From Arthonia radiata (taxonomy: Eukaryota; Ascomycota; Arthoniomycetes; Arthoniales; Arthoniaceae): DNA of 64,000 nucleotides. The stretch is taken from assembly GCA_002989075.1 (NCBI GenBank), contig PSQN01000013.1:185178-249177 (forward strand), read 5' to 3'. Numbering within the stretch: the first letter of the stretch is position 1; each line of letters opens with the position of its first letter. The notes beneath the pieces were generated by a model. The model made no database searches, was not told where the DNA came from, and worked only from the letters and a program-made list of their open reading frames with translations. Below are positions 1 through 64,000 of the stretch, piece after piece. A program made the translations under genes and the position numbers.

Positions 1-1
1 A

Positions 2-507
2 TGTTAAAAAGGGTGCAGGGAAGAAGAAGGATACTACTACAAAGAGTAGGAAGACGAGACTAGCTTGGGACTAGTGCAATACTTAGGCTTGTTACAGGTA
101 CAATACTCAGTAACAAAGAGAAGCTGTTGTTGTGTTGTCTGTCTTGTTAGCTAGAATCCTCTAGAGGGATCCTAGCTTATATATCTAAGTCTAGCGGCCC
201 GTGCAGGACTTACTAGATATCTGTTCTTTTGATAGGGGCCAGATAACCCGTAACTTACCGCACAAGACGGTAATTCCGTCTATCTAAAACTGTTAGTCTC
301 AGTCTATCCCGTGTTGTCTTAGACTACGGGCCAGCTGTCTAAGACGGGTCGTGCAATGCTCCTTTTTGTCCTAGGCCCGGGCTACTAGGCCCGATCCTTT
401 AGGTAAAAGGCTTGTTCTATTCTAGGCCGGGACAGCTGGTAGGACCTGTCCAATACTCCGGGCCACTGAGGGTTCTGGCTAACCAGCTAGTTGGTTAATT
501 TCTAACA
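2..507 (+). repeat. LTR copy 1 (solo or nested)
   Basis: A 506-bp long terminal repeat beginning TGTTA and ending TAACA, which are 5-bp terminal inverted repeats. The same sequence recurs in the same orientation at 5141-5648 (full length) and about 4549-4819 (3' part only). Immediately after its end the sequence is in-frame integrase C-terminal coding (from about 508), so this LTR seems to have inserted into, or recombined beside, another retroelement rather than being that element's own 5' LTR. The target-site duplication cannot be checked because only one base precedes the LTR in the window. This is the least mutated of the three copies. Confidence 0.75.
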
Positions 508-1058
508 CTACACGAATAGCTACGAACATAAAGCACCTGCACCAGCAGTTAAAGTCTGACAGCGAGTTTATTAACGAACGAACAAGAAAGTGGTATAACA
601 GGTCAAGAACAACCCCGAACACAAGCATAAAAGAGGGGGGAAGAGCTTACTTGCTTATAAGAAACTTGAAAACTATCAGACTAAGCAAAAAACTCGACTA
701 CACTAAAACAGGACCGTTTAAAATCTTACAGCAATTGGGACCCGTAACCTTCAAACTCGAACTCCCGAAGACAATAAGAATACATCCTGTATTCTACGTA
801 GCGCTGTTGAAGCCAGCCTACTCCCGAGAAGCAGAACGACCCAACCCAGAAATCCTTCCTGACAACCAAGAACCCGAGTATGAGGTTGAAACGATTCGAG
901 CCTACAGACAACATCGAGGCAAACGACAGTATCTCATAAAGTAGAAAGGATATCCCGAACACGAAAATTAATGGGAACCGGAACGAAACCTGACTAACTG
1001 TAAAGACACTATTCGACGATATTGGGACCAGAATATCAATCGGTCGTATCAGCACTAA
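508..1058 (+). pseudogene. Ty3/gypsy polyprotein 3' end: integrase C-terminus plus chromodomain, RIP-mutated
   Basis: One reading frame carries the end of a chromoviral pol polyprotein. About residues HLHQQLKSDSEFINER (roughly 528-575) correspond to the integrase C-terminal region. They are followed by GPFKI, a FKLELP stretch and IHPVF..ALLKP (about 710-820), then EYEVE opening a chromodomain (about 877). The chromodomain is broken by TAG at 942-944, exactly where the family has the Trp of its WKGYPE-type motif, and by TAA at 969-971 before WEPE. Both are C-to-T/G-to-A changes expected from RIP. The frame ends at TAA 1056-1058. Gag, protease and reverse transcriptase are absent, so the element cannot be autonomous. 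Family assignment is from recognised motifs; the RIP interpretation is inference. Confidence 0.8.
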
Positions 1059-1698
1059 CACCCTGATCCACTACCTGGTGTGCCTCGCCGGCACCCAGAT
1101 CACCCTCAAACGAACCAGCCCACCACGTTACAGGACCACTACCCAACACCGAGTAGGGGTCACTCCGAAAGTCAACGGATAACCCGCTCGAACATTCAAA
1201 TGTATCACTACCAGCCATCGACGCAGCAAACTTCTCTTGCTCTAACAACTTATTCCGAGCTAACTTCGCTGCTGCCCGCGCACGAGTCTTCTTAACCTCC
1301 TCTTTCAACTTCCGAACCTCAGATCGGTTACGCTGCACAGCCGCAATCAACGCTGCTGCCTGGGCCTTCGACGCACGTAATTGGCTCTTCGCACGCTGAA
1401 GGGCAGCCGACTGAGAGGAATATTGAGAATGAACCGAACGCGCTGCAATCAAGTTAGTTCCAGTCATCACAAAAGGACACTAACAAGGCATACTATCTGC
1501 CATTAACACCCGTAAATCACAACTCTTCCTATTCCGAGTACACACCGAACACGTCGCCTTCCCCGACTGAACCACATATCTTTCCCTAGTCGACACACAT
1601 CTGGAACAAGGAGGCATTTCGGTACCGCAGGCTTCAATTAACAGGTATTGGCTATACTTTTTGTCAGGACCCGCAGCAACGGACTTCATACGAGGCAT
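1036..1698 (-). pseudogene. Antisense Cys-cluster/coiled-coil ORF of the retroelement, one nonsense codon
   Basis: A minus-strand frame starting at ATG 1698 is open for 72 codons, hits a TAG at 1480-1482, and continues in the same frame to a stop at 1036. The first part has two Cys pairs (PPCSRC and TCSVC followed by KSC), resembling a small zinc-binding cluster. The second part (about 1470-1230) is rich in Ala, Lys, Arg and Glu with heptad-like spacing, consistent with a coiled coil. The 3' end overlaps the convergent polyprotein end by about 23 bp. I recall similar antisense ORFs beside chromoviral elements in Dothideomycetes, but its function is unknown. The shared frame makes a single ancestral gene of about 220 aa with one RIP-like nonsense mutation more likely than two genes. 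Confidence 0.55.
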
Positions 1699-1788
1699 AG
1701 CGACTTACAGATTAGTTACGAAAAGAAGGGACGAAACGCAACTTATAGGTGTTTAAAAGGCTGAGGGTCAATTGAGGACGATTTGACT

Positions 1789-2112
1789 AGAAGAGGGGGG
1801 ATTGTGTTACGGGCACCAGCCCCAGACGGCCTAGCGTGCACCCAAGCATTAACTACCGCCAGTCATCTCAGCCCTACCAGCATCATTCCCGACTAAGCCT
1901 ATAAACCCGCCGTAGGCATTATCGGACAAGACGGCTATAAGAGCCTACGTTCCCTACAAACCCGATATAGGCATTGTCGAGATTAACGGACACAGGGGAA
2001 CTTCCCTATGTACCTTAGATTATATAGCCAGACTGATGGCCGACCTTAGGATAGACTTCAGTCTGTCAACTCAACATCTGAATACGAGTTCCTCAACTAT
2101 ATTCAGGTAACG
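1789..2112 (+). repeat. Putative polypurine tract and 3' LTR of the chromodomain element
   Basis: A purine run (AGAAGAGGGGGG at 1789-1800) is followed by TGTTACGGG at 1805, a common start for fungal gypsy LTRs. A candidate end is GTAACG at 2107-2112, nearly the inverse of TGTTAC. The order (pol end, antisense ORF, polypurine tract, LTR) fits a 3' LTR about 308 bp long. This LTR differs from the 506-bp LTR family elsewhere in the region. The right-hand boundary is uncertain and no second copy is in the window to confirm it. Confidence 0.4.
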
Positions 2113-2639
2113 TGCTTCACCTTCTGTCTACTTCAGTCAAGCCCCTCTCACCCTCTGTAATCTGTCTCGCCTCTCCTGCCTTTCAGTCTCTAGCACACGA
2201 GACACCCACCACCAAGGTCGACAAGCACACAAGGCAAGTGAGCCTTAGTTCGGTCCTCCCAGCGACCGGCGTTACATACATCTTAAAGACTCTAACGCCC
2301 TTAAGAAATTTAAGAAGCGTAAAGACGCTGAGCCGAGAGGCAAGCGTCTAAGACAAACTAGGCAACGCGGATAAGAAAGGGCTATAAGCCTACGCAATTA
2401 GCCTACGATGTAACGCCGAAGAGAAGGCGGATTACCTGAAGTATAGTTCTAAACATAGAATTAGTATAGTATTAAACCTTAAGACTATTTATATATAATT
2501 ATAAAGCTTAAGCTATAAGAAAGCTAAAATAAGACTTGTATAGAAAGAAAATATAGAACTATTCCGATAGGCCAAGGAAAACTACTTACATAGACTAAAA
2601 CTCTAGCCGAATAAAAGGTAGAAAACTACGAGAAGACTA

Positions 2640-3752
2640 CCTAAACTGGCGCCGAAGTTAGTACGGATCGGCGGTATAATACTACTTGACCTAGCCGCGA
2701 TCACCGTTAACGCGGTCCCAAATCTAATCAATTAGACCTATTATAGCTAGCTTATAAGGAGCCTTATTTATAGACGGCTAAGGGCCGTACAACTCTATAC
2801 CAGAATCGAAGCTCTAGCGTAGCGCCTTAATGCGCTTAAAATCGTTAGTATCGGCCTACTCGACCGACTTAGTGCCTAGACCGCGCTGCCAGGCCTGTAG
2901 CTAAACGCAAAAAGCGCGAAGCAGAGTAAGATAGTCGTTGTAGAAAGACTCTTCGTTATCCTAAACGTCCTCGCTAGAGGTTAAGAAGAAGTTAGCGCGC
3001 ACAAGGAGGTTGTAAATACGTCTCTACCGAGCGGAGACCTAGCATATATTAATATAGGGTTAATTAGTACTTAAGACGGGGGGGTATTAGACTTACTATC
3101 TTATACTTGTCTTCTAACCTCTTAACATTAGTACAGCGAGCATACTTAGCGTACTGCCTCTTAAGCCACTTATAGGTCTAGTCCTCGTAATACTTAAAAT
3201 CGGAGTTCGTAGAAGGACTATTACGTACAGCTATGTCGCTAAATAAGGTCTTTATGCAATAGCAGCATACTAGGACGTAAGCCTCTAGCTGAGGCTAGAT
3301 TAACGCAGACACGGCGCGAAAAGCGGGATTCGAGGAGGCAGACCGGCGAAACTTTGTAGGCGACTCGGGCTTATAAGCAGTGCCGCGGTAATAGAGAGAA
3401 CGGACGATCTCGTTATCGTTGGAGTCGTCTTTACGGACGTAACGCTTTCAACGAGCTAGAATGCTAATATTTAGACTAGGACAAAGTAATAAGAGATAAG
3501 AGACTTACGAGAAGTCGTAAGAGTCAGAGATACGCTACTTAGTTCGAAAGAGCGTAGAACAGGAAAAGCCGCAGATAATTTAGAAATTAGTGAAGTAACC
3601 TTAGGAGCTTTCTTCTTGCGGGCGTTACGAAGAAGAGCTTTAAAATTAATAGCGGCTTTAGAGTCCTTAATGCCGCGAGTTGAGCGGCGAGTTGGCGCTT
3701 TAGAAGAGCTCGCTTCAGCAGCGGGTTTGTTGACGGAGTTGAAACCTGACAT
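2640..3752 (-). pseudogene. Unrecognised TE-associated gene riddled with TAG stops
   Basis: The 5' end is a 93-codon ORF from ATG 3752 with a basic, Ser/Thr-rich N-terminus (KAPTRRSTRG, RNARKKKAPK). Downstream on the same strand a protein-like reading continues to about 2640, but it is interrupted about ten times, and every interruption I could read is TAG at a place where tryptophan would fit (for example before TYKWLKRQYAKYA and LQAWQRGLGTKSVE). That pattern is expected if TGG codons were converted by RIP. A short intron near 3460-3600 is likely. I do not recognise the family; the charged, Trp-rich protein could belong to a DNA transposon or another mobile element. Confidence 0.4.
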
Positions 3753-4548
3753 AGTAAAGATTGTAAAGGCGAATTAAAGGCAATCTAACACCAAATTAGC
3801 TACGAACTTATTATCTAAGAAGAGAAGTAAAGGCCTACTAAAGAAGAGAAGCTTGTAAGCTAAGTAGAAGAGTATAATAATGTTAAAGAAAGAAAGAGGA
3901 AGTTTAAAAGAGCAAGAGCCTTGTTTTATGTCTATCGTCAGGTACCGATAACAAAGCTTCCGCCTATAGATACGGATTTAGGAGCAAAGAAGCCTATTTA
4001 CGTAGGTTGCTACTGTCTATAGGGGCAATTAATCGGCAAAAGCGTGCATAAGAGTATACAAAAGAACGTAAAATTAGATAAAAATAATATAAAACCTCAC
4101 CACCGAGCTTATAACTTAGGCTCGGAAGCTTTAAATTAAAAGTAAAGCTCAGTACTACAACTCGGTGCTACAGAAAATTAGCACCGAACGACGCGCAGGA
4201 TGACAGTAAGCAACATCACTCTTTTTCCGACTGAACGCAGACATAAGCCAGCGGGTTTTTAACGAGGTTGTTGCCCTGCGTAAGACGATAAATAAAAGGT
4301 GCGATAGAGATAGCGGATTGTACTCAGATCGAGGGCGATCCTCCTTAAGGGGGAAGGTAGTTATAATGCATAAACGTCTCGATAGCGAATTAGAACGGAA
4401 TGTTGCCTATTTAGGAAGGCTGCGATCCTTAGAGGATATCTTCCCTCTAGTGGACGCATCCCTTTCTGGTCTCCTCAATAATTAGCTTGAACACCAGTAG
4501 GGCCTATCTGGGCCCTTTTTGCCACCTAACTGCTCCCTGCTCTACACC

Positions 4549-4819
4549 CAGATCACACCGTAACTTACTGCATAAGACGGTAATTCCGTCTATCTAAAAC
4601 TGTTAGTCTCTAAGTCTATTCTGTGTTGTCTTAGACTACGGGCCAGCTGTCTAGAACGGGTCGTACAATGCTTCTTTTTGTTCTAGGCCCGGGCTACTAG
4701 GCCCGACCCTTTAGGTAAAAGGCTTGTTCTATTCTAGGCCAAGACAGCTAATAGGACCTGTTCAATACTCCGGGCCCCTAGGGATTCCGGCTAACCAGCT
4801 AGTTGGTTAATTTCCAACA
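4549..4819 (+). repeat. LTR copy 3, 3' part only
   Basis: This stretch aligns by eye to the last about 270 bp of the LTR at 2-507, sharing TAACTTAC.GCA.AAGACGG, the CCAGCTGTCTA block and the terminal GTTGGTTAATTTCCAACA. The 5' half is missing. Differences from copy 1 are mostly C-to-T and G-to-A. The flanks (4100-4548 and 4820-5140) contain no readable gene. Confidence 0.7.
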
Positions 4820-5140
4820 ATCTCTAGCTAAATAGCCGGAAAAGGGGATTATAACGTTACTGTAGTCCTTTTTAGTTAAAAGTGCCTCCATTCGAATCGA
4901 TTAAATGTTTTAATTAGTCGAGCCCCTAAGTTTAGAAATCTTATAAGAGGAGTTTATAGCCGAATATATAGTCGGAGATTTCTAAAAAAAAGGGAAATTC
5001 TGTTCTAATAGTTAAATTGGGCTAAAAATTTAGAGTCGATTGGTGATAGGATCGTTCGAAGGTGCCGATAGGTGTCGTAGGGGAAATATTTTCTAAAAAG
5101 GAAATTCAAAAGGAATTGGTGCTAACCCGGGCTTATAACC

Positions 5141-5648
5141 TATTAAAAAGGATATAGGGAAGAAGAAGGATACTACTATAAAGAGTAGGAAGACGAGACC
5201 AGCTTAAGACTGGTGCAATACTTAAGCTTAATATAGGTACAATACTTAGTAGCAAGGAGAAGCTATTGTTATATTGTCTGTCTTGTTAGCTAGAATCCTT
5301 TAGAGGGGTCCTAGCTTATATATCTAAGTCTAGCGGTCCGTATAGAACTTACTAGATATCTGTTCTTTTAATAGGGGCCAGATAACCTGTAACTTACCGT
5401 ATAAGATAGTAATTCCGTCTATTTAAAACTGTTAGTCTCTAAGTCTATTCTATGTTATTTTAGACTATAGACCAGCTGTCTAGAATAGATCGTACAATGC
5501 TCCTTTTTGTCTTAGACTCGGGCCACTAGGCCCGACCCTTTAGGTAAAAGGCTTGTTCTATTCTAGGCCGAGACAGCTAGTAGGACCTGTCCGATACTCT
5601 GGGCCCCTAGGGGTTCCAGCTAACCAGCTAGTTAATTAATTTCCAACA
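5141..5648 (+). repeat. LTR copy 2, full length, strongly RIP-mutated
   Basis: A 508-bp direct repeat of 2-507. The starting TGTTA has become TATTA, and many internal CA/TG dinucleotides are TA (for example GTGCAGGAC in copy 1 is GTATAGAAC here). The end TTTCCAACA matches copy 3. No target-site duplication is obvious. This is direct within-window evidence of transition mutation directed at repeats. Confidence 0.75.
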
Positions 5649-6430
5649 AAAAGTATATAAATTAAATCTATAACTACTATATATAAGCTTACGGCTTATA
5701 CTATTATTAAGGCTATTAAAAAAATCTTAATTATCTTAAATATCTTATTATTATTACTACTATAATAATAAATATTAAATAACTTTTTAAGATAGCTAGA
5801 TAATATAAGTATTTAGTAACGTATCTATTATACTACGTCTTTAGCTAGCTAGTAATAAGATATAACAAGTATACTAAATATATTTATATAGTTTAATATA
5901 TTAATAAAAAGAAAGAGAGTAAGCTTTATAGAAAAAGCTCTATAAAAAGAAAAGTAATTATAGTACTATAGCTATGTTATAGCCGCCTGAAGCTTACTTT
6001 AGAACTAAAGTAGCTCTAAGTTTAAATTAGTTTAGAGGCGTCTAGTATATAGAGGCGTCTACTTATATTCTTTTTTTATTTTCTTAGTTATTTGTCTATT
6101 ATCTAGTAAATATATTATACTTTACTCTATTTACTACTAGCCCTACAATATAAGCTAAAATATAACTCTCTAGTATCTACTAAGGATTTTCTAAAGTAGT
6201 ATTTAGTACTTCTCTTTATTTCTCTAATATTTATCTATATAAAGAGTATAAATTATTCTTATCTATCTGAGCTAGTATATAGCTATTATAGTGTATATAA
6301 ATAAGATATATAGTAATTAGAGCTATAGAAGGCCTTACTATACCTATTATCTACTATAGTAACTATATATATTAAATACCTTACCGCTCTATTACTAATA
6401 CTATAGAAGAGGTTATTGCTATCGTATTAG
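5649..6430. other. Extremely AT-rich RIP-degraded tract without readable genes
   Basis: This stretch is dominated by TA-rich words such as TATATAAG, CTATTA and TAGCTAG, and has almost no long ORF on either strand. It adjoins the mutated LTR at 5141-5648 and ends abruptly near 6430, where ordinary base composition resumes inside a decayed gene. It is best read as repeat DNA mutated beyond recognition. Confidence 0.6.
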
Positions 6431-7210
6431 CTAGATATTAGGATTAAGTTATCTCGGACTTTTGTAAAAGGAATAGTATTGATCCAGAATAGATTAGGTA
6501 TAGCGTTCTGTAGGGGGGAAGGCTGGAGATCTGATAGAATTTCGTTGGGTGTAGTGGCACCAAAGTAGGGAATCTGAAGCGAGCGGCCGCATCCCAGGGG
6601 AAGGTGATCCATTATCGATAGTATTGACATGTTGAACAGCGTAGCTCGTACGCGATATGACACTATATTGAACAAGCGTGATGAGACGATGGTCTGCGGA
6701 TAACGGGAAGCTCATCGCAAATAAAGGTTCGCTGGTGATGCTGACAGACGCATAGGGTAGTAGCGGCGGTATGAGTTTGTGTCTGTTTGATTTCCTCCCA
6801 CAACTTCCTGCGCGAGTAGGAAGGTGAGAGTCAGCACGCTGTCGTACTTCGCTTCTCAGGGGAGCAGTTGCCATAGAGCTGTCGACAACTGTTTCAGAGT
6901 CCTGCTGGACTGTACTCATCAGCAAGCCGTAACCCTTCCAAGCGGTATCGTTTATCGAGGTTATAGCGCTCGGCTGCCGGGCTGTACTCTTCCTTTGGCC
7001 TAGCATTGGTCAGTCGTAGTCACCGAGACTATCATAGAAAATTAGAGGGCATGTATTTCGGCTGGTAGGGCTTCCGGCATCGCTGTCCGGGTCAGGCGGT
7101 GCAGCCTCGACCGGACGCAAGTACTTACGCCACGGTTTTTGGCGCAGACGATTTCGCCGCTTCCTCCTTTCAATCGGGTCACTCTCTTCACTCCGATGAC
7201 TACTAATCAA
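6427..7210 (-). pseudogene. Decayed bZIP-type regulator with DUF3425 domain
   Basis: The N-terminal part (7210 down) reads SDPIERRKRRNRLRQKPWRK, the basic-region signature of fungal bZIP/DUF3425 proteins. The C-terminal part (about 6730-6427) reads FPLSADHRLITLVQY, then NMSILSI, then a PSPLQ...IPFTKVRDNLI stretch, the DUF3425 core. The frame is interrupted by TGA at 7010-7012 (CGA to TGA would be RIP-like), and a shift near 6660-6680 is needed to join ...LVQY to ...RATLFNMSIL. The gene ends at the edge of the AT-rich tract. Such proteins are normally nuclear transcription factors; this copy looks inactive. An undetected intron could explain one break but not the whole pattern. Confidence 0.6.
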
Positions 7211-7771
7211 AGTCTGAAACTGGGATTAGACATGATATGTTCCTGGACTACAGGCGAATCGACACGAAGTCCATACCTTGCTCAGGAGAGTTGTTAAGCA
7301 GTCACCTGCGTCCTCGGTTTCACTCATAGCTAACGCTATTGGCAAAGTCTGATTTAGAGGCGGACAACAGCACAGGCCTTGGAATGTGCAAGAGGTGATG
7401 AGGCGGTTGAAGGAGGTAAGATTGTAAAGCAACGTGCAGGTAGCAGCGACGAAGTAAGTGCGTTACGCGCTAGTACCAATTCGTTCCAAGGTCTACAGGA
7501 TTGGTCATCCGGATAAAATTCGTATTACACGCTGTGGACCCGACTCAGCTTTGGACCCTCCTGAAGAGCTTTTAGTAACAGTAATTCTGCCGGAAGACAC
7601 ATCTTGCATCGGCTTGCATCGATGGCAACCGCTGTCGAAACTAGTGCGTTACGCGCTAGTCCTGGTTCCGACGACAAAAGCCACGGTGGTGTCGAGTATG
7701 TGTCAAGGTCCACTACATATAAGAGGAGTGCAGTTCTCATGACTGTCTTTTCAGCAGATTGAGACTGCAAG
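7211..7771. promoter_or_regulatory. Divergent intergenic region with two 18-bp near-palindromic repeats
   Basis: Between the dead bZIP gene (minus) and the SDR gene (plus) the word AGTGCGTTACGCGCTAGT occurs exactly twice, at 7457-7474 and 7643-7660, with starts 186 bp apart. Each copy is close to its own reverse complement, as expected of a site for a dimeric regulator. A short direct repeat of CTTGCATCG lies near 7605-7620. No gene was supported here. Confidence 0.35.
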
Positions 7772-8646
7772 ATGTCTGACAGAAAGACGATGATTGCTTG
7801 CTTTGGCGCAACAGGTGGTTGTGTAGGTGCAGCCTTGGCAGGTGCTCTGAAAGACGGCCATTGCTGCACTGCTCGTACGTGTCAGCTGATTAGTAGCAAC
7901 TTCGATCCCTAACTGCAATTGCAGTCGCGCGAGACCCTCAGAAATTACACAAATACCTGGCCGACGAGCACGATGTCCCTCCCAGCACCATTGAACAGCA
8001 CCTCACCATCTTCCAAGGCGACGTCAAAATCCTGACTGACGTGTCCAAAGCCCTCATTAGTCCCATCGACCAGGACATCCTCGTGGACGTGATCCTTAGC
8101 GGTGTCGGGGCTTACCCAACCTTTCAATGGAGCATCAGGCGACCTTTCCCCTTCACGGACCCAATGATCTGCGAGACTGCCATTGAAACTATCTTCGCGG
8201 CGCTTCTAGATCTCTTCTCACCAACAGAGCTACGATCTGTCAACGTCAAGCCCCTCGAGAAGCCACTACTCATAGTGATAAGCACGGCGGGTTGCGGGAG
8301 GCGCCATGGTATTCCATTGCCCATCTATCTGCCGTATCACTACCTGTTTGGGAGTCTTTTGATCGATAAGCAGCGTATGGAGCAGGCGGTATTCAACGAC
8401 AGGGGTGCACATGTGCGGGACTTCGTCGTTATGCGGCCGTTGCTCTTGACAAACGGAGGGACAAAAGGGGATAACGGTCTTAGAGTTGGGTGGGAATGGG
8501 GAGCCGAGGGGCATAGCCAGGCGGTCAAGGAGCCAGGCCCCGAGATTGGATACCACGTTAGCCGGAAGGATGTAGGAACCTGTATTTTTGAGAAAGTCAT
8601 TGTCCAAGGTGGATGGGAAAGGAAATGCGTGTATGTGACATACTAA
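7772..8646 (+). CDS. NmrA-like / atypical short-chain dehydrogenase, NAD(P)-binding
   Basis: Two exons, 7772-7874 and 7925-8646, with a 50-bp intron (GTACGT...CTAAC...GCAG), encode about 274 aa. The N-terminus has a Rossmann nucleotide-binding motif, FGATGGCVGAAL (about residues 11-22). Splicing gives ALARDPQKLHKYL, as expected where the second strand follows in NmrA/atypical SDR proteins. A later segment, VISTAGCG, fits the usual fourth strand. The C-terminus is complete (...VYVTY). The family includes NAD(P)-sensing regulators and reductases; the substrate cannot be told. It is divergent from the decayed bZIP/DUF3425 gene, a pairing that could once have been regulator and target. Confidence 0.75.
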
Positions 8647-9334
8647 CAATACCAGAAACCCATCAATGCAGGGTATGTCCAAGGGTCAGGAATACAAGGT
8701 GTACTAGCAACGGTTTTCGTTACTTGAATGCAAGTCGTACGAGTGCACCCTTTTTTGTCATAAAGAACGAGATGATACCAATGCAGACCCGTTGTGGTTG
8801 CACCTCACGCGAGTTCCCAGGTGGCAAATCGGCACCTCATCTGTTTCGAATCATCAATGGCGGCTTCGTCGACTATAACTAGCAGCAACATGTACTGCTT
8901 TTGATTGACTGGGGAGACATTCGACATGGCGGTCCTCCAAACCCTTTCGAACAGTCGAAGCCTTTTTTGTTGTGGCTCATAATATGTATTGGCCCAAATT
9001 GTGCAGCTTCTGTAATCAAGGTCTGGTTGTGCGTGCGATGGACAAAAATCTGTCAATTGGAAAAAGGCGCGCAGCACCGCGGCAAGGAGGACGTTGAGAA
9101 CTTTGCGATTTCTCAGAAATGGATTCTCGAGAAAATTCCTCGGTTTCAAAATTATGATATCTCGTGAAGGTGTTGCTTGCGCATGGTGAGTGCCACGAAA
9201 GATCGTGTGACTCCGATCCACGTGCTTCGGTTTCGCTCTTTGCGCTAATTACTTCATTTGGGGCGTTGCATAGAAACATTCCCTAGAGTACCTTTCAACC
9301 TAGTCAACGACTACAGGAGTAACGATCGGTTGCC
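8647..9334. other. Intergenic, no gene seen
   Basis: This contains only overlapping short ORFs on both strands without codon logic or recognisable motifs. It holds the 3' end of the SDR gene and the promoter of the Gemin2-like gene. I see no repeat or RNA gene here. Confidence 0.5.
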
Positions 9335-11008
9335 ATGGCGCAGAAACGAAAGTCAGATTCGTACCAATCTCCAAACAAGCGCCAACGCAACGATGGGCGA
9401 GACGACAAGCCCAGAGTCAATAGAACGTATGGCCAATATGGAGCTTTTCCGGACTTGGACGGCAGTGCCAGTGATGCTGGCTCTCCAGCAGACGAAAGGC
9501 TACCCGATGACCCTATCCAATACTTAAGAAGCGTCCGGTAAGTCAATTTCATCCCCACCACAAGCATCCTTGTGCTGAGAGAAGTCCTACAGCCCGTGAA
9601 CGACCTGTGCCTCTTCTCGGTAGGGACATGCGGTCGCTGCTCGACTATGTACTTTTGCTGACAATTACATCACAGGCGACAAGCGGACAGGATACCCACC
9701 CTGCTCACATCTGCTTCACCCCATCAGAAGGACAGTGGTCTAATCTACGGCGACAATGCGATTATTGCAGCTTCTTTCATAGGCCCCGCGCGACCACCTA
9801 GAATGCTTACGACCACTGCAGAAGGGAACGAAGAGGAAGCTGAATATGATGACGAAGACGCCATGTCAATGTCCGCGTCCTCGGATTCCGCATTCTCCAC
9901 TTCCGATGACGCGGAACAACCCTCACGAATCCCCGCACGTACAGCCTACCACTCCCGCCTCCTCACGTCCTACCAGCGCACACAAATTCTCATAGCCCGC
10001 GCGCAGCCTCCTAGTCTACCCGTCGAGATTCCCCGACAAACCCGAAACGCGTGGCTTGAATACATCCGCTCAAAAGACCCCACACCCGCGCTTCTCGCAA
10101 GCTTAAGCATGCAAGATGCATATACAGCCCTTGCAGCGTTGAAGTTGGCACTGAAATGGCATGACCTGATCAGCGAATGTGGCAAGAGACTGCAGACATG
10201 GTGCTGGAGCATACTCGCGCGCTTGGACGCTGGAAGTATGGGCTTTGAAGACGCCGGCCGCGTGCGGGAACTGGGCAAGAAAGCTTTGTTCTGTCTTGAC
10301 AAATCAGCAACAGCTCGTCGAAGGGCAAGCGGCGGATCAAGCCAACCACCCAGTGAGCCGCCTGTGAAACACAATAGCGGCTCAATCGCGGAACACACGA
10401 GCAAACCATCCGTTGACCAGACCAGCGAAGTCCCCACTGAGCCTGCAAACGGCGCGATCCCGACCTTCGCCCAAGGCCTCGCGCACGACTTCCTCAACCG
10501 CCGCGAACACCAAGTCTGGCTGTCCTCACTGACACCCACCGAGCGCAAAGTGCGGGATATGCGCGACGCACTTATCCGCGCAGAAACGCACATCAACTCC
10601 CTTGGCCATCCCTTGACCTGTCTGCTCGTTATGAAGTGGGCGGCTGCAAGTGAGGGACTGCTGGAGCTGTGCGAGAAACTGCATGCGGTGCACGGTGATG
10701 TTTTGAAGTTGGGTGAAGATGACCAGATGGCTTGGCGCGTGACATGTGAGACCGCTGTCGAGGAAGCGGAAAAGCGGGGTGTTGATGCGTTGGAAGGGGG
10801 CGGGCAGCAAGTGGAGGATGGTGAGGAGAGCGCGGTTGAAGACGGAGAAGTGAGTGAGAGCGATGGCGAGGTTGAAGACGTGGCGGCACAGAGACTGAAG
10901 AGCGCGTACGCAACGCTGGACATGATAATGACGGTGGTGGGCGAATTCTTTGGGCAGAGAGATCTACTGGAGGAGACGGGGGGAGATGTGTGTTGGCAGC
11001 AGCTATGA
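9335..11008 (+). CDS. Gemin2/SIP1 (Brr1) homologue, SMN-complex snRNP assembly factor
   Basis: Exons 9335-9537 and 9676-11008, separated by a 138-bp intron, give about 511 aa. A nuclear-localisation-like N-terminus (KRKSD, NKRQR) is followed by DDPIQYLRSVRRQADRIP (about residues 56-75), matching the hallmark DPxEYLRRVxxEAxxxP region of Gemin2. Near residues 200-235 is WCWSILARLD..., equivalent to the GRWLYALLACL helix, and the C-terminus has VVGEFFGQRDLLEE, like the YFDQRDLADE end of Gemin2. Acidic and Ser-rich low-complexity linkers lie between. Gemin2 binds Sm proteins and SMN during U snRNP assembly. Using the nearest acceptor (9592) would cause an immediate stop, so the 9675 acceptor is preferred. 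The 5' part is C-rich and the 3' part G-rich on the coding strand. Confidence 0.8.
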
Positions 11009-11353
11009 TAGACCGTCCTTTCTTGGGTGGTGCATGAACTCACTGTTATTTCTACTCACGGTGCCGCTCCTATTGCTCTGCGAACGGTGCAGATTCACTC
11101 GCGCAAATCAGATCCATCAATGACGAGCTAAGGCCGTAGGCCGTGGCTTCGATGCTAACAGCGTGATGCGCTACTATCTAAACCCCCTTCCCAGTCGTTC
11201 GATGGGGTAGCTTTAATCAGGCTGCGCGCTAGATTGAGAGGGTGCTACTCCTATCGCATTGAGGCCGCTGTGTTCTGGCTCCTATTATGTACGTGAGCCA
11301 GGCTAAATGGTGTTAGAGTAGCAGAGCGCGGTTGACGCATTGCGAGTGAATCG
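11009..11353. other. Convergent intergenic region, no gene seen
   Basis: This lies between the plus-strand Gemin2 homologue and the minus-strand endonuclease-like gene. It should contain both 3' untranslated regions. No repeats or motifs were noticed. Confidence 0.5.
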
Positions 11354-12184
11354 TCACGTTTCGGATTCGCTGAGATGTATGTGTATCGGTTGCGTGCTTT
11401 GACTGGATGGGCTGGCCACATCTGATGATGGCAAATCATCAATGTCATCGAGTGTGAACAGAGCCGGACGAAGCCTATCGACCGAGCGCTTAAGGTGTTT
11501 GAGACAGGGAGGATCATGGTAGCACTCCTCGTCGAGCTTGAAACATTGATTCCTGGCGAGGTTGACACTTCGTGCCTCAACCGTGAAATGCCTAGGGTTC
11601 AAGCAGGTCCAATTGCCGCAGAGGTGCGACAGCTCCCAGGCGTTGTTGATGAAGCCTGCTTTCTGGTCTTCCGTGAGGGGAAATGTCTCAGCGTCGTCTC
11701 TGTGAAGCAGGAATAGCAGGATCAGCCCGAGCTGGACGACAAGCTTGCAGGCACGGTCATCTTGCCGCCAGTAGACGTTTTTGGCTATCACGTTGTTTCC
11801 ATAGGATTTTGGAGAGGGATGCAGCCAGCAAGCTTCTGTGGTGCGGTTGGGGTCCAGGGTTAACATCTCCGCATCGGCCATCTCTTCCATGTCGAGTATT
11901 ACTTTCTCAGGTGTCTTGTGGATAAAAGTATGTTTCCTTTCGCGTAGAGGTGGCATAGGCAAGGTCTTAAAAATCGATTGAGGTGTTGGGTTGGATATTA
12001 GCTCGAACTTGTTGAGGGCTGGATCGTAGAGATGCCATTGGGGGACGCGGCAGTCTCGGCGAGTCTGTGCGATAGCGAAGGCACACGGCTGCAGCGAGCC
12101 AGACAAAGGGCTTCGAGCGTGTACCAGGCGTCCGTATTCGCTGAGTTTCTGAATGCGCTCGAATGCCTCAGCATCCCAGTCCAT
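11354..12184 (-). CDS. His-Me finger (HNH/homing-type) endonuclease-like protein with zinc-binding loop
   Basis: A single exon from ATG 12184 gives about 276 aa. The frame is open further upstream to a TTG at 12319, right after the SER2 stop, but has no earlier ATG. The C-terminal third carries ELSHLCGNWTCLNPRHF, then N..R..CF and EECYHDPPCLKHL. This is the Cys/His-rich pattern of the zinc-binding loop of His-Me endonucleases (zf-His_Me_endon, known from homing endonucleases). In that family the SHLCGN..C..P.H core contributes catalytic and zinc-ligand residues. The acidic, Ser-rich tail follows. In fungi such proteins form dispersed families of unknown role; genuine nuclease activity is inference. 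It sits head-to-tail behind SER2 with almost no spacer. Confidence 0.65.
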   Translation of the reverse strand: MDWDAEAFERIQKLSEYGRLVHARSPLSGSLQPCAFAIAQTRRDCRVPQWHLYDPALNKFELISNPTPQSIFKTLPMPPLRERKHTFIHKTPEKVILDMEEMADAEMLTLDPNRTTEACWLHPSPKSYGNNVIAKNVYWRQDDRACKLVVQLGLILLFLLHRDDAETFPLTEDQKAGFINNAWELSHLCGNWTCLNPRHFTVEARSVNLARNQCFKLDEECYHDPPCLKHLKRSVDRLRPALFTLDDIDDLPSSDVASPSSQSTQPIHIHLSESET

Positions 12185-12315
12185 ATTGAGAAAGGAAAAT
12201 GAGGCTGCGCAGAGCCGGCCTTGCTCAACGCAGCCTCGGTGTGATAGCTGTTGATAGATGACTTGTTGAATTATCTCTCTGATGTCTGAGAGTGGAACTC
12301 CGATGTATGCCGAAA

Positions 12316-13287
12316 TCAACCGCTCCCGTCCAAATCCAGTATGTCCTGGCGTGTGAAGCCGAGGACATGCAGCACGTCAGTCAAGTTGTCGCAGTTGAGC
12401 TTGCATGGCGCCAGCTGCTGCACGCGAAGCTTTGCATTGACGGCGACGCCAAGGCCAGCATCTCCCAGCATTGGTAGGTCATTTGCACCGTCACCTACGG
12501 CCAACACTTCCGGCTTCAATGCTCCTTCAGATGCAGCGATGGAGAGCAGCAGCTCACGCTTCCGGTCTCCATTGACGATGGTACAGCCTTCTTTGAGGCG
12601 GCCGGTGAGCTTACCATGGTCGACCTCGAGTTCGTTAGCGTACACATGATCGATTCCGAGCCAGGTTCCTATATAGGTCGCCAGGGGCATGAAGCCACCG
12701 CTGAGGAGGGCTGTCTTGATGCCCTGCTTGCGAAGAACTTTCAGTAAGACGTCGGCGCCAGGCGTCAATGTCAGCTTGGGTTTCAGGTCCTCGAACACAT
12801 TTTCCGGTAAACCTTTGAGCAATCCCACCCGCTCCTTGAGCGAGCCGGTGAAATCCAGCTCGCCTTCCATGGCGCGCGAGGTGATGTCTGCGACTTGTGC
12901 TTCGACGCCCGCGTGGCTTGCGAGGAGATCTATGACTTCCTGTTGGATGAGCGTGCTGTCCATGTCGAACACAGCAAGCCTAAGGCGACGAGGATCGGAC
13001 CGCGAGTGGTGGATGATTACGTCTGCGCTATACTGCGTCTCGAGCTGGGCTATTACGGGTCGAGGAAGCACTACAGGTGCTAAGGGGATGCTTGTGTAAT
13101 AGTTGTATTGTACGACGCGAGGTCCGTCGAGCTGCTTGCTCGCCGGTGTAGCAAGTTTGATCTCTTCACTTGGGTAGGCATCTCGAAGCGCGGTCAGGAT
13201 CTCTTCATTCACTGGAACGGTTCGTTCTTGGGTCGTATCTTGACGCTGCAGCACGATCGCACGGAGGTTCACGTGTCCGTTCGCCAT
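12316..13287 (-). CDS. SER2: Phosphoserine phosphatase
   Basis: An intronless 323-aa HAD-superfamily enzyme that converts O-phosphoserine to serine, the last step of serine synthesis from 3-phosphoglycerate in the cytosol. HAD motif I is FDMDST at residues 107-112 (nucleophile Asp108, acid/base Asp110), motif II is SGGF at 196-199, and motif III is GDGANDLPML at 265-274 with the Mg-binding aspartates. The cap segment ME(G)E is at 140-143. The N-terminal about 100 residues form the usual regulatory extension. The ATG at 13287 starts a clean frame and the length matches fungal SerB/Ser2. Its stop at 12316-12318 almost touches the open frame of the downstream endonuclease-like gene. Confidence 0.93.
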   Translation of the reverse strand: MANGHVNLRAIVLQRQDTTQERTVPVNEEILTALRDAYPSEEIKLATPASKQLDGPRVVQYNYYTSIPLAPVVLPRPVIAQLETQYSADVIIHHSRSDPRRLRLAVFDMDSTLIQQEVIDLLASHAGVEAQVADITSRAMEGELDFTGSLKERVGLLKGLPENVFEDLKPKLTLTPGADVLLKVLRKQGIKTALLSGGFMPLATYIGTWLGIDHVYANELEVDHGKLTGRLKEGCTIVNGDRKRELLLSIAASEGALKPEVLAVGDGANDLPMLGDAGLGVAVNAKLRVQQLAPCKLNCDNLTDVLHVLGFTRQDILDLDGSG

Positions 13288-13721
13288 GGTGTCTACGAAT
13301 GACAGCTGGGAAGCAGTCTGTCGTAGGCGTCCGGAAACAAGCGTTGAGATGGAAAAGATACGGAGTAGTCCAGAGATGGCACGATGGCCCGAAATGCCGG
13401 AAAGGGGCTGGTAGGTAGGAAAGGGGGCGGGGGCTAGTCCCGTAAGTAAGCATTGGCCGAGCGTCGTCGGTTCAGCCTCACCAGCCCTTTCAAGACGTTA
13501 TCTCGACGAGAAGAATAATGATGATGGCTGCAGCCTGCTATGTCCTCGTCGCTCCTACCGTGAGCCTCAACAACATTCTCCTGCGACCTCCATGACCGCC
13601 TTTACTTCCGTCTGACGTCCATCTACCTTCATGACCGCTTTTGCTTCTGTCTGACGTCCGCACGTCCCATACCAGCAGAAAGCGAGACCTTCGCCGCGTC
13701 GAATCGTCCCAGCGCAAATAT
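13288..13721. promoter_or_regulatory. Divergent promoter between SER2 and an SDR gene
   Basis: A 434-bp region between two divergently transcribed genes. It contains pyrimidine-rich stretches and a near-repeat of CTTC(A)TGACCGC(T)TTT with TCTGACGTCC (about 13587-13663), in which TGACGT-like cores occur twice. This could be an ATF/CRE-type site, but that is inference. No coding sequence is supported. Confidence 0.3.
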
Positions 13722-14858
13722 ATGAAGATGGAACGCACTGGCAAGCCTGTCGACTACAAGCCCATACCCCTCGTCGAGACGATCCGACAATCGCCACCAG
13801 TTAACACCGACGAGCCATACAATGCTGACTGGGTCAAAGGCCGCACAATCGTCGTTACCGGCGGGGCAAGCGGCTTTGGGCAGGGCATGGTGCGCAAGTG
13901 GGTGGCAGATGGCGCAAATGTCATTGTCGGCGACATCAACGTCGAGCAAGGGGAGAAGGTGGTGGAAGAGGTGGGCAAGGCTACAGGCAGCGAGGACATA
14001 CACTTTGTGAAAACAGACGTCACAAACTGGGAAAGCCAAGTGCAGCTGTTCAAGGAAGCCGTCAAGCTCAGCCATCATGGAGGCATCGACGTCGTGGTTG
14101 CCAACGCCGGCATAGCTGCGGCAGACAAATTTGAGATACCGGAGGGTCTGGACAAGGATGCGCCGCCGAAGCCCAATCTCAAGACGTTCGAAGTGAACCT
14201 CTTGGGCGTACTCTACACGGCACATCTAGCATTATTCTGGCTACCGCGCAATCCGGGCTCGAAGCCAGCGAGGACATCAAGAGAACCAGAATACACGCCG
14301 CGCGACCGACATCTGCTGCTGATGGGGTCGATGGCCTCCCTTGGACCTATCCCTACACAAGCCCTGTACGGCGTCTCCAAGCATGGCGTGCTCGGTCTGT
14401 TCAGGTGTTTGCGCGCCACAGCGTGGGTCCACGGTATACGTGTGAACTTACTTTGTCCGTACTTCATCGATACACCTATCGTCCCTGCGAGCGCGCGACT
14501 CATTCTAGCAGGCGGTGCGATGGGTACACCAGAGGACGTTGTTGATGCTGCGACACGACTGACCGCCGACAACAGGATCGTGGGAAGGTCTTTATACGTT
14601 GGCCCACAGATGAAGGTTGTGCTGGACCAGGAGAACAACTACCAGCTCGCCCTGCATGGTCAGCCTGGGACAACGAAAGCTGTATGGGAATGCTATGCGC
14701 ATGACTACGATGACAGTGAGCTGTTTGGCCGCAACTTGATCAGACTGCTCAACCAATTCGCTGCCATCAGAGGTTGGAGTGGTTGGGCATATGACATGTT
14801 TGCAGCATTCGCATATGGAGTCAAGAGGGGCCCACGTAGCCTTTTAGGGAAGCGATAA
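13722..14858 (+). CDS. Short-chain dehydrogenase/reductase (classical SDR)
   Basis: A 378-aa single-exon gene from ATG 13722 (a second in-frame ATG follows at 13728); the frame is open upstream but without ATG. The cofactor-binding motif TGGASGFG is at about residues 46-53, the structural NAG follows (VVANAGIA), and catalytic Ser (MGSMASLG) and YxxxK (YGVSK) are all present. Residues typical of NAD-dependent alcohol or polyketide dehydrogenases, such as averantin-type enzymes, surround them, but the substrate cannot be assigned. The C-terminal about 90 residues extend past the usual 250-aa SDR core and include an aromatic-rich GWSGWAYDMF segment. No pathway genes flank it. Confidence 0.85.
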   Translation: MKMERTGKPVDYKPIPLVETIRQSPPVNTDEPYNADWVKGRTIVVTGGASGFGQGMVRKWVADGANVIVGDINVEQGEKVVEEVGKATGSEDIHFVKTDVTNWESQVQLFKEAVKLSHHGGIDVVVANAGIAAADKFEIPEGLDKDAPPKPNLKTFEVNLLGVLYTAHLALFWLPRNPGSKPARTSREPEYTPRDRHLLLMGSMASLGPIPTQALYGVSKHGVLGLFRCLRATAWVHGIRVNLLCPYFIDTPIVPASARLILAGGAMGTPEDVVDAATRLTADNRIVGRSLYVGPQMKVVLDQENNYQLALHGQPGTTKAVWECYAHDYDDSELFGRNLIRLLNQFAAIRGWSGWAYDMFAAFAYGVKRGPRSLLGKR

Positions 14859-15294
14859 CAATAAGGAGATGCATAGTCATTAACATGAGAGATAAATAGG
14901 AAGCGTTTCCAGGATGCTGATAGCTATTCGTCCTGTTAGAGACGTGCAGGAGAATATTGGCGAGGATTTAAGCCCAGTCAGGAACGAGGCGAGTCATGGC
15001 ACACCTCGGACCATTGGTCGGAAAGCTGGTGATGGCACATCTGCTTCAACAATCCCGGCCACCTCTCTCATCTTCTGTCCACTTCATGCACCCCCGTTGA
15101 GTCGTCTCTTCTAATTCTGTTTCGTACCTGCATGAGCGTATGTGATACCACAATTTCCTCAGGTCGTTGTACAGGAAAACGTTCGCCGTCGGCTTGTCCG
15201 ACCAACTTCTTTTATCCCCAGAAAGTTACTCCCGCGCCCCTCAACAACATCAGCGCTCCCATTGACTGGTGCTCGCCCGTTTTTCAACGCCGAT
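14859..15294. other. Intergenic, no gene seen
   Basis: 3' flank of the SDR gene and 5' flank of the SGNH-like gene. The short ORFs here have no features of coding sequence. Confidence 0.5.
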
Positions 15295-16846
15295 ATGGCG
15301 ACTTATTTCGACGACAAGAAAGGAGACATTTACAGACCGCGAAACAATGTTACTGGACTTTCACCAGAGCGACGACGGCGAGCTACTTACATCCTATGCC
15401 TTGTCGTAGGGGCCATTGTCACGTTAGCGACGATAAACAGTTTTGGAGGCAAGAAGGTGCGCTATACCATCTTGTCTCACTCACCATTGAGCTCGAACTT
15501 GTTGCGCGCCCTCATCCCATCTCCATCCACCACTGACTCTCGATGCGTAGTCTACTCGCCCTCCATGGCTTATCGACCGCGAAAACAGCACCCTCCGCAT
15601 CCCTCATGTTGCTTTCCCACCCCCAGAAGAAGTCGACTATCGGGCAGCTGACAGTATGGACGCCTTCTCTTCCTACAAATACCGCAACACTTGCAACATC
15701 TCCTCCCTCGATCTTCATCAGCCATTTTCTCCACTTTGCCAGACTCGGCAGGACATGCTCAATGCCATGTCATGGGGCGGGCGCATTGGGCATGATGCAC
15801 CCTACATGCCGCGAGGGTGCGACATGCGATGGTTTACGACCGAAGAGATTTGCGAAATCATGGGGAGATTCAGCAAGGTGGTCATCGTGGGGGACAGCAT
15901 GATGCGACACATTATCGGAAGTTTGAATGTATACATGCGCAAGGATCTAGGATATGGTGCAGTGACGGACTGGAATTTCAGTCCTGACGAAAGGTGAGTC
16001 TCAAGCATTCCTCAATGTGGTCCCGATCCGCCTCGTGCTGCATGCTCCACACGTGCGACCAAGACCCACCCATTCACTCACATGCGATTCAACCTACACC
16101 AATCATGAAAACACCATGCCTCGAACATCAGCACCAAAGCATCTGCAAGCACCAGCTTCCACTGACCCTCACCAGGCGCGACTGCTTTTGCAACTACCAA
16201 TTCAACGTCAAATCGTGCTCTATCCAAGGCATCTTCAAAACAGCCGATGTCCTGGCGCACGACCCCCAATCCTTCATGTGCGATCCTTCCCTTGTTAACG
16301 TCATGATCGAAGTCATTGTGCGCCATCCTATTCCAGAAGACGAGATCACGCGATACAAAGCCGATCTGGGCTCCGGCAAGCCCGACCGTCCCCCAGCATT
16401 CGTCTTCGGGCATGGCCTTTGGAACGACTTGGACCTTCAAGCGCATATCAATTGGATGGACGAGATACTGGCAGCTACAATGGAGCAGCTACCGTATCTC
16501 AATGACCCCGAGGCGCTATTCCCGAGACTGGTCGTCACGCCTAATGCTGCCGGCAGGAACAAGCCAGACGAGTGGCTGGTGAGTCAGGGAAACAAGGCTT
16601 TGAGCATTTACGAGGATAGCGTCCGGATTGAAGACGGCAGAAGAGGCGTAGAGCACCTGGGCACGTACAATATGAGCGTACAAGCGAACATGTACGACGG
16701 CGGGTGAGTTCCATAATTGTTTGAAAGGGTACTGGAACGCGAAACAAAGCTGACATTGACTTAGACACTGTGACTTGAGAGGCAATCTGATTAAGGCTAT
16801 GATGGTAATGAATTGGCTAAACATGGTCGATGTAGAGAAGCACTGA
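15295..16846 (+). CDS. Type II membrane protein, SGNH/PC-esterase-like
   Basis: Four exons (15295-15456, 15551-15993, 16176-16703, 16765-16846; introns 94, 182 and 61 bp) give about 404 aa. A hydrophilic N-terminus is followed by one membrane segment (YILCLVVGAIVTLATI, about residues 33-48), suggesting a Golgi or secretory type II topology. The lumenal part has VVIVGDSMMRH, a GDS nucleophile block as in PC-esterase/TBL acyltransferases, and near the end DGGHCDLRGN, which fits the DxxH catalytic pair. FGHGLWN lies between. Related proteins O-acetylate or otherwise modify glycans, but the substrate here is unknown. All junctions keep frame, and the downstream frame ends in ...MVDVEKH. Confidence 0.65.
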
Positions 16847-17418
16847 GGCGGTACACGACGGTACTGGCACGGGCAGCAAGCAATCCACTGGAGGAGGCCA
16901 CGCTACCACAATGGCAGCGATTTGAAAGCATACGGCAACCATGAACACGCATGAGCGGTGCATACGGTGGGTGCAGGGGCGTCTAGTGGTCAGGTTGGGT
17001 ATGGACCACGTGAAGGACGAGTCTTTCGGTACAGGCCATCCGTGTCATGGCTGTATGTGTATCAATAGAAGCGTATAGATTGACAAACTCAAATACTTGC
17101 TACGCACTTCGAAATCTGCGTATTTTGCTCCTTCCTGTCTTCATCCTCGAGACGCGTTTCGTGAAGAGGCACGTGCCCCGCCATTCGTCATTAAGACTCA
17201 CATCCCACCTTTTGTCTGCGTGTCTGCTTCCTTCCACGACCTCTGTGGATCGACTATTTGACGAGCATAACAACGAGCATAAGAGCTCCCTAGACTTCCA
17301 ATCTTTATCCAATTGACCCGTGGGACGGCTCCCTGTCCCTAGTATTAGCATTGCATTCCAACACCTTGCGAAGACGAGGACACTTGAGAGCTCTCGCGCT
17401 AACGTCAGAGAAGACAAG
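16847..17418. other. Intergenic, no gene seen
   Basis: This contains the 3' flank of the SGNH-like gene and the promoter/5' UTR of aspartyl-tRNA synthetase. The frame of the synthetase is open upstream of its ATG but starts with GTG at 17320, so I treat that part as untranslated. Confidence 0.45.
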
Positions 17419-19209
17419 ATGGCCGATGCAGAGAACTCGAAGCCGTTGCCAGATCGAACAGTAGAAGGCGACGGTCCAGATGGTTCAGCCTCGGCGCCAT
17501 CCAAGAACGCCTTGAAGAAGGTAGCGAAAGAGAAAGAAAAAGCCGAGAAGGCAGCGAAGCGCAAAGCTGCAGAGGACGCGCAAAAAGCACAAGCAGATGC
17601 CGAAGACGTATCGAAAGAGGATTACGGTGATCAGCCGATGGTTGGTTCTGCAGCATACACCCCTCCGCATGACCAGCGAAGAACGTTACAAGACATTGCA
17701 GCGCAATATACCGAGAACACATCATTCGCTGAAGAGCCAGGTGGGCCCAAGGTTGTGTTTAGAGCCACTGTGGAGAATGCGCGTGAACAGTCTGCAAAGT
17801 TGACTTTCTTAGTCCTTGGTCACAAGTTGGACACGATACAGGCCGTCGTTGCGGCAAGCGAGAGCACGTCCAGACAGATGGTCAAGTACGCGAAGAACAT
17901 CACGCAGCAGAGTCAAGTTCTAGTCCATGGCCTTGTGAAGAAGCCGAAGGAGACAGTGAAGTCATGCACGATCGGATGGCTTGAGGTCCACGTACAGCGG
18001 CTTTTCATCATCGCACGAGCTGAGACGCCGCTTCCGGTACAAGTTGAGGATTGCGAACGTGCACTGCCAGAAGACGATGCAGCAGCAGCAACGAATGACG
18101 AGTCTGGCCGCCCAGTCGTCGGTCTTGCAACTCGTCTCAACAGCCGGACTGTGGATCTTCGATCAAAGCTCAACACAGCCATCTTCCTCATCAAGGATGG
18201 CGTCGCTGACCTATTCTCCTTGTTTCTACGTGAGCGCGGTTTTATCTCTACGCACACGGCCAAGTTACTGGGATCTGCAACAGAAGGCGGCTCTTCAGTG
18301 TTCACGGTGAAATACTTCGATCGCAACGCTTACTTAGCACAATCACCGCAATTCTACAAACAGATGCTCATCGCTTCGCAATTCGAGCGCGTCATGGAGA
18401 TCGGACCGGTGTTTCGTGCGGAGAACAGTAACACTGGACGCCACTTGACCGAATTCACAGGGCTGGATCTGGAGATGGCGTTCGAAGAGCACTATCACGA
18501 GGTCGTCGACTTGCTCGAGGAGCTCATGCTGTACATCTTTCGTGGACTGCGGAAGCGCTATGCATCACATACAGAACTTGTTCGTAAAACGTACCACATC
18601 GAGGACTTCAAGTTACCAGACGAGGGCCAGAAGGCGCCTCGCTTGCACTACTCGGAAGGCGTTGCCATGCTGCGGCAAGCAGGTCAGGAGATGGGCGACT
18701 TTGATGATCTAAGCACCGCGCAAGAGAAGCTGCTAGGCAAGCTCGTGCTTGAGAAGTATGGCTCCGACTTCTACATTCTCGATCAGTACCCGCTGGCTGT
18801 TCGACCATTCTATACGATGCCTTCTTCATCACCGGCACCCGGCTCAGCATCCACAAGCGCGACTTCAGCAACTCCCTCCGCAGTCGCCACTGGCGGTGCT
18901 GCGGACTCCGTACCCAAGGGACCGTACAGCAACAGCTTTGACTTCCACATGCGCGGCGTTGAGATCCTGTCTGGTGCGCAGCGTGTACACAATGCTGAGC
19001 TTCTGCAACAGAGAATGAAAGCTCAGGATCCGCCTCTGGATCCCACTCAGACTGGACTGAAAGAGTATGTGGACAGTTTCAGGCACGGATGCCCGCCACA
19101 CGGAGGTGCTGGATTGGGCTTAGAGCGCATTGTAATGCTGTGGTTGGGCCTTCCCAATGTGCGCCTGGCGAGCCTGTTCCCACGCGACCCCGGCCGACTC
19201 GCGCCATGA
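17419..19209 (+). CDS. DPS1: Cytosolic aspartyl-tRNA synthetase
   Basis: A 596-aa intronless class IIb synthetase that charges tRNA-Asp in the cytosol. It has a Lys/Ala-rich N-terminal extension (about residues 30-60) that in yeast binds RNA, an OB-fold anticodon-binding domain (about 95-215, with KVVFRATVENAREQSAKLTFL at its start) and a catalytic core. Motif 2 is FRAENSNTGRHLTEFTGLD from about residue 331, and motif 3 is GGAGLGLERIVMLWLG near 561-576. The end, FPRDPGRLAP, matches the canonical FPRDPKR-type terminus. Unusually, about 35 residues rich in Ala, Ser, Thr and Pro are inserted from residue 469, between RPFYTMP and NSFDFHMRG, where the family normally has only a few residues. Confidence 0.95.
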   Translation: MADAENSKPLPDRTVEGDGPDGSASAPSKNALKKVAKEKEKAEKAAKRKAAEDAQKAQADAEDVSKEDYGDQPMVGSAAYTPPHDQRRTLQDIAAQYTENTSFAEEPGGPKVVFRATVENAREQSAKLTFLVLGHKLDTIQAVVAASESTSRQMVKYAKNITQQSQVLVHGLVKKPKETVKSCTIGWLEVHVQRLFIIARAETPLPVQVEDCERALPEDDAAAATNDESGRPVVGLATRLNSRTVDLRSKLNTAIFLIKDGVADLFSLFLRERGFISTHTAKLLGSATEGGSSVFTVKYFDRNAYLAQSPQFYKQMLIASQFERVMEIGPVFRAENSNTGRHLTEFTGLDLEMAFEEHYHEVVDLLEELMLYIFRGLRKRYASHTELVRKTYHIEDFKLPDEGQKAPRLHYSEGVAMLRQAGQEMGDFDDLSTAQEKLLGKLVLEKYGSDFYILDQYPLAVRPFYTMPSSSPAPGSASTSATSATPSAVATGGAADSVPKGPYSNSFDFHMRGVEILSGAQRVHNAELLQQRMKAQDPPLDPTQTGLKEYVDSFRHGCPPHGGAGLGLERIVMLWLGLPNVRLASLFPRDPGRLAP

Positions 19210-19577
19210 GGTGAGGATGGGAGCACTCACGAGACTAGGAGCCAAGTAAGATAGAGCAAAGCGAGGCGTAAAGGGAGCAAAGTGTACTGAGAGTCAATGG
19301 AAGCAACGCCCCCTCGTGCACGTGCCAAATGTTTGTGCCACCATTGCCGCAATGTCATTGGCGCGGCGTTTAACGCCCGGATCCGGCCAAAGGGGGCAAA
19401 CACCTCACGTGCACGTGCAGTGTTTGGACCATCAACAGTGCCACAGCGAGGCAGGACCTTTTCATCTCGACCTCCCCATCGTTCAACTCACTCTCAAGAT
19501 CTAACCTCACTTTTTGGATAACACCGTACACACATTGTACATTCAACGGTCGCCTAACCCACCTGAAGCTAGCCACT
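19210..19577. promoter_or_regulatory. Intergenic with repeated CACGTGCACGTGC-type words
   Basis: Between DPS1 and the first array gene, similar words (TCGTGCACGTGCCA at about 19313 and TCACGTGCACGTGCAG at about 19406) carry overlapping CACGTG E-boxes, a binding class for bHLH or bZIP regulators. Whether they act on the downstream gene is unknown. No ORF is supported. Confidence 0.3.
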
Positions 19578-20129
19578 ATGCCCCTCCCCGACATCTTTAA
19601 GGAAACCCATCTTCGCCGCATTCCCCCCACCGCCGACAGCACCGTCGCCCAACGTATCCCCAACACAATCTTGCTCTCCATCCTCGAGCAATCCATCATC
19701 CCGCCCGACACGCGCCACGCTGGCACGAAACTCGCCGCTGCCCGCCACTCCTACCGGTATCGCAAGGCTATCGTCTCGCTCGCTGCGACCTGCCGCTTCT
19801 TTTTCGCGGAGCTGTACACGATCCTCCGGCGCATGCACCGTTCGTTTGATCGCACGGCTACGGAGGCAACGGAAGCGGCGAAGTACTCAAATGTCATTTG
19901 GCGGCGGGAAGGTTTGGTATTGGTGTATCCGATGTTCGATGCGAGACGTGAGGAGCAGTTGATGGAAGGGGAGACGAGGTACGATGACCTTTACTGGCTG
20001 CAGAGTGGAAGGACGGAATTGAGGGGTGTAATGGGACGGGTTGATACGGCCGTTACGAGGCTAGAAGCGGCGCGGATTTGGGAGGAGAGGGAGGCGAGGA
20101 AGGCGAAGCGGGTGAAGTCAGAGTGTTAA
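19578..20129 (+). CDS. Array member 1: divergent F-box-like small protein
   Basis: 183 aa, single exon. It has an N-terminal IPNTILLSILEQSI block followed about 40 residues later by AIVSLAATCRFFFAELYTIL. This matches the overall layout of the array genes downstream (an LPxEIIxxII helix, then LATVSR and a helix) but is the least similar member. There is no H-x3-C or CC signature. The C-terminal part is charged and probably helical (RLEAARIWEEREARKAKR). The coding strand is C-rich in the first half and G-rich in the second. Membership of the family is inferred from position, size and N-terminal layout; it could be an unrelated F-box-like gene. Confidence 0.55.
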   Translation: MPLPDIFKETHLRRIPPTADSTVAQRIPNTILLSILEQSIIPPDTRHAGTKLAAARHSYRYRKAIVSLAATCRFFFAELYTILRRMHRSFDRTATEATEAAKYSNVIWRREGLVLVYPMFDARREEQLMEGETRYDDLYWLQSGRTELRGVMGRVDTAVTRLEAARIWEEREARKAKRVKSEC

Positions 20130-20369
20130 GTCGAGTTGGCGTTTGCGTTCTTGTTCCATGGTTTCGACCCATTGGGACGGAGATGGGATGATTGGAAGAG
20201 TTTGGATGAGAGATGGCACGTGATCTTGGCGTTTGTAAGTCTGCGGTCAAGAGGAGAACGTGAAGGCGACCTTCATTCATGTCACCACACTTCGCTCGAT
20301 ATTCACGCGACCTTTCGAAGCACCAAGGCCCTGACCTTCATCATAATTGTCGACAGCACTCCCGCAAGC

Positions 20370-20906
20370 ATGGCTCTCTCCCCTGACAACAGCCTGAAAA
20401 GAGACAGTCAAGTCACCGAGCTGGATCGTCTTATTTCGCTCAGATTCCCGCCAACAGGAAGAAGCCTACCTACTGAGGTACTCAACCTGATTATCGGCCA
20501 TGCAGTCTCCACCCACATACGAGATGACAGCATGCATGTCACCAACCTGCACTGTTCTCCGATCGTCCAGATTGGCATAACGTCCCGCAGCTTCTTCAAA
20601 GAAGCGCTGAACTGTCTCACAAAACTACGAGAGCATCTGATACATGAGATTGATGTCTTGCCCATCATCTACGGCTCCTTACGCCTCGACACAGGAACCG
20701 GCAGAGTATACGTGCCCAACTACAACAGCCCTCCGTCTTTTAAGGACACGAATTCCGCTTACGCAAGCTTGCGAATATTGATCGGATTGCGCAAACGGTT
20801 CCGACATGTTGATAATACTGCCGAGCTCTTGCTGGCGGTAGATGCTGTACTTCAGCAGAGAGCAGCACGAACGCTGCGCAACAACACAGCCGCGCTCTCA
20901 AATTGA
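20370..20906 (+). CDS. Array member 2: F-box-like small protein
   Basis: 178 aa from ATG 20370; the frame is open upstream without ATG. SLPTEVLNLIIGHAV (about residues 32-46) and, 25 residues on, QIGITSRSFFKEALNCLTKLREHLI match the two conserved helical blocks of the array. The middle contains HC (NLHC), but the H-x3-C...CC pattern of other members is not clear. The C-terminus has two possible amphipathic helices. The function is unknown; SCF-adaptor-like binding to Skp1 is only suggested by the N-terminal pattern. Confidence 0.6.
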   Translation: MALSPDNSLKRDSQVTELDRLISLRFPPTGRSLPTEVLNLIIGHAVSTHIRDDSMHVTNLHCSPIVQIGITSRSFFKEALNCLTKLREHLIHEIDVLPIIYGSLRLDTGTGRVYVPNYNSPPSFKDTNSAYASLRILIGLRKRFRHVDNTAELLLAVDAVLQQRAARTLRNNTAALSN

Positions 20907-21741
20907 CGAACTCGAAAGACTCAATCTCACTCGTCGACTTCGAAGTAGCCTGACAAAATGTGTACAGCTTCCACACGAGGTTTTCTGCTGCGTCGGTGAC
21001 GTCGCCGTGGTCATAGTGATCATCAGCAGAATCCAGAACAGAAAACGTGCATTCTCAGCCGCCGTAATCACATCCTATGGCTTTAATGAAGCACCGCCAT
21101 TTTAATAGCAGCAACGCTGCGAGTGCGACTGAGGATTGCCTGAAGAGCTCCTCTAAGAATCAACAACCATTCACATCTACTCTGGTCTGGGCTAGAGTTT
21201 CCGTTCAGCGACCGGCTCCCACCTGTTCTTCCCGACCGTACTCGTTCACGTTCGATCTGAAATAAGCTGCCGGCGAGCCACTCACCAGATCCACAGCAAC
21301 ACAGCGTTTACATCGTTGTACTGGCCAACGCTCACATTCTCATGCAGTTGATCGAGAATTGCTGCTGCAGCATCATTGAGTGAAGGAGAGCCTTGAAGAC
21401 GTTGGCATCTGGTATTTAATCAAAACAAGGAAGACCTGCGCTTGCTTGAAGAACCTATGCACGGGCCTTGGTATTGATCTATCTATCAGCAATCAATCGA
21501 GTGCAATGTACAGAAAGCTTTCACTGTTTCGACAGGCTTGACGCAATGAGCAATCATTGGGCACAGCAGGAGTAAACACGAAGGGATATGCCGATGCCCG
21601 CGCTAGCCCCTATGCAGGTCAGGTCACACCGCCAAGACTGAGACGGGTTTGCTACGCCTCGTTTCGTCTCGTCGTTTTCTTCTCTCTTCTTTGACTCATT
21701 CGCGACGATCACTCTCATTCCACACAATCAAACCCCCGGAC
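20907..21741. other. 835-bp gap in the array, no gene seen
   Basis: No frame here shows the LP...LATVSR signature, and the short ORFs lack coding character. It may hold a fully decayed array copy, but I cannot recognise one. The last about 90 bp are the 5' leader of member 3, pyrimidine-rich. Confidence 0.4.
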
Positions 21742-22197
21742 ATGCAAAAGATGCCTTTACTTTCCAGCAGCCAGAAGCCGCTGCCAACCCTTCCACCCGA
21801 GATCGTGTTACAGATCATCAAACACCGAGCCTCGCTGAATTTCCGCCAGCAAAGCGGCTACGCGCTCAAACGCACGATCAATCTTGCCACCACTTCACGC
21901 CTCCTGGTCAATGTCGTGCTGGAGACCGTGCAGAATGATGTTGCTGTTCTGAAAGCCGATCTTGAGGGTTTCGAAGCAAGCCATGACCCTGACTGCATTG
22001 TTAATGCGTATAGATTGGGTCGACAGCCTACATCTTTCAGTCCATGCTGTAATACCGTGGACAAGCGGATAAGCTCTAGTCACCGGGTGGGTACCTTGTC
22101 AGGCGCTGCAAAAGCGGCGAAGATAGCTCGGTCTTGTTTGTTGCGCCTTCAGCAAAAGCTGGCACTTCATCGGCCTGGGAATGTCCACACGGAGTAA
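21742..22197 (+). CDS. Array member 3: F-box-like small protein with H-x3-C and CC
   Basis: 151 aa from ATG 21742. The N-terminal block TLPPEIVLQIIKHRASL (about residues 15-31) is followed by INLATTSRLLVNVVLETVQNDV. A linker has SHDPDC and then SPCCN, the recurrent H-x3-C and CC signature that might bind a metal. The C-terminus AKIARSCLLRLQQKL is a predicted amphipathic helix. It is most like member 5 at 23161 (shared KHR/KYR, ALK, TSR and RLQ.KL blocks), pointing to an internal duplication. Confidence 0.7.
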   Translation: MQKMPLLSSSQKPLPTLPPEIVLQIIKHRASLNFRQQSGYALKRTINLATTSRLLVNVVLETVQNDVAVLKADLEGFEASHDPDCIVNAYRLGRQPTSFSPCCNTVDKRISSSHRVGTLSGAAKAAKIARSCLLRLQQKLALHRPGNVHTE

Positions 22198-22344
22198 ACA
22201 GTCCCTCTCCTATAGGCCAAATCGCGGCTCTCACACATGGAATCCCTCGATCGTGGCTGCGTGCCCTTGCTGCTTTATGACTTGACTTTTGACTGACACA
22301 CTAAAAGTGAAATATTGCGTCAGTCTCGCGCCACACTACGACCG

Positions 22345-22731
22345 ATGATCCAGTCTTCCAGCTCCCAGGAAGCGACATCCAGACAACAGCGCTTACCGGA
22401 CGAGCTCCTTGCCCGCATCTTCAAGCTCCGTGTGGCCGGCTATGCCAGCAGCGCAACCGTTTTTGCGCGGACAGATATCTTACGCCTTGCGACGGTCTCT
22501 CGTAAGGCGCTTGCGTGCGCTCTCGTGTCTTTGCGGGAAGAGAGAAAAGCCTACTGTCTTCTATCATTGGAGCTAAACGTCAACGGACAACGGATCGAAA
22601 GCGAAACATTGGTGAAGGACCGCGCAAAGATCTCGAACGATTTTTGCGACAAGACCTCGACAACCCTCGAGCGGTTACGTAAATTACTGCGAGCAACGCA
22701 CAGTGACTGGGTGGAGCCAGAGGACGTTTAG
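22345..22731 (+). CDS. Array member 4: short F-box-like protein
   Basis: 128 aa from ATG 22345. RLPDELLARIFKLRVAGY (about residues 17-34) is one of the clearest F-box-like starts in the array, followed by DILRLATVSRKALACALVSL. The H-x3-C/CC linker is missing, so the protein is short. The C-terminus TLERLRKLLRATHSDWVEPED closely matches the end of member 6 (LKKLRKLLRSTHADWEEP), so these two form a subfamily. Confidence 0.7.
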   Translation: MIQSSSSQEATSRQQRLPDELLARIFKLRVAGYASSATVFARTDILRLATVSRKALACALVSLREERKAYCLLSLELNVNGQRIESETLVKDRAKISNDFCDKTSTTLERLRKLLRATHSDWVEPEDV

Positions 22732-23160
22732 ATGATTTCGAGCAGCTGGTTTATCTTGTGTGAAGGGCAGGGGAGCATGCAACAAGTGATTGAGTTTGGG
22801 TAGATCAGCTCATAAAGAGAGAGCGAAGACTTATGGCATTAGGAAGTCTTCCTATCTCACAATTTGGCAGGGCGTAAGTAAAGTGTTGCAATAAACAATC
22901 GTCGGTGTCGCCATTCGGTCATTAGTCAGACCTAGGCAAGAATCTGGGTGCCTACCTGACAGAGGATGTTTTTGACCGCGACCATGTTGTTAGTTCCTAA
23001 GCGGCTCAGGAAGTATGCGCATCAAGCCCACTCACCCACTTTCTTGCGGGAGTCACTGTAAGCCAATGCCAAGCAAAGTGTCTTGGCATTTAGTGACTCG
23101 TCTCACCTGCTTCTTCCGCCCCGACTCGACAATCCATCGACTAGCTCACCCTTTGACGAC
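22732..23160. other. Intergenic within the array
   Basis: A 429-bp spacer between members 4 and 5. No coding signal or repeat was recognised. The frame of member 5 is open back to 23083 but starts there with TTG. Confidence 0.45.
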
Positions 23161-23634
23161 ATGCCAAAACTTGCAACCGCAACAGAGATGCCATCACTTC
23201 CAGTCAAGACGAAGAAAGCCCCGCCTCTTCCTGTAGATATCTTGATAATTATAATTAAATACAGGGAGCGCGCCATCCTAGCTACAAAGACTTACGATGA
23301 GGCGCTGAAAGCTTCCCTCCAGCTAGTAAGCACCTCGCGATCCTCCTTCAAGCCCGTGCTACAGGCCGTTCAAGATGAGATTGCCGAGCGCACCACTCAC
23401 CTTGATGACCGCGATTATCTACATAGCCCGACGTGCAAGACCTCTCCTAGCATTGGCGAAAGATGCGGTCAAGCATCAGTATTCCATTGCTGCTCTGGAA
23501 CCTCCACCTCTTTATTGAGTTGGGGAAGGGAGGTTGCAGTACGAGACGGGAAGAGGTTACTAGATCATTTGCGTCGACTTCAAAACAAACTCGATGCCGA
23601 TGATTCCCCCATGATGTCTTCAAGCGGCTGGTAA
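23161..23634 (+). CDS. Array member 5: F-box-like small protein with H-x3-C and CC
   Basis: 157 aa from ATG 23161. PPLPVDILIIIIKYRERAI, then LQLVSTSRSSFKPVLQAVQDEI, then HSPTCK and FHCCSG, then a C-terminal RLLDHLRRLQNKL helix. All four conserved landmarks of the array are present in the usual order. It is closest to member 3. No signal peptide or membrane segment is seen, so a cytosolic or nuclear location is likely. Confidence 0.7.
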   Translation: MPKLATATEMPSLPVKTKKAPPLPVDILIIIIKYRERAILATKTYDEALKASLQLVSTSRSSFKPVLQAVQDEIAERTTHLDDRDYLHSPTCKTSPSIGERCGQASVFHCCSGTSTSLLSWGREVAVRDGKRLLDHLRRLQNKLDADDSPMMSSSGW

Positions 23635-23728
23635 GCTCATTTGACTAATCATTCCATCCTCAAGAACACAACAGCAGTGAGTTGACTTGCAACACGCACT
23701 TGGCTACATTGCCTCCAATTGAGATCCT

Positions 23729-24166
23729 GTGAATGCATTTGCTGAGATTTTCTATAGTATTGTCGGTCTTAACCATTATAAACCTCCTCACTTATCTCGC
23801 GACTCCATCGCAGCATCGCTTGATTCTCAACGTCTCCCGAATGATGTGATACAGCGTATCTTACAATTCAAGGTCTGGGCCGATCTCGAGCACCGGTCGC
23901 AGTCCACACGCGGCGATATCCTTCGCCTTGCCACCGTTTCACGTCTCGCACTCTCAACTGTCACCGCAAGAATCGAGCAGGAAAGATGCGTGGTTCGGGA
24001 TGCAATTACCAACACTCAGTTGCTTCCTGAATATTCTCGTGAGCCATCGCACCCGTTATGTTGGGCCCCCGGCTACTTGGATGAGATCCATGAGGTCCTG
24101 AAGAAATTGCGCAAACTTTTGCGGTCGACTCATGCTGATTGGGAAGAGCCGCTATGGTATGAGTGA
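23729..24166 (+). pseudogene. Array member 6: F-box-like frame without an in-frame ATG
   Basis: The frame contains QRLPNDVIQRILQFKVWADL, GDILRLATVSRLALSTVTARIEQE and a C-terminal VLKKLRKLLRSTHADWEEP, all strongly array-like. However, there is no Met codon in frame between the upstream stop and the conserved region; the frame begins with GTG at 23729. Either the start codon was lost, or an upstream exon with an intron supplies it (I could not find a convincing one), or a near-cognate start is used. The rest of the frame is uninterrupted, arguing for recent loss or an unseen 5' exon. It pairs with member 4. Confidence 0.5.
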
Positions 24167-24710
24167 TGAGTAGATATGAGACCTGACGACCTTAGGCTCG
24201 GCCCCTCTATTTCGCCATCTTTCATGAGCCGTCACAAAAGTGATGCCGGAGCGTCCGTTTGACTGCTATCGGGAACGCGTGGTGACTGAGTTGAGCGAAG
24301 GTGGGTCTAAACAGTTGCGGAAAGTTGCACGTTGCTGAGCGCAAAGCCGTGACCGCGCCCTCTGCATTGTCGCGGGCCAGGTGGAATGCGCGCTATGGAT
24401 GGGAGCTTCGAGTCGCGCCAATCCAAGATGAAACAGTCGAGCCTGGCACGTCCAGGCTTTTCGATTCCACAAAGTGCAAGACACTTTGGTGGCCGGAACT
24501 CGGTTGACTTAGCAGCTACCTCTTAAAGGCCGAAAATCCGACAGAAACGTTGCACCCTAGAAGAGGTAAGAGGTGGCGATCTCGCCAAGACATCCACCGT
24601 TGTTACTTCCCAATGCTCTGGTGCCTTTGATTTCTTGCCTTTCTTTGGACTTCTGGCAAATCTACATCCAACATCGGCCACAGACTCGTTTCGATCAACA
24701 CAAACTCAAC
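24167..24710. other. Intergenic within the array
   Basis: A 544-bp spacer between members 6 and 7. Overlapping short ORFs occur on both strands, none with family motifs. The last about 140 bp are in frame with member 7 but have no ATG. Confidence 0.45.
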
Positions 24711-25193
24711 ATGGCACAAGCCACGCGCCCACCCCCACAACTGCCAAGCGAGATCATCGTCCAGATCCTGGTCATGCGCGTCCAAGCAGACCTCGAGTTG
24801 AACACGGTAATAGCGCCCGGCGAAACCCTCAAGCTCGCCACAGTCTCGCACATGTCTCTCGAAACCGTGCTCAGCGTCCTGGAGGCGGAGCACAAGGCGC
24901 TCACTAGAGCTCAAGAGGAGGTCATCAATCAGCACGATGCCTCGTGTAAAACCGTCATGGCGATCTGCATGCGTGGGATCAGCACAGGATCGTCGATGAC
25001 TACGTCTACACTCCGGGCGCGGTCGACTCTTGGAAATAGATGCTGCAAGTCCGGGGAGGACGACAAGGTTGTCGACTGCCAATTGAGGCGAAGGCGCGAA
25101 AAGTTGAAGAAGATGCAGAAGTTGGTTGACTGCTTGGAGGCTTTGAAGACCTTGATGGTGGCAGGTGAGATGGACGATGAACGTGAAGCCTGA
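24711..25193 (+). CDS. Array member 7: F-box-like small protein with H-x3-C and CC
   Basis: 160 aa from ATG 24711. QLPSEIIVQILVMRVQADLE, then ETLKLATVSHMSLETVLSVLE, then INQHDASCK and NRCCKS, then a Lys-rich amphipathic helix (RRREKLKKMQKLVDCLEALK) near the C-terminus. With members 9, 10 and 11 it forms the most coherent subfamily: LP.E.I..I...RV, then LKLAT.S, then a (I/V)I..H...C run at constant spacing. The reverse strand has a 219-codon ORF, which is a shadow. Confidence 0.75.
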   Translation: MAQATRPPPQLPSEIIVQILVMRVQADLELNTVIAPGETLKLATVSHMSLETVLSVLEAEHKALTRAQEEVINQHDASCKTVMAICMRGISTGSSMTTSTLRARSTLGNRCCKSGEDDKVVDCQLRRRREKLKKMQKLVDCLEALKTLMVAGEMDDEREA

Positions 25194-25498
25194 GCGGGAA
25201 GGGAGATCGCATCTGGGGTGTCCGCTACCCACCACATCTGTAGATCTGGCGTAGGCCATCAACGTCTACCGCGCGCTGGCAAGAACACTGTTGTCGTGCT
25301 GGGATGCAAGAGATCATCTCACTGCCTGAATCGTCTCTTACTGGCATAGCATTCTACATCATCCTGACGTATCTTTGGCCAGCGCGCTATTGGAAACGCT
25401 TAGACACAGCTTCACATTGTTTTGACGGCGACGTCTTTAAGTGCGCATGCCAATCGCATGCCATGCATATGCCTCGTCACACTATCTCCAGGAGCAGG

Positions 25499-26116
25499 AT
25501 GGCGACAACTCCCATTGCACACCTCCCCGACGAACTCCTCACCATCATCATCTCCCACTACGTCAACCTAAAACTTCACATCGGCAATTCCTCCGCACAC
25601 ACCGCCATCCTCCGCCTCGCCACTTTCTCCCGCCTCATGCTGACCACAGTCCGCAATACCCTGCGTGCCCACGAGGAATGCACCGAAGCCATTAGGAGAG
25701 ACATCATCAGAGATCACGAGTACAGCATATCCGAGCATTGGCGCGTGATGACCTTCAAAGGCCGCGAGGTATTGTGGAGGCGTGACACGCATTTGCACTG
25801 GACGCGGCTTTGCTGCCGGTCTGAGTGGGAGGTTGAGGTTGTGAATAGAGCTTTGGCCAGATTAAATGGTCAGTTGAATGTTTTGGGGAGGATGAGGGCG
25901 AGGGTTGATGTTTGTGACGCGTTGTTGGAGCAGGCAGGGGAGGTAAGTACGCCAGGGATTGAGCAAGGTGAAGTACAGTTTCCCCTTTCGCCTGGGTCAA
26001 GTCGCACGCTTGGGCCGTTTGACTCAATTTTGCAACTGCTTATTTCTCAGTCTTCGACTTCCTCTTTGCTTTCTAGCCCACGTGCACACGTGCAACATTT
26101 CCGCGACAACAACTGA
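25499..26116 (+). CDS. Array member 8: F-box-like small protein, optional 3' intron
   Basis: Starts at ATG 25499. HLPDELLTIIISHYVNLKL, then AILRLATFSRLMLTTVRNTLRAHEE, then a linker with DHEYS (the Cys of H-x3-C is replaced) and TRLCCRSEW. The C-terminal helix is NRALARLNGQLNVLGRMRARVD. A good intron (GTAAGT at 25943, CAG ending 26050, 108 bp) would give 169 aa, close to the family norm. Retention stays in frame and gives 205 aa with a Ser-rich tail. The sequence upstream to 25304 is open but lacks a suitable ATG. Confidence 0.7.
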   Translation: MATTPIAHLPDELLTIIISHYVNLKLHIGNSSAHTAILRLATFSRLMLTTVRNTLRAHEECTEAIRRDIIRDHEYSISEHWRVMTFKGREVLWRRDTHLHWTRLCCRSEWEVEVVNRALARLNGQLNVLGRMRARVDVCDALLEQAGEVSTPGIEQGEVQFPLSPGSSRTLGPFDSILQLLISQSSTSSLLSSPRAHVQHFRDNN

Positions 26117-26133
26117 AATCCAGTTTAGCAGCC

Positions 26134-26628
26134 ATGACGAGCAAGGACCGTAACCGCAAGTTGCCAACCTTGCCCACCGAGATCATCATCAACATTCTCA
26201 AATTATGCGTCGACTCCAGCCTCGCAGAAGGCAACATCGTCACACAAGGAAAGCTGCGAAAGCTAGCCACCGTCAGCCCCATGTTTCTAGCGACCGTAAG
26301 GGGCGCCCTGATTCGCGAACAAACCGCCTTGGAGACGTTGAAGGCAGACATCATCAAGCAGCACAAGCCAAGATGTACGGCCGTATCAAGTTTCCTGCCC
26401 ACGAACGAAAAGCCCGACATACTCACGGGCCGCACTTGGGTTGGTTGCTGTGTCTCGGAGGATCGGGCTAAGGAGGTATTCAGTGAGCTTAATAACATAC
26501 AGCATGTAGCCATCTGGAACATCGGCCATGTGCTCAATGAGCTCGAGTTGAGGAGTATGATGATGAAGGGGAAGGCGAAGAGATCGGGGGGTGCGATGGC
26601 TGCGCCTAAGGAAGGTGACAAGTCGTGA
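26134..26628 (+). CDS. Array member 9: F-box-like small protein with H-x3-C and CC
   Basis: 164 aa from ATG 26134, only 17 bp after the stop of member 8, the tightest spacing in the array. TLPTEIIINILKLCVDSSL, then KLRKLATVSPMFLATVRGALIRE, then IKQHKPRCTAV and WVGCCV, then VLNELELRSMMMKGKAKR. Here the usual RV is CV. The very short spacer means its promoter must lie inside member 8, or the two are co-transcribed. Confidence 0.75.
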   Translation: MTSKDRNRKLPTLPTEIIINILKLCVDSSLAEGNIVTQGKLRKLATVSPMFLATVRGALIREQTALETLKADIIKQHKPRCTAVSSFLPTNEKPDILTGRTWVGCCVSEDRAKEVFSELNNIQHVAIWNIGHVLNELELRSMMMKGKAKRSGGAMAAPKEGDKS

Positions 26629-26884
26629 CTCGACTTCATCGAGATCCTCTGACGCATGTTGCCGGCCAGTTTGAGAGGACATAGTGGGCTGTTTGCACGA
26701 AGCTTGTGAAAGTCTAGTTACTCAATCAGGAAGCGGCAGGTGAAACAAGCTAGCGTTCGCTTGCATGTGAATACTCTCTCTTTATTCAACTGCTTCTTCT
26801 TCCTTAACATTCTCTCCAACTCCTCCTCAACACCGCAACCAACAAACATCATCAAGCTCCCTCAGCCATAACACTGTCGTCATC

Positions 26885-27421
26885 ATGCCAGACTCAAGTC
26901 AAGCAGCGCCAAAATCGCAGCGCAATCTACCAAACGAGCTCATCATCAGGATCATCAAGCTCAGAGTCCAGGGATACCTCGAGACTGGTGGCGCTATCGC
27001 GAGGAGTGAGATATTGAAGCTAGCTACGCTGTCACACCTCGCACTCGACACCGTCACCGTATATTTGGACAAAGAGGCGGACGCTCTCGAAGTCAAAAGA
27101 TGCATCATTATCAAAAGCCATAAATATCATTGCGACGCCGTAGAATTCGCTCGCTACGGGCCGAGTCCTTCATCCTTTTCCGACCACATGCAACTGCATT
27201 TCACTCTCGACGGAAGGTTCTGCGTATGCCGCGAGCCGCGGGACGTTTGCAGGATTGCGGCGCAGAGAGCTTGCTTCATACGAAACATCATGTATACCAT
27301 CAACAAGCCCCGGAAGTACCTTGGCCAGCTCAAGAAGATGATGCTGGATGGCGTGTCAGAAGAAAAGCAATCGTTGTACACGGACCAGAAATTCCTTGAC
27401 GCCAATACAAAGCAGCTTTAA
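26885..27421 (+). CDS. Array member 10: F-box-like small protein
   Basis: 178 aa from ATG 26885. NLPNELIIRIIKLRVQGYLE, then EILKLATLSHLALDTVTVYLDKE, then IKSHKYHCDAV with the second Cys pair spaced as FCVCRE, then an Arg/Lys-rich C-terminal helix (INKPRKYLGQLKKMM). The N-terminal block closely follows the F-box opening LPxELLxxIL. It is preceded by a CT-rich leader that lacks ATG. Confidence 0.75.
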   Translation: MPDSSQAAPKSQRNLPNELIIRIIKLRVQGYLETGGAIARSEILKLATLSHLALDTVTVYLDKEADALEVKRCIIIKSHKYHCDAVEFARYGPSPSSFSDHMQLHFTLDGRFCVCREPRDVCRIAAQRACFIRNIMYTINKPRKYLGQLKKMMLDGVSEEKQSLYTDQKFLDANTKQL

Positions 27422-27661
27422 GCCCGCTGCTCAAGTATAACAGAGAACAGTGGCAGTCTACTTCTGATCATAGCTGCGGCCATCTGGGCTGAAGTATGTA
27501 ATAATCGCTGACCAAGCGTCCGGATTTGGAATGGCGAGGCGGAGCAGATCGAGACTAGCTCATCCGCGAACACTATTTCCTCCCTATTGATTTTTCGTTC
27601 TTCAACTCCTCCTCTTCATATTACTCGCAACGCTTCACTGGTCTGCTCAAGAACAGCCAGT

Positions 27662-28180
27662 ATGGCAGATTCCGTTCGACAGCCGCCAGTCTTACCTATT
27701 GAGATTATCATCAATATCCTGATCATACGCGTGAAGTCCTATATCCAGTCCGGAAGCGTCATCGGCCGCGTTGAGATACTCAAGCTTGCCACTGTCTCTC
27801 ATACCATCTTTGCTACCGTCTGCCACACCCTAACACGTGAGCGAGAACTGCTCAAATCCAACAGAAATCAGTTGATCAAGACTCATGAGTCTAAATGCAA
27901 AGCGATACGGATTTGCGGAATGTATGATCACGCTTCCATTCGCCATACGGCGTTACAACTTGAGCCTCTAGCTTTTGCGTGTGCCGAATGTCGCAAATCC
28001 GAGGGCGCCGCAATCGAGACGCATCTCACAATGGATCGCATCGAGAAGTTCCGAACCAGTGTGAAGAAGATAAAGACTCATCTCGACGATCTGAACGAGA
28101 TTATGGCGCGTGAGAATCCAGCAATTCGTCGCGAATTCGATCTTCGGCCCGATGATTCTGAATCCGATGGTGAAGACTGA
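27662..28180 (+). CDS. Array member 11: F-box-like small protein
   Basis: 172 aa from ATG 27662. VLPIEIIINILIIRVKSYIQ, then EILKLATVSHTIFATVCHTLTRE, then IKTHESKCKAI and ACAEC as the Cys pair, then FRTSVKKIKTHLDDLNEIM and an acidic tail (DDSESDGED). It is the last gene of the first array half. Together with members 7, 9 and 10 it gives the best alignment for a family profile. Confidence 0.75.
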   Translation: MADSVRQPPVLPIEIIINILIIRVKSYIQSGSVIGRVEILKLATVSHTIFATVCHTLTRERELLKSNRNQLIKTHESKCKAIRICGMYDHASIRHTALQLEPLAFACAECRKSEGAAIETHLTMDRIEKFRTSVKKIKTHLDDLNEIMARENPAIRREFDLRPDDSESDGED

Positions 28181-28984
28181 TTTCATCTGACGCAGGCGGC
28201 TTCTTGAAGGCCCCATATCATCGTGTGCGTCAGCAAGCTTGGCGCTGGAGGTGACAGTCATAAGTCTGGGGAAACTTGACGCTGGACATGAAGACCACAG
28301 ACGAGTCATCACGCGCTGCGCGTCTAACGAACACTCCATTAAGTTTGCTTCTGTTGACTGCACGAGGCATCAACCGATCCTACCTTAGTCTATACATCAC
28401 CGCAACTTGTCAGCTCCGTACAGGACATCGGCCTGCGCCGACACACCCTGCAAACCACGGATGAGACGGCCGAGGCACCTCAAATAGGCCGAGAGACTTT
28501 CCGATACGCTGTAATATTGTTGGGAAAGCATGCACGTGCACTACAACTCTTCAGCAGGTGCAAGTATGCAGCATATGCTCTATACGAATGCTACGAGAAG
28601 CTTAAACAGTCTGTGAGATTGTTGATTTTGCAGCGCTATCCTCGGGTCGTATGCCTCTTGTAGTTGTTGCCATGTCGCACGCCATGCCTAAAAGACTTCC
28701 TCTATTCCTTGTCCAGTGTTGTTTCTCGAATCCAGCTACAGGCTCGTTCAGAATGAAGGCGCACCCAAATGAACGCAACGCGGCGTCTGAAAGAATTTAC
28801 GAAGCTACCAGCAGAACACACACAGGTTGGAGGGAAAAGGTAGTAGAGGTCCCCGCATATCTGCCACGCTTGGCACATGCATCATCAATCGAGCAGTACG
28901 CATGAGACCACGACCGTTGCGTAGGATCATAAAGCCAATCACCAGATGAGACGTTCAACCTACCTGCCATCCAGCGCGAGCCTC
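28181..28984. other. Start of the accessory block, no gene seen
   Basis: About 800 bp without an ORF that I can support; an 84-codon frame at 28651-28905 lacks convincing features. Array-family motifs are absent. Confidence 0.45.
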
Positions 28985-29305
28985 TCAGTCCTCCGTGCTC
29001 AAATCCTCGTTCGGACCCCCCGCACCGGTGGCATTAAACTCGATCACGATCTTCTTGGTCAGATGTACCTTCCCCCCAACAGCAGTTCACATGTGCCGAT
29101 GCGGAAAGTTGATCTCATAATTCTTCTTCTGAAAGACTCGATTCTTGATCTCTTCCTGGCTCAGACCTGGCGAATTCGTGACGACGAATTTGCGCCCCGT
29201 TGTACCGCCTCTGTGCTCGACCTTGAGGTTGTTCTCCTCGCAAAGGCGATAGAATGTCGTGAGATCTCTATCGTTGACGCCGTACAGGGTGGGTATATTG
29301 GGCAT
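28985..29305 (-). pseudogene. Small unknown gene with one in-frame TGA (truncated or readthrough)
   Basis: From ATG 29305 a 72-aa frame (MPNIPTLYGVNDRDL...) ends at TGA 29087-29089. The same frame then continues for 33 sense codons (TAVGGKVHLTKKIVIEFN...) to TGA at 28985-28987, and this continuation also looks like protein (alternating hydrophobic strand, charged end). A TATA box (TATAAAA on the minus strand, 29344-29350) lies about 40 bp before the ATG. A single CGA-to-TGA change would explain the stop; stop-codon readthrough is the alternative. I do not recognise the 72-aa or 106-aa product. There is no signal peptide. Confidence 0.45.
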
Positions 29306-29350
29306 GATGGCTGACTGTGGATGCTGGGTTTTGGCAGCGAGCGTTTTATA

Positions 29351-30405
29351 CAGACGAGCCGGATAATTGCAATTTGGTCTGGTGTTGCATAGCGGACAGA
29401 TCGAGTTGCTTTAAGAACGCACCTCTGCCCTCAGCAACGTGGTGCAACGTGGTGTGTCTCTGCCAAAGAGGCAACGTGGTAGGACGTAACGAAGCGCCAG
29501 CGTCGTGAAATAGACCGGTTTTGAGTATGCTCGCCGTTTCAGCGCTGGCTTGCGTATCACATGCAAGCTTCGTCGGAAGACTGCCTTCTGAACGCATGAG
29601 AAGATGCGAGCCGTCCGATCATGGTGTTGCGCAAAGCAATCATGCGGCTGTGACACTTCCTCACGTACCACACCAAGGCCAACAGCTGTGTTTCTTTGCG
29701 CCAACACCAACGTCGATCGCATATCCATGATTTTTCAGGATGCCGCAGTGTCGCCTAGGCTGCGCGCGATGTGAAGGCGGTCCATGCCACTTGCTGGGAC
29801 TCAACGTCACCTCTCCGCAACAGGGGTACTGGAGTCGGCGGTCGCGATGGTCGGGTTCAGCCCTGCATGTCGGTGAGTATGTCGTGGCACATCTTGAGCT
29901 TGACCTGGTGGGTCGGAGGAGAGGACGCAAAAGAGGGGATGGGAGGACGCAAAATCGCTGAAATCGAAGTGTAGCAGATTGAAGTTGCTTGGAGATGGGA
30001 GTGCGGAGATCTCCGTAGAGACTAGAGCGGTATGTACTAGCTGATTTTGTCGTAGCTCCTTACCGATCGCGGAAGTCTTCCGGCGCCACGTGTATCCTCG
30101 AAAGCGGGTCCGAGAAATGACATGTTTTAGACACGTATTGCATGATATCCTACCATCAGCATAGGCACGTGTCGATTTAGCTGGCTTTGTTATATGGTAT
30201 CCACCGATCAAGCGCGGAAATGATGCAGACGTACCCGTGCACGACTGAAAATCATTTATACGCAACTCGTGTCCATAAGCAACAGCAGCATCATGCTGAG
30301 TTTAGCAAATCCGTCATACTTGAGAGCGATCCTTTAGCGACCGCTGCATTCTGTTCACATTCGAGTTGTGCATCGTCAACAAACACTATTGATCGCTGAT
30401 TAATA
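29351..30405. other. Intergenic, no gene seen
   Basis: About 1.05 kb between the small minus-strand gene and the orphan plus-strand gene. Several short ORFs lie on both strands, none with motifs. Confidence 0.4.
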
Positions 30406-30968
30406 ATGTCACTTGCTGCAGTTGACGTTTTGAAAGCTGCTTCAACGAAACATGGCGCCACAGGCATCCATGACTCAATGCAGGATACAGAGTCGTTTGG
30501 CCCACGCGAAAGCGACGTAGGCCAAACCAGCGACGGCTTGCGAGTGAAAGCGCCCACCTCAATCCTCGCGAAACACGATCAACGCGCTCATTGCCAATCG
30601 ATGCTGGCCGATATCGAGAAGTATCTGCGCAAGTACGAGAAAGAGATCAGGGAGAACTTCAAGCAATGCACGCCGGCCAGAGTGTTCATTGAGTGCGTCC
30701 TCAGCCGGCTGAGATGAGCTCAGCGGCGGTGTATTCTTGCCGCTCGCAAATTGCGAATAGGTAATCTGACATACTCAGCATTGACAAGAACAGGAAACCC
30801 TTCGCTGTGTACTACTGGTTGTCTGGACCTCTAACGGCGATGATCAGGATCTATGCTCCGTCTGAGGCCAACAATCGGGTTCTTCGAGTAATGTTGGTCC
30901 GGAACTGCAGCAGCTGGTTCAAGACTAAAGAGTGGCCCATTGTGTCCAGAGACGAGATCCGGTATTGA
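30406..30968 (+). CDS. Orphan two-exon gene, unknown function
   Basis: Exon 1 30406-30692, an 86-bp intron (GTGCGT...CTCAG) and exon 2 30779-30968 give about 158 aa. The unspliced frame would stop 25 codons after the donor. The spliced product continues as FIDIDKNRKPFAVYYWLSG and ends ...RDEIRY, with a good mix of hydrophobic and charged residues. A short helix-rich segment (MLADIEKYLRKYEKEIRENF, about residues 66-85) precedes the intron. No signal peptide or known motif is seen. Support is the phase-consistent splice and protein-like composition only. Confidence 0.4.
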
Positions 30969-31095
30969 GGGCCGGTTTAGACGATGCTCATCAAGAGAGG
31001 ACTGCAGCGGAATCGATGGGCGGCGCGGTCTATTTCTTGTTTTGCTCAAAGTTTTGCAAGCACCACATGCCAGATGGCACTGGAGCTCCGCAAGC

Positions 31096-31640
31096 ACGAG
31101 CCTGAAGCTTGTCGAACGTACTTATAGTCGTGGAACACCAGCGCCGCAGACGTTCACACTTGGTCTGACCCCATCAAGCCATGTGCATCTTATACCCATA
31201 GCGGAGGCCAAATACGACTTCCCACTCCACTCCACAACCTCGTAAGACGAAGATATCGCGTACAACAGCGATGGATCATATTTTACGCACCATCAGAAAC
31301 GCCATAAGCTCCAGGAACACCTGAAGTCAAATACTCTGGAGTCTGAGCCAAGCCACGAAAGAGCGGTAAGTTTACGCGCGGAGCAAAGGTAGTCATGTAT
31401 CATTTTGATCGCACTGCAGCCACAAGGAGCACTGAATAAGACCGAGGAGAAGCTGAAACATTATGTCTTCGAAAAATGATTAGGCAAATTACCGCATAAC
31501 CTCACTGGGACGAGACGCGGACGAAGGCTGATCAGTACGCGCAATTTGCCAGCCACGGCTTCATCACCAAGGAAGGCGCCTCCGCTGATGGAGGACGTTT
31601 GGCTATGAGCCTACTTAGTTTCGTAGCGCAGTGATCTACG
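31096..31640 (+). pseudogene. Coding-like islands, probably gene relics
   Basis: Two stretches read like protein but cannot be assembled into a gene. One runs from about 31111 through a TAA at 31243-31245 into EDIAYNSDGSYFTHHQKRHK, then a plausible intron (GTAAGT at about 31369, CAG near 31420) and a Lys-rich end at about 31469. The second, at about 31511-31640, reads WDETRTKADQYAQFASHGF... and ends at TGA in another frame. They may be parts of one decayed gene. No family is recognised. Confidence 0.25.
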
Positions 31641-32053
31641 AATACTGTCTCGACTACTTTTAATTCGAGTCAAACCTCTCAGTCACGGTGTTCTCATCGA
31701 ATAGGCCAATGCGACAGCGCGCATACTATCCTCAAATGCCCAGGCTCGTGCCACATGCAGAAGAGTATCCATGCGCGAAATTCGTGAGCGTCGTTCTTGT
31801 TTACCCTCGGCATTGCAGATACTAGTCCGTTAGGACCACGCGGTGAGTGAGTTGAAGAGCGCACATAAGACCAACATGAGACTTGCAGTCCAAGCAAAAC
31901 AAACCAGATTACCACGGTCGTGGTTCGCTGTAATTAATAGAGATCTGCCCACGCTAAAGACTCCAGCAAGTCCGCACCCAAACCGCCACGCATGCCATTA
32001 CATCCCCGCCGACGCATCGTCACGTTACCACTTAACTCCAACCCCACCGGCGC
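31641..32053. other. Intergenic, no gene seen
   Basis: Downstream flank of the secreted-protein gene (minus strand). No supportable ORF. Confidence 0.4.
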
Positions 32054-32487
32054 TTACATGTTACCACAAATCGAGAGACTCGCATCCTGGTACCCGTAGG
32101 TATATGGACCTTCCCAATAATCACCTGACTCACACGTTAGCCAAGCATCTCATATGATGCCTTGTCCAACGCTAACTCACCTCCATGCGCCGGATACCCG
32201 CAGTGATGCCCAATGAGTTCGAACTTGGGGTCGACGTCTCTGGAGCTGCAAGGGAGCGGATCCTTGTTGTAGTTGCACACGTACGCAACCGTGTTTCCCC
32301 AGGTAGCGGAGGTATGGCCATGCGGCTTGATGAGATTGCCGGCATCGCACCAGGCGTTCAGGCTGCTCTGGGCCACCGCAAGGTCGTCTTGGGAGACGGC
32401 GCCGCCCTGGCAGTCAATTTGCTCTAATGCGGCGGCGAAGGTGGAGAGGAGCAGGATGCCTGCGGAGATGGCGGTGGTGAAGTGCAT
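32054..32487 (-). CDS. Small secreted six-cysteine protein, effector-like
   Basis: Exon 1 32487-32181, intron 32180-32125 (56 bp, GTGAGT...GTCAG) and exon 2 32124-32054 give 125 aa. It has a signal peptide (MHFTTAISAGILLLSTFAAA, cleavage near residue 20) and a mature domain of about 105 aa with six cysteines at 26, 47, 71, 80, 96 and 122. The last cysteine is supplied only by splicing, which supports the model. The mature protein is rich in Gly, Tyr, Trp and Asp, and the end reads GDYWEGPYTYGY. Size, secretion and an even Cys count fit apoplastic effectors or antimicrobial-type proteins of plant-associated fungi; the role is inference. The longer unspliced frame starting at 32604 is less likely. 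Confidence 0.7.
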
Positions 32488-34651
32488 TTTGATGGCTGGG
32501 CGGTGGACCTGCGGAGGTTTGGGTGATGCTGGTGAGCGTGAAGTGGTGTGCTTGAATTTGTGATGTGTGGTAGATGTCGCGGAGATGGAGAGGGATAGGG
32601 ACATCTACTTCGTCAGTGCCTCTTTATATGTTCGGGGCTCAACATGGAGTGTTGAATTTTTGGTAAGCTGACGCTCGTGTTTCAGCCGCGCGCCATGTGC
32701 TCATTTCTATGTCTCCACATTAAGTCTATACGGATAATTTTCACTTATAGCGACACCATTCGGTGGCTGTGCCGGCCTACTTTGGTTTCTTGACGGTGTG
32801 CTCGTGGTCAGTAGCAAGGCGTCGCCGAAATCGCTCACAGTTCAATGCTGCGGCGACGGACGCGGTAGATTAGTGTACGCCATGTCCCAGACTGCTTGGA
32901 GCAGTCAATGAGACGCGCCCAATCCACGACCGTCGTGCTCAGCAAGTTCCGGCTCAGATGACAGTGAGCAACAGTGCTTTCAGAAGGGTAGCGCCGGCAA
33001 TGATCCGTGGAACTAGGCCGTCACAGCCAGCAGTATTGACGGTGCGATTACAACGCACGATCTTTCGCACGGTGAGGTGACAACGGAGGTTGCCCATCGG
33101 AGAAAGCCATTGAGACCCCTGTCATCACGGTACAGCACATTTCCAGAACGAAATGTAAGCGCAACTTCAGGGCACTCAACGAATACAATCGCTGAGACGA
33201 AGGCGATCACAGCGATAGCGGGCGGGTATCAACAGTTCGCCTAGTCACTAGTGATATAGCGTGCCGCTGTTGACCTGGAATTTGCCCTGATCGATTCGTT
33301 GAGCCAGACGCTAACAGCCCGTTCAGCCTCCGCGCTATCTCCTCTTCTGCCAGGGCACCCGCCGGGGCTCCCGGCCCCATAATATCATACCTAATATAGT
33401 AAATGTTCAAGGAGGTTCATGACACCACGCGTATCGGTAGAGTGCTGGGAGAGGCATTTGCGCGTATCAATAAATCGAGAAAGAGCTTTTTCTAGAATCT
33501 CAGCATACAGTATCACCGATATGACCTGAGTCTTGTTGCTTAGAATACTTGTTGCGCACGCTAGACTCTAACGCAGTCGTCTGCGGTGGTCCTGCAGTGC
33601 AAATATTTTCTGATGCGGGTTCAGTATATACCTATTCAGGAAAGAGTCGAGTGCCCCGGCGGGTGCCCAGGCAGAAGAGGAGATACCCCGTATTATTATT
33701 ATCGTATTCTTTGTGGCTCAGCCACGTGCCCTGGGCATTCCAGCTTACGCCCACCGCGCCTAGAGCTCACGCCTTATTGTTGACTGCTGCAACTATTAAT
33801 TTGACGATCTCGCGGGCTGCAACTAGCTATTGCAGTTTGCGGGAAACCATTGGAACATCGGATTCGACATTGTCGTAGACGAATCTCTAAGTCTATATAA
33901 GGCATCAGCTCGTATTTCCGTCTGAACACAGCAAGCATTGACGTTTAGTCTAGAATGTTTACTCGTACACTAGTGCATGTGTAATAGCTACGCGCTGACA
34001 AGTGGTTTGCTCGCTGATGTTTGAACAAGGATGCGTTCTGCACAGGCCCTTTTAGACATGCAACTACATAAGATATCTTCGCTCGACTCAACTTGGGAGC
34101 CCAAAGCCATCTGCTCGACTTTGAAAGGTGGAGGTTGGTAGACTTCCAATTCCACTCAGTCGAGCTTTGTCGAGACCGACACTGCGGGCATGACTGGATT
34201 GTTTACCCACAGGCTCGTACCAAGAGAAGTTGGGCAGTATGCCATACGATCAGGATGTCAAAGCTCCTGTATTGAGCGGCATGGCTCTGTTGTCGACTAT
34301 GATGCCGAATCTCTATAGATTGTCGGCGTCTTAGGGGGGTTTGGTCGCTTCACGAGGATGAAGATAAGAATTATCCTTGTTGGACGACTGCCTCAGTGTC
34401 AAGGTACAAGCCAAGCAACGTGACGCAAGCCAGCCCAGAAATCGCTTTCAATACCGCAGGATTTGTTTCTTTCCGATTGGGAGGCAGAAAATTAGCCACG
34501 AACATCAACAGTTGGAATGCCTCACAAATGGCTACCTCGGTTGCGAGCCAGACCTTACCCAGACGCGAAGACGGGTTGGGCAGAGGGTGCTGCATAGACA
34601 AATTGTGGGACGGATTAGTGGCGGCGAGCGTGACAACGCGATGATTAAGTC
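32488..34651. other. 2.2-kb gene-poor stretch
   Basis: Only short ORFs without motifs. A TATA-like CTATATAAGG at about 33892-33901 precedes no readable gene. It is interpreted as non-coding accessory sequence. Confidence 0.4.
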
Positions 34652-34918
34652 TTGGAACCTCAACGGCTCGGTAACCCCAAGGGCCTGCACGGCGTGAAGC
34701 CGTTGTCCACGTATCTGGTGAGTTTCAGTCGAGGCAGCGGGGCGTGCATCGGGCAGAATCTGGCGTATATGGAGCTGTATGTGGCGCTCGCGACGGTGTT
34801 TAGGAGGCTGAAGTTGGAGCTGTACGAGACGGATAGGAGGGATGTGGATTTTGTGTATGATGTGGTTGTGCCGATGCCGAGGAGGGATACGCAGGGTGTG
34901 AGGTGTGTTGTTAAGTGA
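34652..34918 (+). pseudogene. Cytochrome P450 C-terminal fragment
   Basis: The frame carries the heme-binding loop FSRGSGACIGQNLAYMELY (cysteine ligand in GACIG), followed by the usual L-helix and C-terminal strand, to a natural stop at 34918. Just upstream LGNPKGLHGVKPL matches the stretch before the heme loop, but the Trp of the normal PERWLGNP motif is missing and the frame cannot be followed further back. The I-helix and ExxR motifs are not found upstream. Only about the last 85 residues of a 500-residue enzyme remain, so this is a relic. Confidence 0.75.
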
Positions 34919-35728
34919 AGGTGGGGAGAGATATAGAGGGCGGGTGTGAAGAGGGATCGTACGGGGTCGACCGGGTAGTCTGCGGATAAAAGTTATCCTA
35001 CTTTCCTCGCAAAAGATCCCGTCAATCTCGCTTAGTTTTCAGGTTGACTTATTGGATACTTCGTACCTCGTTGCGGTCGGATCTCTTGACGAGTAGCCCT
35101 TGCCAGGCGCGCTGCGTTGAATAGGCTCTCTTACGCACCTGCATACAGAAGGCAATGCGAACAACAGGCGTCTGAAGGTGCTCCACTTCGCCATCTGCCA
35201 AACGGTATTGTATACTCAACCTTTGGTCCGCGTTCGTGCGGTTTACATAGGCTTGCAGGCTTCATCTTGGGGTTAGCTGAACCCATGCCTAACTTTCGTG
35301 GTGTTACGCTACCGCATTACTGGAGACTGAACAATGAAAGACTTTAATTGACCCTATCATGCAGACCATCTCTGCTTGTGGGCGCAGTGGCATTCGCGCT
35401 GCTCCTGTGCACATCGGCAGTCGAGTATCCATAACAACTAAAATTGATGGCATAGAGGACGCTGCTCGTATATTTTCTATATCATAGTCGAGTTCGGGTA
35501 CTCTTTCGTTGTACATGTAGTATTGTAGCAGACGACGTGCTCAAGGAGGTCAATCATGGAGTGCGAAAGTCAAGCCACGTTGAGTTTGGTCCAGACTTTG
35601 ACGGACGGTAAATTTTAGTCACGTGATAAACTGCCAAGACCTATGTTTGCCAAGCTTCAGTCCTACCTATCATTTCGCGTGCCGCAGCAGCGTGGAATCG
35701 TCAGATCATCATAACCATCCTTTTCATT
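34919..35728. other. Gene-poor spacer
   Basis: Downstream of the P450 relic. Short ORFs without features; no repeat noticed. Confidence 0.4.
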
Positions 35729-36560
35729 GTGCGTGCTCATCGTACCTTTCTACTGCGATCTGGCAGGAAGGGGTCTGATCTACAAGTAGCGCCGCTTGCA
35801 ATCCCAGATCCTTGCGGCTGGAATGCAGCGCAACACCAATATACAATTTCGGGCTTCATCCAGCCATGCCTTGACAGGATATCGGAGAGAGTCCCCGCGT
35901 CCAAACATGCGAATACCCCAAGAGTCAGGCCGCATGTGTTCAGATTTGTGCACACACTCGACGTAGAAGAGGCGGGAGTTGGCTCAATCGGACCCTGTGG
36001 CCCTCAAGAGTGCTTGTACAACATATCTGCCACTGCACAGGCTATGCACATCCAGTGTATTGCCGAAGGTGCGACACACTGGACAAAAGACACTCGGACG
36101 TGTTACTAGATACTACGAACGAGCAACTTGTCCACTTCATCAAACTTCTCGGCCCCACCTGGTATCTGTCTACTGCGCCCGTTCCGTCTAAGAATGCACC
36201 CCGCCCCATTGCTCGCAATTGTCATTCGTAGGACCCGCTACAAATTCGCGCATGAAAATTGTTTGATCGATATCAGGGGACCGGTGCGGGCGGATCAAGA
36301 AAATGGGGCTCCTACACTATCCGCATTAATGCACAGACTGATGCCACCTTGGCCTACCCGCTAGCGCGTGGACATATGGGGAAATAGGTCCAAAAAACGC
36401 GTAATATATGTGAGTCTTTTGGGTCGGTCTATTCATCGAATTCCTCGGATGGCGGTGCGTCTCAAGCGTCCGATCAAGGCGACTTTGTTACCAGCATACA
36501 GCTGGGCTACGTGTTCGGGATCATGAACGCTAACTGGCTATACAAATTGACACCTAGAGG
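35729..36560 (+). pseudogene. Fragments of an unknown multi-exon membrane/secreted protein gene
   Basis: Several exon-like pieces read as extracellular domain sequence. One has DPCGWNAAQHQYTISGF and then GPCGPQECLYNISATAQAMH (35810-36050), with C-x-Y-N motifs like those of large fungal plasma-membrane proteins of unknown function. Another has KWGSYTIRINAQTDATLAYP (about 36304-36363). A third has a Ser-rich stretch and IQLGYVFGIMNANWLYKL (about 36424-36545), ending at a clean GTAAGT donor (36561). I could not find an ATG, or splice all pieces in one frame. The last piece splices in phase into the exon at 36609 that leads into the hydrolase gene, so part of this may be that gene's true 5' region. 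Confidence 0.3.
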
Positions 36561-36608
36561 GTAAGTGACGCAGTTGAAGTACCAACTTCGCCTTGACTAA
36601 CATCTCAG

Positions 36609-38057
36609 GGCGTTTTACCAAACCCATATCGACAACAGGGGTTACGGTGAGCAAGAATGGCAAGACCCAGGCAATATTTCAAAGATCGAGCATGGCAATG
36701 GCCCCGAAAACGATTTCCTTAAGATCGAGCATGGCAATGGCCCTGAAGACGAATACCTTAAGATCGCGCATGGCAACGGCCCTGACGGCTCCGGCCGTAT
36801 CTATAGTAGGTGGCGAATCGAATTTGTGCAAGTCGCACGTTAACTTATGTCGCCCGCTTATATTCCTTATATCAGAGCAACAAATCGTGCCCTTCAAAAT
36901 CCACAACCCAGATACAGACCAGCCGATCGCTAAGCGGTCACAGCATCTTCTTCCCGTCCCAGAAAAGGGCCTGCACTCTTGGATGATCTTCAAGCATGGG
37001 TAAGAATGGAGCCTTTACGCGCTCAACGTTTCGGCTAAATGCAGTTTCGTCAGCGGCCGACATACTGTCGCCGCTCGTACACACGTTTTTTGTAAGCGCT
37101 CTTACACTGACGCTCTACACTTAGACGTGGGACTTTTACGAATGATGACACAGCCAAAAAAATACAAACAGATTTAAGAAGCTCGCTCCAAAAAGATGCC
37201 CCCGCACCAGCATCAACATCCCACATCAAAGACGCTCGATGCATCGTCTTTTTCCACGGGGTCGATTCGAATATCCGCCATCCAGTGCGCCTTGCAATTT
37301 ACAGCACATTACTCAACAAGCTCTGTCAATCCGGTCAACTATTACTTTTACTAGCCGTCGATTACCGCGGCTTCGGATTCAACAAAGGCAATCCAAGCGA
37401 GAGTGGCCTCATTGAAGACGGTATAGCTGCAGTCAACGTCTTTTTGCACCGGCTTGATATAGACTCGCGTCGCATCATGCTCGTTGCGCATAGTCTTGGA
37501 TCGGCAGTCGCGCTCGCGACGTTTGAACACTTCAGGAACCATCAAAGGACGGTATTTGGCGGCTTAGTCATCTCCGGACCTTTCACTCATGCCCATGATG
37601 CTATAGCAAACAAGATAGCTCAACGGCAGTGGGGTTGGCAACATGCTTTTGCGGACACATGGGACAATTTGCGTCGGATGCGACTTATCATGACCGAGGG
37701 TGCTGACTGTCCCGTGGTCATCGCACATGCGGGCGACGACGATGCCACGTTAGCTTCAGGCTCTGTGAAGTTGTATCTGGCTGCGAGAGAAGCTGGTGGA
37801 GTCGAGAATGAGAAGGGGTCTTTGACACTAGAAGAGCAGAGGTGCGAAAGAGGTAAGATCTTTACCGGACGCGAGACATTCACAAGATCGACAACCATCC
37901 ATGGCAACGAAGTGACTCTCATCATCAACTGGAATGGCGGTCAGTGGTTTCCGATCGATTGACCAACGATTGCAAGCTGACTTGCTCAGGCCATCAACAT
38001 AATGTGAACGACCCAAGGGTAGTCAAGAAGATCGAAGAGCTCTACGTGAAAATGTGA
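36609..38057 (+). CDS. ABHD12-like alpha/beta hydrolase, 5' end unresolved
   Basis: Exons 36609-36805, 36876-36999, 37125-37939 and 37990-38057 join in phase to about 400 residues. The second exon starts QQIVPFKIHNPD, like the strand before the hydrolase fold of ABHD12 proteins. Later come CIVFFHGVDS (oxyanion region), DYRGFGFNKGNPSESGL, nucleophile VAHSLGSA, acid HAGDDDATLASGS, and in the last exon the catalytic His in GHQHNVNDPRV. Skipping the last intron would lose this His, so the spliced form is preferred. The first exon carries three tandem 13-residue repeats (KIEHGNGPEND-type, 36682-36798) unknown to me in this family. The start lies upstream, probably in the 35.7-36.5 kb fragments. 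Family members are membrane lipid hydrolases. Confidence 0.6.
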
Positions 38058-38583
38058 ATGTGAAGTCCATTCTGTAGGCGATACAAGCGTCTAAAACCCA
38101 GCAAAGAACACTGCAAGACGAGAGTCCGCACGATCGGAGTACGCAATGACCTTGAAACAACGATCTACCGATGATACAACTGAGGCCAGCCTCTTGGTTC
38201 CAGCTCGTATGACTTAAACATGTGAGGCTCATCATCACTCACGCCTTCACCTACAATCGACAGCTTGCATAGCTTGCTGCCGCTCTTCTGACCTTCTGGC
38301 CTACCTTACCTTTTCTAGTTTCGCTCACCCTTGCTTCCTTCCTGCCATATCAAACACACTTTTCCGCTTGCTATACTGTGGTAAGCTAGAGATTCCACGC
38401 ATTCTATTCTATTGGCTTGAAAGCAATTTTTCCAGCTGCAGCGCCCGGCGTCGTCTCACGATCCTCCTTTTGAAACAGCAATGAACTTCAGAAGTAGCTG
38501 TACTGACAATGTGATTCTGATAGGGCGCCACGAAGCACCCTACAATAGTCCATCGCGCCTTCACACCACGTCGTCCATCAGCT
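38058..38583. other. Intergenic between accessory block and second array half
   Basis: 3' flank of the hydrolase gene and 5' flank of array member 12. No supportable ORF. Confidence 0.45.
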
Positions 38584-39219
38584 ATGGCAACTATCAACCC
38601 CTTCGCTGCGCCAATCAAGAATCCGAACAAACTAAAGCCAACGGCCGCCTCTACGCCTAAATCGGCCACCAAGCCCAAAGCCGAGCCCAAGTCGAAGGTT
38701 GCGAAGCCAAAGGCAACAGCGAAGCCCAAGGCTAACCCAGACCCCGGAGACGCTCCCAAGAAGCGCCAGTACCGCCGCAGGAAGAGAATACCGACTCTTC
38801 CGAACGAAATCGTCCTCTCGATCCTGCGCCACCGCGTTACCGCCAACAATGCCATCGGCTCGTTCATTTCGAAAGCGGACACGCTTCGCCTGGCCACGAC
38901 GTCTCATTTCGTTTTGGACGCCGTCATTCGCGAGCAGAATCTTCAAGTCCGCAACGCCGTAACGCAGATGCTGGCCTTGCATGAGAAAGACGACGCGTGT
39001 AAAGTCAGTCCGAAAGTAAGTGGACTTGGCCTATGTCTAAACATCCTGGTTAATGAGCGAGGTCCGACCGAGGCTTCGTAGAACATCGTTCCTTCCTTTT
39101 GGGCACTTCAGAAGGCGTGGAGCTCGGCATGGAGACAGATGCAGTGTTTGAAGGGATTGCAGGAGAAATTGAAGATGGCTAGGGGTGAGGCAAAGGCTGA
39201 GATGGATAAATCGACCTGA
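38584..39219 (+). CDS. Array member 12: F-box-like protein with Lys/Pro-rich N-terminus
   Basis: Exons 38584-39015 and 39082-39219, 66-bp intron (GTAAGT...TAG), 189 aa. An N-terminal tail of Lys, Ala and Pro repeats (KPKAEPKSKVAKPKATAKPK) precedes RIPTLPNEIVLSILRHRVTANN, then DTLRLATTSHFVLDAVIREQ. Exon 2 supplies the conserved amphipathic end CLKGLQEKLKMAR. Exon 1 is exactly 90 nt longer than exon 1 of members 13 and 15 (432 versus 342 nt), about the length of the basic tail. The tail resembles DNA/RNA-binding or nuclear-targeting extensions. Without splicing the C-terminal helix would be lost. Confidence 0.75.
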
Positions 39220-39792
39220 GTATGAAAGAGATACGGACGCGTTGGCGATGGACGTCGATTAATGCATTGCGGGCAGATTGGCATGGCGAATTGGTGAACA
39301 TCTCGGCCAGACAAGGAGACTGGGCGCTGCGAAGATGGTAGGCGTTCGAACATGAGAATTAGTATGCAGCCAGAGAAATTATATTCGCCCAAAGAGTAGC
39401 TTTACATACATTGACAACGCAGCTACCCAGGTGAAGAACATCCATTTTTGCTATATGGAAGAGGTAGACTGCGATTGATGATGCGACGCATCTCAGCAAC
39501 CAAGGGACCCTGTGCTTCGCGTTGAGCGACGGTGGACGTCCGTCATCAAGTCATGCAGCGGACTGGCAGAAGGATATCAAGAAGAATGCGGTCGCATCAA
39601 CTTTCCCTTTTGGTGTCCCCTAAAACTCCATTCCCTAATATCTCAAGATGAGATACTCACCTACACCCCGTAGTGCTTGCCCACTAAACATTGACTCACC
39701 CCTTACTCTCATACTTCTTCCACGCTCGTTGACCTCTCTCCAAGCACACATTGGTCGCCCACCAGGCATCCAGCAGAACCCATCCGCCAGTC
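39220..39792. other. Intergenic within the second array half
   Basis: A 573-bp spacer; no gene or repeat recognised. The frame of member 13 is open upstream of its ATG without an earlier ATG of good context. Confidence 0.45.
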
Positions 39793-40352
39793 ATGGCACC
39801 ACCAATGAGCGCCAGCGATTATCAGCGCCCTCCCCCTCCGCTGCCGCTGGAGCTGATCTTCAAAATCATCGCACTCCGCGTCAGAGGCAACAATGAACAT
39901 CCATGCTACCTCAGTCAGAAGAATACTACCCGCCTAGCCACTACTTCACACACGGTGTTTTCACACGTCTTGAGCGTCCTCGAAGATGATCGCGCTAATA
40001 TGCTCCCTGAATTGATGAGTCTACGGGAGGAGTACGAGAAGGGGTGTGACGTATTCACCATCACTGTTATTAATCAGGCAGCAAGCCCTCCTACGCAGGA
40101 TGTTCACACGCATCGCATACTCAAGAGCCCAGCGGTAAGATAACGAGGAGGGGTTGTTCGATCGGTTATGCTGATGACGTGGATTAGGTGGAACTGCAAA
40201 AAGAAATAGACAGGTCTCGAAAGATCACTGATGCCATTGAGGGAGTGGGGAGATGCTTGCAACGCCTTAAGTGGCAGCTTGAGGAAGTACGCAAGGAAGG
40301 TGGCGATGAGCAGACCAAGGTGGAACCAGAGGATGAGGTTGCGACCAGGTGA
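39793..40352 (+). CDS. Array member 13: F-box-like small protein, two exons
   Basis: Exons 39793-40134 and 40188-40352, 53-bp intron (GTAAGA...TTAG), 168 aa. PPLPLELIFKIIALRVRGNNEHPCYLSQKNTTRLATTSHTVFSHVL is the paired F-box-like motif; the second exon encodes IEGVGRCLQRLKWQLEEVRKE and an acidic end. Exon 1 is 342 nt and phase 0, identical in length and phase to member 15. CYLSQ and GCD supply cysteines in place of the H-x3-C/CC pattern of the first half. Confidence 0.75.
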
Positions 40353-40719
40353 TTGAGGTGGCATTTGATGCGAGATCGACGCAAGAGCTTTGGTTGCTTC
40401 CATCCACACGTGAAATTCGCATGTCCAGGAGAGTGGAGGCTGCATGCACATTCATCCCACGTCACGTAGGGTATGGATCACTGGAATTTCCACGTTAGCG
40501 GACTGTTTCTTGAGAGAGCTCGTCGAAGCCTGCCGCTTCAATCAAATGATGAACAGTGTGCTCTGAGACGCATCTACCCTCGTGCCTTGCGCCCACTGTT
40601 CAGACCTTGTCCGTCCCCTTTCCCTGGTTTCTGACGTGATCCGGAATCAACGTCACGAAGTATACGCAACGACGGACCCGTCATCCCATCATCAACCGCC
40701 GTGCCCTCACCAATCCCCA

Positions 40720-41255
40720 CCATTCCTAGCACCCATACCACTCCCAATTTCCGCATTCCCGCCAAATCGTCCTCATAAACATCACCTCCGCATCCAAGCC
40801 TGCAACGGAAACCCCCTTTCGTCTCTCAACTCGACATCGCCAACCTCGCATTCATATCGCGCGCCTTCCTCACTCACGTCCTTACCGTAATGCAGCAAAA
40901 CCTCACCGACATGCTCGAACGCAAGAAGACGTCAACGCCAGTACAATGAGTAGTGCATCAGCAAGAACCAGATTCATACACCGATGCCGGGCACCGGGTT
41001 TCGGCAGGTGAGAGTTGAGGTGAAGGTCGTGAGGGCAGCGCTTGCGGTGAGTTGCGCACACGGTGGGTTTGGCTTGGAAATTGTGCTGATGAATGCGGAC
41101 TAGGCTTGATAAGCAGATGCGGGTTCTGCAGAATGGGTGAAGCGATGCAAGAGGTTGTGGAGGCTCTGCAGGTTGCGGTGAGGAAGTTGGGGGGCGAGGA
41201 GGTTGATGATGCGGTGGAGAGCGTGCATCATTTGAGTGTGAAGATCGTGTGGTGA
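40720..41255 (+). pseudogene. Array member 14: dead paralogue
   Basis: One frame reads FVSQLDIANLAFISRAFLTHVL, clearly the second block of the array family (compare CYLSQKNTTRLATTSHTVFSHVL in member 13), and then QQNLTDMLERKK. Upstream the LP block (about 40733-40775) is split between frames and a TAA lies in frame; a TGA follows at about 40948. After an intron-like gap, 41140-41255 reads AMQEVVEALQVAVRKLGGEE, the expected second exon. Gene order, spacing and both exons are retained, so this is a whole-gene relic. Confidence 0.55.
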
Positions 41256-42580
41256 TGCGTTGGGCGGTTCCAAGGTCGTTGACTCAGGACTGGCTGTCGT
41301 GGTGGACTTGGTCGCCAGGTCGGTAAGGTGAACAACACCAGCGTGTGTGGAGTGTGCTCGTATGATGAGATCGGCTTGAGTTGGGAATTATAATGGGCAT
41401 GTGAGTAGGCCGAATTTCCCATGAGACATGCGTCCTACATAAACAAGATGGGCGTATGAGTTCTTTGCATCACATGCAAAACCTATTCGCATCGAATTCT
41501 TGGCTCTGAAACGTGCTTTCAGAGCCAAGAGGACGCTGGATGCGATCTGTCAGGTCAAAATTCACTTACAACGCTCGCAGAGAATGCTCGAGGTAGTGCG
41601 CCGCGCGGCTATTGTGGGTAAGCAGCTGAAACGCAGATGGGACAACTGAGAGATGGAGAAGAGAGGCTGAAGGGGTGTTCGGAGAGAGCACATGGGCGGG
41701 TATGATTTGCTTCCGGAATGAGCTTATTCAGACGACGCCTCCGCTTTAGCAACTAAAAGGCCCATCAAAGAACAATAGAAGAGACAGTGTGGAGGCTGTC
41801 GACATACCCTAAGAATGAAATGTCAGCACAGCACCTTCTGAAGCTCAGTAAATGTTTCAATCCAAGTGTTTTGACATCACGCCGGCGCGCCAGCTGCCGA
41901 AAGTTGGATTTTAAGTGACAGAAGATAAGGTGTCGATGCTGTAGATCCACCCCGGTCCTCACCCTCTCGTTGTTTCGTTCATCTTGCTCCCGGAACAGGT
42001 GGACATATCGTCACGCAACCTGGAAACCGTCATCTGTAACGTCTCAGGGCTGAAAAGCGCAAACACCGTGTTTGATTGAACATACGCATGTGATTGGAAC
42101 AGTGTATCATGCCGTACTGGACGTCGGCAATAACAGGGGAGCGTTGAAGGCGCGAGCGCGCGCTAGAACCAAAGCATACAGAATACACGGGGTTCCCATC
42201 ACTGCTAACGCATTATATGCTATCTCAAGTGCGTCCTCGAGAGGAAGGCGATGCAGAGCCACGCCCCCATGAAACGCCCGCCAGTGCTCGATAGTCACAA
42301 GAAAGAAAAGAATTCTTCGGTATTCGAGTGGGTGAAGAGGGAGTCGCTCATCAAATCCGTGCCAGTGCATTGCTCGTTTCGATGATGGTGAAGTCGTGAG
42401 AAAGCCGCTTGTGCCTTCCTCATCCGTAGATACTACTTTGTTATTTCTTGGCGCACTTGGTATGGTCAATTTGACTCTTACCTTTGCTCGCTCTTTCATC
42501 TCAGCTCAGTGCCTCGCTCTCTACGCAGCACACGCTACCTCGGGAACGCTGAGGGCGCAAAACGAGCTCTCAGGCCTACG
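41256..42580. other. 1.3-kb spacer with a perfect inverted repeat
   Basis: No gene is supported. At 41499-41529 CTTGGCTCTGAAA and TTTCAGAGCCAAG form a perfect 13-bp inverted repeat with a 5-base loop (CGTGC); one further A-T pair extends it. This could be a transcript hairpin or the remnant of a small inverted-repeat element. The rest holds only short, motif-free ORFs. Confidence 0.45.
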
Positions 42581-43121
42581 ATGTCGTTCAAGAACGATGC
42601 TATTAGCAAGAAGAGACAATTGCCTATCTTACCGCCAGAAATCGTCTTCAAGATCATTGCTCTTCGAGTCCAGGATAACGACCATCACGCTTGCTTCATG
42701 TCCCAAGCAGACACAGTTCGTCTTGCGAACGTCTCCCATGTTTTCCATGACCTAGTCAGTCGCACGCTTGAGCATGATGCCGCAGCTTTTTCCGAGGAGC
42801 AAACTCTCGCCTGTGAGAAATGGAATTACATGTGCATGGATTTTGCCAATGGGCGTGATTCGCACAGCTCCAGAATGGTGCCAACAGGTCTGCAACCCTT
42901 CTACCCAACAGGTCCAAAAGCGGTAAGCAACCACTATGTGTTCCCAATCATGGTTCTACGGTTAATGTTTTGCGCTCCAGGATGAAGTGCAAGAGATAAT
43001 AATTGAGATGCATCTGAGATCAGGGTGTGTAGAAAAGGTTCAAAAGGCATTGGGGCGCTTGAAATGGATGTTGAGGAAGGTGAACGAAGCCAAGAATGCT
43101 CCATCAACGGGCGAAGAGTGA
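42581..43121 (+). CDS. Array member 15: F-box-like small protein, two exons
   Basis: Exons 42581-42922 and 42981-43121, 58-bp intron (GTAAGC...CCAG), 160 aa. PILPPEIVFKIIALRVQDNDHHACFMSQADTVRLANVSHVFHDLV is followed by a linker with CEKWNYMC; exon 2 gives GCVEKVQKALGRLKWMLRKV. It is most similar to member 13 (KIIALRV, .C..SQ..T.RLA..SH, LKW.L) and has the same intron position and phase. It is the last gene of the array. Confidence 0.75.
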
Positions 43122-46100
43122 ATGGCAAGGAATAGCGACAAATGCTCCAACGCTGCTCTCGATCGTAGCGGATTCAGCTTTGGGGTCAGCTTTGACCTCA
43201 GCTTGGACTCAGCTCGACATGCTGCTGCTGCTTCTTTGCTAGCAATGAGCCACACAATCAAAGCATGGACGATGCAAATCCTTGAGATAGCGACAGCGGG
43301 CGTCTGAGGGATGAGGAAGGCCGCGGGTCCATAGTCTCCCGTCGAGTTCATAGCTCGCATGCGTGATGCTCGCTGCCATAGCAATGACACTGATTCAATT
43401 GTGAATGTGAAACTGTATTGGGCTGCATAGACATTCGCACGACCACGAAAGAGGTCGTTGCCGACAGCGGGGGGTTGCTACGTAGTCTAAAGAGGAAGGC
43501 GGTGAGGTTGTTTCCATGCTAGCATCACTCCTCTCAACGTCCAACTCCTTCAGTTCTTATTGCTACAATGGTCAGGCGCTGAAGAGCTGCTAGATCAATA
43601 CTAATTTTGTTGAAAGTTTATCTGTGAAGCGTGTCCAATGCTCGATTGGCGACGACATTTCCCGTGGCGGAGTCATGGAAGACGACGAGGAATCGTGCTG
43701 GCAGTTGAGACTGTAATATGATTCAAATGCATGCCGTTATAAGGATGAGGCAGAGATGCCTCTATGATTCTCAAAGGAGACTGACTGTTGCTGGATAATT
43801 CTCAGAGATGGCTTGATGTTGACAGGGAACAGACTCCACCTTCCTGCAGTATTTCCAGGCCCTTGACCCTGATCGGCCTCGACGATAAACCTGAGAGACG
43901 TTGATCTTTGGCCATCATCTATCAGAGAATCCCATTCCACCAATCACACACCTCTTCAATTCTCCAGACGACCCACAACCCAATGCCAACCACCTACGCT
44001 TATCCTGAAGTCCTCCATTCCTCGGACACCTTCACCAGCGTCACCAGCGCAAGACAAGCACGCACCATACCTGTTCCTGAATCCGAGCAGCAACCACCAG
44101 ACAAGACTTCTCTGAAGCAAGCGGCCTGAAGCGAGAGCATCGCAAAAGATAACTCAACAGAACAGACTAGGGTGCGGCAGTTCTGTCTCACAATGTCTTC
44201 TCCCACCGCCGAAGCGTGACGATAGCGCGAAGCAGTATCGCCCAAAGGTACAAGACGCGAACACAACCCGAGGAAGAGCAGTGAGACGTGTCAAGGGAGA
44301 CAGCGCGATGGCAATATCAGGCAAGACGCTCTGCTGAACTTCAACGGATCGTGGACGCTGATCCCACGATGCGAGCTTCCGAGTCGTCACGCTGGCAGTC
44401 ACTGTCATGAGTACTGAGGTGTGGATGGTGCAAGACTTCTGCTGGATCTGCCAGCGTCAGCGTCCATCCATATTCTTACCAATGTCGATGATGTCTCAAG
44501 GTCCTGCTGATGATGTCGAGGGTTGTATTGATGATGCCGAAAGCACATTCGCCATGTCGAGAGATGTTGCTGATGCCGAAGGTACACTCGCGATGTCGAG
44601 AGATGTTGCTGATGGTGCTCTGAGTTGTTGCCGAAGATGTAGGAGGATGTTGTTGCTCATGCTGAAGAGGTCGCAGATGAGATGGAAGAGCGCTGGCGAC
44701 GATGTCTTGAGGATGTTCGGTGGTAACCTACACGACCAGCCTTGACGATGACAGGGAGTCCTAATGCGATGTCAAGACTATGGTGGCAGTGAATTTTGAA
44801 ACTTCGCCACGTACATGGCAGGTGCGAAGCGAGTGCTTTTTTGCAAGGGCGGCATGGATGTTGAGTGAGGGTATAGATGCCGCCTCGCTTGGGAGGATTC
44901 CATGACTTCTGATGTTTTCGTCAGCCCAAGTTCAAAGGATGTGAGTGTTGAGAACTGAAGTACATGCCATCGAGATTTCATGGTAGCTCAAACAGCACTG
45001 GTGCTGATTCTGACTGTATTTGAGGAGGCGGTCCTATTGGCTGTATGCATGCTGGACGGTAGTAATGGAATCGAAGATGGTGGACAACGCCAACAGGGAG
45101 GACGAGCGATGCGTAGATGCAGAGGACATGGAGGCGAGGGCGTCATGATTGAAGAAGACAGTGTAAAGTGTGATGGCGCCGAAGATGTGGATGCAGAGAA
45201 TGTGATGGCCCGATGGACGATGAAGAAGGAGAGAAGAAGGACAAGGATGGCGACGCGTATTTTATTTTGGTTTGGATGTCCGAGCTCAGCAGCACCGCGT
45301 TGCTAGGAAGTAACCAGGGACGCGGCGAAGTGTTGTGGCAAGACATTGTTACGCGTCGATCATCGCGTCGCCACCCAAATCAGGTGGGCAAGTGATGAAG
45401 TGCTCGTAAGCTCGTGACTGCACTGAGTGCCACTATTCCCGCTCTTGTGGTTTCGACACTCCAGCTGTCCACGTGCAAGCAGAGGGAGAACTTGTAAGCT
45501 CTATGGAAGGAATGTAACAAACTCTTCAAGGACGGTCTGCGTAGTGATAGCAGCGTCGCAGTAGGGGGCAACCTCTAGACCGCAGAAGAAGCGGTACCAA
45601 GGTACCGTAGGATGTACCTCCATCTTCGCGATCCCGCAGAAGAGACTAGCACTGCTACGTGCAATTGGAGAGAGCTGTCTAAGGGTGCAAATCGTGTTTG
45701 GCGTGGGACAAAAAGGCCTACATGAGACGAATCTGATTGATATTAAAGCTGCTGATGACCATCATCGGTGATAGACAGCTGGGAGTATGACTTCATAGCT
45801 TTTTGCGTGCACTTTGAGCGCTTCGTAAGAGTAAACGAACAATGAATTGATTCTTGTACGGGGGAGATGGCGCGATAAGGTCGAGCAGAACACGTGCAAG
45901 ATAGAGACAGGAGCGCGGAAGGAGCGGTCAAGATGCAAAGTCGGCGCAATTCCAAAGTCAAGACGGATCTCATCTCACCCCCTCCTGCACTCTACTCTTC
46001 ACCTGATCTCCTTCCGCCCAAAGATTATTCGCGAATCGCTATCCACCAGGCATCAGGTAAGGGCACATTCAAGAGCGTCCACGCATTTCTGTATCCGGTC

Positions 46101-46562
46101 GCAATCAGGCGGCGCGACCACTCAGGCGCCGGCGTTGCACACAAAGGGCTCTCTCATTGATAGATTGCCAACAAGCGTGATTGCTGCGCACAAAGCTGAC
46201 AGCCTCTCCACAGCAGCTACATCTTTGAGCACGTGCAGCATCGCGATCATGAAACAGACGCGACGTGGGTTTGCCCACTTATCCTCACCTCTACTTCACC
46301 AGCTCACCACTTTCTTCCAGCTTCCCGCGCCCGCAGCAAGTGGAGCTTCAAGACCCCGCGTTCCCACATTCCTTTCGCCAACCCTGACCATTCTACTCCT
46401 GCTCCCCCTCATGTCCAGTTGCTGAGCCGACGCGAAGCCACGCCAACGCCGTCTCCACGTGCATCTTCCAGTAGAAAAACTGAAGAGGACTCTGGCGCAA
46501 CGTCATCGCTTTCATTGGACGACAGTAACAACTCAACCGCCTCACTGCAAGAGTCCACAACC
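43122..46562. other. 3.4-kb gene-poor region with short local repeats
   Basis: No gene could be supported on either strand. A 49-codon frame at 43983-44132 (MPTTYAYPEV...) follows a plausible leader but shows no motif. Near 44535-44617 a 42-bp unit containing ATGTCGAGAGATGTTGCTGAT occurs twice in tandem, inside a GATG-rich stretch. GATG-rich sequence recurs near 45080-45240. The last few hundred bases are probably the promoter and 5' UTR of the 46563 gene. Confidence 0.4.
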
Positions 46563-48993
46563 ATGACACAGCCCACGCAATCTTCTGGTGAGTCTCCAAG
46601 TCAACGGAGTGCCCTGACGCCAGTATCAAAGCTCAAAGATCTCGAAGACTGACCCAGGATGACTGCAGGTTTCATGTTCGAAGACGGTGAAGCGCTCCGA
46701 TCGCATGCCGAGGTCTCCCTCGAGGACTTTGTCAGAGCGCCTCGTCGCGCTGACAACAGACGCGGCCGCAGGGGACAGCAAGGCCAAATCAACATCAGAA
46801 TTGACTCAAATGTCGCGCGTCCTCCAACAATGCAGTCTCCAGAGGCTCGGCCGACACCAGCTCCTGCTCGTCGAATGGCTCCCCCGCCTGAGTTCATACC
46901 AGCCGCCATGCGCATCCAACCCGTCACGCCACGACAGCCCCGTGCCATGAGACAGATCGTTCCGCAAACCGATCCTCAACCTCTACGCCAGATCCTTGAG
47001 ACACCAGAGGAGCATCAGCAACATAGCTATTTCTCGCCCCACACTGAACCTTCCCAACGCCTTTCAGATGATGCACTCGGCAATTTCATTGAAGCCCCAA
47101 CTCCAATTGGCGGTGCTATCGTGTATCAGAAAATCGTTACGCACGATGCCATTGGTAGAGTGCACGAAGAGTGGTCGCCGCTCGGAGAGATCCAGAAGGA
47201 AAACATGGATAGTCTCTATGAATTTCTGGCTGTAAGTCCCACATCTCTTTGCTCAATCTTGTATGACTGTCGTACGCTAACCGCCGGGTTCTAGACACGC
47301 TCAAGCTACCGCTTTGCAAATGGCGACTTCGATCGCATCACTTACGAAGCGCACAAGTCTCAAGCCATTAGGCAGATGTGTGAGGATGGTCAGATCCAGA
47401 CGGGTGAGTCCTGAGCATAGTCCCGAGCAAACATCCCCTTTCATCATACTTGGTCTGTGCGACGACCAATGCGTTGGCGTCAATGGAAAGATGAGAAGCG
47501 CCATGCGGACACCGCTCGACGGATGCTATTGATAATGCGCTTCGCTGACTATCTGATCCGTAGCCGGAACCGATGTGTGGGCTCTCCAGTCAGCTTCGTC
47601 GAGCCAGCCAAGCTCGCAGCACGATCGCACCCCATTGCCTCCACCAGGTCTGCTCACTACACCTCAGCGATTTCTGCCCTCACAAGCTCAGCGTATCCCA
47701 GATAGGACGCCCGTGAAGACGAATTATGACCCGTTTTCACCTCCTGAGAACCGCGACACTGGCTATCAGCGCCAACAGTACGATCCATTCGTGTCGCCAG
47801 TACGTGAGCGGCACGAGCAAGACAATGCCTACATTCAGCAAATGACTCAGCAGATGGCAATGGAGAACTCGGTACAGTGGCAGAAGGAAGAAGCGCGTCG
47901 CGTTGAGGGAGTTCGCCTCCAGCGCGAGAAGTCGGAGAAGAGTATGGCAGATACGCGTCGAATGTTCAGCATGCGGCAGGCGTCAATCTCCACTACTTCG
48001 GCTCAACAAGATTCCCAGATCGCCGCTCACGAGGAGCCCCGCCGTCGCACCGTGCTTCACGATCCGTACCTGGATCAGCCTGAGCGTCCTGGGACCGTCC
48101 GTCCCACGGATACCGCTAGTCAAGTGAGCCAGCAGTCATCTGCACAGCATGCCAATGTAGCGCAACCGAACCCTCTGCGCCGCTCCAAAACACATCCCTT
48201 CCCACAGCTGGCAAATGACTATTCAGAACCACACTCTAGATATCCCAGCCGCGCATCGACGGCACTCGGGAACATCGGACAGCAGGTCCAGCCATCAAAC
48301 ACATTCGACCGTGTGCAGCCGCAAGCTCCGACATCTGCGTCATTTGCACCCGACGAAGAGCATCATCTGGCCAGCAGGATGTGGCCGGATCGCACGCACA
48401 ACCCTTTCAGCCAAGCTAAGCCTCAAAACATGGCCCGTGACCAGCAGAATGGGCAGTTCGGACAAGCTCCCGCGTTCCTCTCGCAACCGGCTGATATCTG
48501 CGATACCTTCGATCTGAGTAAGACTAGAGATCAACTTCTCAATCCATTCCCGTACCGTCAATCTGGTCAGCCACCTTTCTTCATGGATGACAAGCCCACC
48601 ACCAGCGATCCGCTGCGTGGCAAGCTTGAGACCGCCGAGCAGAGGACCGATCGCATCTGGAGCAGCGGGTACAGGCAGCACAAGCAGAACATGATGGACG
48701 CCCGCGATTGGATCACGTCAATAGGGAAGGAAGGTGACGTCCACGCCGAAGCGGCGGCGGTGCTTATGATCCCATTGAGGGAGAACCTCGCTTGGTATGC
48801 TACGGAGGCGGAGACGAAGCACTTCCCCGTCGCAGAAGACAACGCAGGAGAGCAGCGGCTGACTATGGGCTGGCCGTCCAAGATGACGGGGTCGGCGGCG
48901 TCGTTCACGGGTGACTACTTTGCCAGACAGTATGATCCCATGGAGACCGCTGAGAGGGAGAAGATTCCAGAGTGGCTGGCAGGAGTGAACTAA
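46563..48993 (+). CDS. Large disordered protein of unknown function
   Basis: Exons 46563-46587, 46669-47231, 47295-47403 and 47564-48993 (introns 81, 63 and 160 bp, all GT-AG) join without frame conflict to 708 aa. Composition is dominated by Pro, Gln, Ser and Arg with few hydrophobic stretches. More ordered parts are YEFLATRSSYRFANGDFDRI (across intron 2) and the C-terminal about 150 residues (DRIWSSGYRQHKQNMMDARDW..., LMIPLRENLAWYATEAE). The short basic region RRADNRRGRRGQQ could be a nuclear signal. I do not recognise the family. An upstream stretch in the same frame from 46233 is open but starts with GTG and is treated as UTR. Confidence 0.65.
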
Positions 48994-49603
48994 GGTGGAT
49001 CATGCGGAGCCTTCACGATGCGAACTTGGGGTTCGCGAGAGCGTGTTTCGGCGTCACGCCGGAGCCTTGCTAGCGACCAGATGCGCTTGACAGCCTCAAG
49101 TAACTCTGGCAGGTGCTCCTTCACAACAGTACCTCGTAGACGCTATGAATACTACCATTAAACAAATGTTCAAAGTGTGAGCACTTCCCACAGGTAGAAG
49201 GTGGTCAATCCTCATGTGTTCGCCCGTCATGCCAGCGTCTCGCGTACAAAATCGTGCATTCGAGACTGTAAGCAAGGTACAACAGGCACTGTTCAGAACG
49301 GAGTTGCTCTCTCGAAACTGGCCCCTGTTTCCACAAGCGCGAGACGCTGCGCTAGTCAGCACCGCGTCTATCCCGCAATGTCTGTTTCAGCTTACTGATG
49401 TTCAGAGGAAGACGGAATCTGAGCGCCAGTGACCGCTGACGGATTGCTAAGCAGCTTACTTGAGGCTCTTCACCTATACAAACCCATAAGAACAGCCCAC
49501 GATCCGTAGCCATTCAATCCCTACAACACGTCTGAACGTCCTCATCAGCCAAACAACACCGCGCTCCAAGATCCTCACAGAGCCGCACCGCACACCAAGC
49601 AGC
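48994..49603. other. Intergenic, no gene seen
   Basis: 3' flank of the disordered-protein gene and promoter of the DUF2231 gene. Short ORFs only. Confidence 0.45.
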
Positions 49604-50312
49604 ATGTCGTAAGCTCACCGTCCACCACCCTCTCCCGATCCCGCCAGCCACTACAAAAACCACCACTAACACCCCCAGACCCCTCCACCCAGCCACAATC
49701 CACTTCCCCCTCGCCTTCCTCACCGCCTCCACCCTCCTCGACACCTACACGCACTTCCGCACCTCTCTCCCCTCCCTCCCTCTCCCCACCTTCCTCGACG
49801 CAAACATCCTGCAAACCGCCTCCTCCGCCTCCCTCGCCCGCGCTTCCTACGCCCTCCTCGGCCTCGGCCTGCTCACCGCCCTCCCCGCCGTGCTAAGTGG
49901 AGGCCAACAAGCCATCCTCATGATCCAGAAAGGCGGGTTATACGAGAATACGTCCGAGACAGACGTTAACGACGGTAAGAACATGGGGCAAGGCAAGAAG
50001 ATGCGGGAGAAGGTCAAGGTCACTATCACACATGCATTGGGGAATGATGTCGCGTTGGCGCTGTTCGGGGTGAAGTGGTGGATGATGGGGCGCAGGGGTG
50101 TGGAGTATGGGGTTAGTGGGGTGAGGGGGTTGAGCGGGTTGATGAGTGGGGAGGGGGTGGGCGTGGAGGTGGGGGTGGGTGTGGGGGTGCAGGAGGTGTT
50201 GTTGGGTGTGGTGGCGCAGGGGGTGCTGGGGTGGAGTGCGAGTTTGGGGGGGGCGTTGACTTATGCGTATGGGGTTGGGTTAGGGGCGGGGGGGAAGGGG
50301 AAGAGGTCGTGA
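49604..50312 (+). CDS. DUF2231-type integral membrane protein
   Basis: A 5-nt first exon (49604-49608, ATGTC), a 70-bp intron (GTAAGC...CCCAG) and exon 2 49679-50312 give 212 aa. Splicing gives PLHPATIHFPLAFLTAS, the diagnostic HPxxxHFPIAF opening of DUF2231 membrane proteins; without it there is no start codon for this frame. Hydrophobic segments follow around residues 8-24, 55-77, 125-138 and near the end. The function of the family is unknown (redox/heme-related roles have been proposed for bacterial relatives). The coding strand switches from strongly C-rich to strongly G-rich about halfway (GVGVEVGVGVGV encoded by long G runs). Confidence 0.7.
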
Positions 50313-50522
50313 TTTGAGTATGGGCACGCGCATGGAAGGGAGTCTATCACCGAGGAGAAGTGGGTTGCTGAGGAGCATCTTCACGTTGCGGTGTATGGGA
50401 TAGGCTGAGCGTGGCTTGCATTGCTGCTACCTTGAACATGTGAAATCTGCCTCTTTGTTCTCATCGTCCATCAACAGCCAATGTCAGCCCCATTCTTCCG
50501 GTCATGCGCAATGAACTGCGTT

Positions 50523-51354
50523 CTAGGCGTTGCAGAATACAGGTGTGCCAGCTTCCTCGATCCTCTTCACAGAATCAACGCATTCTATCTCTCGGATGTG
50601 GCTTTCGCAGAAGTCAGCAAAGGACTTTTGAGTACGATTCCGCATGGATATGATATTGGCACAAACTTACTCCATTGAGCTGACCGACAGAGAAATGTAG
50701 CCATTTTGGACTCTCACAGGACCTTTCAGACCGGTGCTTTGCTTGATCTCGTTCGCGACATCTTCAGCTCGATCTTGAGCATCCTGATGAAGGACGACGT
50801 CTATGCAGATAGACTCTTCAGTCGTCATGACTGGAAATGGCCGTTTGAGATCAATTTCTGACTTCAGCTGGGCACCGTAAACGTTCGCTGCGAAGATGAC
50901 GGGGTGAAACCCAATGGCCTCGAGGTCTATGGGCTCATATCGGCAAAGGTATGTCCTGTCATCGATATACTGCACTCGCGTCAACGTGGGGCTGGAGAGC
51001 GGCGGTTGAGCACGAGAAGCATAGTGACTTACCTCGTGGAACTTCACGCCCAAATGGCTCAGTTCAATCTTGTCGTTGTTCGTCAAATGTGCTCGTCCCT
51101 GATGACTCTTATTAGCATAGGGTGGTAGAAAGAATCGCAGGCTCTAGTGACGGGATCCCAGCGTGGATTCAATGCGCGATGCATGCCGAGCTTTACATAA
51201 ATGTATCGAGAACGCTGAAGGGAGCCAAGCTTTCACTCACAACGATGTAGATGTAGTTTGAGTCTTGAGCGCTCGAACAAGTATGCATGGGTTCAGTAAC
51301 ATCGATTGTGTTGCCGTTGACAGTGATTTTCGGATCTTGGGCCGAATTTGACAT
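50523..51354 (-). CDS. Orphan N-terminal domain of an S8-peptidase-related protein
   Basis: Four exons on the minus strand (51354-51241, 51098-51033, 50969-50671, 50601-50523; introns 142, 63 and 69 bp) give 185 aa. It reads NYIYIVGRAHLTNNDKIELS, then VKFHEYIDDRTYLCRYEP, then FAANVYGAQLK, and ends SVKRIEEAGTPVFCNA. Two similar alpha/beta units (strand-helix-strand, then YLCRYEP / SVKRIEE) resemble the propeptide-like N-terminal region that precedes the catalytic domain in some subtilisin-family proteins. Here a stop follows directly and no protease domain (D, H, S motifs) is found downstream. There is no signal peptide. It may be a free-standing inhibitor-like protein or a truncated gene. The splice chain is phase-consistent. 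Confidence 0.55.
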
Positions 51355-52457
51355 GTTGTTGCCCTCACAGCTTGCTCTCAAGCGTGGAATGAGGAAAGGA
51401 AGGGAATTTCGCGTTCGCAAACCCGCCTTGGGGTGGTAAACAAATCCCAGATGGGTCTGGGTTCATTTCATACGAGGGTGGGCCAATTTGATCGAATCAT
51501 CAGGCAACGACCTGGAAAATGCTGGACGAGCTCGGATCACCGTCTTTGCGTGTCACCTTCCCTTACCACCTTTTCGTATTGATGATGTCCCAGAACGTAC
51601 CAAAAAGACCTCAAAGCTAATAGTTCCCCTTTCTCTGTTGAGCTGCGGTATCTTATGAATTGCAGATTTAGATAGATTATAGTGAAGTGTGCGAGCGGAA
51701 AACCTTGGAGCGTAGCGTAGGGAGATTATACCTGGGAAAAGACTCGGGCGTGGGTATGTGCTGCTGGGTGGGGAATATGGGGACAAGATAAATGCACTGG
51801 AACTATAGATCACAGCCCGTTACGCGGGAACTTGATAGCTGTAGCCCTTCGAGATGTCTTCTTCCCAGCACCAGCATTATGCGACGATACTATGAAATAA
51901 TGTGCAGCGAGGCTGCCGGAGACATGCTTCAAGCATACCAATGCCTTCGACGTTTAGGTTGGGTCCCGACGCAATGCAGGCAGGTGATAGGTCTTGAGAA
52001 TATGCAGCCGCGGAACAATGGGCTGTCCATGTCCAAACTGCACCAATTTGGGGTCATCCCCAGAGAATTGGCCGTTTCAAAGAGCAAAGAGCTCTTGTAG
52101 GGATGAAGGGCGGCGAAGTTGACTCGGGCGCAAAATCCTCTATACATAGGCAAATCACTCGTTGCCATCACTCCGTATCAATACAGACCGATGCACACCT
52201 GCTGAAAAAGCTGTCTTACCCAGATTCATACGGAGTTTTGATTTAGGCATGAAGATGTCGTTGCGGGAAAGCGATGCGCTAGCGTCTAGATCGGGACTAG
52301 TATGCCCACACGAGAAATCCCCCTCTCTTTGCCTCATCGACTTTGCTTGACGCACTGCAGTCAGCCATCGTCTATCAGTCATTTCAGTGCGCGACCTCGC
52401 AATCAAGCTCATTGCAAACGAAGGACACTTTATCCGTCATCGCAACACTGAAACAAG
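51355..52457. other. Divergent 1.1-kb intergenic region, promoter of eS27
   Basis: This lies between the minus-strand S8-related gene and the ribosomal protein gene. No ORF with coding character. It should hold both promoters. Confidence 0.45.
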
Positions 52458-53130
52458 ATGGTAAGGCATTTTTGCGAAATTTCTCATTGGCACTTCGCGG
52501 CGGCAAAGAGGAGGATGCTCACGATCAAGATCTTTCACACACATCGTCAAGCGCTCACACTGGGTTGATCGTCGGGCTCTTCGAGCAGCAACTTAGCAGC
52601 ATTGGCATCAGTTTTTGCTTCGAGATTGGAGAGAAATTGGAGATCACACGACAGCCAGGCAACGACTCGCACAGCTTCGAATTCCATGCCGAGCTTCAAA
52701 ATGCAAACATAACTTCAAAGCCTATACAGCAGCCGAGCAGTCTGGGCGCGATAATATGAAATCATTTGCTGACCATTTCTCGATAGACTCTCGCCGTCGA
52801 TCTCCTCAACCCAAGCCCTCATCATGAGGCCCGCAAGCACAAGCTCAAGGTACGGTTCCTCGCCTGAACACCACTCCAAATATTTCGATCCACCGCAATC
52901 CAGTACCGGCTTTCCAAATGCTCGCATGGGACTGACGTCTTTCATAGACCCTCGTGCCAGGCCCGCGCAGCTTCTTCATGGACGTCAAATGCCCCGGCTG
53001 CTTCACCATCACCACCGTCTTCTCACACGCTCAAACCGTCGTCGTCTGCGCAGGCTGCTCCCAAGTTCTCTGCCAACCCACCGGTGGCAAGGCGCGCTTG
53101 ACCGAGGGCTGCTCTTTCCGGAGAAAGTAG
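52458..53130 (+). CDS. RPS27: 40S ribosomal protein eS27
   Basis: Exon 1 is only the ATG (52458-52460, followed by GTAAGG); exon 2 52787-52849; exon 3 52948-53130; introns 326 and 98 bp. The 82-aa product has the exact length of eS27: [19 protein letters not shown], then [39 protein letters not shown] and SFRRK. The four Cys (CPGC, CAGC) form the conserved zinc finger. It is a component of the small ribosomal subunit. The codon split directly after ATG and the long first intron are a common layout for fungal ribosomal protein genes, where the first intron may carry regulatory sequence. Part of intron 1 is an open frame, but it has no start of its own. Confidence 0.92.
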
Positions 53131-53795
53131 ATCAAAAGAGTTGCTTTTGGCGGTTGGACAAATACCCAAGTACGATGCATGAATAACAGGATGCAGTCAA
53201 TGGAAAGTCTGGGGATGTGAGACGAGTGGATATCATGAGATGTGGATGATGTGGATGGCGTTACTGGGTGTGTGCAAAATGCATGAGCCGAAGGGATAGG
53301 AGAGATGGCACATCATACACACGACTGTCACTGCATGAGCGTTCCTATTGCATCAAAACGCTGTCTTTTTGCATAGACATGGGCGCGAGGACCTGCGGGA
53401 CGAAATGCTGTTGAGGATACCTACCCTTTTGCTCTCTGCAAGTACTTGCTTCTGTAGAAATCAATCTGGTATCCCCTAATTATGCTCTGCGCCGCTCCTT
53501 CGCGATTGACCTTCCAGACTGGCATAAAATTGCACCATACTGTAGCTGCTCGTGCTTCTGCTGTAAAGTTCTTCATTTCAGCTCATTTACCACGTGCCTG
53601 ATATTTCAGGCTCAAGAAATCGAAGTCATCCGATGATTCACGCCCCTCCAGCCCTCCTTTCTACACCAGCAACCCGCCTTTGGCGGCACTGCAACAACGA
53701 TTTTCATTGTCTTTCTGCGCCTTTGAGCATTTGAATCTGTCGCGTGGTCAGGCCCCGAGAGCCAGATACGCCACCGCCAGCTCCTCAGCGTTGAT
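53131..53795. other. Intergenic, no gene seen
   Basis: 3' flank of RPS27 and promoter of the RING gene. No coding signal; pyrimidine-rich near 53640-53700. Confidence 0.45.
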
Positions 53796-56371
53796 ATGGC
53801 CTCCAACCTCAACGCCTCGAAGCTCGGAAACAACGCGTCCTCGCTCGCCGTCTCTCCAGCAGCCTCCCAGGTCGGATCAGGTCCCGTCGACAACGCGTCA
53901 CGCCGAAGCGGCAGCTCCGGAAGCTACGGGGCAGGGTCCTCGACGCGTGGAGCCGCTGGCAGCCAGCCTCGAAAACAGCAGGGGTCAAAGAACCAGCACA
54001 AGCACTCGCGGCGATATAGGTTAGCAGACGAGGATGCTATTGCTGAGTCTGTGAGTACCATTAAGTTGTCTCCGCCGGCATCTTAGCACCTGGAGGAGCG
54101 AATTCAGACCATGGGGAAGCTGACGTACACGCTCGCGATATAGGCAGCCATGCGGTCTTTTACAAATAAGAAAGGACAGACGTCTATTACGCACCTGATG
54201 AGCTTCGCACTACCGCCGCGTCCTAGTCAGCATTACCAGCCGAATTACCAACGCCAGCAGAATAGGTCTGCCAGGTGGGGGTTGGGGTCTGGACACCATG
54301 CCGTGGATAAGGCTCGATACGTCCATGCCAACTATAGGTACAGCCCCTTTTTTCCTACAATAAGAGTAGATGACCTGGCGAAGGCTTTTTGAAGCAGGGA
54401 AACGACTATCGGAAACCATTCATATGTATCCGAAAGGCTGTTCGAAAGCACTGCGCTGACCCAGCCATGCTAGGTTCCTCGTCGACCCTCGAGGAGAATA
54501 TTCGCCTCAGCGCGTCGATGCTGATGTCTATTTGGATTGGTCATCAATACTACAGATACTAGTTTCGCCGCTCAGGTGAGTTTGGAGCCTCTCTACCCTT
54601 GCTGCTGTAGTCCAATCCGACCGCCTCGTCGCCCGCGTTGTCCAAAGATGACTTTCTACCGCTACGGCTATCAGGGCGCGGATGCTGTACATGACTGAAT
54701 GAGCTGACACTTTGTTCCAGTCAGCCAGCAGCATGCCCCATATGTCTAGGAGACCCAGTAGCACCACGAATGGCCAAGTGCGGGCATATTTTCTGCCTAC
54801 ATTGCTTAATCCGATACATGCATTCGAGTGACGGAGCTGAACACCATCCAGAGAAGAAAAGCAGGTGGAAGAGTTGCCCGATTTGCTGGGATAGCATGTT
54901 CATGGCGGACATGAGAGCAGTACGGTGGTTCCAGGGTCAGGAACCTGAGGTTAGTTCTAACAATACGCCAGTCTGCTGTCCTTGTTCCAACTACTTCTGA
55001 AAAGTTAACGATCCGTTGCTGCTGCTGTTCAATTTCCGCTAACACATCAACCAGTCTTTGACCGAAGGTGGTGATATTGTCTTACGGCTGTTGGTCCGCC
55101 CAGCAGGCAGCACTTTGGCACTCCCGAAAGATGCATCGTCAGCGCTCATGAAAGGTGAGGAGATTCCGTGGCATTTCGCTGCTGATGTCATGGACTTTGC
55201 TCGTGTAATGAGAGGCACGAGCGAGTATATGCTCGAGCAATACGATGACGAGATCCACCAGCTAGTGCAACTAGAACGACACGACGAGGTCATGTTTGGA
55301 GACGATAATGAATGGACGCAGAAAGCCATCCGTTCTTGTCAGGATGCGAAGGAGCGGACACGCTTGATTGGATCTGGCACATCCACAGCACCAGTTTCAG
55401 TCGTCTCGGCGGCGCATGCAAATGAAAGCGTTCCCACGACCATATCGAAAACAGATAGCGCACTGTCCCAGTCGATTGCCCAGTACCGCTCTTCGCGCGA
55501 GCACCCACCGCCATCAGGCCCGTCGGACTACCACTTTTATCAAGCGCTTCAGCATTACTATCTATCGGCACTGGACATTCGCATTCTCAAAGCTGCTTTC
55601 GGCAGCTACGCAGCCTTCCCTTCCACCATACTGCCACGCGTTGAGCGCATCTCGACCGGCCATATTGTGGATGACGATTTAAGAAAACGCCACAAATACA
55701 TGGCACACCTTCCCCATGGGTGCGAGGTGGCGTTCTTGGAGTGTGACTGGACTGACACAGTACCGAAAGCAACATTAGCCCACTTCAGCTCCGAAATAGA
55801 GAAGAGACGGAAGCGAAATGCAGACAAAGAGGCGCGGGAGGAAAAAGAGAGGGCTCGTGCAGAGAAAGAAGAAGACGACAAACGCTGGAAAGAAGCGCGA
55901 CGAGTAAAGCGGCCGCAAGGTGTCCCGGACGATCTTGATGCCAGTGCCGGTGGTGTCAATCTGAACGAATTTCAGCCTCTGACAACAGCCACGCCCGGCG
56001 ATGAGATCGACTTTGGCAGTCCTCCTGATTGGCAGCGCCAGCGGAACGACCTCGGATTTGGGGCTTTGGCTAGCCCTTCGACAAGTCCTGCAGCCTCGCG
56101 TACGACGGTATGGGGTACTGCTGTAATTACGCCAACAAGCCCTCTCGTCCAGCCAAAAGAGCAGGAGCTGCCGAGCCAAGATGATGGTTGGCTACAGGAT
56201 TGGGAGAAGGAGCTACTCGACCACGATGTAGCGCTAGTCGAGCAAATGGAGGGTGTCGGCCTCGACAGTCCTGGGCCAAGTAGCGCCGGCGCCGGCGCCT
56301 CAGCTAAGAAGAAGGGCAAAAAGAATAAGAAGATCACGCTGATGTCTACTAGCCAGCGAAGAGGTGCATGA
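53796..56371 (+). CDS. RING E3 ubiquitin ligase of the RNF10/Mag2 family
   Basis: Five exons (53796-54050, 54144-54337, 54474-54575, 54721-54949, 55055-56371) encode 698 aa. A Ser/Gly-rich N-terminus is followed by QTSITHLMSFALPPRP and DKARYVHANYRFLVDPRGEY, both hallmarks of the family. Then comes a classical C3HC4 RING at residues 189-239 (Cys 189, 192, 204, His 206, Cys 209, 212, 236, 239). The C-terminal half has VLRLLVRPAGSTLALP, a long charged helix (about 55790-55910) and a basic KKKGKKNKK end. Family members (RNF10 in animals, Mag2 in yeast) ubiquitinate 40S ribosomal proteins in translation quality control. The ribosomal protein eS27 gene is directly upstream. Confidence 0.88.
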
Positions 56372-56947
56372 TGAACATAGACCATGGACAGCATTGTGGA
56401 GATGTCATTTTGATGCCAATAGACGTGCCAAATGAAGTCATGAGCGACAGCTAAACAGCATTTACGAGCTTCTAGTTCCTTGGAAAAGTGTTCACATGGG
56501 TGCTGTTTCACCGGCATTGCTCCGATATACGTATTACACTGCCACTTCCGTGCATAGCTATGGGCTGTTGTTGTTTTTGGAACGTCTTTGCTGTAGTGAA
56601 GCTGAGACGTCCGTGAATGACCGTCGACTGTAGAGACGTGAACGGAACCGAAGGAACCAGACGATTGAGATCACTCTAGAGGGCAGCCTGCAGCCTACTC
56701 TTTGGGCCAATCGAAAGGCTCCATCATTCTGAAGTTAGACACGATGGCTGCGTGGTAACATTTCAGCTTCTGCTGTGGTGCGTCTTACCGAACGTTACGC
56801 GCACTGGGGTCGGACGCAGAACATCTGCGAAGCGCGGCATTTGAATTCCACGCCACGTGCATCTCCTAGCGATATTACAAAAGTCGAAAGCAAGAGGGAC
56901 AGGTACAAAAATAGAGGCCAGCTCAAGGAGCGTGAGCAGATGTCTCC
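56372..56947. other. Convergent intergenic region, no gene seen
   Basis: 3' flanks of the RING gene and the minus-strand Cys-rich membrane protein. No supportable feature. Confidence 0.45.
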
Positions 56948-57845
56948 TCACTTCATTTCGCTAACACTTTGCCCATGTAGCTCTTCACGGCGCGGGTATA
57001 CATCATGTTGCGGTCCCACCATGAAGCCTGGTTGCTGATGTACGTATCCGTACTGTTGCTTCTGCGCCGACTGCGGTGCGTAGGATTGCGTGTTCCCACC
57101 CTGTGGGGCGTCGCTGCGTTGCAACGAGGCAGACGCATCCTTTGACCTCTTCCGCTTGCGCTCTCGATACAGAAGTAGAGCCAGGCTGGCTAGGGTTACA
57201 ACGCCGAGGGGTATACCAACTGCCAGTCCGATGGTGGTCTGCGACTTGTGGTTCGTTGGGGTTGCAGCAGCCGTCGTTGGCGAAATGCCAGTAGCACTCG
57301 CAGTAGCCGACCCAGAGAATGAAGTAGTCGCCGGAGTGCTATTCGGGCTCGAACATACAGGGTATGGATTGCCTGGAGAAACCCTCGAGAAGTTCGAAGC
57401 ACCTCCATGGCCGAAGCAGCATCCCTCGCCGTCGTAGTCGCAGCAGAATGTGTGAGAACTGGAAGCACAGGACATCAAGTTGACATAGCTGTCTGTGCGT
57501 CCTATACGAAAACCCCGGTCAGCCTTCGGACCTCGTATTGAGCAAGCACGAGGCAAAGCGAGCCAAATCATTACCTTCCGAGCAGATCGTCGCCGGGCAC
57601 GATCCCGACGCCCACAGACTGTCGGTGCAGCCGCCGCGATAGAGGAAGCCCGCTGATCCATAACAGAGGCCCGTGTTGGAACACATGGCAGTGGCGTCGC
57701 AGCATGCGCTGACGGCGCCGTTCGCGGTCGAGTTGCAAGGGAGGTAGTCGGATGCTACTGAGCCGTCGCGGTGGTAGCATGGCGTTTGCGAGATCGCAAG
57801 AGTGGCTATAGCGATGCTCAGAAGGAGAGGAATGGACGAAGACAT
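56948..57845 (-). CDS. Cys-rich type I membrane protein, unknown function
   Basis: Exon 1 57845-57575, 73-bp intron (GTAATG...TATAG), exon 2 57501-56948, 274 aa. A signal peptide (residues 1-19) is followed by an ectodomain with about 14 cysteines in the pattern TPCYH...LPCNS...ACCDATAMC...LCYG...GCTD...SCPATIC, then SCASSSHTFCCDYDGEGCC. A Ser/Thr/Ala stretch (likely O-glycosylated) leads to one membrane span, IGLAVGIPLGVVTLASLALLL, and a basic RERKRKRSK stop-transfer. The Gln/Pro/Tyr-rich cytoplasmic tail is about 75 residues long. The layout is that of fungal cell-surface sensor-like proteins. The ligand is unknown. Confidence 0.75.
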
Positions 57846-58493
57846 GCTGGGTAGTTTTACTCATGAGGATGAAGCTTCAGGGGGTTGGCATTATTGGTAC
57901 TTTACATTGCACGTCTGTAAGGCGTTTTTCAAGGACAGCAGGTTGCTTGTGATGATTCCAGGCCGTCTTATCGCCTACACCGAGCACAAGGCTATATGCA
58001 AGGCAAATTTATGCAGGAGGACAGCTCGCGTGGAAAGCGCTTAGCAAGCGAACGAGTGCAGGCCCGCATGAAGCATGCAATGTGAACGACGCTCAACATG
58101 TTTTAATATACGACTACAGGGTATTTAGAGCTCACATTGAAGCCCAAATTTCACGGTTGTTGGGAGAAATGATGTCTGACGAGCGAGGAGTGAGGTGAAG
58201 CTCGCGATGGTGTTATCAACTAACGTTGCCGCACTTACCGCCCAAGGCAAGGCGTATTTCGCGCATCCCAAACACGATTGTCTGCTGCTACTGTGCTGAG
58301 ACACGCTTGAACGTGACCGATTCGTTCGCGCCCGACATAGGTTTCTTACCACCAGACATTGAGCGCTCACCCGTCAATGTCACGATCCCAGACTTCGAGA
58401 GAGCCTAGATATTTGCCACCTCTAAATCCGCAATCTCCGTCCAGATTTCACCTCGCCATTCCAATGTATAATTTCTAAGACACCACATCTCGC
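57846..58493. other. Divergent intergenic region, no gene seen
   Basis: A 648-bp region between the membrane-protein gene (minus) and the FSH-type hydrolase gene (plus). Short ORFs only. Confidence 0.45.
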
Positions 58494-59606
58494 ATGCCAT
58501 CCGCAACCCTTCACTTCCGACCATCCTGTCCTTTCTTCCGCACGCCCCCCCGCACCACTACCTCCTTCTACGCCTCCAATCGCCGCCTTTCTATTCACCC
58601 TCACAATCGCACCCTCCACATCATGCCCGCGCCCACCACCTCCCAACAAAAACCCCTCCGCATCCTCCTCCTCCACGGCTACACCCAATCCGGCCCGCTC
58701 TTCCGCCTCAAAACCCGCGCCCTCGAAAAGTCCCTCCACAAACACCTAAAAGCCCTCTTCCCCTCCCACTTCACCACCCTACACTTCGACTACCCTACCG
58801 GCCCCATCCGCATCCGGCCGGCGGACATTCCCGGCTTCCTCACCTCCTCCAGCAACACAGCGAACCAGGAAGGCCACGGCGACGACGACGAAGCTGCCGT
58901 AAGCGAGAATTTCGGGTGGTGGGTGCGCCGCGGCGAGGAAGAGCCATTCGTGTATGAGGGGATTGAGCGGGGGTTGGAGACGGTGGCGGGGGTTTTGAGA
59001 GAGGCGGTGGAGGAGGGGAGGCCGTATGAGGGTGTTGTGGGGTTTAGTCAGGGGGGTGCGTTGGCGGGTATGGTGGCGAGTTTGTTGGAGGGGGGGCGGC
59101 GGGGGGTGTTTCAGGGGATGGAGGGGGAGGGGGGGATGGGGTGGCCTGTGAGCTTTGCGTCGGGCGGCGGTGGTGAAGGTAATGGGACGAAAGGGGTGGA
59201 AGGATGGTATGGACACGGCGTGGAAGGACGATCGCGACTTGAAGATACAGCGATACATCCGCCTCTCAAGTTCGCGGTCTCCTACTCTGGCTTTCGTGCC
59301 ACGAATAATCCGCTGTATACGCCCTTCTACGAGCCGCAGATACAGACGCCGATGTTGCATTTTCTGGGGAGCGTGGACACGGTGGTGGACGAGGCGCGGA
59401 GTCTGCGGTTGGTTGAGGCATGCGCGGGCAAGGAGAGGGTGGTGAGGCATCCTGGGGGACATGTGGTGCCTACGAGTACGAATTATGTGGGTGTATTGGC
59501 AGGGTTTGTGGGAGAGTGCTTGGGTTGGGTGGATGGTCAGGAGAAAGGTAGTGTTGGGAAGGGAAAGGGGACGGAAAGAGTGGAGGATATGGATGTGCCT
59601 TTTTGA
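58494..59606 (+). CDS. FSH-family serine hydrolase
   Basis: 370 aa from ATG 58494; an internal ATG at 58623 (MPAPTTSQQKPLRILLLHGY) gives the usual family start at about 327 aa. The extra N-terminal 43 residues are basic and Ser/Thr-rich and could be a mitochondrial presequence or UTR. Family motifs: LLHGYTQSG (oxyanion loop), FDYPTGP, nucleophile VGFSQGGALAGM, acid SVDTVVDE, and His in GGHVVPTS. The FSH/ovarian-cancer-gene-2-like family are small esterases, some within polyketide clusters, but no such cluster is seen here. A variable Gly/Glu-rich insert (about 59085-59230) interrupts the fold. The coding strand changes from C-rich to G-rich near 58900. Confidence 0.85.
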   Translation: MPSATLHFRPSCPFFRTPPRTTTSFYASNRRLSIHPHNRTLHIMPAPTTSQQKPLRILLLHGYTQSGPLFRLKTRALEKSLHKHLKALFPSHFTTLHFDYPTGPIRIRPADIPGFLTSSSNTANQEGHGDDDEAAVSENFGWWVRRGEEEPFVYEGIERGLETVAGVLREAVEEGRPYEGVVGFSQGGALAGMVASLLEGGRRGVFQGMEGEGGMGWPVSFASGGGGEGNGTKGVEGWYGHGVEGRSRLEDTAIHPPLKFAVSYSGFRATNNPLYTPFYEPQIQTPMLHFLGSVDTVVDEARSLRLVEACAGKERVVRHPGGHVVPTSTNYVGVLAGFVGECLGWVDGQEKGSVGKGKGTERVEDMDVPF

Positions 59607-59961
59607 GGTGCGAGGGTGAAGGCAAGGATGGGAGGGAAGGCGTGGACGGATAGAGTGTCTTGGGGGACTGATACAATTGCTTTTAGCGAGGCGCTGGTAG
59701 TCAATCGGTCTATTAGTACATGATCTATGATTGAATTTTACAAAGTCGAAGCAGGGGTGGTATGGACTGACCCAGCAGCAGTGGATCAAATCTACTAGCC
59801 TTCGCTGCCTTGCAAGCCAAAACCCACTACCTTCAAGGGCGTGGAATGCTCCTGGCATTGACCTGTCAACATCCGCTCCCTTGGGTTGGGAGGCTCGAGG
59901 CGTGAAGAGCCAGGCCATTGGGCTCAATATCGTCGACATGCGAGGCGCCAAGTAGAGCCTC
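59607..59961. other. Convergent intergenic region
   Basis: 3' flanks of the FSH hydrolase gene and RPN5. No gene seen. Confidence 0.45.
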
Positions 59962-61552
59962 CTAAGCCTTTCCCACTTCGGCCACGGGCTGAATGCGAGC
60001 CATCATTTCTCTGAAACGTTAATGTCAGTATAGCTTCTGAGCGATCAAACCCTGATAGCACTTACTCCTTGGTGATGAGATGGTCTATGCGCTCCAGCAG
60101 ACCCAACAAGCTCTTCATATTTCCACTCCACTCATTCAGCACATCATCCGCGTCCGCCGGCTTCTTGAAGCTGACGAGCTTTGCAGGCCGGTCGATCTTC
60201 GCATAGATGGTCTTGGACGTCACGAGATCACTGATGTACTGCTCCGTCTCGTCTTCGCTCAGATCCACCAACTGCGTCAAGCGCGCAAATTGTATCCGCG
60301 TGTAGTATTTCGCAATCACCCGTACGTTGTGCTCAATAACACGTTTGCGCAAGTCTCGCCATCGCTGGTAGGCTTTCCCTTCTGGGTCCTCATCGGTCTT
60401 TTCGTCCTTGGGGTGGAAGATGTCGGTCGAGCAGAGGTGCGGACCGAACTTCTTCTCGACCATAGGCCAGCGCATGAGCTCGGGCTTCGTGAAAAACGTC
60501 AATAGCTGAGCCTCTTCGGGAACATTTTGGGCGTTGCGTGAATCTTGAGCGATGCGGTGAAGGAGATCTGATTGTTCGTTGTCGTACGGTGCGAGGATGA
60601 TGAAGTAGATGATGCGAGCTAGCGTAGCTTGCAGTCTTTCAGCATTGTTCTCCACTGCTTCGGTGTCTAGCACGGCTCGGTAGTGTTTGCAGGCGTCGAG
60701 ATACTTGTCGTCATGCTTTGCGAGCGTAATCTGCTGGCCGTAATACTCAATCTTAAGGTCTGTAGGGTCGTCTTCTTGCGCCTCTTCTTCCTCTTTATCC
60801 GCCACATCCATGGCTGTGTTCTTCTCAACACCAGCTGCTGCCGTCTCCTTCGTCTTCTTTGCCGCTTTCTCCTTGGCTTCTTTCTCTTTTTTCTCTTTCT
60901 CAAGCTCCTCGGGTGTCTTTGACTTCTTGCGCGAGAGGTATCGTGTGCTAATCTTGCGACTGAGGATGGCCGCCTGTATCCAGTCGCCTGTGTTGATACA
61001 TAACTGCACCTGCGCTAGGATGAATTGTGTCTTCTCCCGCCGTGACATCGACCCAAACGTCTCAACCTGTAGCTCACACAACGTATCCCGTGCGGCCACC
61101 GTATCGCCATCGCTCTGCTTCATCTCCGCCAGCATTTTGGTCACTCTTGCTCTCTCGACTTCGACAAAGATCTTCCCTTCCGTGACCGTGCGCAACGTCT
61201 CGATGATTGAGAGGACTGTCTTCTTGTCATCCATTTGCGGCAGGGGTTCCATCACGGTTTGCACCATCTTCGTGATGGCCTGTCGTAGTTGGCCATGCTT
61301 CTTCGACAGGGCGATGACCTGTTCGTTGAGCATGGCCCAGTCCTTTGCTTGAGTGCATAGCTGGACGATGGCAACTAGTATCCGGGAGGTTGAAGGCAGG
61401 TCCGAGGCTTGACGGGTCTGCTTTTCGAGGACTAGAAGCTTATCGATGGCTTGTTGGAGGTTTGCGGAGGCGAGCTCCTCAACTTCTGGAAGAAGTTTGT
61501 CGACATCTTTGGTGAAGTCTTTGTCGGCCTTGATGACTTGGCCGTCGGCCAT
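59962..61552 (-). CDS. RPN5: 26S proteasome regulatory subunit Rpn5
   Basis: Exon 1 61552-60066 and exon 2 60010-59962, 55-bp intron, 511 aa. The second exon changes the end to LITKEEMMARIQPVAEVGKA, matching the conserved C-terminus, so the intron is well supported. It has helical repeats through about residue 320 (KHGQLRQAITKMVQ, REKTQFILAQVQLCINTGDW), a PCI domain at about 340-470, and the lid C-terminal helix. A Lys/Glu/Ala-rich low-complexity insert (about residues 222-262) lies between repeats. The protein is a scaffold of the 19S lid. It is divergent from the deubiquitinase gene. Confidence 0.92.
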
Positions 61553-62147
61553 GTTGGGGTTGGACTTCTATTAAAAGAGAGGAGGTTGGGTCAGCTGAAC
61601 CGCGGTAGTAAGTACGAGTCTTCGGAATATGGTGTGGCGGTTAGAGCAAATAGAATGGATGTTTAATTGGAGCAGGCAGAGGTCGAACGCGTCAGTCGAG
61701 ATGAAGCTCCGAATGTTGCTAGAGATGGGCCGAAATGAGTTGGGTTCGAGCCGTGCTCAAGAGCCCTAAATTAGGGGCCCGAAGGTCTGCACTTGGGGCT
61801 CCAGAGCCCCAATCCACTCCACGTTCAGGGCCTTTCTCAGCGGCTGAATCAGCACGTCGAGGCGGGGAGCGCTTGCTGATCTAAGCTCCCAAAGCCGACA
61901 AACGCCTTCTCATGTACTCTTTTTCGCTACACAAGAACAACCTCATCTCCGTCGGATATCTTGATCACCTGTCACAGCCAATCTGAATAGCTGTTGCGCG
62001 TATAGTCTCCAACCCTCTCTCGCTACTGCGCTCCAGAAACCCCACTCCAGCACCTCAACGCCCTCGCCTCCAATGCTTCCCCGGTCGTAGCGCTGTCTCC
62101 GCTTTGAGCAGTGCTACGGACTGAGGATTCTTCGTCCCCACTGAGAC
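61553..62147. promoter_or_regulatory. Divergent promoter between RPN5 and the UBP3-like gene
   Basis: About 595 bp between two ubiquitin-system genes transcribed in opposite directions, which could be co-regulated. GGGGC(C/T)C words recur near 61765-61815 (AGGGGCCCGAAG, TGGGGCTCCAGAGCCCC); the latter is partly palindromic. I see no clear Rpn4-type element (GGTGGCAAA). No coding sequence is supported. Confidence 0.35.
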
Positions 62148-64000
62148 ATGAACCAGTACCCTGGCGTGCCTCCTCAAGGGCCTGCGTATCCTCCACACCC
62201 TTCTCGACGGCAAGACTATCCCTACGCCGCGTCGCCTCATCCCCAGTACCTCCCATATTACGCTCCCGCATCACCCCATCCAGGTCCCGTTCAATATGGT
62301 CCGCCTCAACATTACATGCCCCAATGGTACCCTTACCAGCAATATCATTACCCGCCGCAGCCTCAGCCGCAGCCTCAGCCGCAGCCACAACCGCCGCGCC
62401 ATTATCAGCAGCATCAGTCACCCTTGGTAGTATCCTCAACGAACCACCAGCCCGTGCTCCCCATCAACCGGCAGCACCCTCCACCTCCACCGCAGCAGCA
62501 GCAACAGCAAGCTCCTCCTGTTGCCCGGACGCCATTACCTGAGCAATCCACAACATCATCTACCACATCGCAACATATAGCGTCCCCCTCCACGACACCT
62601 ATCACTACCTCTGACACCACCGCGACTCCTCCCATTGTGCCCTCCAAGGCTGCGCCGCCGCCTCCTACTGCCGAGACTCAACATCGTGCACACTTCATTC
62701 TACAGGTATGTTGAAGCCATGAGCGCTCGCTGCTACAAGCCCGTCGTCTCGTATTTTCTGTACCTGTCGCGCCATCGCTCGTTCGTTTTGATGTCGATGT
62801 TTACAGCCATTTACTGACTTTGACACCAGCTCCCATGGCTCTCTGCTCCTGACTCAGATTTCCCCATCAGATCCTCAAGGCGGCGAAAGAGACGCAGATC
62901 GCCTGACAGCCTTCCGGAAACTCCGACTCTACCCGCATTCCCCCGTCCAAGGCCTGCAGCTTCTGCACTGCCCAAGGAGACTTCGGAGCAACTCACTCAA
63001 CAAGATGTAACCCCTACGCCGCCCGTCCAGGAGAATATCAGCGATCCCACTCCGATTCCTGCAGTAGATCATACGCGAGATGAGCCGTCAACATCATCGA
63101 TACCCGAACCTGTCGCTTCCTCAGAGACAGCAAGCACGCCAGTGCCTAGTCCTGATCAGCAGCAACGCAAGCGCGCTCCAACACGTCCCGTAGTCCCCGC
63201 CTTACCCAACATTCCGCGTCGTCCAGCTACGAGCGTAGAAACACCACCTTCAGCGTCAAACACTCAGCAAGCCCCCGTTGAGAGTCCTCAAAAGCCGGCA
63301 CCATCTACCAATGGTCAAGTAGAGAACCCTGAAGTCAATGGCGTTGTTGTAGGAACCGATACTCAACCATCTGCGACTCCCAAAGCCCCGCCAAAGTCTT
63401 GGGCAGAACTCCTGCGTAGCAAGAATGCCGCCGCCGCCGCGAGTGCAGCAGCTACTACAGCACCTAACGGCGCTAATGGTGCCGTACGCCCAGCTCAATC
63501 CTCTTCCACCTCGCTGTTAGATGCGTTGCGATCTTATGACGTACAGCATGGAGAAAAGATCTCCTTCTTGGAACCGCGTGGCCTTGTTAATACTGGTAAT
63601 ATGTGCTATATGAATTCTGTGAGTGTGGAGATCCATAAGAATGGCTATCGTTACTGATTTCTGCTAGATTCTGCAAGTTCTTGCATTTTGTGTACCATTT
63701 TTTGAGCTCCTTGACCAAGTTCGCAAGCGAGCTGTGCATAGTTTTAAAAGTAACACGCCTCTATTAGAGGCTATGTAAGTATTATTCTATCCGCGCAGAA
63801 TCGCAGTGATGGTGCTAATTGCAACTACAGGATCATGTTCATGAACGAGTATAGTATAATCGACTCTGCGTCATCCGTTGACCAGCTCCGGCTACGCCTC
63901 AAAGACAACGAGCTTGAGCAGTATGGAGAATCCTTCATTCCTGAATACGTCTACGAAGCTATCAAGCATCTTCCTCGTTTCTCTTCTATGAGACGAGGCC
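62148..64000 (+). CDS. Ubiquitin-specific protease, UBP3/USP10-like (partial, runs off window)
   Basis: Exons 62148-62705, 62830-63618, 63668-63774 and 63831 onward (introns 124, 49 and 56 bp). The first about 440 residues are low complexity: Pro/Gln/Tyr-rich, with repeated PQ codons at about 62352-62392, followed by Pro/Ser/Thr-rich sequence. The USP catalytic domain starts with FLEPRGLVNTGNMCYMNSIL, with the Cys box nucleophile at about residue 445, followed by QVLAFCVPFFELL and IMFMNEYSI. The His box lies beyond the window. The long disordered N-terminus followed by GLVNTGNMCYMN is typical of Ubp3/USP10, which deubiquitinates 40S ribosomal proteins and COPII components. Other USPs are possible but less likely. 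Confidence 0.8.

Follow-up and report, generated by a model that had tools for sequence, protein, structure and literature searches.

The accessible parts of published surveys list 74 F-box proteins in Aspergillus nidulans (PMC9744329) and 31 in Macrophomina phaseolina, several of the latter with added known domains and more than half of their genes said to be intronless (PMC7991009). For M. phaseolina, the same part of the account reports neither clusters nor duplications (PMC7991009), whereas Arthonia radiata carries tandem arrays. Copy-number expansion with fast evolution is described, in what is accessible of the respective studies, for F-box genes of Caenorhabditis and plants (PMC8665587, PMC3719486); these belong to other kingdoms than the fungal array and are compared with it on expansion alone. 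Larger F-box sets with LRR or WD40 domains read many partners elsewhere, and the A. radiata family might play a like role. Judged by titles and abstracts, no paper that our literature searches brought up describes such arrays of small F-box-like genes, and protein searches of a large collection, whose fungal content lacked a control, returned no relative.

A same-strand array of small, divergent genes

We analyzed a window of 64,000 nt (contig C3, positions 185178-249177) from the 33.5-Mb, 16-contig genome of A. radiata. Because telomere repeats are present at both ends of C3, the array is placed ~207-228 kb from one chromosome end. It spans window positions 21742-43121 and consists of 12 genes of one family, all on the plus strand. 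A sequence-only reading had counted about fifteen tandem members, 13 of them intact-looking. Profile searches confirmed twelve, with any 11 members recovering the left-out twelfth at E 3.6e-7 or better (12/12), while the frames beginning at 19578 and 20370, which that reading had included among the intact ones, were not significant.

From left to right, the array starts with m03 (21742-22197, 151 aa, leave-one-out E 1.5e-17), m04 (22345-22731, 128 aa, 6.2e-18) and m05 (23161-23634, 157 aa, 3.6e-7), all with the F-box-like domain. The next member, m06 (23723-24166), has an open frame that contains no in-frame ATG; it is recovered at E 1.1e-16 with an aligned part beginning at ~23804. It is followed by m07 (24711-25193, 160 aa, F-box-like, 2e-31), m08 (25499-26116, 205 aa from a motif-adjacent ATG, 3.4e-16), m09 (26134-26628, 164 aa, 2.4e-20), m10 (26885-27421, 178 aa, 2.5e-27) and m11 (27662-28180, 172 aa, 3.1e-25). 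Two-exon structures with phase-0 introns, GTAAG donors and AG acceptors (53-66 nt) characterize m12 (38584-39219, 189 aa, intron 39016-39081 of 66 nt, 3.5e-18), m13 (39793-40352, 168 aa, intron 40135-40187 of 53 nt, 7.3e-23) and m14 (42581-43121, 160 aa, intron 42923-42980 of 58 nt, 4.1e-19). Once spliced, the tails of these three align with the C-terminal part of the remaining members, and removal of the intron brings the end of m14 to 43121, the array end given earlier. The exon-2 frame of m13 matches the profile at E 1.2e-9, a circular value since the profile already contains that frame. Full-length frames with an ATG are kept in 11 members, and the spacing between the conserved blocks is nearly constant.

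A plus-strand relic is present at ~40745-40946; its block 2, matched by the profile at E 4.5e-4, is out of frame with its block 1, which was recognized by eye. A possible second relic at 21196-21348 on the same strand retains the second block only and matches weakly (E 0.0027). Also on the plus strand, the frames m01 (19578-20129, 183 aa) and m02 (20370-20906, 178 aa) gave leave-one-out E values of 0.57 and 0.074, respectively, and are distant relatives at best, m01 being no array member by profile.

Identity among the 12 members is low, with a pairwise median of 22% and 40% for the closest pair, m04 and m06, and no DNA repeat of at least 30 nt (14-nt seed) joins any two of them. Since reading frames 120-205 codons long have nevertheless remained open, we infer long purifying selection on the array. 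Its origin was probably an old tandem duplication from one ancestor.

The array had been described as lying beside a transposon-rich region, and what was observed agrees with this: long repeats occur in the window's first 8 kb, where dinucleotide frequencies are also strongly skewed in the manner of RIP (TA/AT 1.75 and 1.45; (CA+TG)/(AC+GT) 0.69 and 0.78). The long repeats, all within 4-5662, are diverged and mutually 74-90% identical, and a frame at 483-941 in this region looks by eye like part of a retrotransposon. Neither the skew nor such long repeats occur in the array, and the rest of the window beyond 8 kb is free of the skew. Directly left of the array lies an intronless frame (17419-19209) that resembles a cytosolic aspartyl-tRNA synthetase. 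Other frames are interspersed: an alpha/beta hydrolase (37111-37959, PF12146 E 1.2e-9) between m11 and m12; a small minus-strand frame (32137-32604) that contains cysteines and, following an internal Met, a stretch like a signal peptide, and has by eye the look of a small secreted protein; and a frame at 34649-34915, possibly a fragment, that resembles a cytochrome P450 in its C-terminal part. Repeats of 39 nt, a multiple of three, form two short arrays at 36682-36798 and 44528-44605.

Probable relation of the first domain to the F-box

With the F-box families PF00646 and PF12937, the array domain has in common an LPxE helix, a hydrophobic pattern, a (V/T)S(R/H) block and three predicted helices in order; it differs by 11 extra residues, sub-threshold scores and a short tail with a His/Cys motif and a helix. 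As reference, we used a profile of 31 PF12937 hits from the same genome (40 of 85 fetched, nine left out). HHalign comparison of the 12 array N-domains with this profile gave 84.5% and a score of 30.8; the alignment covered 37 columns, and the array domain carried 11 additional residues between helices 1 and 2. None of 300 column shuffles was as good (best 19.4), and the reversed profile scored 9.6. As positive control, the 31 F-box hits were divided fifteen times into groups of 12 and 19, and these comparisons scored 71.6-79.9. Most of the signal resides in helix 1, as the first half of the domain alone scored 25.2; the second half alone, aligned in the right register, scored 13.4 and was exceeded by two of 300 shuffles. 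A 39-row profile combining array, dispersed genes (see below), m01 and m02 reached 93.4%, a value to be read with the fact that 25 rows had been picked by their LP motif. The distance from the start of helix 1 to the VSR block is 34 residues, against 23 as the commonest value among own-genome F-box hits (14 of the 31 that could be measured), bearing out the longer-than-canonical spacing noticed earlier as 11 extra residues, or three helical turns, before the VSR block relative to most F-boxes.

In Pfam searches, none of the 14 array frames reached the curated cut-off (best 18.5 versus 24.3 bits), so the array is filed as F-box-like only and not as an F-box member. Below the cut-off, PF12937 matched m04 (E 0.0017), m14 (0.0023), m06 (0.043) and m12 (0.061). 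At E<=1 among 35 array and dispersed proteins, PF12937 was the most frequent family (6/35) and PF00646 matched three; of the other 23 families shown, 20 matched one protein each, two matched two and PF11900 matched three. The best single E value in this set (6.1e-5) belonged to TSC-22, in one protein. AlphaFold2 predicted helices at 13-30, 33-43 and 47-79 of the N-domain, in the expected order (pLDDT 91.5). Foldseek searches with the predicted structures returned no match at E<=0.001, and a comparison of the 12-row N-domain profile with PDB sequences gave a single match at E<=10 (E 1.1), in which the LATVSR block aligns to the fructose repressor.

The F-box resemblance first noticed by motif is, then, upheld in part: the profile match, its shuffle controls and the recurrence of PF12937 speak for it, but the score lies far under that of true F-boxes and comes mostly from helix 1. 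As the score falls under those of the positive control, the second half is weak and the structure searches are indecisive, we name the domain F-box-like; judged by its sequence, it is probably a divergent F-box or F-box-derived.

Variable tails and proposed function

No LRR, WD40 or kelch match was found by Pfam in the 14 array frames, in agreement with the earlier remark that a substrate domain is lacking, and no known domain recurs in their tails. Seven of the 12 members contain both H-x3/4-C and C-x0-2-C, compared to 0.94 expected and none of 2000 shuffles. In m03 (HDPDC, CC), m05 (HSPTC, CC), m07 (HDASC, CC), m09 (HKPRC, CC), m10 (HKYHC, CVC) and m11 (HESKC, CAEC), the H-x3-C motif is located at a near-constant distance past the domain and the cysteine motif 21-36 residues farther on. 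The seventh, m08, has kept CC but reads HEYSI at the usual HxxxC place, and its His adjoins the CC; the pair is absent from m04 and m06. This pair is a new observation on the array, and a candidate zinc site is the natural guess from these residues. For m11, whole-protein AlphaFold2 modelling (pLDDT 81.5, pTM 0.70) predicted a long helix at 108-151 that closes the protein and may fold back on the domain.

The array itself, its gene models, the domain its members share and the motif counts are direct observations. Beyond these, we see about an even chance that its products are 11 or 12 Skp1-docking SCF adaptors of small size (~120-205 aa) with fast-changing tails. In such proteins, the probably F-box-derived N-terminal helical domain would dock on Skp1, followed by a linker, with a candidate zinc site in seven of 12 members, and then by a long C-terminal helix, as in the modelled m11. 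With docking in common, each tail would bring its own partners or substrates to SCF ubiquitin ligases, and a fixed docking domain joined to a diverging tail is as expected under such selection. Confirmation would make them very small protein-degradation adaptors, in which a docking portion is joined to a tiny reader that varies.

The main structural rival is an unrelated helical family that arose independently and whose first helix resembles LPxE by chance; its members might, for instance, bind nucleic acids or proteins with the support of zinc. Concentration of the signal in helix 1, the lack of a significant fold match and the fructose repressor as sole PDB hit would fit such a family, which we nevertheless consider unlikely, as no shuffle attained the F-box score, the second block aligns in register, and PF12937 and PF00646 recur whereas most other Pfam families match one protein each.

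The main functional rival accepts the docking domain and reads the proteins as Skp1-binding decoys or regulators that recruit no substrate and instead tune or block other SCF complexes. Small size, many divergent copies and Pfam results in which F-box models alone recur are all consistent with it; the His/Cys pair and the predicted C-terminal helix, however, suggest a role for the tail, and a pure decoy would have no need of a varied one, which makes this reading rather improbable. More improbable still is a decaying array of old duplicates drifting into pseudogenes without present function. The frame-changed relic, the possible second one, the member without ATG and the extreme divergence point in that direction, but 11 full-length frames with ATG and near-constant spacing at so low an identity argue against it, as do three retained phase-0 introns with GTAAG donors.

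Likely dispersed relatives in the same genome

When the genome was searched with m01, m02 and m14, and then with what these had retrieved, more short proteins built along similar lines came up, whereas m07 and m04 retrieved array members only. The hits leading to these dispersed genes were weak (E 3.6e-5 to 0.45). Of 21 fetched loci, 17 yielded motif-bearing frames, 25 in all, which fall into 12 places outside the array and are spread over seven contigs; they are a further new observation and include small clusters at C2:3367-3371 kb, C3:1281-1297 kb and C16:205-206, 233-238 and 1145 kb. Like the array, these genes (L059, L063, L064, L066, L068, L071, L076 and others) have an LPxE block followed further on by one rich in A/S; they differ in a longer, variable spacer between the blocks and in lying outside the array branch. 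HHalign of dispersed against array profiles gave 98.0% over 67 columns, of which only the part beyond the LP motif is independent because the frames had been picked by that motif. Among dispersed tails, both His/Cys motifs occur in 3/25 (0.83 expected, p 0.035) and C-x0-2-C alone in 7/25 (3.5 expected, p 0.03).

A tree was built from 37 N-domains. A branch that separates the array from all other sequences was present in 95% of 200 bootstrap trees, and none of 500 label shuffles was as low. Support for the array branch was modest (80/79); long branches were frequent in the tree, and its bootstrap had yet to converge. The three C16 clusters hold together, whereas those on C2 and at C3:1281-1297 kb do not. 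The frame m01, whose best other own-genome match is C3:1291134 (E 0.0047), groups with that gene (L057) at support 90/82, while m02 has a weak reciprocal link to L059 (E 0.14 and 0.28) and a tree join at 80/25 with a long-branch warning.

The dispersed genes are likely kin to the array, which is probably no local curiosity. A wider proposal is tentative and on balance doubtful: several dozen mini F-box adaptors, with long-spaced F-box, zinc knuckle and helix, would constitute a superfamily in many tandem clusters, diversifying an SCF receptor repertoire that reads many partners in a RIP-marked fungus. If confirmed, a fungus with mutated repeats would still keep large tandem families. Array and dispersed genes together provide a ready profile for testing the spread of mini-adaptors. 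Canonical F-boxes are numerous in the genome as well (85 PF12937 matches at E<=0.1), some in small same-strand clusters at C3:358639-365383, C4:586381-587895, C10:1632840-1635229 and C13:771064-773476.
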